Shown here: piece by piece, positions 1-37,467 of the stretch
Numbering within the stretch: position 1 is the first letter of the stretch
How the letters are laid out: every line of letters begins with the position of its first letter
Source: Lachnospiraceae bacterium
GTDB taxonomy: Bacteria > Bacillota > Clostridia > Lachnospirales > Lachnospiraceae
Assembly (NCBI GenBank): GCA_017444015.1
Contig: JAFSXN010000099.1
Span: 1 to 37,467 of the forward strand
DNA length: 37,467 nucleotides
Direction of reading: 5' to 3'
Notes under the pieces: generated by a model
Database searches by the model: none
What the model was told of the DNA's origin: nothing
Seen by the model: the letters and a program-made list of their open reading frames with translations, nothing else
Translations under genes and position numbers: made by a program

Positions 1-1
1 A

Positions 2-574
2 AAGGCGGGACTCCTTGACAGTATGCTGATCCCCGCTTTCTCCATGCTGATCAAGCAGGGGGTTGCCTGCGCAGTAGAGGGCGATATCAAGGTTTCCATG
101 GCGATGAGCATTTTAAAGACCATCTCCGGAACAGGACAGCTGTCTGAAATGTACTCCATCGACTTCAATGAGGATATCTGCATCATCGGCCACAGCGGAT
201 CGGGAGATGCCGATATTTCCGACAAAAAGCCGACTATGAAGATCGTTCCTGTCTTCCACGGCAAAACGGGAGGCGGCTATCTGACACAGTTCTATCCTTA
301 TACCGGCCCCATCACCTTCCTTGGGATCACGCAGGACAAGGACGGCAATTTCAAGTTTGTCGTCGCGGAAGGTATCAACGAAGAGGGCCCGATCTTTACC
401 TTCGGAGATACGAATATGCGGATGCGCTTTACCTGCGGAGCCAGGGATTTCTGCAATCGCTGGAGCGAGGCCGGCCCGACGCACCACATGGCCGCTGCGG
501 TAGGCAGACATATCGATACCATCGTAAAGGTTGCGAAGATCTTTAACGTTCCCGTAGATATTATTACCAGATAG
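2..574 (+). CDS. Fucose/arabinose-isomerase-fold sugar isomerase, C-terminal part (cut by window edge)
   Basis: The reading frame is open from the first bases, so this is the C-terminal ~190 residues of a longer protein. The sequence resembles the C-terminal domain of the L-fucose/L-arabinose isomerase fold: a glycine-rich HGKTGGGY stretch, then TFGDTNMRM and a closing segment with GPTHHMAAAVGRH, where histidines fall in the region that family uses for metal and substrate. It sits 11 bp before rhaD on the same strand, so it probably supplies the aldose-ketose isomerase step (L-rhamnose to L-rhamnulose). It does not look like the classical TIM-barrel RhaA. The role in rhamnose use is inferred from the neighbours; an L-fucose or L-arabinose isomerase is the alternative. 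Confidence 0.7.
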   Translation, partial: KAGLLDSMLIPAFSMLIKQGVACAVEGDIKVSMAMSILKTISGTGQLSEMYSIDFNEDICIIGHSGSGDADISDKKPTMKIVPVFHGKTGGGYLTQFYPYTGPITFLGITQDKDGNFKFVVAEGINEEGPIFTFGDTNMRMRFTCGARDFCNRWSEAGPTHHMAAAVGRHIDTIVKVAKIFNVPVDIITR

Positions 575-585
575 GATCCGGAAAG

Positions 586-1446
586 ATGAAAATTTTAGAA
601 GCAAAATTTGTTCGAGGCTTTATCAATATGGCTCAGGAGGGCTATGAGGAGGGGTGGCACGAAAGAAACGGTGGCAACCTCTCCTACCGCCTGACACCGC
701 ACGAGGTGGATTCCATTTCCGACCGTCTTTTCCAGCACGGCGAGTGGACCGATATCAACGCAAGCGTTCCAACCTTAGCCGGAGAATATTTCCTTGTAAC
801 CGGCAGCGGAAAGTATTTCCGGAATATCCCGGTAGATCCGGAGGAAACCCTCTGTATCATCGAGTTAGATGAAACCGGAACAAAGTACAGGATCCGCTGG
901 GGGCTTGTGGAGGGAGGCCGCCCGACCAGTGAGCTGCCGACGCATTTATTGAACCATGCCATTAAGAAGCGGGTTTCCAATAATACCCACCGCATCATCT
1001 ACCATGCCCACTGTACCAATATCATCGCCCTCTCCTTCCTGCTTCCCCTGAAGGACGAGGTATTTACGAGGGAGCTCTGGGAGTCCATGACGGAGTGCCC
1101 GGTCGTATTCCCCGAGGGGATCGGCGTTGTGCCCTGGATGGTTCCTGGCGGCAGAGAGATCGGTATCGAAACCAGCAAGCTGATGGAAACCTATAACGCG
1201 GTGATCTGGTCGCACCACGGAATCTTCTGCTCCGGCGATACCTACGACGGGACTTTCGGACTGATGCACACCATCGAAAAATCCGCGGAGATCCTGATGA
1301 AGATCTTAGCGGTTTCGGACAGGAAGCTCAATACAATTACTCCGGACGACTTCAGGCAGCTTGCAAAGGACTTCGGGGTGACGCTTAACGAACGGTTCCT
1401 GTATGAAAAGAAGGGAACGACGTTTAAGGAACTTTACGGGATTTAA
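586..1446 (+). CDS. rhaD: Rhamnulose-1-phosphate aldolase
   Basis: Class II aldolase of 286 residues (E. coli RhaD has 274). It splits L-rhamnulose 1-phosphate into dihydroxyacetone phosphate and L-lactaldehyde with a zinc ion, in the cytoplasm. Family signatures run through it in order: ERNGGNLS near the N-terminus, VTGSGKYFRN, WGLVEGGRPTSELPTH, the zinc-binding HAHCTN, the ELWESMTECPVVFP block, WMVPGG, and the third ligand site SHHGIF. These blocks match RhaD rather than the shorter L-fuculose-phosphate aldolase. The gene follows the isomerase fragment by 11 bp, consistent with one operon. A rhamnulokinase gene is not in the window and may lie upstream. Confidence 0.95.
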   Translation: MKILEAKFVRGFINMAQEGYEEGWHERNGGNLSYRLTPHEVDSISDRLFQHGEWTDINASVPTLAGEYFLVTGSGKYFRNIPVDPEETLCIIELDETGTKYRIRWGLVEGGRPTSELPTHLLNHAIKKRVSNNTHRIIYHAHCTNIIALSFLLPLKDEVFTRELWESMTECPVVFPEGIGVVPWMVPGGREIGIETSKLMETYNAVIWSHHGIFCSGDTYDGTFGLMHTIEKSAEILMKILAVSDRKLNTITPDDFRQLAKDFGVTLNERFLYEKKGTTFKELYGI

Positions 1447-1464
1447 TTGCGTTTGCGAATATAG
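1444..1464 (+). repeat. Fragment of the dispersed 104-bp repeat arm
   Basis: AATTGCGTTTGCGAATATA at the rhaD stop codon closely matches the right arm of the 104-bp repeats at 29174 and 35732 (AATTGCGTTCGCGAGTATA). The left arm is missing. It may be a remnant of an old insertion or a chance match over 19 bases. Confidence 0.4.
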
Positions 1465-1473
1465 AGAAAAAAT

Positions 1474-1503
1474 GTAACCGCCCAGGGGTAACTGGGCAGT
1501 TAC
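1474..1503. repeat. Small palindrome, TAACTGCCCAG family
   Basis: Positions 1474-1485 and 1492-1503 pair as a 12-bp stem with one G-T pair and a six-base loop (arms GTAACCGCCCAG and CTGGGCAGTTAC). The arm CTGGGCAGTTAC recurs at 14619-14630, and a related perfect stem lies at 14465-14493, so this belongs to a local palindrome family. Confidence 0.75.
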
Positions 1504-1546
1504 AAAAAAATCGAGTAGGTGGATTTGTCCCCTACTCGATTTTTTT
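1504..1546. terminator. Bidirectional intrinsic terminator
   Basis: Positions 1504-1519 and 1531-1546 form a perfect 16-bp stem (A7 then TCGAGTAGG, paired with CCTACTCGA then T7) with an 11-base loop. It serves rhaD on the plus strand and the small minus-strand gene whose stop codon abuts it. The same TCGAGTAGG core forms the hairpin at 20705. Confidence 0.9.
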
Positions 1547-1725
1547 CACTCTGATGTTAACGCAGGATTTTGATACAGCATTTCATTTAATTCCGCTTCC
1601 TCTTCTGCTATCGCGTTTAATACATCCTGTATAGTAGCTCCTTCTCTGAGCGCTGCCCTTTTGATGCGTTCCACACGATGCTTCTCCCGGAGCAAATTGA
1701 TATTCAACTCTTTTTCCGTAGGCAT
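1546..1725 (-). CDS. Small hypothetical protein (59 aa)
   Basis: A short, charged, apparently helical protein starting MPTEKELNINLL. The ATG at 1725 is preferred because AGGAGG lies 7-8 bases upstream; the frame stays open further up but without a ribosome binding site. There is no membrane segment or signal peptide, and I do not recognise the family. It lies 54 bp downstream of rhaM on the same strand and ends at the shared terminator, so it may be co-transcribed with rhaM. The helical, Glu/Arg-rich composition would suit a small DNA- or protein-binding factor such as an orphan antitoxin, but nothing in the sequence proves that. Confidence 0.6.
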   Translation of the reverse strand: MPTEKELNINLLREKHRVERIKRAALREGATIQDVLNAIAEEEAELNEMLYQNPALTSE

Positions 1726-1779
1726 ATCATTCCCTCCTTTGCTTCCATTATAAAGCAAGTAGCCTTAAAGCGCAACGTC

Positions 1780-2091
1780 TTAGTCCAGATGGAATACGGG
1801 ATGCAGATCCACGCTTACGGGGCTGTTGTCCGGATTGGTCTCCATGATATCCGCCATGAAATCCCACCATTTCCGGTTTATGGGTTCGTCGGCCTGCTTC
1901 GCCCACTCCTCTTCGCTCTCGATCTCGATCGTCCCAAACAGCGTCAGCGTCTCCTTATCGAGGAAAATCGAATAATTCTTTCCGCCGTGCTTGTGGATCG
2001 ACTCCTGCATTTCCGGCCAGAGCTCGTTGTGACGCTTCTCATACTCCGCCTCCTGTCCCGGATACAGTTTCATTTTAAAACCCTTGATCAT
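1780..2091 (-). CDS. rhaM: L-rhamnose mutarotase
   Basis: Protein of 103 residues, the usual RhaM length. It interconverts the alpha and beta anomers of L-rhamnose in the cytoplasm, feeding the isomerase. Family marks are the YEKRHNELWPEM segment with the conserved histidine, YSIFLDKETLTLFG, and the C-terminal WWDFMADIME block followed by LHPVFHLD. I chose the ATG at 2091 because AAAGGAG lies 11 bases upstream; a TTG start at 2112 would place the ribosome binding site inside the gene. It is transcribed away from the transporter's terminator region and towards rhaD. Confidence 0.93.
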   Translation of the reverse strand: MIKGFKMKLYPGQEAEYEKRHNELWPEMQESIHKHGGKNYSIFLDKETLTLFGTIEIESEEEWAKQADEPINRKWWDFMADIMETNPDNSPVSVDLHPVFHLD

Positions 2092-2136
2092 TTTATACTT
2101 ATCTCCTTTCAAAAAATATTTTTATTCGAGCAGAAC

Positions 2137-2286
2137 TATACTCGTCGAATCAAATAAATGGAAAACTGGTCAGATCTTGATCCGACGAGTATAACATGAT
2201 GCGCACGGATTTTGCGAGGAAGATGGCTCCTTCGTCGCCCAAAATCCGGCGCACTCAATTCCAGATAAATCAGGAATTGAGTATAA
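2137..2286. repeat. Mosaic of three adjacent palindromes
   Basis: Three hairpins stand head to tail in a gene-free gap. 2137-2193 has arms TATACTCGTCG and CGACGAGTATA with further ATCA/TGAT pairing inside. 2201-2252 pairs GCGCACGGATTTTG with CAAAATCCGGCGC (one bulge) and holds a smaller inner stem. 2253-2282 is a perfect 10-bp stem, ACTCAATTCC/GGAATTGAGT. Two of the three end in GAGTATAAC, the same end as the 104-bp repeats at 29174 and 35732. Nothing coding was found here. Confidence 0.7.
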
Positions 2287-2352
2287 CTGATAGAATCCTA
2301 CCGCTCACGGACCGTAAAGCGCCAAATACCTCTTATTGGCGTTTTCATAGTA

Positions 2353-2383
2353 AAGGGCACAGCCCTATAAGGTTGTGCCCTTT
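2353..2383. terminator. Terminator-like hairpin after the rhamnose transporter operon
   Basis: AAAGGGCACA at 2353-2362 pairs perfectly with TGTGCCCTTT at 2374-2383. It lies 31 bp past the stop codon of the binding-protein gene, in the position expected for the end of the minus-strand operon. The T-tract on that strand is short (TTTAC), so termination may be partial. A weaker stem, CGCCAA/TTGGCG, follows at 2320-2340. Confidence 0.7.
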
Positions 2384-2413
2384 TGTAAATTATGTTTTAC
2401 TAAAAGCTATGAT

Positions 2414-3544
2414 TTAGTAAACTTCTTTCCACTCGTCAATGTTGCTGGGATCGAATTTGAACGGAGGTCCAAGAATGATTTCTGTTCCGTTGCCGTTGTC
2501 AACGATCGTGTAAGGGCTGGCCTCAAGCGTAGGAGCTTCGAAGGTCTCTCCCGCAGCACCCGTGATGGTTCCGTCGTACAGAGCAAGGCTCGCGTAGCCG
2601 GCAAGTCTTCCAAGATCGATCGGATTCCAAAGGAACATATAAGGGCAGCTGTGAGCGTCGTCGTCGCCGATGTACTCAGCCATCTCGGAAGGAAGTCCAA
2701 GACCGGTAAGCTTTACGGAAGACTTCTGATCCTGAAGAACCTTAGCGGCAGCAGCGATACCTACAGTCGTAGGAGCGCAGATAACCTTAAGATCCGGATA
2801 GTTCTGAAGCAGAGCCTGTGTCTGGTCAGTAGACTTCTGAGGCTCGTCATCGCCATAAGCAACCTCTACAAGCTCGATATTCGCGTACTTGTCGTCGCTC
2901 TCCTGAATGGACTTCATAGCGTCGATCCAGGCATTCTGGTTGGTCGCCTGAGAAGTAGCGGAAAGGATAGCGTACTGTCCCTCGCCGCCGGTCAGATCGT
3001 AAACAGCGTCGATGAGCTGCTGTCCAACAGCCTCAACACCGGCCTGGTTACAGAAAACGGCACGAGCGCCGGGATCTACATCGGAGTCAAGAGTAAGAAC
3101 CTTGATTCCCGCTTCCTTAGCTTCGTTACAAACAGAGATCAGAGCGTTTGCGTCGTTCGCGCTGATGGCGATCGTATCAACACCCTGAGAGATCAGAGAC
3201 TGGATAACCGTGATCTGAGCATCAGCAGTAGCGCTCTCGGGATCCTGTCTTACTACGGAGCCGCCGGCAGCCTCGATAACCTCCGAAAAACCGGAAGCAA
3301 GTCTGTCCATGAACGGATTCCCCGCGGACTTCGTAACGATAGCGAAGGTTCCTGCACCCTCAGCAGCCGGAGCAGCTTCCTCAGCAGCAGCCTCAGCCGG
3401 AGCAGCCTCCTCGGTAGCAGCCTCCTCGGTAGCAGCCGGAGCAGCGTCAGCAACGGGCGCCGAAGCAGTCGTGCCTGCACAACCAGCTAAAACGCTGGCA
3501 GCCATTGCCGCGCAAAGTAATACGCTAATGACTTTTTTCTTCAT
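2414..3544 (-). CDS. rhaS: Rhamnose-type ABC transporter substrate-binding lipoprotein
   Basis: A 376-residue periplasmic-binding-protein-like lipoprotein. It begins MKKKVISVLL with a lipobox VLAGC near residue 21, followed by a low-complexity Ala/Glu linker and then the two-lobed sugar-binding fold of the Peripla_BP_4 type (SAGNPFMDRLASGF, ISANDANAL, LTLDSDVDPGARA, LGLPSEMAEYI). The ATG at 3544 has AAGGAGG 7-8 bases upstream; the further upstream frame lacks one. It is last in the operon and should capture the sugar outside the membrane for the two permeases and ATPase. A 145-bp gap separates it from the permease gene. Rhamnose specificity rests on the neighbouring rhaD and rhaM. Confidence 0.9.
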   Translation of the reverse strand: MKKKVISVLLCAAMAASVLAGCAGTTASAPVADAAPAATEEAATEEAAPAEAAAEEAAPAAEGAGTFAIVTKSAGNPFMDRLASGFSEVIEAAGGSVVRQDPESATADAQITVIQSLISQGVDTIAISANDANALISVCNEAKEAGIKVLTLDSDVDPGARAVFCNQAGVEAVGQQLIDAVYDLTGGEGQYAILSATSQATNQNAWIDAMKSIQESDDKYANIELVEVAYGDDEPQKSTDQTQALLQNYPDLKVICAPTTVGIAAAAKVLQDQKSSVKLTGLGLPSEMAEYIGDDDAHSCPYMFLWNPIDLGRLAGYASLALYDGTITGAAGETFEAPTLEASPYTIVDNGNGTEIILGPPFKFDPSNIDEWKEVY

Positions 3545-3689
3545 TTTAAATTCCTCCTTAGAAAGATTCTTCTGCGGATCAACCGCAATTATTTTCATAT
3601 AGCTTACCTATATGATTTCTGAAAACAATGATAGGTCAAACCCCTTTTCTTTAAAACGGTAAAATCTTTTGAAAACGGGTAAGATTTTT

Positions 3690-4691
3690 TTACGCCTTTT
3701 TCTTAGGCGCAAGATACCTCTGCCTGAAGGACGGAACAACAACGGATACAATCAGCATAATTCCGATAATAACAAGGATCAACTGGGTATTCATATTGAT
3801 CTGTCCGAGAGCGATACGCAGGCAGACGATGATCAGGGAAGCGATGAACGCTCCCACCAGATTTCCCTTGCCGCCGGTCGTCGCGATACCGCCGAAAACG
3901 CACATAGCGATAACTTCCATCTCGAAGCCCTGTCCGGTAGTTGTATTCGCGCCGTAGGTCGAGGCCAGGATAAACAGTCCGCACATTCCCGCAAGGAAGC
4001 CGAGCATACTATAACAGAAGAAACGGATCTTCTCGACCTCTACGCCGGCATACTTCGCGGCCGTCTTACTGGAGCCGATGGCGTAAAGCCTTCTTCCGAA
4101 GGTCGTCCTGCTCAGTACGATAATAAAGATCACCGCGCAGATTAAAATAAGGAAAAACGCCAAGGGAATAGGTCCGAGCTTAACTCTTAAAATCCCGATT
4201 CCCTCGTAATCCTTAAGAGAGGCGGAGCCGCCGCTTCCAAGGGAAACCTCGGCGATTCCGCGGAAGATAATCTGGGTTCCGAGAGTAATGATCATGGTCG
4301 GCAGCTCCGTAAATCTCGTAGCGATAAAGCCGTTGATCATTCCGCAGACCAGGCCGGTAGCCAATGTAATAAGAATCGCAAGTCCCATGGGGACGCCGGC
4401 GTTGCTGGCAAGGCAGCCTAAGGTCGCCGAAAGGCAGACGATGGAGCCTACCGAAATATCAATGTCGCCGAGTACGAGGATGAAGCCCATGCCGAAGAGC
4501 ATAAAGATTTCCGCCAGGTATCTCGGGCTCTCTCTCATGACATTCGTAAGATTATAGTTGGGAGACAGCACTCTACCGAGGATATTGATCGCGATAAAGG
4601 CGATAATCAGAGCACCCTCCAGACTGAGTATTTTCTGTTTAATTCCATTGTTCGGAGTAGCCGATATGGTTCTTCCTGATTTTCCAGCCAT
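3690..4691 (-). CDS. rhaQ: Rhamnose-type ABC transporter permease
   Basis: A 333-residue integral membrane protein of the RbsC/BPD_transp_2 family, with roughly ten hydrophobic segments. The cytoplasmic loop GGIATTGGKGNLVGAF matches the ATPase-contacting motif of this family. It pairs with the permease just upstream, and the two form the channel for the sugar bound by the lipoprotein. The start ATG at 4691 lies one base past the upstream stop, and its ribosome binding site (AAGGAGGGAG) is inside the upstream gene, which suggests coupled translation. The rhaP/rhaQ naming follows gene order and could be swapped. Confidence 0.88.
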   Translation of the reverse strand: MAGKSGRTISATPNNGIKQKILSLEGALIIAFIAINILGRVLSPNYNLTNVMRESPRYLAEIFMLFGMGFILVLGDIDISVGSIVCLSATLGCLASNAGVPMGLAILITLATGLVCGMINGFIATRFTELPTMIITLGTQIIFRGIAEVSLGSGGSASLKDYEGIGILRVKLGPIPLAFFLILICAVIFIIVLSRTTFGRRLYAIGSSKTAAKYAGVEVEKIRFFCYSMLGFLAGMCGLFILASTYGANTTTGQGFEMEVIAMCVFGGIATTGGKGNLVGAFIASLIIVCLRIALGQINMNTQLILVIIGIMLIVSVVVPSFRQRYLAPKKKA

Positions 4692-4692
4692 T

Positions 4693-5673
4693 CTACATCT
4701 CCCTCCTTAACAGATTCTGACGATCCATCGTTCTCTGGGTAATTACGTTCAGGATAACGACGAATACGATAATTACACCCTTGATCAGGTTCTGCGCGAT
4801 CGCGTCGATACCGACAAGCGGCAGAGCCTTTGCGATAATACTGATAATCAATGCTCCAAGGAAGGTCCCGACAACCGAGCCTCTTCCGCCGCTCATACTT
4901 ACGCCGCCGATAACGCAGGCCGCGATGACATCCATTTCCTTACCGTACTGCATATTGGGCTGCGCCGAAGCGTAGATTGAAACGGAGAGAACACCGGCAA
5001 GCCCCGCAAGTAAGCCCATGATCGTATAAACAGACATCAACATCCGCTCCACGTTGATACCGGAGATCGAAGCCGCCTCAGGATTGGAGCCTACCGCGTA
5101 AATGCTACGGCCAAACTTCGTCCACTTCATGACAATAAAGAAAAGAACGTAGGCCACGACCAGAATGATGTAGGGTCCGACAGAGCCGTCCTTACCGAAA
5201 TCGGAAAAGCCGGAGACGTCCTGTCCCGAAGCCCAGTTGTTATTGGAAATAACATAGGCCATGCCACGCCAGACATACATAAAGCCCATAGTACAGATGA
5301 TCGGAGCAATCTTAAACTTCGCGATGATAAAGCCGTTTAAAAAGCCGCAGACCAGACCGATCAGAGCTCCTATAACAAATAGCAAAAATGTATTATGTAT
5401 AATGTCATACTTCTGTAACAGGCCGATACTCATACCGGCAAAGGCCAACGTCGAGGTAATGGAGATATCAATACCCGCGGTCAGCATAACGCAGAGCATC
5501 CCCAACGCCATCAGCATCGTCAGCGTATTATTCCGAAAGATCTGTCCGAGGTTCGTAGGGCTTAGGAAGGAGGGACTGAAGATCGAAATAATAATCAGCA
5601 TAACGATCAGAACAATAACAAGGCTCGCTTCACGGGAGCTCGTGATCTTTTTCAAGAATGATTTGTTTTCCAT
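4693..5673 (-). CDS. rhaP: Rhamnose-type ABC transporter permease
   Basis: A 326-residue permease of the RbsC family. Its N-terminus is cytoplasmic and charged (MENKSFLKKITSSREA), followed by several membrane segments and the loop GGVSMSGGRGSVVGTF. The ATG at 5673 was chosen because GGGAGG lies nine bases upstream and the ATPase gene stops just before it (TAA at 5675-5677). The tight packing with genes on both sides supports a single transcript of ATPase, two permeases and binding protein. Function as a sugar channel is firm; the specific sugar is inferred from the locus. Confidence 0.88.
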   Translation of the reverse strand: MENKSFLKKITSSREASLVIVLIVMLIIISIFSPSFLSPTNLGQIFRNNTLTMLMALGMLCVMLTAGIDISITSTLAFAGMSIGLLQKYDIIHNTFLLFVIGALIGLVCGFLNGFIIAKFKIAPIICTMGFMYVWRGMAYVISNNNWASGQDVSGFSDFGKDGSVGPYIILVVAYVLFFIVMKWTKFGRSIYAVGSNPEAASISGINVERMLMSVYTIMGLLAGLAGVLSVSIYASAQPNMQYGKEMDVIAACVIGGVSMSGGRGSVVGTFLGALIISIIAKALPLVGIDAIAQNLIKGVIIVFVVILNVITQRTMDRQNLLRREM

Positions 5674-5674
5674 A

Positions 5675-7183
5675 TTACGATGCCTCCCTTCCGCTCTGAT
5701 CCATAGCAAGCTCTAAGATCCTTTCCTGCTCCGCTTCCTCTCTGTCAAGACAGCCCGTCACTCTTCCCTGGCACATCACGTAGATTCGATCGCTCATTCC
5801 GAGGATCTCCGGCATTTCCGAGGAAATCAGGATAATTCCGTAGCCCTTCTGCGCGAGCTCACCCATAATCGCGTAGATCTCGGCCGTCGCGCCGACATCT
5901 ACGCCCTTGGTCGGCTCATCCATCACGACGATCTTCATATGAGCCTGCGCCAAAGCCTTTGCGACGACGACCTTCTGCTGATTCCCACCGGAAAGAGTAC
6001 TTGCCTTATCAAAAATCGAAACCGCCTTCGTATCGACGCTCTCCAGATAATTCTTGGAAAGCTCGTATTCCTGCCTGTTGTCGATGAAATTGTTCTTCGA
6101 AAGCTTATCAATAATAGGAAGCGTTACGTTATCGCAGAGGCTCCAGCTCATGATCAGACCCTGTCTTCTTCGATCCTCCGGAAGCAGGATGATCCCGGCA
6201 TCCATCGCGTCCCTGGGCCTCTTGATCGAGACCTCGCGACCCTCGACGTAGACCCTTCCGGAATCCGGTTTCTCGATACCGCAGACACACTGGAATGTCT
6301 CTGTCCTGCCTGCACCGACCAGTCCGGTCAATCCCACGATTTCGCCTGCGCGGACGCTCAGACTCACATCCTTAAAGTAGCCCAGTCGTGAGAAATTCTC
6401 GATCTTAAAGATCTCCTGGCCGATCTGAACCTTGGGCTTGGGATACATATCCGTGATCTCACGGCCGACCATTGCCTTGATCAGATCCTTGTCGGTGATC
6501 TCCTTGACATTGAAGGTATCAATATACTTTGAATCTCTGAATACCGTGACCCGCTCCGCCAGCCGGTACATATCCTCCATACGGTGGGAGATAAAGATCA
6601 CGGAAACGCCCTGCTCATGCAGCTCATCAACGATCCGGTAAAGCTCCTCCGACTCGTTTGCCGTTAAAGCCGCGGTAGGCTCGTCGAGAATGATGATCTT
6701 GGCATCGGTGGAAAGGGCCTTTGCGATCTCAACCATCTGCTGCTGCGCAATGGTCAGCGCGCCGACCTCCTCGGTCACCTTGAAATTCGCGTGAAGCCTA
6801 GCTAACAGCTCCTCCGCCTTTTTATTCATCTCTCTCCACTGGATCATACCGTTTTTGATGATCTCATGTCCGATAAAGATATTCTCAGTGACCGTCAGCT
6901 CCATATAGGATGTCGGGATCTGGTAAACCGCCGCGATCCCGGCCTGGGAAGCCTCCTGTGTCCCCTTGAAATGTACTTCCTGTCCGTTTAAAAACATCTG
7001 CCCTTCCTCGGCGGCATGGACTCCGGTAATTACCTTGATAAAGGTCGATTTTCCGGCTCCGTTCTCGCCCATCAGAGCATGGATCTCTCCCCGGCGCAGC
7101 TGAAACTTAACGTTATCCAGCGCCTTTACGCCCGGGAAAATTTTCGTAATCCCTTTAAGCTCCAGAATCAGATCTTCTGCCAC
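5675..7183 (-). CDS. rhaT: Rhamnose-type ABC transporter ATP-binding protein (two ABC domains)
   Basis: A 502-residue ATPase with two fused ABC domains, the RbsA/MglA arrangement. The first half has Walker A GENGAGKST, a Q-loop region, the degenerate signature TIAQQQMVEIAKAL and Walker B IIILDEPTAAL. The second has the altered Walker A TGLVGAGRTE, signature LSGGNQQKVVVAKAL and Walker B IVVMDEPTKGV. Such asymmetric sites are normal in this family. The likely start is GTG at 7183, with AAAGGAG 11 bases upstream. It is first in the four-gene operon and energises uptake. The leader upstream carries a terminator-like hairpin and a direct repeat. Confidence 0.92.
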   Translation of the reverse strand: MAEDLILELKGITKIFPGVKALDNVKFQLRRGEIHALMGENGAGKSTFIKVITGVHAAEEGQMFLNGQEVHFKGTQEASQAGIAAVYQIPTSYMELTVTENIFIGHEIIKNGMIQWREMNKKAEELLARLHANFKVTEEVGALTIAQQQMVEIAKALSTDAKIIILDEPTAALTANESEELYRIVDELHEQGVSVIFISHRMEDMYRLAERVTVFRDSKYIDTFNVKEITDKDLIKAMVGREITDMYPKPKVQIGQEIFKIENFSRLGYFKDVSLSVRAGEIVGLTGLVGAGRTETFQCVCGIEKPDSGRVYVEGREVSIKRPRDAMDAGIILLPEDRRRQGLIMSWSLCDNVTLPIIDKLSKNNFIDNRQEYELSKNYLESVDTKAVSIFDKASTLSGGNQQKVVVAKALAQAHMKIVVMDEPTKGVDVGATAEIYAIMGELAQKGYGIILISSEMPEILGMSDRIYVMCQGRVTGCLDREEAEQERILELAMDQSGREAS

Positions 7184-7234
7184 GTAAACGCCACTCCTTT
7201 CACAAAAGATAATTGCCCCTCAAAAGCCCTGAGG

Positions 7235-7264
7235 CAAAAAAACATCTGATTTTTCGATGTTTTT
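7235..7264 (-). terminator. Terminator-like hairpin in the leader of the rhamnose transporter operon
   Basis: On the coding strand AAAACATC (7256-7263 complement) pairs with GATGTTTT (7239-7246 complement), and a run of seven T follows. It sits about 50 bp upstream of the GTG start, inside the expected 5' leader. The stem is A/T-rich, so it is only a candidate attenuator; a second small CCTCA/TGAGG stem follows. Confidence 0.45.
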
Positions 7265-7302
7265 CAAGCATGGAAATCCAAAGGATCTCTCATTCTTGTA
7301 TA

Positions 7303-7361
7303 AGTATAATAATTTATGAATTTTTAATTAAGGGGAAATATTTCTAAATCAGGGGAATATT
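7303..7361 (-). promoter_or_regulatory. Candidate promoter and direct-repeat operator for the rhamnose transporter operon
   Basis: On the minus strand a TATACT -10 element lies at 7303-7308 with no good -35, as expected for an activated promoter. Just upstream are two direct repeats, ATATTCCCCT-like and ATATTTCCCCT-like, spaced 20 bases apart (about 7331 and 7351). Direct repeats at two helical turns are typical of AraC-family sites, and an AraC-type response regulator is encoded at 14627. The link is inference. Confidence 0.45.
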
Positions 7362-7369
7362 TTTTACTG

Positions 7370-7464
7370 GTTACCATTCACGGGTCAGGATTGACTGGCA
7401 GATGCCGCTGGGAGCTTGCTCACAAAAGGCATCGGTCAGCCAATCCTGACCCGTGAATGGTAAC
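7370..7464. repeat. Long intergenic palindrome
   Basis: Positions 7370-7393 and 7441-7464 are perfect 24-bp inverted copies. Inside them, 7401-7406 (GATGCC) pairs with 7428-7433 (GGCATC), so nearly the whole 95 bp can fold into one long stem. It fills the gap between the sensor kinase stop and the transporter promoter. There is no T-run on either strand, so it is not a standard intrinsic terminator. Confidence 0.85.
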
Positions 7465-7466
7465 TT

Positions 7467-9344
7467 CTATTGTTTGGGAATCCGAATCTCCACCTCCGTT
7501 CCCTGAGGCTCGTTCTTGCGATAGGTCAGGCCGTAGTCCGGGCCAAAGAGCAGGACCAGTCGCTGTTCGGTATTGTAGACCGCGACGTTGCTGCCCTCTC
7601 TGACTGTACTTCCGGACAGGACAGCTCCGGAATGCCTCGCTTTCCCGGAAACTTTCCCGAAAAGCTCCTCACCCTTTGCCGCGGCAGCTAAGACCTGCTT
7701 CAGATCCGACAGCTTTTCATCGCTGATCCCGACTCCGTCGTCCGAGACCGTAAGAACGATATCATCCCGTCCGGTCCCGCTGTTTACCTCCTCCCAGGCC
7801 ATGATGACAACGGTCCCCGACGGCGTCTCCTTTTCAAAGATCCCGTGCAGCAGCGAATTCTCCACCATAGGCTGAAGAACGAGCTTGGGGATCCTGCATT
7901 CCAAAAGCTCATCCGGAACGTCAATGATAAAATTGATCTTGTTCTCGTAGCGCATATTCTGAAGTTTCAGATACAGCTCAACATGCCGCAGCTCATCCCC
8001 GATGGGGATCAGGATATCCTTTCCGGACAAAACCAGACGGTAGAACCGTGACAGCGACTGAACCGCCTGAGAGACCAGTTCGGACTCTCCCCGCAATGCC
8101 TGCCAGTTGATCATATCCAGCATATTGTAGAGAAAATGCGGATTGATCTGGCTCTGCAGCGCATTGACCTCTGAGACCTTGAGCTTATCTGCCGTCTCCC
8201 GCTCACTCTCCACAAGCGCCGAGATCCGCTCCACCATCTGATTATAGGTATGGACAAGCTGCCCGATCTCATCGTCCGTCCGCTCCTCCGGGATCGTCGT
8301 AAGCGGTGCCCCCGGCCCCGGCCGCATCCGCTCCGCCACCCGGATCAGACGCGTACTGATATTTCTGGAAAACAGGAGCTCCATCGTGACCGTCGCGACA
8401 AAAAGCAGCAGCAGAAAGCCAAACTGCCTTACGATCCGCCCCTGCTCCTTTAAATAAATGCTCTCCACCGGAATAAAGGAAAGCAGTCTCCAGTCCGTAT
8501 TGGAGATATTGTTATAGGCAGCGTACAGCCTGCCTCCCGAAAGAACGACCTGCTCGTACTCTTCCTTGGCGCTGATATAGTCGGGGATGTCCTCGTAGTC
8601 GATATGATAAATTCCGGAAAGCTCCTCGTCCGTAGAGGCAACGATGGATTCCCTGCTGTTGATCAGATAGTAGACGCTGCCTGCCTCGGGCTGGTTCCGT
8701 AGCAGGAGCTTTTTCAGATAATCGGTCTGGAAATAAACCGCGATATACCCGACCTCGCTGTTCTGCCTTCCGGTCAGGGTCAGACGGCGGATATAGGCTA
8801 CGTTCCCATAGTCGTTTATCTCCCGGCCCGTCAGATAAAAGGCCGGACAGAACTGCGCGTAAAGGAGCGGCCGCCCCGCAAAGATGCCGTACCAGTAGGC
8901 GCTCCTCACTTCAGAGATCGGCCGGAAAACCTCCGAAAAGGAATAGGCCTGACCTACCTTGTCATACTCCGGCGACAGATAGATCCGGATCCCGGAAAGC
9001 ATCTCCGACTTTTCCACCGTCTCGATCTCCGAGAAAAAATCCCTGGCATAGACTGCCGTATCATTCTCTTCTAAAAACCGGTCCAGGTCCTGAGTGTTGA
9101 CCATCCGGTACAGAAGCGGCTGGGAAGCGATACTGTCAGCGATAGTACCGGCCTCCTCCGACACTAGCTCAATGGTATTCACGGTCTGCCCCATCAGAAG
9201 ACGCTCCGCCGCGATCGTCGTCTCCTCGGTACTTCGCCTCACCTCAAAGAAAAGAAACATAAAAATAACAAGCATCGCTGTAAAAAACAGGATGTTGAAG
9301 ATCAGAATACGCTCTCTTATGGTCAGATCACGATATTTTCTCAT
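7467..9344 (-). CDS. YesM-type membrane sensor histidine kinase
   Basis: A 625-residue kinase. It has a membrane segment at about residues 14-34, an extracellular sensing region to about 305, a second membrane segment (GFLLLLFVATVTMEL), a HAMP region to about 385, then the His_kinase domain with the phospho-histidine in QSQINPHFLYN and a HATPase domain with PMVENSLLHG and DDGVGIS. This is the architecture of YesM-type kinases, which usually pair with AraC-type response regulators and control sugar ABC transporters. The likely partner at 14627 is 5 kb away across other signalling genes. Downstream is the rhamnose transporter, separated by a long palindrome. The start has only a weak GAGAG ribosome binding site. 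Confidence 0.93.
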   Translation of the reverse strand: MRKYRDLTIRERILIFNILFFTAMLVIFMFLFFEVRRSTEETTIAAERLLMGQTVNTIELVSEEAGTIADSIASQPLLYRMVNTQDLDRFLEENDTAVYARDFFSEIETVEKSEMLSGIRIYLSPEYDKVGQAYSFSEVFRPISEVRSAYWYGIFAGRPLLYAQFCPAFYLTGREINDYGNVAYIRRLTLTGRQNSEVGYIAVYFQTDYLKKLLLRNQPEAGSVYYLINSRESIVASTDEELSGIYHIDYEDIPDYISAKEEYEQVVLSGGRLYAAYNNISNTDWRLLSFIPVESIYLKEQGRIVRQFGFLLLLFVATVTMELLFSRNISTRLIRVAERMRPGPGAPLTTIPEERTDDEIGQLVHTYNQMVERISALVESERETADKLKVSEVNALQSQINPHFLYNMLDMINWQALRGESELVSQAVQSLSRFYRLVLSGKDILIPIGDELRHVELYLKLQNMRYENKINFIIDVPDELLECRIPKLVLQPMVENSLLHGIFEKETPSGTVVIMAWEEVNSGTGRDDIVLTVSDDGVGISDEKLSDLKQVLAAAAKGEELFGKVSGKARHSGAVLSGSTVREGSNVAVYNTEQRLVLLFGPDYGLTYRKNEPQGTEVEIRIPKQ

Positions 9345-9404
9345 AATTGCGCTCTCTCACAAACCCCGATGGGATCCCGGTCTTCCCTTTTACAAACCAT
9401 CTTC

Positions 9405-12302
9405 TCAAAGCTCAGGCTGATCCAGAAAAGCCAGTTCTCCTGCCAGAGCGCGGCAGGCAAGGAGCAGCTCCCCCGTCCTGTCCTGTATCACGGCAAGTTC
9501 TCTGTTCCGTCCGGCCTGCTCCAGAAGCAGGGCAAGATCCGCAAGCTCTTTTGCGCCGACAGCACGGGCAGTACTCTTTAAGGAATGCACTAACGTTATA
9601 TAGGTGTCTGTATCATCTTTTTGAAAGGCTTCCTCGATAGCCGCGGATTTCGACCCGATGGATCCGGCGAATACGGAAAGGGCCGCCAGATAGTCCTCGG
9701 CATCTCCGCAGAATTCAAGACCCGAAGCAAGGTCGAGCCTGGAAATATGAAAAAGCTGTTTTGGCAGCTTCCCAAGCTCCTCCTCTCCGGGATCCTCCGT
9801 CGTCTGAGTCTCCGGCTGTTCGGGCTTTACAACGATCCTGTCTCCCAGGTATTTTTTGATCATCATCTCCATATCATGGATATTTACCGGCTTGGAAAGA
9901 TAATCGGAAAAGCCAGCTGCTAACATCTTTTCCCTGTCCCCCGACAGAGCGCTTGCCGTCAGGCATATAACCGGCGTCTTCTTTAATATCTCAGGAAAAC
10001 GCTGCGAAAGTATCTGCAGGGTTTCGATCCCGTCCATTCCCGGCATCCGGTAATCAAGGAAAACCAGGTCATAACGATCTCCCGCCTCAAAGCTTTCAAT
10101 GCACTCATAGCCGCTGGCAGCCGTCTGAACAGACATTTCCGTGTGTTTTAACAGGCCGGAGATGACCTGCAGATTCATCGGCGTATCATCTACGACAAGG
10201 ACCTTCGCGCCTTTGGCGGTAAAGCCTGCCATCCTGTGCCGCCCTGTACGGTCCGATCTGCCTGCCTTGAAAGGATCGATTTCTCCGATAGGTGTTTCGT
10301 CCAGTATCTTCTGCGTCAGATTAAAAGAAAACACCGAACCCTCATTATAGGTACTTTCTACGGAAAGCCCGCTTCCCATAAGGTCCAGGAGCTTTACGGT
10401 AATAGCAAGTCCCAGCCCTGTCCCCTCGATGGTCCTCGTTCGTATGACATCCAGACGGTCGAAGGCGGAAAACAGCTTCTGTCTCTCCTCGTCCTTAATT
10501 CCGATCCCGGTATCCTCTACGGAAACAGTCAGAACAACCCTGTTCTCCTTTATCTCCTTTTTGCGGACAGAAAGGGTAACGCTCCCCTTTTCCGTATACT
10601 TGACCGCGTTTGTCAGCAGATTCGTAATAACCTGTTTCAGGCGCAGCTCATCCCCGAGAAGCCTTCCCGGTAAGGCCGGATCCGCCTCCACCTTGAGAAG
10701 AAGTCCCTTTTCATCCGCCTTGAACCTCGTCAGATTGACCAGATTCCCGATCAGCTCCGCCGGCGAATAGGCAGCCTCCACTAACTCCATATGGCCCGCT
10801 TCGATCTTGGAAAAATCCAGGATATCACTGATGATCCCCAAAAGACTCATCCCTGCCGCGTTAATATTCTCCGCGTAGCCCAATACCGTTTCGTTTTTGC
10901 TCTCCCGGCGTATCAGCTCATTCATGCCTAAGATCGCCGTGATCGGCGTCCGTATCTCATGGGACATATTGGATAGGAAATCCGATTTTGCCCGGTTCGC
11001 TTCCTCCGCCTCCTTCAAGGCATCCGCGAGCCTGTCATTCTGCTCCCTCTCCTTCCGGATGACCTCCGTCAGATCCTCCTTTAACAGGATGTAAAACGAC
11101 ATCTCCCGATCCACGGGATAATAGGAAAAACGCTTATAATACAGCTCTCCGTCGATCCTGCAGTTGACTTCGACAGCATAGGATTCCTCCTTTAAAAGCC
11201 TGCGCCTGATCTCCTTTAAGGACAGCGCCTTTTCAATCCTCAGCCGGTTCTCCTCATCCCCGTCCACAACCGGCAATACCTGGCCTGTAATATATTCCGA
11301 ATAATTCCCGTCCCGTTCCCTGGGAAAGATATTTCCCTTGCGGATGTTTTCCGCGTCGCCGATGACCACGCCGTAATGCGCTCCGATGATATAGGAAACC
11401 ATATCATACTGCCTCGCTAAGACCTTGCGCCCGAGGACATCCGTAACCTGCTCCGTATTGTATTCCGTTTCCGCGTAAAGCGCGATCAGATCCCCGGTCT
11501 GCGGATCCGTCGCCACTGACCCGGAAAACTTCACAAAGCTCTGCTTCCCGGAAGGCCTGTGGCAATAGGCGACAAAGCTTGCGGATTCGCTGCCTTTTCG
11601 GTAGCGCTCCATCGTATGCTTCGGAAGAAAATATTTTTCGTACCGCAGCCTGTCTCCTTCGATGAGGAAGCTTTCCGCGCGAAGAAGGATACTCTCCTCT
11701 ATCAGCGTTCCCGCGCGGTCCTCCTTATAGCAGTCCCGTCCTCTTACCTCTTCAATCAGTCCGGAGGTAAGATTCATCCGCATCATGGTCAGCGAATCGT
11801 CCGCAAAGGCGTTAAACTGAGACAGCAGTCCGCCGTAAATATTGGCGCGTCTGCGGTTCTCCTCCATGGTCAGATGCTTCTCCGTAATATCTCCGATGAA
11901 GACATAATACACATCCCCATAGCCGGGAAGATGAGCATAGTGGCCGTAATCGTCCACCCACCGGATGCTGCCGTCCCTCCGGATGATGCGATACTCTACA
12001 TAATCCATGTTTTTGTTGGCGGCGTCGGCGATCTGTTCATCGATGGAGGCCTGAATGGAGGGAAAATCCTCCGGATGGACCAATCCGTAAAAGGTATTTC
12101 CCGTAAGCTCACAAAACTCCTCCGCGTTATCGCACCCGAACAGCCGGTAGGTAGCCTGGTTGACATAGACGATCTCCTGGGATTCGTCCGCCTTGTATAC
12201 AAAGAAGCCGCCCGGCATCTGCTCCGCCACCCATTCGATGGCGGGAACAACCTGTTCATCCGTTATAGTATTTATCGTAAAGCCTGATTCCTTCTGATCC
12301 AT
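9405..12302 (-). CDS. Soluble hybrid histidine kinase (PAS-PAS-HisKA-HATPase-REC-HPT)
   Basis: A 965-residue protein without membrane segments. An N-terminal PAS domain (about 20-145, ending IGDITEKH) and at least one further PAS-like region (to about 415) lead through a coiled coil to HisKA with FLSNMSHEIRTP (phospho-histidine at about 448). A HATPase domain follows (NLLTNAVKYTEKG, EDTGIGI, GTGLGL), then a receiver (VLVVDDTPMN, FLDYRMPGMDG) and a C-terminal HPT domain (VHSLKSTARAVGAKEL). All modules for an internal His-Asp-His relay are present. It follows the one-domain receiver by 12 bp, with AGAAGGA before the ATG, so the two are co-expressed. The input signal is unknown; cytoplasmic PAS sensing is likely. 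Confidence 0.95.
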   Translation of the reverse strand: MDQKESGFTINTITDEQVVPAIEWVAEQMPGGFFVYKADESQEIVYVNQATYRLFGCDNAEEFCELTGNTFYGLVHPEDFPSIQASIDEQIADAANKNMDYVEYRIIRRDGSIRWVDDYGHYAHLPGYGDVYYVFIGDITEKHLTMEENRRRANIYGGLLSQFNAFADDSLTMMRMNLTSGLIEEVRGRDCYKEDRAGTLIEESILLRAESFLIEGDRLRYEKYFLPKHTMERYRKGSESASFVAYCHRPSGKQSFVKFSGSVATDPQTGDLIALYAETEYNTEQVTDVLGRKVLARQYDMVSYIIGAHYGVVIGDAENIRKGNIFPRERDGNYSEYITGQVLPVVDGDEENRLRIEKALSLKEIRRRLLKEESYAVEVNCRIDGELYYKRFSYYPVDREMSFYILLKEDLTEVIRKEREQNDRLADALKEAEEANRAKSDFLSNMSHEIRTPITAILGMNELIRRESKNETVLGYAENINAAGMSLLGIISDILDFSKIEAGHMELVEAAYSPAELIGNLVNLTRFKADEKGLLLKVEADPALPGRLLGDELRLKQVITNLLTNAVKYTEKGSVTLSVRKKEIKENRVVLTVSVEDTGIGIKDEERQKLFSAFDRLDVIRTRTIEGTGLGLAITVKLLDLMGSGLSVESTYNEGSVFSFNLTQKILDETPIGEIDPFKAGRSDRTGRHRMAGFTAKGAKVLVVDDTPMNLQVISGLLKHTEMSVQTAASGYECIESFEAGDRYDLVFLDYRMPGMDGIETLQILSQRFPEILKKTPVICLTASALSGDREKMLAAGFSDYLSKPVNIHDMEMMIKKYLGDRIVVKPEQPETQTTEDPGEEELGKLPKQLFHISRLDLASGLEFCGDAEDYLAALSVFAGSIGSKSAAIEEAFQKDDTDTYITLVHSLKSTARAVGAKELADLALLLEQAGRNRELAVIQDRTGELLLACRALAGELAFLDQPEL

Positions 12303-12314
12303 GGTTTTTTCCTT

Positions 12315-12683
12315 CTATCTGTTCTCCGAAAAGACGGCACTGACCGTCTCCATAAGGCTTCTTTTTCCTCCGGATTTTTTCAGATATCCCTGCGCTCCCA
12401 AAAGGACAGCCTCATCCATATTCGCGCTGTCCTCCTCTCCCGTCAGAAAATAAACAGGTATGTCCTTAAGCGAGGCATCCCCCCGGATCGCAGCCAACGT
12501 CTCCGCTCCGTCCATTCCAGGCATCCGGTAATCCAACAGAACCAGATCCGCCCCGTTCTGCTTAAGGAAATGAACAGCCTCTTCCCCGGATGCCGCCTGG
12601 GACACCTCATAGGATTTACTGAGCCACCGCTTCGTGATCTCCCGCATATCCTCATCATCGTCCACCAGCAGGATCCTTAACAT
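12315..12683 (-). CDS. Single-domain response regulator (receiver only)
   Basis: A 122-residue CheY-like receiver with no output domain. It shows the acidic pocket VDDDED at residues 7-12, phospho-acceptor D51 in LLDYRMPGMDG, the FLTG threonine and the YLKKS lysine. GAGAGGAG precedes the ATG. It lies directly upstream of the hybrid kinase and diverges from the REC-HPT-REC gene at 12865. It could shuttle phosphate between the HPT domains of these neighbours or bind another protein. Both roles are inferred; the domain identity is clear. Confidence 0.93.
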   Translation of the reverse strand: MLRILLVDDDEDMREITKRWLSKSYEVSQAASGEEAVHFLKQNGADLVLLDYRMPGMDGAETLAAIRGDASLKDIPVYFLTGEEDSANMDEAVLLGAQGYLKKSGGKRSLMETVSAVFSENR

Positions 12684-12733
12684 GGTTTCACTCCTCTCTG
12701 CATCCTTTTATTTCCAAAACATAGCAATCATAT

Positions 12734-12758
12734 CCGAATAATGTTATAATATGTTCGG
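12734..12758. promoter_or_regulatory. Divergent promoter region with palindrome
   Basis: The 181-bp gap between the two diverging receiver genes contains CCGAA at 12734-12738 and TTCGG at 12754-12758 around a TATAAT box (12745-12750). The dyad over a -10 box looks like an operator that could serve both directions. No convincing -35 was seen. Confidence 0.4.
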
Positions 12759-12864
12759 TTTATCCGATCTAAACAGTACTATATCACAACACCAAAGCAA
12801 GGTAAATCAAAAACCCGCATAAAGCCACTGCCCGCGGGAACAAACGACAGGGAAGGAATCCGTT

Positions 12865-14451
12865 ATGCAATCCAGAAAACACTATCAGCGCGTCCTCATT
12901 GTGGATGATATGGCAATCAACCGTCTGATCCTGGCTTCGCTTTTAGCCTCCAACGGGATCGACAGCGATCTGGCCGAAAGCGGCGAAGAATGCCTGAAGC
13001 TCTGCGAGGAGCGGGACTATGATCTGATTCTGTTGGATCACCGTATGCCGCAGATTGACGGGGTTGAGACCCTGATCCGTTTAAAGAAGCTGTTTCTTGG
13101 CCGCGGAAAGGAGATCCCTGTAGTCTGTCATACGACCGAGGAAGCCAGAAATAACGTCAGCCTGTATAAGGCTGCCGGTTTTGCGGATGTGCTTTTTAAG
13201 CCGATCCAGCCTCAGGAGCTCTCCGATATTCTGATTTCTTTACTCTACACAGAAAAGGATCTTATCTCCGATCACGATCTGATCAAGAAGAAGCATATCA
13301 CGGAGGAGCTTGACAAGCTTCCCGAGGCCGTCCGCCGGATACCCGGAATCGATCCGATAAGCGGCATCTCCTACTGCGAAACGGCGGAGGATTATATCGA
13401 GGCGCTTGAAATCTTTGCTTCCTCGATCTCTGGCAAATCCGAAGAAATCCGACGCTTTTTAGAGGAACGGGACCTGACCATGATGGCCGCCAGACTTCAT
13501 TCCCTGAAAAGCACCGCAAAACTCATCGGCGCGAAGGAGCTCTCCGATCTGGCCGCTCATTTCGAACTGGCAGCAAAGGACGGGGAAGGATCTCTGGTTT
13601 TTGAGGGCGCTCCCTCCATCCTCTCTATGTACTGCGGTCTGGAGCCTCTGCTCAAGAAGGCGCTCTCTCCCGAAACAGGTAAAAAACCGGCGGATGTACT
13701 GTTTATCGAGGGAGCCAAAGGCTTTTTAAATCAGGCAGTAGTGGGAAGTCTGGTAAATGCGGGGCTCTCGGTTACCCGTACCAGAGATGTACTGAACGAG
13801 ATCTCCCCCCGCCTGGGAGACTCCGATGTAATTGTATATTATCCAAACGGCAGCGCATCGCAGATCGAGATCATTATGGACTATCTGCTGGAGGTCACGG
13901 CGAACGAACATAAATCTCTCTGCCTGATCGGCGAAGAAAGATATATCAATAAAGCAAAGGAATATGACAGGGATAACCGGGTCTATGCCATCTACCCGCG
14001 CCCGGTCAATACCGTTAAGCTGGCGGACGATATCCGGCACCTCGTCCAGTACAGACAGCGTTCTGATACGAACCGCACAATCCTTATCGTAGACGATGAC
14101 CCTGATTTTCTTTCGATCGTCAGAGGGTGGCTGAAAGCGGAATACCTGATCGATGCGGCCTCCTCCGGGGAAGAAACTCTGTCCTATCTGAGCCGCAAAC
14201 ATCCGGATCTGATTCTGATGGACTATGATCTTCCGGATATGGACGGCTATGAAACCATGGAAAAAATCCGCAGAAGCCTCAGCACGGCTGCTGTTCCCAT
14301 TATCTTTCTGACGGGGAAAAGCGACCGTAACAGCGTCATGCGGATTTTGAAAAGAAAACCGGACGGATACCTGTTAAAGCCAATGACCAAGGAGCATCTT
14401 CTGGATACCCTGGAACGCTTCTTTGAGCAAAACTATTATGCGGGGCTTTAA
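12865..14451 (+). CDS. Multidomain phosphorelay protein without a kinase (REC-HPT-pseudoREC-REC)
   Basis: A 528-residue protein. It begins with a receiver (VLIVDDMAIN, phospho-acceptor D58 in LLDHRMPQIDG, FKP lysine), then an HPT domain with H212 in RLHSLKSTAKLIGAKEL. A region of about 275-395 reads like a receiver fold but lacks the normal acidic pocket. A complete receiver ends it (ILIVDDDPD, D453 in LMDYDLPDMDG, LLKP). There is no HisKA or HATPase domain, so phosphate must come from another protein; the hybrid kinase at 9405 has a very similar HPT. GGGAAGGA precedes the ATG at 12865. It is the only plus-strand gene in the block, transcribed divergently from the single receiver and converging on the AraC-type regulator. 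Confidence 0.9.
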   Translation: MQSRKHYQRVLIVDDMAINRLILASLLASNGIDSDLAESGEECLKLCEERDYDLILLDHRMPQIDGVETLIRLKKLFLGRGKEIPVVCHTTEEARNNVSLYKAAGFADVLFKPIQPQELSDILISLLYTEKDLISDHDLIKKKHITEELDKLPEAVRRIPGIDPISGISYCETAEDYIEALEIFASSISGKSEEIRRFLEERDLTMMAARLHSLKSTAKLIGAKELSDLAAHFELAAKDGEGSLVFEGAPSILSMYCGLEPLLKKALSPETGKKPADVLFIEGAKGFLNQAVVGSLVNAGLSVTRTRDVLNEISPRLGDSDVIVYYPNGSASQIEIIMDYLLEVTANEHKSLCLIGEERYINKAKEYDRDNRVYAIYPRPVNTVKLADDIRHLVQYRQRSDTNRTILIVDDDPDFLSIVRGWLKAEYLIDAASSGEETLSYLSRKHPDLILMDYDLPDMDGYETMEKIRRSLSTAAVPIIFLTGKSDRNSVMRILKRKPDGYLLKPMTKEHLLDTLERFFEQNYYAGL

Positions 14452-14456
14452 TTCCT

Positions 14457-14633
14457 CATACCTTGTATCTGCCCAGTTACCCTGGGCAGATACGGCAGCC
14501 GGGGCAGCTTACGCATTGGAAATGCCCCGTTGGTTGCTACGCAACCATGGGCTGCGCGCCCGGCTGCTCGGCCCTGCTGCTTTATTGGTACGCCACTCGC
14601 AAGTCTGCGAGCGGCTGACTGGGCAGTTACCAT
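14457..14633. repeat. Palindrome-rich element between convergent genes
   Basis: The whole 175-bp gap is made of stems: a perfect 12-bp stem at 14465-14476/14482-14493 (GTATCTGCCCAG), CGGGGC/GCCCCG around 14499-14530, GGTTGC/GCAACC at 14532-14546, CTCGCA/TGCGAG near 14597-14613, and a final CTGGGCAGTTAC at 14619-14630 that contains the stop codon of the minus-strand gene. The base composition is markedly more G+C-rich than the other gaps. It may end both transcripts, but no T-run is present. Confidence 0.75.
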
Positions 14634-16186
14634 ACCTTCGCCTTCTCCCGAAACTCGGAGGGGGAGAGCCCGAAGCTCTTTCTAAAAATCTTGGAAAAAT
14701 AGTTGCTGTCGCTGTAGCCGACACGCTCCGCGATATCCACGATCCGATTCCTCGGATCCGAAAGCAGGTCTCTTGCTCTTGCCAGGCGGACCTCGGTAAT
14801 ATACTGATTCAGGGTAATGCCGGTCTCTGACTTGAACAGAGTACAGACATAGGAGCTGGACAGCTTGACATAGTCGCTTATCACCATGATCGAAAGGTCC
14901 ATGTTCTCATAGTTTTCCGCGATATAATTTTTAATGGAATAGACCACGGGAGACTTCTGGGCACTCTCCTTAACCCCCTGAAAGAACAGCTTCAGGCTCT
15001 CTCTGATCAGCGCGTCCAGCTCAAAGACCGAATGGCAGGCCGAAACCCGCTCCCAGAGATCGAAGTTCTTGAGATAGCGGTCCTGCTCCAGCTTTTCCGC
15101 CGTTCCCGCCTCCATGATCAGCTGAAACAGACGGTAGTAAAACTCCCGGGCCTGATTCGGGAGAACATAATCGGCATGAATTAAAGTGTCCAATATATTA
15201 CTCAGATATTTATCCGTTTCCTCCTCCTTATGATCCGAAAGAAGATCGCGGAAGGTCCGGAAGCGCTCCGTATGGTTTAAATTCTTAAACTCCGTCTTTC
15301 CCGGGATATGACGATAGAAGTAACACGTATTATCTCTTCTGAAAAAGCACTGCTGTAGATTGATAACCGCGGTATTATAGGAATGGGAAAGCTCCGCATA
15401 GCCCTTTACCTGCTTTCCGATCACGATATGAAAGCAGCCGCAGACCGACAAAAGCGCCTCCGTCAGACCTTCTCCCAGAAGCTGCATCGACTTCTCCGAC
15501 AGCTCCCTTTTCGAAAAGAAATGAAACACAAGAAGCGGCGGGTTGACTGTATATAACTGCTTTAGCTTAAAATCCCCGGCGGGCTTTTCAAAGGCCCCCG
15601 CAACCTGTAAAAGCCTTTCCTGCGGCCGTAAAAAGGCAGGGTCGTATCCCCTTATGATCACGGAAAAGCAGCTCTCGTACTGGCATACGGGAAAATCAAA
15701 GCTGTCCTCCCCGATCTGCCCCCCTGCGTCATTTTCCTTCTCGGAAGCCTTAAGCAGACGGTAGGCCAGAGCTTCCGCGCTTTCAGAGCTCTCCTCCGCT
15801 TTATTCGGTCTGTTCCTTTCTACCTGGCTGAGCGCGTCCTTTAACGCCTCGGTAAGCTCTGCAAGGTCAATCGGCTTTTCGACATAGCTTACCGCATGCA
15901 GCTTTATCGCCGCCTTCAGATACTCCTTATCCGAAAAGCCGCTCATAAAAATCACGGCGGTGTCGGGATAAACCTCCTGGATCCCCTCCATCATCCGGAT
16001 CCCGTCCATTTTCGGCATACGGACATCCGTAAGAACGATATCCGGCTGAAAGCCCTCGCAGAGCTTTAACCCCTGCAGCCCATCCTCCGCCGTTTCGATC
16101 CTTTCTATATTCAGGCTTGAAAAGTCGATGCTCGACAGCAGACCCTCCCTCGTCAGCTTTTCATCGTCCACGATCAGCAAATTCAT
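14627..16186 (-). CDS. YesN-type response regulator with AraC DNA-binding domain
   Basis: A 519-residue regulator. The N-terminal receiver shows VDDEKLTREG, phospho-acceptor D54 in LTDVRMPKMDG, FMSG and the VEKPI lysine. A middle region of unknown fold covers about 135-400. The C-terminal ~100 residues form two AraC helix-turn-helix motifs (SSSYVCTLFKSETGITLNQYI and the VGYSDSNYFSKIFRKSFG block). Such regulators usually act with YesM-type kinases on sugar transport genes; the kinase at 7467 and the transporter behind it are the natural candidates. Its start overlaps the stop of the GGDEF-EAL gene by four bases (ATGA), so the two are translationally coupled. Confidence 0.93.
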   Translation of the reverse strand: MNLLIVDDEKLTREGLLSSIDFSSLNIERIETAEDGLQGLKLCEGFQPDIVLTDVRMPKMDGIRMMEGIQEVYPDTAVIFMSGFSDKEYLKAAIKLHAVSYVEKPIDLAELTEALKDALSQVERNRPNKAEESSESAEALAYRLLKASEKENDAGGQIGEDSFDFPVCQYESCFSVIIRGYDPAFLRPQERLLQVAGAFEKPAGDFKLKQLYTVNPPLLVFHFFSKRELSEKSMQLLGEGLTEALLSVCGCFHIVIGKQVKGYAELSHSYNTAVINLQQCFFRRDNTCYFYRHIPGKTEFKNLNHTERFRTFRDLLSDHKEEETDKYLSNILDTLIHADYVLPNQAREFYYRLFQLIMEAGTAEKLEQDRYLKNFDLWERVSACHSVFELDALIRESLKLFFQGVKESAQKSPVVYSIKNYIAENYENMDLSIMVISDYVKLSSSYVCTLFKSETGITLNQYITEVRLARARDLLSDPRNRIVDIAERVGYSDSNYFSKIFRKSFGLSPSEFREKAKVW

Positions 16187-19100
16187 GAATGTTCGATTTC
16201 CTTTAACGTCTGTACATACATATTTTCATCGGTGATCCCGTGATCGGTCCGAAGCTTGACCGCAAGCCTCGCCCGGATCGTCACCGGATTATCGTCTACG
16301 GCCGTGATCCCCTCGATCGCCTTTCTTACCTTCTCCGCCAGCTCAAACAGCTCCTCTCTGCGCTCCGCGTAGGTAAGGATCGAGAATACCGCTCCCTTTA
16401 CTCTTCCGATAGCGCTGGTCCGCCCGGCAGCGTTTAATAACTCCTCCGCGATCTTTAAAAGGACCCGGTCGGAAAACTCCTTTCCATAGCTTTCAAGGAC
16501 CCTGCTCTGCGTACTGTTTTCAACGAGGATCAGCCCGAAGTTGTTCTTTGTTTCACTGTATTGCAGAGAGAAGTCCAAAAGGGAGTTCAGAAAGCCTCTG
16601 GTATTCATCAGGCCCGTAACGGGATCCTTATAGGAGGGCCCGACGATCTCCGGCATCTGCCCGGCCTCCTCATAGTCCACAAAGTAACCCGCAAGCCCCG
16701 TGATCTTTCCCCGTTGATAGATCGGCATCTTACTGGTAATGATATTCCGAAAGGCTCCGCCCACGATATATCGTTTCTCAGAGCTCAGGATCCGCTTTCC
16801 TTTCGACAGGACCTCTGCCTCCTCGTCCCGGGAGGATTCCTCGGCAAAATGCCAGTGCAGCTCCTCCGAGGTCTTGCCCTTGATATCCGAAAGGGATTCC
16901 ATCCCGAAATAGTCCAGGAACGCCTGGCTGGCTCCCTGGAATCTCCGGTCCCTGTCCTTCCAGAAGAACTTGATGCTGGAATTGCGGACCATATTGTCCC
17001 AAAGATCCGCAAAGGCATCTTCCGAAGGGTCGATGGCTGAGAGGGCATCATCCATCTCGGTCACCTGGAACGGCTTCATACAGTAGAGATACTCCCTTCC
17101 TGCGGTCCCCGGGATCATCATAATGACGATCTCTTCCGGCAGATACTCCCCGTTGTCCTGCCTGATCAGAAAGATCCCGAAAATATACCCCCGCCTGCTC
17201 TCCTCGATCCGGGCAGAAAGTGTTGAAAAATCGATAAACTTCCGGTAGCGGTTTTTCTCCTGGGCAAAGATATTCTTCTCGATAAAATCATCCATCCGCT
17301 CCCGCATACTCTTGTCGGCAGCTTCGTGATTATCCAGATATTTAAAGCGTCCCAAAAGCGGCTTGATCGTATCGTCCGAAAGATCCATCAGATGTACAAC
17401 ATCAAACAGCTGGTTCAGCTCCCGGAGTTTGGAATCCAGCCGGTCACGCTCTTTTGCGTTAATATCCGCCGTAAGATTTAAGATCGAGCCTCGAATCAGA
17501 TAGTGGCCGTTATATTCCGCGATCTTCTGCGCCCTCAGACACAGATAGTTTCCATTCTCCGTATAATAAAAGGTCTCCCTTTTTCCGGTCGTTTCCAACA
17601 GATCCGCAAACTCCCGGTATTTCTTTAAAAGCGGCGACGGGGTATGATAGATCCGTCTGTCGACCTCGGAAAGATCCGGCTCATCCCCGAAGATCTGCCG
17701 CTTATATGCCCTGTTCATAAACAGCGTCCGGAAATTTTCTCCGTCGTCCTCGATGATCTCGATCGGAACGTCGCTCGCCCTGGCCTGGATGCTTGCCACA
17801 TCATAGAAATGACGCTGCTTTCTCGTCTCTACGCCGATGTTCTTTTCCTTCATATGCAAAAACAGATCCTTTAAAGGCTCCGGCTTGCCGTAATAAAAGC
17901 CCTGGATCTTCCCGCAGCCAATCTCCTTCAGGAAGTCAAGCTGGTCCTTGGTCTCGACCCCCTCCGCCAACGTCTTGATCCCGATGTCCTTGGCCATAAC
18001 AACGATGGAGCTGACAATATCCTGGGACTTTTCGGTAAAGGGTGTCAGAAAGTTCATATCCATCTTCAGCTGGTCGAAATGGTAATCTTTTAACAGCGTC
18101 AGGGAGGAATAGCCGCTTCCGAAGTCATCCATCCAGATCTCATAGCCCGCCTTGCGGAAGCTCTTGATGACACCCCGCATCAGCTCCTCATCCGAGGCGA
18201 TCATACTCTCCGTGATCTCGATGTGCAGAAAGTCCCTCGGGATGTCGTAACGCTCCACTGCGTCCTCTACAAAACTCAGCATATCGCACATCACAAAATC
18301 CAGCCGGGAGAAATTGACAGACACCGGAACGATGGGCTCTCCGGCCTCCACCCGCTCATGCATGCTCTTACAGACCTGCTCTACGATATAGCAGTCCAGC
18401 TTATAGATCAGACGGTTCTTCTCAAGGATCCCGATAAACCGGTCCGGGCTTAAGAAACCGATCTCCGTATCCGACCATCTGGCTAAGGACTCCATACCGC
18501 ACAGCTCCCCGGTCAGGGCACGGACCACCGGCTGATAGTAGACCTTGATCCAGCCCTTCTTCAGCGCGTCGTCCAGCTTTCTTACCACGTACTCCGAGAT
18601 CCGCATCTGCTCCGCGACTTCATCGGAATACTCCACCATCTCCATAGAGGTATCATATTTGATATGATCGCAGGCCGCCTTCGCGTAGGACAGAGCGGAT
18701 TCCAGATCCAACCCATGCTCAGGACCAAACCGATAGATCCCGCACTTCCCGGTAATGCTGCACCGCTTGGAATAAACCTCGTAAAAGGAAGCGAGGGCCT
18801 CTTTGATCTTATGGCCGATCCCCTCATATTTTCCGAAGACGACAAAATGATCGTCCGAGAGGCGGCAGACAAAGCGGTCCTCAAAGGAATGCGTCAGGAT
18901 CTCGGCAATGGTTCTCAGGCAGACATCACCCTCGGCGACCCCCAGGTTGATATTCAGATATTTGAAGTCCACAAAATTGAGGTAGGCGACAGCATACTCC
19001 TGTACCTCCTCGTCCGTCAGCTCCTTTAACCGTTCAAGCACATTTTTCTTAAATTCATCCTTCCGGAATAAGCCGGTAATGGAATCAATCGCGGAATTTT

Positions 19101-19221
19101 CCATAAGCGCATCCTCATATTTTTTCAAATAATCAGAGATTTCGATAATATGTCCGTCTGTCATAAAATAATACATAAAATCCGCCTGCTGCCGGGGCTT
19201 GGGCAGAGCAGAACCAGACAC
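16183..19221 (-). CDS. GGDEF-EAL-PAS-PAS-GGDEF protein, probable c-di-GMP phosphodiesterase
   Basis: About 1012 residues from a GTG at 19221; an ATG at 19176 is as likely, since neither has a clear ribosome binding site. The first GGDEF domain has the signature site replaced by SDDHF (about 122-126), so synthesis is unlikely. The EAL domain (about 212-460) reads ESL at 244-246 but keeps N303, E335, the DDFGSGYSSL aspartates, K386, E420 and Q440, so it is probably an active phosphodiesterase cutting c-di-GMP. Two PAS-like regions follow (about 480-600 and 745-860), then a second GGDEF domain with no catalytic signature. It is cytoplasmic. Overlap with the AraC-type regulator suggests a link between c-di-GMP turnover and that pathway. 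Confidence 0.9.
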   Translation of the reverse strand: MSGSALPKPRQQADFMYYFMTDGHIIEISDYLKKYEDALMENSAIDSITGLFRKDEFKKNVLERLKELTDEEVQEYAVAYLNFVDFKYLNINLGVAEGDVCLRTIAEILTHSFEDRFVCRLSDDHFVVFGKYEGIGHKIKEALASFYEVYSKRCSITGKCGIYRFGPEHGLDLESALSYAKAACDHIKYDTSMEMVEYSDEVAEQMRISEYVVRKLDDALKKGWIKVYYQPVVRALTGELCGMESLARWSDTEIGFLSPDRFIGILEKNRLIYKLDCYIVEQVCKSMHERVEAGEPIVPVSVNFSRLDFVMCDMLSFVEDAVERYDIPRDFLHIEITESMIASDEELMRGVIKSFRKAGYEIWMDDFGSGYSSLTLLKDYHFDQLKMDMNFLTPFTEKSQDIVSSIVVMAKDIGIKTLAEGVETKDQLDFLKEIGCGKIQGFYYGKPEPLKDLFLHMKEKNIGVETRKQRHFYDVASIQARASDVPIEIIEDDGENFRTLFMNRAYKRQIFGDEPDLSEVDRRIYHTPSPLLKKYREFADLLETTGKRETFYYTENGNYLCLRAQKIAEYNGHYLIRGSILNLTADINAKERDRLDSKLRELNQLFDVVHLMDLSDDTIKPLLGRFKYLDNHEAADKSMRERMDDFIEKNIFAQEKNRYRKFIDFSTLSARIEESRRGYIFGIFLIRQDNGEYLPEEIVIMMIPGTAGREYLYCMKPFQVTEMDDALSAIDPSEDAFADLWDNMVRNSSIKFFWKDRDRRFQGASQAFLDYFGMESLSDIKGKTSEELHWHFAEESSRDEEAEVLSKGKRILSSEKRYIVGGAFRNIITSKMPIYQRGKITGLAGYFVDYEEAGQMPEIVGPSYKDPVTGLMNTRGFLNSLLDFSLQYSETKNNFGLILVENSTQSRVLESYGKEFSDRVLLKIAEELLNAAGRTSAIGRVKGAVFSILTYAERREELFELAEKVRKAIEGITAVDDNPVTIRARLAVKLRTDHGITDENMYVQTLKEIEHS

Positions 19222-19417
19222 TGAAACATTTTATATCATAACATATTTCCGGAGCTTCAGAAAGTCCTGATCAGGAAACCGATCCGTCCTTTTATTATGG
19301 AAGAAGATATCCGGAGAGAAACCATTTATTACTTCAGACCGTCCATTCATTACAATGGGGTTGAGCAATGCGGTTCAGATTCCGACATAGTGAATAGAAG
19401 CTAAGGATGGCGGTTGT

Positions 19418-19433
19418 GGTCAAAGGAGAGACC
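19418..19433 (+). promoter_or_regulatory. GGA-loop hairpin in leader of the calcium-binding protein gene
   Basis: GGTC at 19418-19421 pairs with GACC at 19430-19433 and puts AAAGGAGA in the loop, 38 bases upstream of the ATG. A second GGA (TAAGGATGG) lies at about 19402. A weak sigma-28-like pair, TTGA at 19361 and TCCGACAT at 19381, lies upstream. All of this is suggestive only. Confidence 0.3.
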
Positions 19434-19470
19434 TTCGATGACGGCCGCTTTATATTTTGGGAGGAAAACT

Positions 19471-20703
19471 ATGAGAATAACAAACAGTACAGTAAATATG
19501 CTATCAGGAAGAAATTTCACACAGACCGGTATGCGGACAGGAACCAGCGACGCAAGTGGATTCCTGAGTACGATCAATTCGTTTAGTACAAAGAAAGAAG
19601 GTTCCATGGCAAAAGACACTGACCAAACCGGGAAGAATAATGGAGGGATGGGTTCGTACAATATGGATGATATCGGATATTTCAAGGGACTCGGAAAAGT
19701 TGCCTCCGGAAGTTTGTTTGGGACAGGCGCAGGCGCTTCTGCTTTTCAAAACGATATATTGTCTGCAATGTTTAAAAGATTTACGTCTTTCGGAATGATG
19801 GGCGGCACAGGCACCAGCGGTTATTACTCGAATATGGTCATATACGCTGAGACCGAAGAGACCGGATTTCACGCGGATGGAAAGGCCTATACAGATGATG
19901 GCCGGACGATAGATTTTAACGTAAATATTCTGATGAGCCGAAGCTACATGGAATATATGAAAGTAAATATCCCTACTATGGCGGACGCATTGTGTGACCC
20001 GCTGATTGTAAATATAGGATCTGACACAGCAGATGTTCGGGATCAGACATTTAAGTTCGATCTGGACGCGGACGGAACAGAGGATGAAATTTCTATGCTG
20101 GGAAGAGGTTCCGGGTTCCTTGCGCTTGATAAAAATGGGAACGGTGAAATTGACGATGGCAGTGAACTGTTCGGAACAAAGAGCGGGGATGGATTTGCGG
20201 ACCTTGCCGAATATGACAGCGACGGAAATGGCTGGATCGATGAGAACGATGAAGTCTTTTCGAAACTTAAGGTGTGGTGCAAGGATGAAAACGGCGAAGA
20301 TGTGCTGATGGACTTAAAGCAGGCGGATATCGGCGCTATATACCTCGGAAAACAACAGACGGAGTTTACGCTGGGAGGAACGGATGGCTACAGAGATGGG
20401 GTAGTCAGATCAACCGGCGTTTTTCTTCGCGAAAGTACCGGGGCAGGGACAATACAGCATGTAGATCTGTCCTTGAAGCAAAATGGATTGGGGTTAAAGG
20501 TCAGCGGTGAGGTCACGACATTAGAATTAAACACATTCAATAATCGAAGCAGACAAAGTAATGCCGCAAAACGACGGGAAGAGAGGGTCAGACAGGAAGC
20601 CCGGGCAAGAAGGAAAAAAGCCGCTGATAAGGCAGCCGCTGATGCCTTGTATAAAAAACAGCTGGAACACAAGGAGTACATGAAAGAACATTTTATCGCA
20701 TAA
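19471..20703 (+). CDS. Putative calcium-binding protein with FlgL-like N-terminus
   Basis: A 410-residue protein with no signal peptide. The first residues (MRITNSTVNMLSG) read like the N-terminus of flagellar hook-filament protein FlgL. Residues about 190-300 hold three Asp-rich loops, DLDADGTEDE (195), DKNGNGEIDDG (220) and DSDGNGWIDEND (249), followed by a KVW-containing strand. This block is familiar from RTX-type and other large secreted proteins and should bind calcium. The last ~50 residues are a charged Arg/Lys/Ala helix. GGGAGG precedes the ATG at 19471. Transcription diverges from the GGDEF-EAL gene. Secretion, perhaps through the flagellar apparatus, is my inference. Confidence 0.8.
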   Translation: MRITNSTVNMLSGRNFTQTGMRTGTSDASGFLSTINSFSTKKEGSMAKDTDQTGKNNGGMGSYNMDDIGYFKGLGKVASGSLFGTGAGASAFQNDILSAMFKRFTSFGMMGGTGTSGYYSNMVIYAETEETGFHADGKAYTDDGRTIDFNVNILMSRSYMEYMKVNIPTMADALCDPLIVNIGSDTADVRDQTFKFDLDADGTEDEISMLGRGSGFLALDKNGNGEIDDGSELFGTKSGDGFADLAEYDSDGNGWIDENDEVFSKLKVWCKDENGEDVLMDLKQADIGAIYLGKQQTEFTLGGTDGYRDGVVRSTGVFLRESTGAGTIQHVDLSLKQNGLGLKVSGEVTTLELNTFNNRSRQSNAAKRREERVRQEARARRKKAADKAAADALYKKQLEHKEYMKEHFIA

Positions 20704-20704
20704 T

Positions 20705-20820
20705 CGAGTAGGAGTGATGAAATCCTCCTACTCGTCCGCGACCTGATAATTGCTTCGCAATTATAGGTTGCGCAGCCGCGCCCCGACAAAGTCGGGATAA
20801 TTCATCTGCGCGGCTCTGCG
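20705..20820. repeat. Cluster of three hairpins between convergent genes
   Basis: CGAGTAGGA/TCCTACTCG at 20705-20734 sits directly after the stop codon and shares its core with the terminator at 1504. ATAATTGC-TTC-GCAATTAT follows at 20746-20764. A larger stem, CGCAGCCGCG/CGCGGCTCTGCG (20771-20820), encloses the perfect CCCGAC-AAA-GTCGGG hairpin at 20782-20796. No coding signal is present. Confidence 0.75.
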
Positions 20821-20825
20821 ATAAG

Positions 20826-20870
20826 AAGCAGGCGGTCAAATTCCGCCTGCTTATACAAATGGTAGTACAA
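20826..20870 (-). terminator. Terminator with conserved 3' tail
   Basis: AAGCAGGCGG at 20826-20835 pairs perfectly with CCGCCTGCTT at 20843-20852, some 57 bp past the stop of the minus-strand FliD-like gene. The adjoining ACAAATGGTAGTACA (20855-20869) is identical to the sequence beside the terminator at 33595, so the two genes share a 3' tail. Confidence 0.8.
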
Positions 20871-20908
20871 GTGATAACCGACTTCCATTTTCTCTTCTAT
20901 GAACCGTC

Positions 20909-21880
20909 TCAGGATACTAACGCGTTCTGTTTCCGGTAATAATCCGTATCCTTCACGCTCAGCTCTTTTTCGATCTCCTTCAGCTGCTTTTCGTATTCCC
21001 GTCTTCTTTCCGGACTGTACTCCTTTTTGATCTGCTGCTCCAGCTTCTCCTTCTGGTTCTTCAGGCTCTTTATCTCTTCGTCTACCTTATCCGTATTCGT
21101 AGTCGTCTGATCGGAAGAAGATTTGGAACTACCGGACTTACTGTCCTTCTCCGATTTACCGGTCGCTTTGCTTACTGCGCTTCCTACGATGGAATTTAGC
21201 GTATCCGACCAGGTTCCGTTTTTCGTATAGGTTGTTGCCCCTGCTGATTTAGCTGCTGCCCTGCTGATTGCGGAGGCCTTCGTTGATACCTTGTCCGCAA
21301 AGGAATTATGTCCGGTAAAAAGAAACTTAAGGCTCGTGATGTTCGCTTCCTTCAGCTTATCCTCATTGACCGTCAGCTTATTGTCAGAACCAACCTCAAT
21401 ACCGACCTTACTGAGGAGTCCGGCAGTCTTTTCCGTATTTCCGACCATCCAACCGGCATTTAGCAGAACATCCCTGGAGTCGGAATTTCCGCTTGAGGTC
21501 ACTACACTGTTATAGGCATCCGCAAAGGAATTCACCGCTTCTGTAATCGCGTCCCAGTCATAGTCTTCCTTCTCCTCCTCTTCCCCTGTTTCTTCATTCT
21601 TCGTTTTGATCGTTTTCTTTTCCCAGAGCTTCGGATCATTCAGCGCATCCGCAGCCTTCTTCAGGCTGTCCGCCCCAGAGCGCACAGAAGTGAGATTCGC
21701 GTTTGTCTCCGTACTGACGCTTGCCGCCTTCTCGTTTTCTTCCTTCCGATAGTACGACTTTACCAGCTTCCCGTAGCTTCCGTTCTTGATAGAAGCGTAT
21801 TCGCTCAGACTGAAGCTGCTTGTGTTTGTCGTCTGGGACGTTATCCCAAATAATCCTGTTAATCCGTTCATTCCTGACAT
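20909..21880 (-). CDS. FliD C-terminal-like protein (putative flagellar cap-related)
   Basis: A 323-residue protein without a signal peptide. The middle (about 120-250) resembles the C-terminal part of flagellar cap protein FliD: an AVNSFADAYNSVV segment, then LLSKVGIEVGSDNKLTVNEDKLKEA and FLFTGHNSFADKVSTKA. It is much shorter than FliD and lacks the N-terminal half. The C-terminus is a Ser-rich linker and a long charged coiled coil. The start MSGMNGLTGLFG has AGGAGG nine bases upstream. The upstream 129 bp closely match those of the gene at 34930, and its terminator matches that at 33595. A role as an exported flagellar accessory protein is inferred. Confidence 0.65.
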   Translation of the reverse strand: MSGMNGLTGLFGITSQTTNTSSFSLSEYASIKNGSYGKLVKSYYRKEENEKAASVSTETNANLTSVRSGADSLKKAADALNDPKLWEKKTIKTKNEETGEEEEKEDYDWDAITEAVNSFADAYNSVVTSSGNSDSRDVLLNAGWMVGNTEKTAGLLSKVGIEVGSDNKLTVNEDKLKEANITSLKFLFTGHNSFADKVSTKASAISRAAAKSAGATTYTKNGTWSDTLNSIVGSAVSKATGKSEKDSKSGSSKSSSDQTTTNTDKVDEEIKSLKNQKEKLEQQIKKEYSPERRREYEKQLKEIEKELSVKDTDYYRKQNALVS

Positions 21881-22009
21881 ATTGTGCCACCTCCTTGTTT
21901 TGGCAGTTCCCGCGGGAACCGCGCAGAAATCCGTTTCTGTTACATCTATATTGTATACCAAAAGCAACCGTCATCGAAAACCGTTCACGGCATTATTTCT
22001 GCCTTTCAC
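21881..22009 (-). promoter_or_regulatory. Shared promoter/leader module, copy A, with GGA-loop hairpin
   Basis: This 129-bp segment aligns with 35587-35714. Conserved parts on the coding strand are GTGAACGGTTTTCG, then 29 bases ending AATATAG, then TGTAACAG. Next comes a perfect hairpin of 6-bp arms CAGAAA/TTTCTG with loop CGGA (21924-21939), a perfect palindrome GTTCCCGCGGGAAC (21906-21919), and AAAACAAGGAGGTGGCA. GGA in a hairpin loop plus a second in the ribosome binding site is the layout of a CsrA target. CsrA binding is inferred. Confidence 0.65.
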
Positions 22010-22015
22010 TACATC

Positions 22016-22921
22016 TCAGTCCTTCTGTAAGGTAAATTCCACCCCATCAGAGCTGATATATTGCTCAATTTCCTCCCGCGTAATACTCGCTAAGACAGCC
22101 GGATCAAAATCCTCTCCCGCTTCCCAATCAGGGTCCGATTCCTTGACAGTCTCCGCAAAGTAACTGTTGTACATACGCTCATACCAGTAAAACGAAAGCA
22201 CTATAAAATATAAGGGCTTCCATACCTGATCGCAGCGTCTGATATGGGCAAGCTCATGCCGGATCACGTGCACCGCCTCCTCCATCGGAAGCCCGCAGGG
22301 AAGATATATTCTGGGCTTCAACAATCCGTAAAGGAACGGTACCTCTACATTCTCATCCAAATATACCTTTACATCCCTCTGCACATCATCAAAAGGGCTT
22401 ACAAGGATCCGGTAAAGCTCCGGAACGGCAAAGCGCAGCCTTCTTCCTGTTAGGAGCATCCCAAGCGCCATATATAAAAGCAGGAGCCCGCTTCCAAAGA
22501 GCCAGAGTACCGATAATACACTCCCATGTGTTGCGTGCCTCGTAGGTATAATATCCTGTGTACTGTCTGCCAAAACCTTCGGATTGTTCTTATCAGACAC
22601 CTCCGAAATCTCGGCAAATCCTTCACTCTTCGGAATATTACCTGCATCCGAAGTATTGTGGGTGACCGCCTGGAATGCACTGTGTATCCCGATGGGTCCT
22701 TCAAACAGAGCAAGTATTTCGGAAGTCTCAGGCAGGACGCCAAAGTCTGCTTCCAACGACACAGGCATGATAAGCCTGAGCAGAACAAGCAACCACAATG
22801 CACAAACATATTTATGAGGGACTCTGCCCTGAAACAGCCTCCTTATAACTAAGACCGCAAGTACCATGAAACTCCCGTAAATGGAATTAGCAAGGCACTG
22901 CCGTAAGATCCCGTCTGTCAT
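22016..22921 (-). CDS. Shortened M56 (BlaR1/MecR1-like) membrane metalloprotease
   Basis: A 301-residue membrane protein. It has N-terminal hydrophobic segments (about 14-28, 38-54), a linker, another membrane segment (about 136-158), and the zinc-binding VIRHELAHIRRCD motif at 220-230 with HELAH at 222-226. Family similarity ends soon after, near FIVLSFYW. The usual downstream CDE-type segment with the third zinc ligand is not visible, nor is a large extracellular sensor domain; a short acidic tail closes it. Family members cut a BlaI-type repressor on signal. Its start overlaps the BlaI-type gene by four bases. It may be inactive, remodelled, or dependent on another sensor, for which the lipoprotein at 36138 is a candidate. 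Confidence 0.85.
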   Translation of the reverse strand: MTDGILRQCLANSIYGSFMVLAVLVIRRLFQGRVPHKYVCALWLLVLLRLIMPVSLEADFGVLPETSEILALFEGPIGIHSAFQAVTHNTSDAGNIPKSEGFAEISEVSDKNNPKVLADSTQDIIPTRHATHGSVLSVLWLFGSGLLLLYMALGMLLTGRRLRFAVPELYRILVSPFDDVQRDVKVYLDENVEVPFLYGLLKPRIYLPCGLPMEEAVHVIRHELAHIRRCDQVWKPLYFIVLSFYWYERMYNSYFAETVKESDPDWEAGEDFDPAVLASITREEIEQYISSDGVEFTLQKD

Positions 22922-23331
22922 TTGTCCTTCCTGCAGCTGTCAATGATATCCTGCAGTTCATTCAGCTCAGCCTCCGTCAGCTTCCTTCCCCCTACAAAGG
23001 TTGCGACAAAACCCGGCAGGGATCCTGCAAAGCTGCGGTCTACGAAGGCGATGCTTTCTGCCTTGCGCGCCTCTTCCCTGCTGACTAGTGAGGTTACGGT
23101 TTTATCCTTAAACCTTACGACGCCCCGATCCGACAGCCTCTTTATGATCGTATAGGTTGTTGATTTGCTCCATTCCAGCTGCTCCTTGCAAAGCTTGACA
23201 AGCTCCGTACTGGAGATCGGCTCATTCGCCCACAATATCTCACAAAATCGGAATTCGCTGTTATTAATCCTCGGCGTGGATCCGCTTTTATTTATCTTTG
23301 ACGTTGCCATTTTCCCCTTTAACGTTGTCAT
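22918..23331 (-). CDS. BlaI/MecI-family transcriptional repressor
   Basis: A repressor of about 137 residues with a winged helix: FRFCEILWANEPISSTELV, then WSKSTTYTIIKRLSDRGVV and a short C-terminal dimerisation helix. These are the BlaI/MecI/CopY hallmarks. The start is either ATG 23331 (after GGAGGG) or ATG 23310 (after AAAGGGG); I list the first. The last codons overlap the M56 gene. The 43-bp dyad at 23350-23392 directly upstream is the likely self-operator, and its near copy at 35927 puts the lipoprotein gene at 36138 in the same regulon. Confidence 0.9.
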   Translation of the reverse strand: MTTLKGKMATSKINKSGSTPRINNSEFRFCEILWANEPISSTELVKLCKEQLEWSKSTTYTIIKRLSDRGVVRFKDKTVTSLVSREEARKAESIAFVDRSFAGSLPGFVATFVGGRKLTEAELNELQDIIDSCRKDK

Positions 23332-23349
23332 TTTTCCCTCCATAATAAT

Positions 23350-23392
23350 AGTCTACCATTGTCGACTTATTCAAAGTTTACAATAGTAGACT
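23350..23392. promoter_or_regulatory. BlaI-type operator, copy 1
   Basis: Dyad with arms AGTCTACCATTGTCGACTT and GTTTACAATAGTAGACT, seven bases apart, upstream of the repressor gene. On the minus strand TTGAAT and TATTAT, 18 bp apart, lie within or beside it, so the repressor would block its own promoter. The arms carry the TACAAT/ATTGTA-type core seen at BlaI-family sites. Confidence 0.75.
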
Positions 23393-23513
23393 GAATCTGT
23401 CAATGGTTTTTCACTTCCTAATCGGGGCTTTATTATTTACGAATGCAGTTTACAACAGAAAAGCTGCAGCTCACGTATTTAAGGTTTATTCTGAATTGAT
23501 TTCTGACGATAGG

Positions 23514-23541
23514 TAAAGTGAGAACAGAGTTTTGTCGTTTA
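23514..23541 (+). promoter_or_regulatory. Weak sigma-28-like promoter
   Basis: TAAA at 23514-23517 is followed after 16 bases by GTCGTTTA, a partial match to GCCGATAT. The arrangement TAAA-N12-TTTTGTC, preceded by GATAG, is also found upstream of the FlxA-like gene (31015 down to 30993, minus strand), so the two genes may share a promoter type. Confidence 0.35.
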
Positions 23542-23571
23542 TTATAGCTTATAAAAGAAAGGAGCCTGGTT

Positions 23572-24462
23572 ATGAATATCAGCGGTTTGAGCAATATAAA
23601 CACGTCCCACGCAATAAACAAGCAAAAAGCAGATTCAAGGAATATAGAAAAACCCGCATGGAATGGGAAAAAGGCGTTTACCTATTTGGAGGATATGGGA
23701 AAAGCCGGTATAGAATATGGTATCAAGGCGAAGCAATACTACACGTCAAAAACAGTTGTTGATGGTGAAATGTCAGTAGACGATCTGAAAAAGCAGATCA
23801 AAGAATGGTTTCCGGAATATACCTTGACAAGTTCTGAACCGAGAGATGTAGTCAAGGATAAGTATTATCTATATATTGATGACAGCCAGCTTAAGAAAAT
23901 GGCATCCGATCCGACATACAGGGGGCAGGTCTATGGGTTGATGGACAGGGAATATACGACCGGCCAAGAATACACACTTACATATAGTGACGGTGTAAAT
24001 AAGACCATGCATCTGACGGGAAGCGTTTTTTCACTAAGTGAAGCCAACAGAAAATATGCGGGTCCGGATGGCATACCTTATCATGGAAGCTGTACCAGCG
24101 ACAACAGTATATCGTCTTCAACCTCTCATGTACAAGTGAGAAGCCAGAGTTTCCTGTATGATCATCTTGATCCCGTAAAATCAGCCAGAAAGAGCCGAAC
24201 ACTTGTGGCCAGATCACAGGCTGAGAAATTAGCTGAAAAAAGAGCTGAAAAGAAGAAAATTGCTGCAAAAGAGACTAAGAAAGCTGAACAGAAGCGTTCG
24301 GATGAAAAGCGGGAAGCTAAGAGAATTGCGGAAAAAGAACATTTGGAAGAATTGTTGTCGGAAGATGCGGATATCTTTGATACAGATAAAGAACAGGATT
24401 CAGGATATTATGGGGCGTCAGCGCTGATAAAAGCCGGCGCAAAATTTGACGCAGCTGTATAG
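23572..24462 (+). CDS. Hypothetical protein, paralogue of the gene at 29243
   Basis: A 296-residue protein starting MNISGLSNINTS, with AAAGGAG seven bases before the ATG. There is no signal peptide or membrane segment. Residues 1-200 form the conserved part (KAFTYLEDMGKAGIEYG, WFPEYTLTSSEPRDVV, LYIDDSQLKKMASDP, GLMDREYTTGQEYTL, GPDGIPYHGSCTSDNS). Residues about 205-260 are a Lys/Glu/Ala-rich coiled coil, followed by an acidic tail. The minus-strand gene at 29243 is well over 80% identical up to the coiled coil. I do not recognise a named domain. The Asn-rich N-terminus resembles those of neighbouring putative flagellum-exported proteins; function unknown. Confidence 0.8.
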   Translation: MNISGLSNINTSHAINKQKADSRNIEKPAWNGKKAFTYLEDMGKAGIEYGIKAKQYYTSKTVVDGEMSVDDLKKQIKEWFPEYTLTSSEPRDVVKDKYYLYIDDSQLKKMASDPTYRGQVYGLMDREYTTGQEYTLTYSDGVNKTMHLTGSVFSLSEANRKYAGPDGIPYHGSCTSDNSISSSTSHVQVRSQSFLYDHLDPVKSARKSRTLVARSQAEKLAEKRAEKKKIAAKETKKAEQKRSDEKREAKRIAEKEHLEELLSEDADIFDTDKEQDSGYYGASALIKAGAKFDAAV

Positions 24463-24469
24463 AAATGAT

Positions 24470-24495
24470 AAAAGGATCGGGAAACCGATCCTTTT
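24470..24495. terminator. Bidirectional intrinsic terminator
   Basis: AAAAGGATCGG at 24470-24480 pairs perfectly with CCGATCCTTTT at 24485-24495 around a GAAA tetraloop. It separates the converging hypothetical and MerR-family genes. Confidence 0.9.
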
Positions 24496-24511
24496 GCTCA
24501 GTCATATCTGA

Positions 24512-25375
24512 TTATTTGTAAAACCCTTGCCCCGTATAAAACGCTTCTATCGCTTCTCCGATATATTTTGCGGATCCGTTCCCATAAACAGAATCTACAC
24601 CTTTTGCCAGTTCTTCATTCTCCTGATATCCTTTCGCAATATCCATTAAAAGCGGTCTTGCATCTACAACCTGATAAAGCTGTTTTGCGACAAAATCATA
24701 CTCACCGATCAGTTGCCGGACTTCAAATGAATTTACATTGGTTCCCTTCATATCTGCCAGTTTCTTTGAGATGCTTCCAATCCTCACCTGATATGCCGTG
24801 AACACCTCTGATTTTGGAGGATTCTTCAAAGATTCCTTTACAGCCTCCCTGCTTCCATACCACTCAACCACTTTTGCATAGTTCTTCTGAACCTTTTCAT
24901 CGGAAGCACCTTCTATCATATGCTTCTCCCACTCATGGATGCTGCCGTAACGGTCTATAAAGATCTGCTTCTGCGATTCATTCATATTTTGCAGCATTTC
25001 TGAAAACATAGCTCGAAGCTCCGTTTCATCAAATACCTTAAAGTCCATATCATGATCTCCTTTCAATATATTGTCAAAATTGGCAATAATACGCTCCAAT
25101 CTCTGTTTTTTCAAACAGAGCATTTCACGCTGCTTTGCCAAAACGCTGCTGCGATCAAGATCGGGATTATCCATAATGAGTTTAATATCCGCAAGCGGAA
25201 GCTCCAGCTCGCGAAACACCAGTATTTGTCCCAGCTTTTCTATGGCCTTATCGTCATAAAGCCGATATCCTGCTTCCGTTACTTCTGTGGGCTTAAAAAG
25301 TCCGATTTCATCATAGTAATGAAGCGTGCGCACTGAGATACCTGTAAGCTCCGAGACTTCTTTAACTGTTTTCAT
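24512..25375 (-). CDS. MerR-family regulator with TipAS-type ligand domain
   Basis: A 287-residue regulator. Residues 1-70 are the MerR winged helix (VKEVSELTGISVRTLHYYDEIGLFKPTEVTEAGYRLYDD), then a dimerisation coiled coil (about 80-110). Residues about 140-285 match the TipAS antibiotic-binding domain, with the WEKHMIEGASDEKV stretch. Proteins of this type bind peptide antibiotics or other drugs and activate promoters with an over-long spacer. Its own upstream region has exactly that (19-bp spacer), so it probably controls itself. No transport or resistance gene adjoins it, so further targets must lie elsewhere. Start ATG follows CAGGAGGAGAACCATA. Confidence 0.92.
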   Translation of the reverse strand: MKTVKEVSELTGISVRTLHYYDEIGLFKPTEVTEAGYRLYDDKAIEKLGQILVFRELELPLADIKLIMDNPDLDRSSVLAKQREMLCLKKQRLERIIANFDNILKGDHDMDFKVFDETELRAMFSEMLQNMNESQKQIFIDRYGSIHEWEKHMIEGASDEKVQKNYAKVVEWYGSREAVKESLKNPPKSEVFTAYQVRIGSISKKLADMKGTNVNSFEVRQLIGEYDFVAKQLYQVVDARPLLMDIAKGYQENEELAKGVDSVYGNGSAKYIGEAIEAFYTGQGFYK

Positions 25376-25406
25376 TATGGTTCTCCTCCTGTTTCTTGAT
25401 AAAGAT

Positions 25407-25437
25407 ATCCTAGTCTATCACGTAACGTAAGAGTCAA
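25407..25437 (-). promoter_or_regulatory. MerR-type promoter with 19-bp spacer
   Basis: On the minus strand, TTGACT (25432-25437) and TAGGAT (25407-25412) are separated by 19 bp. A near-perfect dyad, TTACGT-T-ACGTGA, lies in the spacer. This is the classic layout bent into activity by MerR regulators. Confidence 0.85.
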
Positions 25438-25536
25438 TAGAAATTTTCATCTTTTAATATACCATTAGAAAAGAGCGCAATCACTACCACAGAACGTCCT
25501 TTCGTGACATTTAACCGTCTGTTTATGACATTACCG

Positions 25537-25564
25537 TAAAGAAAAGGAAGAAGCGTGCCGATAT
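25537..25564 (+). promoter_or_regulatory. Sigma-28 (flagellar) promoter
   Basis: TAAA at 25537-25540, 16 bases, then GCCGATAT at 25557-25564. The -10 is a perfect match to the SigD/FliA consensus and the spacing falls in the known 14-16 range. It points at the hypothetical gene at 25696, leaving a leader of about 125 bases. Confidence 0.85.
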
Positions 25565-25590
25565 AGATGGCAAGTGAATAACGCAGGGAG

Positions 25591-25639
25591 GCGTGTATTT
25601 CAATGGATTGATTTCATGGGGAGGGATGCACGCTTTTTT
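25591..25639 (+). terminator. Terminator-like hairpin inside the leader
   Basis: GCGTGTAT at 25591-25598 pairs with ATGCACGC at 25626-25633 (one mismatch), followed by six T. It lies between the sigma-28 promoter and the ATG at 25696. The loop holds an inner CAA-TGGA-TTG hairpin and GGGGAGGG. It could act as an attenuator. Confidence 0.6.
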
Positions 25640-25695
25640 ATTGTAAAAATACGTTTTCGGCTCTTTACGACAGAGGAACCGCGGAAAGGAGTTGT

Positions 25696-27042
25696 ATGGC
25701 AGTAGCAGGAATGGGAATGTATCAGAGCAGCACTTCATTTTTTGGAATGTATACAAATGGGAAAGCTGTCGGTGCACGAGAAATCATAGAACAGAATATT
25801 ACGAACGGAAAAATCCAAAAGGCTATGGATGGTTATGAATTTATGAAGATACAGGGAGAACTCATCCGTAGAAATCAGGAAGAGGCTTCCAGAAATCAGA
25901 AATCGACAAAGGAAATGCTTTTGGAACAGGATCCTGCTGCGCCGGGCAGATGGTATACTTACGGAAGTGACAGCAGAAGGTATACGTTTGATGAGTTTTG
26001 CAAGCTTAGGGATGATATGTGGGCCAAAGAGCGTGCAAATGCCGGGATTCCTAAAAATGATTACCTTGAAATAGCAAATCAGTATTTGCAGGAAAAAGAA
26101 ATTGAAGAAGATCCTTTGGGGATGGGGTTTGCCCTGGCGGGAAATATGGGATATGGTATGTCGGCATCTCTTGTGACCTCGGATGCAAATAGTGATGTGA
26201 TAGTCAGGGTTAAGGTAGCTCAGGGAGGCGGCGTGAATGAGACGGTTGATGTCAATTTGTCTGAATTTGATCCGAAGAATGCTACGGCCGTTGAGATGTT
26301 CGCATATTGTCAGTACCAGGATGCGATCGGCGGAGGGTCAGACTATAAATGGGGAAGCTGGAATGCGGTCAAAACAGCCGTTTCGCCTGCAGATGGTTTG
26401 AACTTCGGTTCTCTTGATAATATCATGAATGAGAAAAGAAACTGGACCGGGGCACTGGCAGGAGCAAAGACAACCATGGAGAATCAGAAAACCGGTGAAA
26501 CTTTAACTGCGGCGGATCTCTTAAGAATGTTTGAGGAACAGAATAAACTGACAGCCGAGGAATTAAAGCAAGAGGATGACTGGCGCAGCATGTCGGAGGA
26601 TGACTGGGATAAGCTGTTATCAGGAGTAGATGAGTATATTGATGCGTATAAGGCGGATATCCGGGAGAGAGTGAAGAAACAGCTGGAGGCGGCGCAAAAG
26701 GCTGCTCTGGCGGCAGATCCGGAAATGAAATCCACAGCCGCCAAGGAAGCAGCTCTCTCGGTGGCTGCCAGCGGATTTGATAGTGGAAGTCCTTCAGAAG
26801 GAAAGGCATCCGAGGAGCCGATAAGCGAAGCTCCCGGTACAGAGCATGAAAAGAACTGGACACGCTCGCTTAAAACGGATGATCAGGTAGTCCTGCGTAC
26901 CGCAAAGGAGGCTCAGACTATGGAGAGCATGACTATGAACAGAATAGCGGAAATAACAATCTCAGAAGTGGCTGCATATGAATCGCATAACGGTGTTTCC
27001 ACATGGTATAGAAGAGATAGAAGATTTATGAATTTTGCGTGA
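25696..27042 (+). CDS. Hypothetical protein with sigma-28 promoter (448 aa)
   Basis: A 448-residue protein with no signal peptide or clear membrane segment. It starts MAVAGMGMYQSSTSFFGMY, a Gly/Ser/Met-rich stretch like other exported axial proteins. Then come a charged segment (about 60-150), a Gly-rich central part (GFALAGNMGYGMSASLVTS, about 155-175), a stretch of about 270-320 with repeated acidic helices (SEDDWDKLL), and an Ala/Lys-rich coiled coil. No known domain was recognised. AAAGGAG lies six bases before the ATG. The strong flagellar promoter upstream places it in the motility regulon. A secreted or filament-associated role is inferred only from that and from the N-terminus. Confidence 0.8.
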   Translation: MAVAGMGMYQSSTSFFGMYTNGKAVGAREIIEQNITNGKIQKAMDGYEFMKIQGELIRRNQEEASRNQKSTKEMLLEQDPAAPGRWYTYGSDSRRYTFDEFCKLRDDMWAKERANAGIPKNDYLEIANQYLQEKEIEEDPLGMGFALAGNMGYGMSASLVTSDANSDVIVRVKVAQGGGVNETVDVNLSEFDPKNATAVEMFAYCQYQDAIGGGSDYKWGSWNAVKTAVSPADGLNFGSLDNIMNEKRNWTGALAGAKTTMENQKTGETLTAADLLRMFEEQNKLTAEELKQEDDWRSMSEDDWDKLLSGVDEYIDAYKADIRERVKKQLEAAQKAALAADPEMKSTAAKEAALSVAASGFDSGSPSEGKASEEPISEAPGTEHEKNWTRSLKTDDQVVLRTAKEAQTMESMTMNRIAEITISEVAAYESHNGVSTWYRRDRRFMNFA

Positions 27043-27067
27043 GATACACAGGTTTCTGTACGTTAGG

Positions 27068-27771
27068 CTATGATTTCGCTATCCCTTCTTCCCGCCTATG
27101 CCTCACGGCATAAGCCTTGGAGATCTTACCAAGCGTTTTCAACTTTTCCTCTGGCTTAATATCGCATTTCTTTTCAAACTCCCGTATCCAAGCCGTATCC
27201 TCTTCCCTATATGGATCCTTGAGAAAGCGTCTTATGAATCTTGATAGCTGGCTTCGGAACGTCCAGGCGAGGTCTGCAGCCTTATTGACAGCATCAAAAT
27301 CTTTAACAGTTTGTGACGCATCTGTTATTCCCATCAGGTACCTTAAAATCAACACATCAGCAAAGGTAAAAGGCATTACATCATCTTCAAATTGGAGAAG
27401 CGACATATACGGCCCGCCCTGCTTTGTGTCGTCTGTCACTAGAGAGTATGCTCCTAATGTCTGTGCCAGAGAAATCGCATAGACTTCTCCTAAATCACTG
27501 ACTCCATATAAGAGTCTGTTTTCCTTGAAGTTATTCTCAAAAATCTTATATACTGCCAGATCTTTTAACTTTTGATCTGTGTATATTTCTATTTTACCCG
27601 ATGCAATATCAGCATCAACCGCTTTAAGCACATCCCTTCCGTGATTTTCAAGTTCTATGTTCCGGATCTGCGCGTATATAAATACACCCTCATCAAAACA
27701 TCAAACAACACACTCTGGAGTCCCGCCTTGTAGAGGTGTATGATCACATTTGTATCTAAAGAGGCTCTCAA
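27068..27771 (-). pseudogene. PIN-domain protein gene broken by a one-base frameshift
   Basis: The reading frame begins at TTG 27771 (AGGAGG upstream), overlapping the ImmA-type gene's stop, and encodes LRASLDTNVIIHLYKAG, the canonical PIN start with its first aspartate. At the AAAA run 27695-27698 (TTTT on the coding strand) the frame is lost. Adding one T would continue into DEGVFIYAQIRNIELENHG and on through an open frame to 27068, including SDLGEVYAISLA and VTDD, which supply further acidic residues of the PIN site. The intact product would be about 234 residues and a likely RNase toxin or effector of the XRE-ImmA cassette. The downstream part alone (from about 27631) lacks the first catalytic aspartate. 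A sequencing error or programmed slippage is possible. Confidence 0.8.
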
Positions 27772-28586
27772 TCTTCCAGACCTCCTATCAGATCATCCAG
27801 ATCATCATCTTCCTCCGGGAATTCCACGAGTCTATCACTTATATCTTCTATGGTAAGCTGATAGCATTCCAGTACCTTTTCCAAAGTCTCCCTGGGGATC
27901 GCATTATGGTTATAATTATATATAACATAATCGATATACTCGTATGGAATGGCTATTTCATTACCCGCAATATTTAATCGCGAATTGCCGCCAATACTCT
28001 TTAGAAGATTTCCTACCCGTTTCTCAGTCCTCTCCGTTTCCAGTTGTGTTTTCTGCTGTCCGTCAATCTTCCCCAAGTACTCAAGCCTGTTCAGTGCCAC
28101 ATCATAGCTGACATTAAACTCAGACATAATTCTCGCTATATCCATACCAGATAATCCGTTCTTCTCAAAATCAGGTAGTTCCAGATCAATAAAGCGCTCT
28201 ATCTCATCTGATGGCATCAGCAAACAGGCCGCAAAATAATTCGCTTCCTGTTCCTTTTCATCTCCACTGCCTCCGGCGATTGTTGCATTATTATCAATAA
28301 ATGGCTGCTCCCCATTAAGGTGAAGCATAGCGTGTCCTATTTCGTGGGCCAACGTAAAGATTTCTCTGGAAAGCCTGATGCTGGTATTAATAAAGATGAC
28401 GATATCATCATCCTTTTTCAAAGCAAAACCAAGATCCCCATTCTCTCCAAGAGGATATCTGAGCAGCTTATACCCTATACGATCACATTCCTTGAACAGA
28501 TCTATAATCCCGTATCGGCTGATCTTACACTTTTCGCGAAAGGAATCTGCCTGTATCCTTATTTCCCTTTTCCTACTGCCAAGCAT
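27768..28586 (-). CDS. ImmA/IrrE-family metallopeptidase
   Basis: A 272-residue protein with the zinc-protease motif FTLAHEIGHAMLHL at about residues 80-93, followed by the third-ligand region EKEQEANYFAACLLMP. This is the ImmA/IrrE domain (DUF955). Such proteases cleave or inactivate a partner XRE repressor, and that partner is encoded 12 bp upstream. The C-terminal ~80 residues are acidic and end DDLDDLIGGLED, running into the PIN gene by overlap. AAGGAGG precedes the ATG. The three genes make an XRE-ImmA-PIN cassette, seen widely in mobile elements and toxin-antitoxin-like loci. Confidence 0.9.
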   Translation of the reverse strand: MLGSRKREIRIQADSFREKCKISRYGIIDLFKECDRIGYKLLRYPLGENGDLGFALKKDDDIVIFINTSIRLSREIFTLAHEIGHAMLHLNGEQPFIDNNATIAGGSGDEKEQEANYFAACLLMPSDEIERFIDLELPDFEKNGLSGMDIARIMSEFNVSYDVALNRLEYLGKIDGQQKTQLETERTEKRVGNLLKSIGGNSRLNIAGNEIAIPYEYIDYVIYNYNHNAIPRETLEKVLECYQLTIEDISDRLVEFPEEDDDLDDLIGGLED

Positions 28587-28598
28587 AGAAATTCCTCC

Positions 28599-28931
28599 TT
28601 ATACCCTGTTTCTATGTTGTAATCTCGAGTACATATGCTTATTTGCGTAGAAAAGATCCAGCATTTCAAAAATCTTCTCAGAAGAATTTCCATCCGTCCC
28701 TGCACGATACGCTACTTCAGGTTCTTCATCAAGAACCCTGGTTATATCACCAACAGTCACATCCAGCATTTCCGCTATTTTCGCAAGGATGTCAAGTGTA
28801 ATACTATTGGTACCGTTCTCAACACGGGCATACTTTTGTCTGCTGATCCCAAGATGATCTGCAACTTGTTCCTGTGTATAATTTTTTGCTGTCCTCAAAG
28901 CCTTTATACGGCTACCCAGTAATGCGTTCAT
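28599..28931 (-). CDS. XRE-family helix-turn-helix regulator
   Basis: A 110-residue protein. The N-terminal helix-turn-helix (LGSRIKALRTAKNYTQEQVADHLGISR... VENGTNSITLDILAKIAEMLDV) is a textbook XRE/Cro domain, followed by a short C-terminal arm. I take the ATG at 28931, six bases after AGGAGGG; an ATG at 28937 abuts the ribosome binding site. The perfect 8-bp inverted repeat at 28989-29010 just upstream of its promoter is the likely operator. It should repress the cassette until the adjacent ImmA-type protease acts. Confidence 0.92.
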   Translation of the reverse strand: MNALLGSRIKALRTAKNYTQEQVADHLGISRQKYARVENGTNSITLDILAKIAEMLDVTVGDITRVLDEEPEVAYRAGTDGNSSEKIFEMLDLFYANKHMYSRLQHRNRV

Positions 28932-28955
28932 GTCCATCCCTCCTTTTCTGATTTT

Positions 28956-29010
28956 ATTGTATCACGGATCAGAGCGATGTCAACAAAGAATGTTATGATT
29001 TTATAACATT
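28956..29010 (-). promoter_or_regulatory. Promoter and operator of the XRE-ImmA-PIN cassette
   Basis: Minus-strand TTGACA (28978-28983) and TACAAT (28956-28961) are 16 bp apart. AATGTTAT at 28989-28996 and ATAACATT at 29003-29010 form a perfect inverted repeat just upstream of the -35. The remaining 160 bp up to the repeat at 29174 shows no gene. Confidence 0.85.
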
Positions 29011-29173
29011 AGTTTTCTTGCATGTTCCGTTTCTATCCCATTTGATCCCTTTAAGACCCCCGTCTTCTATTTCGCGATTTTTCTACTTAAAGTACCTTTT
29101 ATGGCTTATTTACGTTTTCATCTTTACTATCAGCGGTAGCTGCAAACAAAAAAACAGGCACTATCTGCGAATT

Positions 29174-29277
29174 TATACTGGTTAACGATTTTCGTTGCCG
29201 ATCAACCGGACTCGCAAACGCAATTCCAGTACGTTTACTTTATCAAAAACGGCAATTAATTGCGTTCGCGAGTATAA
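29174..29277. repeat. 104-bp palindromic repeat, copy 1
   Basis: Begins TATACTGG and ends GAGTATAA, with an internal stem of 16-bp arms, ACTCGCAAACGCAATT and AATTGCGTTCGCGAGT (one mismatch). It differs from the copy at 35732-35835 at only five of 104 positions. There is no coding capacity of its own. It overlaps the 3' end of the gene at 29243, supplying that gene's last codons and stop. Confidence 0.9.
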
Positions 29278-30076
29278 GGCCTTTTACAGTAACTTTAAAA
29301 AGCAGGCGGTCGTATTCCGCGATCCTCCTGGCTTTCCGCTTTTCATCCAATCGTTTCTGTTCTGCTTTTTTAGCCTCTTTTTCCGCAGCTTTCTTCTTTT
29401 CAGCCCTTTTTTCTGCTAATTTCTCAGCCTGTGATCTGGCTGCAAGTGTTCGGCTTTGTCCGGCTGATCTTACGGGATCAAGATGATCATACAGGAAGCT
29501 CTGGCTCCTTACCTGTATGTGAGAAGCTGAAGACGATATGCTGTTGTCGCTGGTACAGCTTCCATGATAAGGTATGCCATCCGGACCGGCATATTTTCTG
29601 TTGGCTTCACTGAGCGAAAAAACACTCCCTGTCAGATGCATGGTCTTGTTTACACCGTCGCTATATGTAAGTGTATATTCCTGGCCGGTCGTATATTCCC
29701 TGTCCATCAATCCATAGACTTGCCCCCGGTATGCCGGATTGGATGCCATTTCCTTAAGCTGGCTGTCATCAATATAGAGATAATGCTTACCATGGACTAC
29801 ATCCCTCGGTTCAGAACTTGTCAGGGTATATTCCGGAAACCATTCCTTGATCTGCTTTTTCAGATCATCTACTGACATTTCCCCATCAGAGACGGTTTTT
29901 GACGTATAGTATTGCTTCGCCTTGATACCATACTCTATACCGGCTTTTCCCATATCTTCCAAACAGGTAAACGCCTTCTTCCCGTTCCATGCAGGTTTTT
30001 CTATACTCCTTGAATCTGCTTTTTTCTTGTTGATTACGTTGGATGTGTTTATATTGCTCAAACCATTGATATTCAT
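29243..30076 (-). CDS. Hypothetical protein, paralogue of 23572 with replaced C-terminus
   Basis: A 277-residue protein, close to the 296-residue plus-strand paralogue up to the coiled coil (KKAEQKRLDEKRKARRIAE). After that, homology stops. The remaining ~20 codons read through a terminator-like GACCGCCTGCTTTTT sequence and into the 104-bp repeat, ending ILANAINCRF, so the acidic tail of the paralogue (YYGASALIKAGAKFDAAV at its end) is missing. The ATG at 30076 follows AAAGGAG by seven bases, exactly as in the paralogue. It lies 40 bp behind the FlxA-like gene on the same strand, so they are probably co-transcribed. Function unknown. Confidence 0.75.
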   Translation of the reverse strand: MNINGLSNINTSNVINKKKADSRSIEKPAWNGKKAFTCLEDMGKAGIEYGIKAKQYYTSKTVSDGEMSVDDLKKQIKEWFPEYTLTSSEPRDVVHGKHYLYIDDSQLKEMASNPAYRGQVYGLMDREYTTGQEYTLTYSDGVNKTMHLTGSVFSLSEANRKYAGPDGIPYHGSCTSDNSISSSASHIQVRSQSFLYDHLDPVRSAGQSRTLAARSQAEKLAEKRAEKKKAAEKEAKKAEQKRLDEKRKARRIAEYDRLLFKVTVKGLILANAINCRF

Positions 30077-30116
30077 AACCATACTCCTTTATATTCTAAT
30101 AAACTATACATATTCA

Positions 30117-30944
30117 TCACACCTTCACATCCACATTATTTCCGGCAGGTTCATTGGTTCCGTTGCTGACCGTAATTCCTTCCGAAACCACATCAACAGA
30201 CTCGTATCTCACGGGCTCAGCTGTATTATCGGTATCCACTGTAGCAACATCAGATCGCGCACCCAGCTTCTGATCAAACTGATCGGCCTTATCCTTGTCC
30301 TCGGTCTGATCCTGCCTGTTAACCTTTTTATCTGCCTCGCGATCATCTTCAGCAGCTTCCTTCAGGTCCTTTTCAGTCTTGGAAAGGATCTCCATCTGCG
30401 ATGATGTTATATCCTGAACCTTCGCTTCCACGTCGGCCAGTTCTTCCCTTTTCCTTGTCGTATCTCCGCCTCTGGCCCCATCCAGTTTGATCTCGGACTC
30501 TAAAACCCCGGCTCTTCCTTCCATCTCAGACTTCACAGCTCCCTGCGCCTTTACCTGATGCATGGATGAATCGGCAGAAATAATAGCCTGCATACTCGCA
30601 CTCGATATACCGGCACTACCCTTTTGGGCCTGAGCAGTCTGCCTGTTGCCTCCCAGCATATCATCCAAAGAGGAGCCGCTTTTCTGCTGATTCTCTTTTC
30701 TCTGCTCGATCTGATGCTGCCTAAGCTGATTCTGCAGATCGCTGATCTGCTGTTGGATCTCCTGACGTTTCTTCATCTTCTCTTCCAGAGACATCTCCTT
30801 ATTTTCGCCAAGCTCCTGCATCTGCTTCTGGGCATTTGCAATTTGGTTCTGAAGATCCTTGCTGACGGCATCCGTGCCCTGGTTCATTTTCATCTGGAGT
30901 GCGGGTACGCCTGTTCTGTTCCCGTTAATACTATTTACATCCAT
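30117..30944 (-). CDS. FlxA-like coiled-coil protein
   Basis: A 275-residue protein, starting MDVNSINGNRTGV, without a signal peptide. Residues about 25-90 form a long Gln/Glu/Lys coiled coil (LQNQIANAQKQMQELGEN... RQEIQQQISDLQNQLRQHQIEQR) that resembles FlxA-like proteins, a family named after a flagellar-regulon gene. The SLDDMLGG motif follows, then a second charged helical region (about 150-235) and an Asn/Val-rich tail. AAGGAGGG precedes the ATG at 30944. The leader carries a GGA-loop palindrome as in three other genes here. Placement in a flagellar regulon is inferred from family and leader. Confidence 0.7.
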   Translation of the reverse strand: MDVNSINGNRTGVPALQMKMNQGTDAVSKDLQNQIANAQKQMQELGENKEMSLEEKMKKRQEIQQQISDLQNQLRQHQIEQRKENQQKSGSSLDDMLGGNRQTAQAQKGSAGISSASMQAIISADSSMHQVKAQGAVKSEMEGRAGVLESEIKLDGARGGDTTRKREELADVEAKVQDITSSQMEILSKTEKDLKEAAEDDREADKKVNRQDQTEDKDKADQFDQKLGARSDVATVDTDNTAEPVRYESVDVVSEGITVSNGTNEPAGNNVDVKV

Positions 30945-31015
30945 GCTGTTTCCCTCCTTGCAATTCATTCCTGAAATCCATTTGATATCTATGACAAAAT
31001 GCACATTCTCATTTA
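30945..31015 (-). promoter_or_regulatory. Leader of the FlxA-like gene with GGA-loop palindrome
   Basis: On the coding strand TCAAATGGATTTCA (30972-30985) places TGGA between AAA and TTT arms and is followed by a second GGA (CAGGAAT), 12 bases before the AAGGAGG site. The stretch AAATGGATTTCAGGAAT is identical in the leader at 34824. TAAA at 31012-31015 followed by TTTTGTC at 30993-30999 matches the arrangement upstream of 23572. Confidence 0.55.
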
Positions 31016-31283
31016 CTATCATTTTCGGATGCAAATATCCCAAAATAAACCCCCATGAAGTGAACGGTATATTTATCGATGTAAACGGTCAATCACTGCT
31101 CTGAAATCATTAATCGGCGTAATCTCCGGCAGAAAAATTAGCTCATGGATGGATGACAGCAGAATATAGAAATCCGTATCAGGCCTTTCAAAGAAACCAG
31201 AGAACCGGAAATTATAGAGGAATGTTACTACAACGTTCTGCCTCAGATAGTTCGTTGCAACATACATAGTCGTTCATCTTTTC
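31016..31283. other. Gap with no supported gene
   Basis: A 64-codon minus-strand frame (31073-31267) exists but has no ribosome binding site and no recognisable domain. The plus-strand pieces TGAACGGT (31060) and TAAACGGT (31082) resemble the GTGAACGG core of the modules at 21881 and 35587 but lack the rest. Confidence 0.4.
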
Positions 31284-31312
31284 TTGAATAATTCACGTTT
31301 ACGTGATAAGAT
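31284..31312 (+). promoter_or_regulatory. Sigma-A promoter with palindromic operator
   Basis: TTGAAT at 31284-31289 and TAAGAT at 31307-31312 are 17 bp apart. The spacer holds a perfect palindrome, TCACGT-TT-ACGTGA (31293-31306). It would drive the XRE remnant and the antitoxin gene behind it. Confidence 0.75.
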
Positions 31313-31335
31313 AAAAATGTTTTTGGATGTATACT

Positions 31336-31386
31336 ATGGCAGTAAGCTATAAGAAATTATTTCATCTTATGATTGATGTGGAGTAG
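31336..31386 (+). pseudogene. Remnant of an XRE-family regulator
   Basis: Sixteen codons, MAVSYKKLFHLMIDVE then stop. The start is the typical N-terminus of a small Cro/C1-type regulator family in Firmicutes (MAxSYKKLxxLLID...), whose proteins normally run to about 65-75 residues. The promoter and palindromic operator upstream are intact, so this appears to be the truncated autoregulator of a lost operon. Confidence 0.5.
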
Positions 31387-31469
31387 ATAATATCCTTAAA
31401 TTTGTGCCAGACGAGGCAAATAATTAATCTTAACATAGTTGGAAACGTACAATTATGAAAGGAGATATA

Positions 31470-31649
31470 ATGACAAACACACAGGCATGGGATTATGCAG
31501 TAGGCATGATAAAGGTGGACGGTCTGGAACCAACACCGGAATTTAAGGAATACATTGAAAAGGAAAAGCGTGGTGAGGTTACGATGGCCGACATCAAGCA
31601 ATACCCTGATAAGAAATATAAGGTAAAAGAGGATGCGGTAAATGCGTGA
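31470..31649 (+). CDS. VbhA-like antitoxin
   Basis: A 59-residue protein (MTNTQAWDYAVGMIKVDGLEPTPEFKEYI...RGEVTMADIKQ). The AxxxxMIKVDGLEPTPEF segment followed by a helix and the GEVT turn matches the VbhA-type antitoxin fold, in which a helix blocks the active site of a Fic AMP-transferase toxin. AAAGGAG lies six bases before the ATG at 31470. The next frame overlaps its stop codon, as toxins usually do, but is truncated. It therefore looks like an orphan antitoxin kept after loss of its toxin. Confidence 0.7.
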   Translation: MTNTQAWDYAVGMIKVDGLEPTPEFKEYIEKEKRGEVTMADIKQYPDKKYKVKEDAVNA

Positions 31650-31740
31650 CATCTATCTCAAACAAAGCTCCGTAATGCCCCACGCTGATTTCATGATTCG
31701 TGAACTTCTCCCTTATCGGTTTGGTGATTTTATGGCTTAA
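31642..31740 (+). pseudogene. Truncated toxin remnant behind the VbhA-like gene
   Basis: A 32-codon frame, MRDIYLKQSSVMPHADFMIRE..., starting at an ATG that overlaps the antitoxin's last codons. The first residues resemble the start of Fic proteins that follow VbhA antitoxins (M-x-D-x-Y-L); the rest does not, and the Fic core HPFxxGNGR is absent. Probably the leftover of a deletion. Confidence 0.45.
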
Positions 31741-31794
31741 TCTTATCCTTTCTTTTGGTTGCAATCCTGCTTTTTACATAATAAATCAAGATTC

Positions 31795-33471
31795 TTATTG
31801 TTTGATCAGCAGCTTCACTTTCGCCTGCTTCTGGAAGAACGCTACTCCATAGCAAAGTATCTGTTCATAACCATAAAGTCCTTCTGCATATTTTTCCGTA
31901 ATGATCTGATCGATCGCCTCATCACAATCTTTGTCCAGATCAGCTTCCTTTTCAGACTTCTTTGCCTCAACGATGATGGCTCTCCGGTTATCGTCGTCCT
32001 TCAGCAGAATATCCGGTCTGCCAGGTCCTTTTTCCTTATTGGACTCAACTTCATAGCCAATCCCGACAAAGATCCCGGCAAGGAACGCATGATAGTAATC
32101 CTCGTGGTAATCATTGTAGCTGATCGTCCTCCAGAGAAGCTCCGAAACGATCCTTTCCGCCTCTCCTGCATCCATATTCCAAAACGCCTCCATCATGCTG
32201 TTCTGCATATTGACATCCAGCGTTTCCTTGAACAGTCTGACAACGGTATCTTCAAAGATGGAAGCGACCTCCCTGTTCGGGATTTTAAGGCGGACGGTTT
32301 CTCCCTCTTCTTCGGCATCCTCCTTTGTGATATAGCCTGTCATCAGCAGGACGCTCCAAAGATTATCCTCCGATGAATGCAGGGTGTCATATGTCAGTTC
32401 GTCCGTGATCGTCTGCGTGATCGTCCCGCCATTCATAAGTGTTTCAAATTTGCCTTTTACCTTAAAGTCCGTCCGCTTTACGAATGTGAGCAGGATCCCG
32501 TTATGGCTGGTATTTTTCCAATAGTTTTTCGGTCTGGCATCCGGATACTTGCGAAGCTCTGACAGGAAATTGATCACATCCCAGGGGCAATAAACAAAGC
32601 TGTTCCCAAATACATAGCCATCATACCACTCTTTTATCGTATCTCTCCTGCCCGCCCTATCCGCAGCAGCAAGCATGCGATCAACCTCGTCGCCCGTAAA
32701 GCCGAAATATCCGGAAAAATTCTTATCAATAACAGAATAGGAAGCAAAATTATTCGTACCTGTAAAGATGCTTTCTTTCGCGATCCGAAGACATCCCGTG
32801 ATCACGGCAAATTGAAGGAACTCGTTATCTTTAAGGGCAGTACTCATGATCCCCTTAATAACATCCAGCATCCTGGAATAATACCCATTCTTTGCGATAT
32901 CTTTTTCGCTTGCCTTTGCCAGAGGGACATCATACTCGTCAATCAGGAGAATAACCTTTTTACCATAGACAATGCTCATCATTCGCATGAGCGTTTTTAA
33001 GGAATTCTTTATATCAGATTTTTTCCCGGATTCAGCTTTTAACCTCCGAAATGCATCCCTGTCATCTTTATCTACAGCATCCGTATCAATTATATCTGCA
33101 AGATCTTTACATACATCCGCAAGTCTTACACCTAACATGTCGTAGGCATCATCGAATTCTTCTGCTTCAACATCCTTAAACGAAATAAACAATACCGGAT
33201 ACTGATTCATCCACTCCTTACAGAAATCCTCATGTTCCGTTATGGCAAGCCCTTCAAATATGCGCTCGCTATTCTTCCGAATACTAAAGAAATACTCAAT
33301 CGTGCTCATCATGAGTGTTATTCCAAACCTGCGTGTTCTGGTAAAGAGCGTAACCTCATTATCCGTATCATTAACAAGTTCGTAAATCAGTTCCGTCTTA
33401 TCAACATAATAATTTCCTGATTCCCTGAGCGCCGCAAAATCCGATTTTCCAACACCTACCTTAAAATCCAT
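31795..33471 (-). CDS. AAA-ATPase-like / PD-(D/E)XK nuclease-like protein with altered Walker A
   Basis: A 558-residue protein with the AAA-ATPase_like plus DUF1703 arrangement. The N-terminus KVGVGKSDFAALRESGNYYVDKTELI is typical of the family. The P-loop block reads FTRTRRFGITL where the family has FTRPRRFGKTL, so the Walker A lysine is replaced by isoleucine. Walker B (KVILLIDEYDVPLAKA) is intact, as is the C-terminal nuclease-like motif GRPDILLKDDD...AIIVEAKKS. The cellular role of this widespread family is not established. The ATG at 33471 follows AAAGGAG by eight bases. A good sigma-A promoter lies upstream. ATP hydrolysis is doubtful in this copy. Confidence 0.88.
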   Translation of the reverse strand: MDFKVGVGKSDFAALRESGNYYVDKTELIYELVNDTDNEVTLFTRTRRFGITLMMSTIEYFFSIRKNSERIFEGLAITEHEDFCKEWMNQYPVLFISFKDVEAEEFDDAYDMLGVRLADVCKDLADIIDTDAVDKDDRDAFRRLKAESGKKSDIKNSLKTLMRMMSIVYGKKVILLIDEYDVPLAKASEKDIAKNGYYSRMLDVIKGIMSTALKDNEFLQFAVITGCLRIAKESIFTGTNNFASYSVIDKNFSGYFGFTGDEVDRMLAAADRAGRRDTIKEWYDGYVFGNSFVYCPWDVINFLSELRKYPDARPKNYWKNTSHNGILLTFVKRTDFKVKGKFETLMNGGTITQTITDELTYDTLHSSEDNLWSVLLMTGYITKEDAEEEGETVRLKIPNREVASIFEDTVVRLFKETLDVNMQNSMMEAFWNMDAGEAERIVSELLWRTISYNDYHEDYYHAFLAGIFVGIGYEVESNKEKGPGRPDILLKDDDNRRAIIVEAKKSEKEADLDKDCDEAIDQIITEKYAEGLYGYEQILCYGVAFFQKQAKVKLLIKQ

Positions 33472-33497
33472 TTGCAAGTCTCCTTTCCGCAGAGTAA

Positions 33498-33526
33498 ATA
33501 CTATCACAAAGCCTTCAACACTTCAA
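33498..33526 (-). promoter_or_regulatory. Sigma-A promoter
   Basis: Minus-strand TTGAAG (33521-33526) and TAGTAT (33498-33503), 17 bp apart, 27 bases before the ATG of the AAA-ATPase-like gene. Confidence 0.7.
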
Positions 33527-33594
33527 TTACAATCATTAACATAACTCGTTGTCATAGGCTATCTGCAAATTTAAGCCGTTCACAGAAGCAAAAA

Positions 33595-33635
33595 AGCAGG
33601 CGGAATTTCCGCCTGCTCAGACAAATGGTAGTACA
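33595..33635 (-). terminator. Intrinsic terminator with conserved 3' tail
   Basis: AGCAGGCGGAA/TTCCGCCTGCT (33595-33605/33607-33617) followed on the minus strand by six T. It lies 55 bp past the stop of the gene at 33672. The ACAAATGGTAGTACA beside it is identical to that at 20855, so two separate genes carry the same 3' tail. Confidence 0.9.
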
Positions 33636-33671
33636 TTGAAATATCGTTTTAATCCGCCCTTTTTCGCTGCT

Positions 33672-34796
33672 CTAAAAAACAGTAATCCCCTGTAATAGTG
33701 CGTTTATATCGACTCCCTTGTTTTGCTGATATTGTTTGATAAAGGAATCTGCCGCCCTGGTCATAACATCACTAAAATCCTTCGGAACCGAATCCTTTTT
33801 GTATTTCTCCAGAAGCTCATTTGCCTCTTTTGCAATCCCTGCTCTGTCTCCGCTGATCTCCGAAACCTTCTTCGCATGAGCGGACAGGATATCCAAGACA
33901 TGCGAGTCTCGGTTGGCGGCATAACGATCAGCATAGTCCTTATAGGCTTTGTCCAGCTCCTTTAGCTCTTCGTCCATGGTCAGCTTCCGATATCCTCCCT
34001 CAGCTGTTTTATCCTCCACATAGGTCTCCCTGGTTCCTGCCTCATAGCCCTTAACGATTTCATCGTAAAGTCCTGCATAAGCCTTTAACAGATTAGAAGC
34101 AGTATCCGATACGGAAAAGTAATTCCGGACGTACTCCCCGTTTTCGTCCTTTTCCCCATAAACAGAAGGCATCCTGCCAGCCAATTCATGAGAATAATCC
34201 GTCATGACTGGAGTATTCTTTACGGCAGACTCCTTTGCCGACTTTTCATTATTCGGGATCTTCAACCAGGGATACTGCCGTTTCATATCCCACTTGAGCA
34301 AAAACAGCGCTTCATTATTATTCGGGTCAAAGCCCTCCCGTTTCGTTTTGGCTCTGATCGCCTCAAACTTCTCATAGGCGTCCGGATCCGCTTCTTTCAT
34401 ATCCTTCAGTATTTCCTCTCCGGAACGCGCATTTGGAACCGATTTCAGTTCCTCCTCTGTCAGCTGTTTCGTTCCTTCCAGGTATGTGATCATCCCTTCC
34501 GGAATTTCCTTATGTTCTTCCGGTAAGTCCTTCACCATGGAACGATTCGCAAGCGCCGCCAACCCGTCGCCGGAAAACTCCACAATCACCTCGTCGCCGT
34601 ACTGCGAGGAAATCTCCTTCATCGTCCGAAGGGTTTCCTCTCTGGACATCTTGTCCATAACCTTATTGCCCTGCTCATCGGTAGTATTGAATTCATACTT
34701 CACAAGAGAAGTCTTCTGGCCGGACCCTGAGCCATAGTGGCTGATCGGTTCCATTCCTTTGTAAAACCGGCTGTAGTCTGTATTGATCCCTGTCAT
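33672..34796 (-). CDS. Hypothetical protein with sigma-28 promoter (374 aa)
   Basis: A 374-residue protein without signal peptide or membrane segment, starting MTGINTDYSRFYKGMEP. It is hydrophilic and mostly helical by composition. Visible parts are a VKYEFNTTDEQGNKV strand region (about 30-50), TMKEISSQYGDEVIVEFSGDGLAAL (about 58-82), an acidic middle, and a C-terminal helical region ending NKGVDINALLQGITVF, which resembles the amphipathic ends of axial flagellar proteins. No named domain was recognised. AAAGGAGGG precedes the ATG at 34796. It has a strong sigma-28 promoter, a GGA-loop hairpin at the mRNA 5' end, and a 3' tail shared with the FliD-like gene. Confidence 0.82.
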   Translation of the reverse strand: MTGINTDYSRFYKGMEPISHYGSGSGQKTSLVKYEFNTTDEQGNKVMDKMSREETLRTMKEISSQYGDEVIVEFSGDGLAALANRSMVKDLPEEHKEIPEGMITYLEGTKQLTEEELKSVPNARSGEEILKDMKEADPDAYEKFEAIRAKTKREGFDPNNNEALFLLKWDMKRQYPWLKIPNNEKSAKESAVKNTPVMTDYSHELAGRMPSVYGEKDENGEYVRNYFSVSDTASNLLKAYAGLYDEIVKGYEAGTRETYVEDKTAEGGYRKLTMDEELKELDKAYKDYADRYAANRDSHVLDILSAHAKKVSEISGDRAGIAKEANELLEKYKKDSVPKDFSDVMTRAADSFIKQYQQNKGVDINALLQGITVF

Positions 34797-34823
34797 CCTT
34801 TCTGCCCTCCTTTGGCGTATTCC

Positions 34824-34874
34824 TGAAATCCATTTCACCTATTATTTATATCGGTATTTCGTACCCTATATTTA
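34824..34874 (-). promoter_or_regulatory. Sigma-28 promoter and GGA-loop hairpin
   Basis: On the minus strand TAAA (34871-34874) is followed after 15 bases by ACCGATAT (34848-34855), a seven-of-eight match to the SigD/FliA -10. Predicted transcription starts near 34841, so the mRNA would begin almost at TGAAA-TGGA-TTTCA (34824-34837), a perfect 5-bp hairpin with GGA in the loop, 10 bases before AAAGGAGG. Confidence 0.85.
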
Positions 34875-34929
34875 CCCAAATGATCCGAATGGTCGATACC
34901 TTTCTTAAGCTCCTTGCCTTTCAACTGTA

Positions 34930-35586
34930 TTAAGCCATACCGCCGCTACTTGCCTCAGATTCTTTCGACTTATAATAGTCCTCAAACAGCTTGTTTGCGG
35001 CGGACAGCGTATCATTGCTTATGCTCGGAAGATCTCTTCCCCAGGCATTCGTTGCCTGCTTAAAGCCTTTCTCCATAGCCGCCTGCATTTTCTTCATCTG
35101 GTCCACGTCATCGCCTGCCAGTGCGCTCGCGAAATCAAACAATCTCTGCGATGTCTGCTTTACGCCCCAGTAGCCATCTTCTCCGATATCCTTCTGCGCC
35201 TGCGCTTTCGTTGCGGCATCGACAGTATAATTACCTCCGGAAAGCATTTTCCAGAAATCATCGCCGTTGGCTTTCCCGTAAGCGCCTGCCTGCCCTGCGA
35301 TCGTTTTATTGACCAGATCTGCAAATTGCTGCTTCTGACGTTCTACCTCAGCGTTGAGCTTATCCACTAACGAGGCGCGATCCTCTTTGCTCATTTTATT
35401 GATGCTGTAAGGAGCGTTTTTTACTTCCTCGCTTTTTTCATATACAGCAGCCTCTTCCTGCTTCTTTACGGTCTCGACGTCAGCGTCTCCCCTGGATACG
35501 CCACTTTCTGCCGACCGCTGAACAGCCACGGTACTGTTAGATGCTATTGTCTGATTCGTCGTTACTCCATTGATTTCCATAGACAT
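34930..35586 (-). CDS. Conserved hypothetical protein of the putative flagellar set (218 aa)
   Basis: A 218-residue protein starting MSMEINGVTTNQ, with no signal peptide. Residues about 60-210 form a compact, mostly helical domain: KMSKEDRASLVDKLNAEVERQKQQF, then YTVDAATKAQAQKDIGEDGYWGVKQTSQRLFDFA, MQAAMEKGFKQATNAWGRDLPSIS and a last helix. I have the impression that this arrangement recurs in motile Lachnospiraceae, but I cannot name a family. AGGAGG lies nine bases before the ATG at 35586. Its 128-bp upstream region matches that of the FliD-like gene. It precedes the gene at 33672 by 133 bp on the same strand. Confidence 0.8.
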   Translation of the reverse strand: MSMEINGVTTNQTIASNSTVAVQRSAESGVSRGDADVETVKKQEEAAVYEKSEEVKNAPYSINKMSKEDRASLVDKLNAEVERQKQQFADLVNKTIAGQAGAYGKANGDDFWKMLSGGNYTVDAATKAQAQKDIGEDGYWGVKQTSQRLFDFASALAGDDVDQMKKMQAAMEKGFKQATNAWGRDLPSISNDTLSAANKLFEDYYKSKESEASSGGMA

Positions 35587-35714
35587 TTTCTGCCACCTCC
35601 TTGTTTTCATAATCCCTTGGGACATGTTTAGAAATCCTTTTCTGTTACAACTATATTTTAACCCAAAAACAGCATTTACCGAAAACCGTTCACTGCATCA
35701 TTCCGGCATTTCAC
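35587..35714 (-). promoter_or_regulatory. Shared promoter/leader module, copy B, with GGA-loop hairpin
   Basis: Aligns with 21881-22009. The coding strand shows GTGAACGGTTTTCG, 29 bases ending AATATAG, TGTAACAG, the hairpin AGAAA-AGGA-TTTCT (35630-35643), a TCCC..GGGA palindrome (35613-35622), and AAAACAAGGAGGTGGCA. The hairpin-to-ribosome-site distance is 27 bases in both copies. The stem sequences differ but keep pairing, which hints at selection for structure. Confidence 0.65.
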
Positions 35715-35731
35715 AGCATCATCTGAAGATA

Positions 35732-35835
35732 TATACTGGTTAACACTTTTCGTTGCCGATCAACCAGACTCGCAAACGCAATTTCAGTACATTTACTTTA
35801 TCAAAAACGGCAATTAATTGCGTTCGCGAGTATAA
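35732..35835. repeat. 104-bp palindromic repeat, copy 2
   Basis: Same orientation and length as the copy at 29174-29277, with five differences. Ends TATACTGG and GAGTATAA, with the same internal stem. It lies in a non-coding gap. The following 90 bp up to the operator hold only a short ACAAGGCTC direct repeat. Confidence 0.9.
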
Positions 35836-35926
35836 TACTATCTTCCGCCCACAAGCTCCACAAGGCTCACAAGGCTCCGCTTTTGGATACTGATATGCGG
35901 TTTGGACGGTTTTCTCTATATAAAAT

Positions 35927-35969
35927 AGTCTACTGCTGTCGACTTATAGTTAGTTTACAATAGTAGACT
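35927..35969. promoter_or_regulatory. BlaI-type operator, copy 2
   Basis: Arms AGTCTACTGCTGTCGACTT and GTTTACAATAGTAGACT with the same seven-base centre length as the copy at 23350. The right arm is identical and the left differs at three positions. It lies about 170 bp upstream of the lipoprotein gene at 36138, placing that gene under the BlaI-type repressor encoded at 22918. Confidence 0.75.
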
Positions 35970-36101
35970 TTCTTCGTCAAGATTTTTTTCTTGTAATATT
36001 ATCTGACAGATTTCGTCTATTATAGTAGAATGAGATGAGCAGACCATTTATTTTTGCAATTACCGATTCAAACAGGATAACCTTCTTTGAGGAGGTTGTA
36101 A

Positions 36102-36134
36102 ATGAACCGAAAACACTGTTTATGGGAGGGCTGA
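36102..36134 (+). CDS. Possible ten-codon upstream ORF
   Basis: MNRKHCLWEG then stop, with a strong GAGGAGG six bases before its ATG, ending three bases before the lipoprotein start. The lipoprotein's own GGGAGGG lies inside it. An overlapping 38-codon frame (36035-36151) also runs across this stretch without a good ribosome site. Either could couple translation; neither is proven. Confidence 0.3.
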   Translation: MNRKHCLWEG

Positions 36135-36137
36135 CCT

Positions 36138-37136
36138 ATGAAACGATATAATGCACTGACAATACTGAGTCTTACAAGCCTTGCATTTTCTATCTTCTTA
36201 TCCGGGTGTGACAGGTATACTGCAGCCGTAAATCCCACACCGGTATCCGTAAGTGACGAATCGACAATCTCTGAAAACGACCAAAAAGAAATTGTAACAG
36301 ACGCTCCGGAGACAGATATAGTAAAATCGGATGAAATATCAAATGAAGACAGAATAGCTGTAACAGGTCCATATGGCGAGATTTCTCTGAATCTCCCAAA
36401 CGGATGGACATATCAGATCTGTCCCCCAGGAGATGAAGCGCTCCCGATTGGCTTATATGGAATGCGCCTGAGACCTGACACACAGGAATCCGGATGGCTC
36501 GATTTAGTTTATACGGACAGCTTTGGAGTCTGCGGAACAGGCTTGTCAACTGAGCATCGGACCATTGCCGGTGACGACGCAGAGATAGGGACTTATGATG
36601 AACATGATCACTGGGATTATGTAGCCTTTGAAGGAAGAAACGACGGCATTATCGCGCAGACCGGCGCAGAGTGGATATCAGACGTAAAGGAGGAGTCTTT
36701 GGAAATCCTTGATACAATGTGCTTTGATCCAAATAAAACATCAGGCGCTGCCTATATTTATTCCTCCGAGGCAGAGTCAGATGAAATTGCCGTAATAATG
36801 GATCTGTCAAATATTTCAGGCACAGGCGCGACAATCCGCTTCCGGCAATATGAAGAGCGAAAAACGGGTGAACTCATCTACGGAGAGGGATACGCCATTT
36901 CCAGGCTTGAAAACGACGAATGGGCACCCGTTCCGCAGATTATAGATAATGGTGCCTTTCCTGACATCGGATATACAATCCCTGTCGGCGGCGAAGCCAA
37001 AATTGAAACAAACTGGGAATGGCTCTACGGCAGACTTCCTAAAGGAACCTATCGAATCAGCAAGACGATCCTGGATTCCTATGATAATGGCTATGATGAG
37101 TATGTGCTTTATGGGAAATTTCTGATTGGTGAATAA
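36138..37136 (+). CDS. Lipoprotein with Ig-like domain, putative partner of the BlaI/M56 system
   Basis: A 332-residue lipoprotein: signal peptide MKRYNALTIL..., lipobox FLSGC at about residues 20-24, then a Ser/Thr/Glu-rich linker to about 70. Residues about 75-200 are a beta-rich domain (VTGPYGEISLNLPNGWTYQ, WLDLVYTDSFGVCGTG). Residues about 215-330 resemble the bacterial Ig-like domain often attached to M56/BlaR1-type proteins in Clostridia: ATIRFRQYEERKTGELIYG, LENDEWAPVPQ, NWEWLYGRLPKGTYRISK, YVLYGKFLIGE. The BlaI-type operator upstream matches the one before the repressor at 22918. It probably sits on the outer face of the membrane. A sensing role for the shortened M56 protein is inferred. 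Confidence 0.8.
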   Translation: MKRYNALTILSLTSLAFSIFLSGCDRYTAAVNPTPVSVSDESTISENDQKEIVTDAPETDIVKSDEISNEDRIAVTGPYGEISLNLPNGWTYQICPPGDEALPIGLYGMRLRPDTQESGWLDLVYTDSFGVCGTGLSTEHRTIAGDDAEIGTYDEHDHWDYVAFEGRNDGIIAQTGAEWISDVKEESLEILDTMCFDPNKTSGAAYIYSSEAESDEIAVIMDLSNISGTGATIRFRQYEERKTGELIYGEGYAISRLENDEWAPVPQIIDNGAFPDIGYTIPVGGEAKIETNWEWLYGRLPKGTYRISKTILDSYDNGYDEYVLYGKFLIGE

Positions 37137-37149
37137 CTCACAAGTCTCC

Positions 37150-37467
37150 TCAGACTAACGATTCTTCTGCCCAAACCGCAACTGAAAATTCGCTCTGATC
37201 GGTCCATATAATTCTCCCTCTGTTGTTCTCCTGTAGATCAATCCCTCTCCGCAGCTCCTGATCATGATAGGAATTCCTGCCGACCATTTCCTTCAGGACA
37301 ACATGCTTAGCCTCTGTATGGTTGTGAAAATAATCGGCGATAGCTTTTTTACTCATACTTCCCACACATAAACGGGTCTTCAAGCCTTGTTTTGTGAGGA
37401 TTGCATCTTGAAAAATAGTTATTCCGCCTGTGCCAAGCTGTTCGCAGCAGATAGTGATCTTTGTAGG
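37150..37467 (-). CDS. Hypothetical protein, N-terminus beyond window edge
   Basis: The minus-strand frame is open from the right edge to a stop at 37150, giving at least 105 residues (PTKITICCEQLGTGGITIF..., then LCVGSMSKKAIADYFHNHTEAKHVVLKEM, ending SEFSVAVWAEESLV). The true start is not in the window. It converges on the lipoprotein gene with a 13-bp gap and no terminator between. I do not recognise the family. Confidence 0.5.
   Translation of the reverse strand, partial: PTKITICCEQLGTGGITIFQDAILTKQGLKTRLCVGSMSKKAIADYFHNHTEAKHVVLKEMVGRNSYHDQELRRGIDLQENNRGRIIWTDQSEFSVAVWAEESLV

What the first reader, a model, noticed from the sequence alone, without database searches (positions are those of the whole stretch)
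21924..35643. Recurrent GGA-in-loop hairpins next to AGGAGG: candidate CsrA (CsrA/FliW) targets
Four leaders carry a short palindrome exposing GGA: CAGAAA-CGGA-TTTCTG (21924), AGAAA-AGGA-TTTCT (35630), TGAAA-TGGA-TTTCA (34824) and the weaker AAA-TGGA-TTT (30972). Each is 10-27 bases before a GGAGG ribosome site. In the first three the loop base varies and stem length differs, but pairing is kept. In Bacillus subtilis, CsrA binds such a pair of sites on flagellin mRNA. A set of non-flagellin genes under the same control would be new as far as I know.
Basis: partly seen in the sequence, partly recalled or inferred. Interest (0 to 1): 0.85.

Follow-up and report, generated by a model that had tools for sequence, protein, structure and literature searches.

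The report
Shared CsrA switch on flagellar genes
Several poorly known flagellum-linked genes of a gut bacterium carry the same kind of small RNA hairpin just before their start that its flagellin gene carries, which suggests that one RNA-binding protein, CsrA, holds back their production together with flagellin.

Summary
The hairpins are real and far beyond chance. Among 64 GGAT...AAGGAGG...ATG matches read from the draft genome, the only ones whose GGA sits on a stem of 5 or more pairs are flagellin (fliC) and the three strong sites of this window; the fourth (30974-30983) is weak. csrA, fliW and fliC share one locus. In 132 non-redundant leaders of one window gene's family, GGA tetraloop hairpins occur 25 times, against 1.3 when arms are swapped between leaders; GGA leads all 64 triplets, and the CsrA core ANGGA appears although its A was not selected for. 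A gene-blind search of 61 genomes with one stem type gave 28 places (26 sites), and none with the pattern reversed; all 26 precede genes of six families. Best reading: a CsrA-repressed, probably FliW-relieved, regulon of late flagellum-linked genes in Lachnospiraceae. CsrA binding is untested, and three of the four window hairpins are not favoured in folding calculations. CsrA binding to several flagellar mRNAs is known in Campylobacter jejuni, so the kind is known; I found no paper on this gene set.

The parts
21924..21939 (-). GGA hairpin of g323 (6 pairs, loop CGGA), candidate CsrA site 1
   Evidence: folds as drawn, pair probabilities 0.55-0.95
21890..21896 (-). AAGGAGG ribosome site of g323, preceded by C; candidate CsrA site 2
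   Evidence: read from the sequence
20909..21880 (-). g323, 323 aa, FliD C-terminus-like protein
   Evidence: Pfam FliD_C 23.5 bits against cut-off 25.4; a relative reaches 25.8; weak FliD structure hit of the family profile, E 0.037
35630..35643 (-). GGA hairpin of g218 (5 pairs, loop AGGA), candidate CsrA site 1
   Evidence: not favoured in folding, pair probabilities about 0.03
35596..35602 (-). AAGGAGG ribosome site of g218, preceded by C; candidate CsrA site 2
   Evidence: read from the sequence
34930..35586 (-). g218, 218 aa, unnamed family
   Evidence: no Pfam family; match in 65 of 117 related genomes
34824..34837 (-). GGA hairpin of g374 (5 pairs, loop TGGA), candidate CsrA site 1
   Evidence: weak in folding, pair probabilities about 0.13
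34806..34812 (-). AAGGAGG ribosome site of g374 (preceded by A, not C); candidate CsrA site 2
   Evidence: read from the sequence
34847..34874 (-). sigma-28-type promoter of g374, TAAA-N15-ACCGATAT
   Evidence: 9 bases before the hairpin
33672..34796 (-). g374, 374 aa, unnamed family
   Evidence: no Pfam family; match in 7 of 117 related genomes
30974..30983 (-). weak GGA site of g275 (3 pairs, loop TGGA)
   Evidence: stem 3; best whole-genome hit of model R1, trained on other genomes' g218-family leaders, E 0.28; stem not predicted
30953..30959 (-). AAGGAGG ribosome site of g275, preceded by C
   Evidence: read from the sequence
30117..30944 (-). g275, 275 aa, FlxA-like protein
   Evidence: Pfam FlxA E 1.1e-17; the only FlxA match in the own genome

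Best explanation
The hairpins are CsrA-binding sites in the 5' leaders of a group of genes several of which are flagellum-linked. CsrA, a dimer, would hold the hairpin ANGGA with one face and the GGA of the AAGGAGG ribosome site with the other, keep the ribosome off and so repress translation. Flagellin mRNA carries the same kind of element at a similar distance from the start, so these genes would be held back together with flagellin and released when FliW, freed as flagellin is exported, captures CsrA. Shown here: the sites, their excess over chance, covariation, the ANGGA core, the same architecture on flagellin, csrA and fliW in the fliC locus, and more sigma-28-type promoters upstream than in controls. 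Inferred: CsrA binding, repression, release by FliW, and a late flagellar role of the products.
For: csrA and fliW in the flagellin cluster. fliC leader GTGGCA-AGGA-TGCCAC before AAGGAGG, and flaG with its ribosome-site GGA in a loop. Arm-swap test: 25 of 142 GGA sites against mean 1.34, maximum 7 of 2000 trials; GGA first of 64 triplets. Neighbouring genes 21 of 316 against 1.97, random own-genome leaders 0 of 196. ANGGA without selection: A in 36 of 38 and 27 of 28 sites against 84 of 139 and 121 of 316. Gene-blind search: 28 places in 16 of 61 genomes, 0 for the reversed pattern, 26 of 26 distinct sites before six families. g323-like family: hairpin in 8 of 10 leaders with differing stems. 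Flagellin leaders: 11 of 22. Sigma-28 pattern with hairpin 15 of 59, without 22 of 327, random 2 of 142.
Against: No binding or expression data. Folding does not favour the stem for g218, g374 and g275 in their leader context, and no leader folds significantly better than shuffles (z -1.04 to +1.30). Only 24 of 132 g218-family leaders have the tetraloop form. The g323 and g218 leaders are one duplicated leader. Three of the four window genes lack a recognisable sigma-28 promoter. The flagellin count has no shuffle control. One csrA-less draft (G036) still has such a leader, though it is 87% complete.
Confidence: 0.8

Rival explanations
1. The hairpins protect the 5' end of the mRNA or shape ribosome standby; GGA is incidental and CsrA is not involved.
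For: In g374 the hairpin lies 9 bases after the promoter, so near the expected 5' end.
Against: A structural role does not explain why GGA leads all 64 loop triplets, why A precedes NGGA, or why hairpins with little stability are kept.
Confidence: 0.08
2. Another RNA-binding protein than the fliW-linked CsrA reads the sites, for example the second, shorter CsrA paralogue beside a GH94 phosphorylase gene.
For: A second csrA-like gene of 61 aa exists in the genome upstream of a GH94 gene.
Against: The same element is on flagellin in relatives, and most genomes with a csrA hit list one match only.
Confidence: 0.08
3. Chance palindromes in AT-rich leaders.
For: Four-pair NGGA hairpins are common: eight others in the window, one of them before an ABC permease gene at 4720-4731.
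Against: Random-leader, arm-swap, triplet and reversed-pattern controls.
Confidence: 0.02

Closest known systems
B. subtilis hag leader under CsrA-FliW control (PMC7652899, passages seen)
   Same: Two GGA sites, one over the ribosome site; csrA and fliW in the flagellar locus
   Different: There the target is flagellin; here genes of several non-flagellin families carry the sites
C. jejuni CsrA-FliW flagellar regulon (PMC4894983, passages seen)
   Same: CsrA binds ANGGA in hairpin loops of flagellar mRNAs, among them sigma-28-dependent flaG; FliW antagonises it
   Different: Other genes (flaA, flaB, flaG, flgI and others), other phylum, experimental data; the families of this window are not among the genes named in the passages seen
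C. difficile FliC-FliW-CsrA system (PMC8523840, PMC11898703; search listing and start of abstract only)
   Same: A clostridial flagellin checkpoint with the same three parts
   Different: The listing speaks of flagellin, toxin and metabolism, not of these families; texts not read

Membership tests
CsrA-regulated leader | csrA in the genome | tested here: met
   two csrA genes; csrA1 is 71 aa and lies beside fliW
CsrA-regulated leader | ANGGA core in a hairpin loop | tested here: met
   g323, g218, g374; g275 has the core on 3 pairs only
CsrA-regulated leader | second GGA over the ribosome site | tested here: met
   AAGGAGG in all four leaders
CsrA-regulated leader | pairing kept by compensating changes in relatives | tested here: met
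   arm-swap tests on unselected GGA sites; pair counts on 15 leaders chosen for pairing are circular for pairing
CsrA-regulated leader | stem stable in the leader RNA | tested here: inconclusive
   yes for g323 and fliC, not favoured for g218, g374, g275
CsrA-regulated leader | CsrA binds and represses translation | not testable with these tools
   needs gel shift and reporters
CsrA-FliW flagellin homeostasis | fliW present | tested here: met
   one FliW, E 3.4e-37, beside csrA
CsrA-FliW flagellin homeostasis | FliW relieves repression of these genes | not testable with these tools
   inferred by analogy
sigma-28 (late flagellar) regulon | TAAA-N15-CCGATAT type promoter | tested here: inconclusive
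   met for g374 (and for the gene at 25696); not found for g323, g218, g275; enriched with the hairpin in relatives

The most novel reading that the evidence does not exclude
In Lachnospiraceae the CsrA-FliW flagellin checkpoint gates a whole class of late flagellar accessory or exported proteins (headless FliD-like, DUF6033, FlxA-like, g218, g374 and others). The GGA hairpin arose or was copied repeatedly onto unrelated genes, so it works as a readable tag for otherwise anonymous flagellar cargo.
Probability: 0.4. Interest if true: 0.72.

Novelty: new member of a known kind. Interest (0 to 1): 0.6.

Why it matters
It would extend flagellin homeostasis from flagellin to a set of anonymous gene families in common gut and rumen bacteria, and give a sequence tag that predicts which unknown proteins belong to the flagellum. 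It also makes CsrA targets of commensal Lachnospiraceae directly testable.

Tried and rejected
Rfam: seven matches up to E 5, none at a gathering score and none on these leaders. The covariance model R1 ranked the g275 leader first in the genome (E 0.28), but only 150 of 3124 candidates were scored there, and sites it finds when the window is searched directly (34806-34839 and 4702-4734) were missed; five of its other six genome hits do not look like leaders of the families described. I therefore relied on pattern searches. csrA presence against hairpin presence was uninformative, since csrA is in 79 of 117 relatives. The gene at 25696-27042 has a sigma-28 promoter and TCAATGGATTGA, but that GGA is paired in the predicted fold, so I do not claim it. 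The 4-pair site before the ABC permease at 4691 is judged chance. DUF6033-like genes at 23572 and 29243 show no such hairpin in their leaders. Pair counts on A3 used leaders chosen for pairing, so I do not count their 100% as evidence. Dropped rows: L124 and L129 gave no usable leader; 16 of 148 leaders were removed as near-duplicates; 8 of 30 flagellin loci gave no start; two repeated listings were merged in the 28 places.

Full report
Observation. A scan for NGGA tetraloops closed by 5 or more Watson-Crick pairs finds exactly three in both strands of the window, all in leaders. In a 241-kb sample of the same genome there are 7 in 481,736 strand-bases; of 142 leaders none has 5 pairs and one has 4. 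The leaders at 21924 and 35630 align with 50 of 68 columns identical, so they are probably a duplicated leader. In relative RUI362 (locus L108) the g323-like and g218-like genes are adjacent, and the hairpin stands before the first.

Genes. g323 (20909-21880) has a FliD C-terminus-like region just under the Pfam cut-off; a relative is over it, and the family profile weakly meets a FliD structure (E 0.037). g275 is FlxA-like. g218 has no Pfam family and matches in 65 of 117 relatives. g374 has none either, matches in 7 of 117 and has a sigma-28-type promoter 9 bases before its hairpin.

The regulator. csrA and fliW are present. The cluster reads fliC, fliS, fliD, flaG, csrA, fliW, flgL, flgK, flgK (flaG by Pfam, csrA, fliW and flagellin by Pfam searches, the other names given by me from position and sequence). 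The fliC leader has GTGGCA-AGGA-TGCCAC 21 nt before AAGGAGG counted from the GGAT, as listed, and the flaG ribosome site sits in ATCAC-ACGGAG-GTGAT.

Tests on related leaders. For 132 non-redundant g218-family leaders (of 148; the window's own is one of them) I took every GGA upstream of the ribosome site within 75 nt of the start, 142 sites, without regard to pairing. 25 have 4 or more pairs around a tetraloop. Exchanging 3' arms among sites gives 1.34 on average and 7 at most in 2000 trials; GGA is first of 64 triplets and the next have 5. The other genes in the 80 named loci give 21 of 316 against 1.97 (maximum 7), and random own-genome leaders 0 of 196 against 0.96. With only the three outer pairs required, the base two before GGA is A in 36 of 38 and 27 of 28 sites, against 84 of 139 and 121 of 316 for all GGA; in random leaders it is 2 of 8. 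So the core ANGGA, the CsrA motif of PMC4894983 (passages), appears by itself. C precedes AAGGAGG in 56 of 83 g218-family leaders, 18 of 53 neighbours and 2 of 12 random leaders. Pairing around the ribosome-site GGA exceeds the arm-swap control in the g218 family (13 of 94 against 2.0, maximum 7) but not in neighbours (1 of 79 against 0.25). In the g323-like family 8 of 10 leaders have the hairpin, with differing stems.

Gene-blind searches. In the own genome GGAT-N8..36-AAGGAGG-N4..10-ATG lists 62 places; reading the fetched loci gave 64 matches, some of them inside genes, and stems of 5 or more are fliC, g323, g218 and g374 only. In 61 genomes GAAANGGATTTC-N4..34-AGGAGG-N4..11-ATG gives 28 places in 16 genomes, all of one genus, and 0 for the pattern read backwards. 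Two sites are listed twice, so these are 26 sites; some lie in near-identical leaders of related genomes and are not independent. All 26 stand before genes of six families: g323-like 10, DUF6033 6, an unnamed MAI(D/N)L family 4 (grouped by eye), g275-like 3, g374 2, g218 1. In the own genome the hits are exactly three window genes.

Flagellin. Of 30 flagellin loci, 22 gave a start; 11 of these have a GGA hairpin of 4 or more pairs, 10 of them ending 23-31 nt before the start and one over the ribosome site (larger loops were allowed and no shuffle control was run). In the non-flagellin leaders 13 of 24 and 13 of 20 GGA-to-start distances lie at 31-36 and 31-37, so the geometry is similar.

Limits. 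Folding gives the drawn stem for g323 and fliC, but in g218, g374 and g275 pairing with downstream sequence is favoured, and no window leader folds significantly better than shuffles. That CsrA also binds weakly structured GGA sites is recalled, from no call. Only 24 of 132 g218-family leaders carry the tetraloop form. No binding, expression or export data exist here. The full sigma-28 pattern goes with the hairpin (15 of 59, against 22 of 327 and 2 of 142) but is absent from three of the four window genes.

Comparison. The architecture is that of the hag leader of B. subtilis (PMC7652899, passages) and of flagellar CsrA targets in C. jejuni (PMC4894983, passages). PMC3720852 (passages) notes csrA at the flagellar locus of Roseburia and Eubacterium and analyses flagellin promoters; the passages seen describe no CsrA sites. 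Searches for CsrA with FliW and Lachnospiraceae, Roseburia, Butyrivibrio, clostridial binding sites or regulon, and for DUF6033, listed no paper that I could see on this gene set; subscription journals are mostly not held. The kind is known; this regulon appears to be a new instance.

Mechanism. Most likely CsrA bridges the hairpin ANGGA and the ribosome-site GGA some 17-45 nt downstream (distances), blocks the ribosome, and is removed by FliW when flagellin export frees it. That would place these genes in the post-hook phase with flagellin. The sites are shown; binding, repression and timing are inferred.

Noticed in passing
L002:1465-1650 (G000:C135:22157-22306, -): A second, shorter csrA-like gene (61 aa) lies upstream of a GH94 phosphorylase gene, away from the flagellar cluster; a carbohydrate-linked CsrA paralogue?
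   Followed up: partly
window 25537-25711 (+): Gene 25696-27042 has a sigma-28-type promoter (25537-25565) and TCAATGGATTGA at 25600-25611 inside a longer predicted stem; the GGA is predicted paired.
   Followed up: partly
window 21900-21922 and 35606-35626 (-): Between hairpin and ribosome site, both duplicated leaders keep a second inverted repeat with different sequence (GGTTCCCGCGGGAACTGCC and ATGTCCCAAGGGATTAT).
   Followed up: no
L138, L140, L143, L151, L152, before the g218-family gene: Palindrome TTAACA(GA or AA)TGTTAA shortly before the ribosome site, where close relatives have TAACA-AGGA-TGTTA: a GGA-less remnant or a protein-binding site in DNA.
   Followed up: no
window 7367-7467: Inverted repeat in the gap between two genes that gives Rfam chance-level miRNA matches on both strands; probably a shared terminator.
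   Followed up: no
window 23572-24462 (+) and 29243-30082 (-): Two closely similar DUF6033-like genes on opposite strands without the hairpin, although DUF6033 genes of relatives have it.
   Followed up: partly
window 26949-27112 (-): Sub-threshold Rfam match to a group II intron D1-D4 family (27.2 bits, gathering 32).
   Followed up: no
L302 and L313, upstream of the MAIDL-family gene: A further palindrome GAACAA-TTGGAT-TTGTTC with GGA in the loop precedes the GAAA-AGGA-TTTC hairpin, so some leaders may hold three GGA sites.
   Followed up: no
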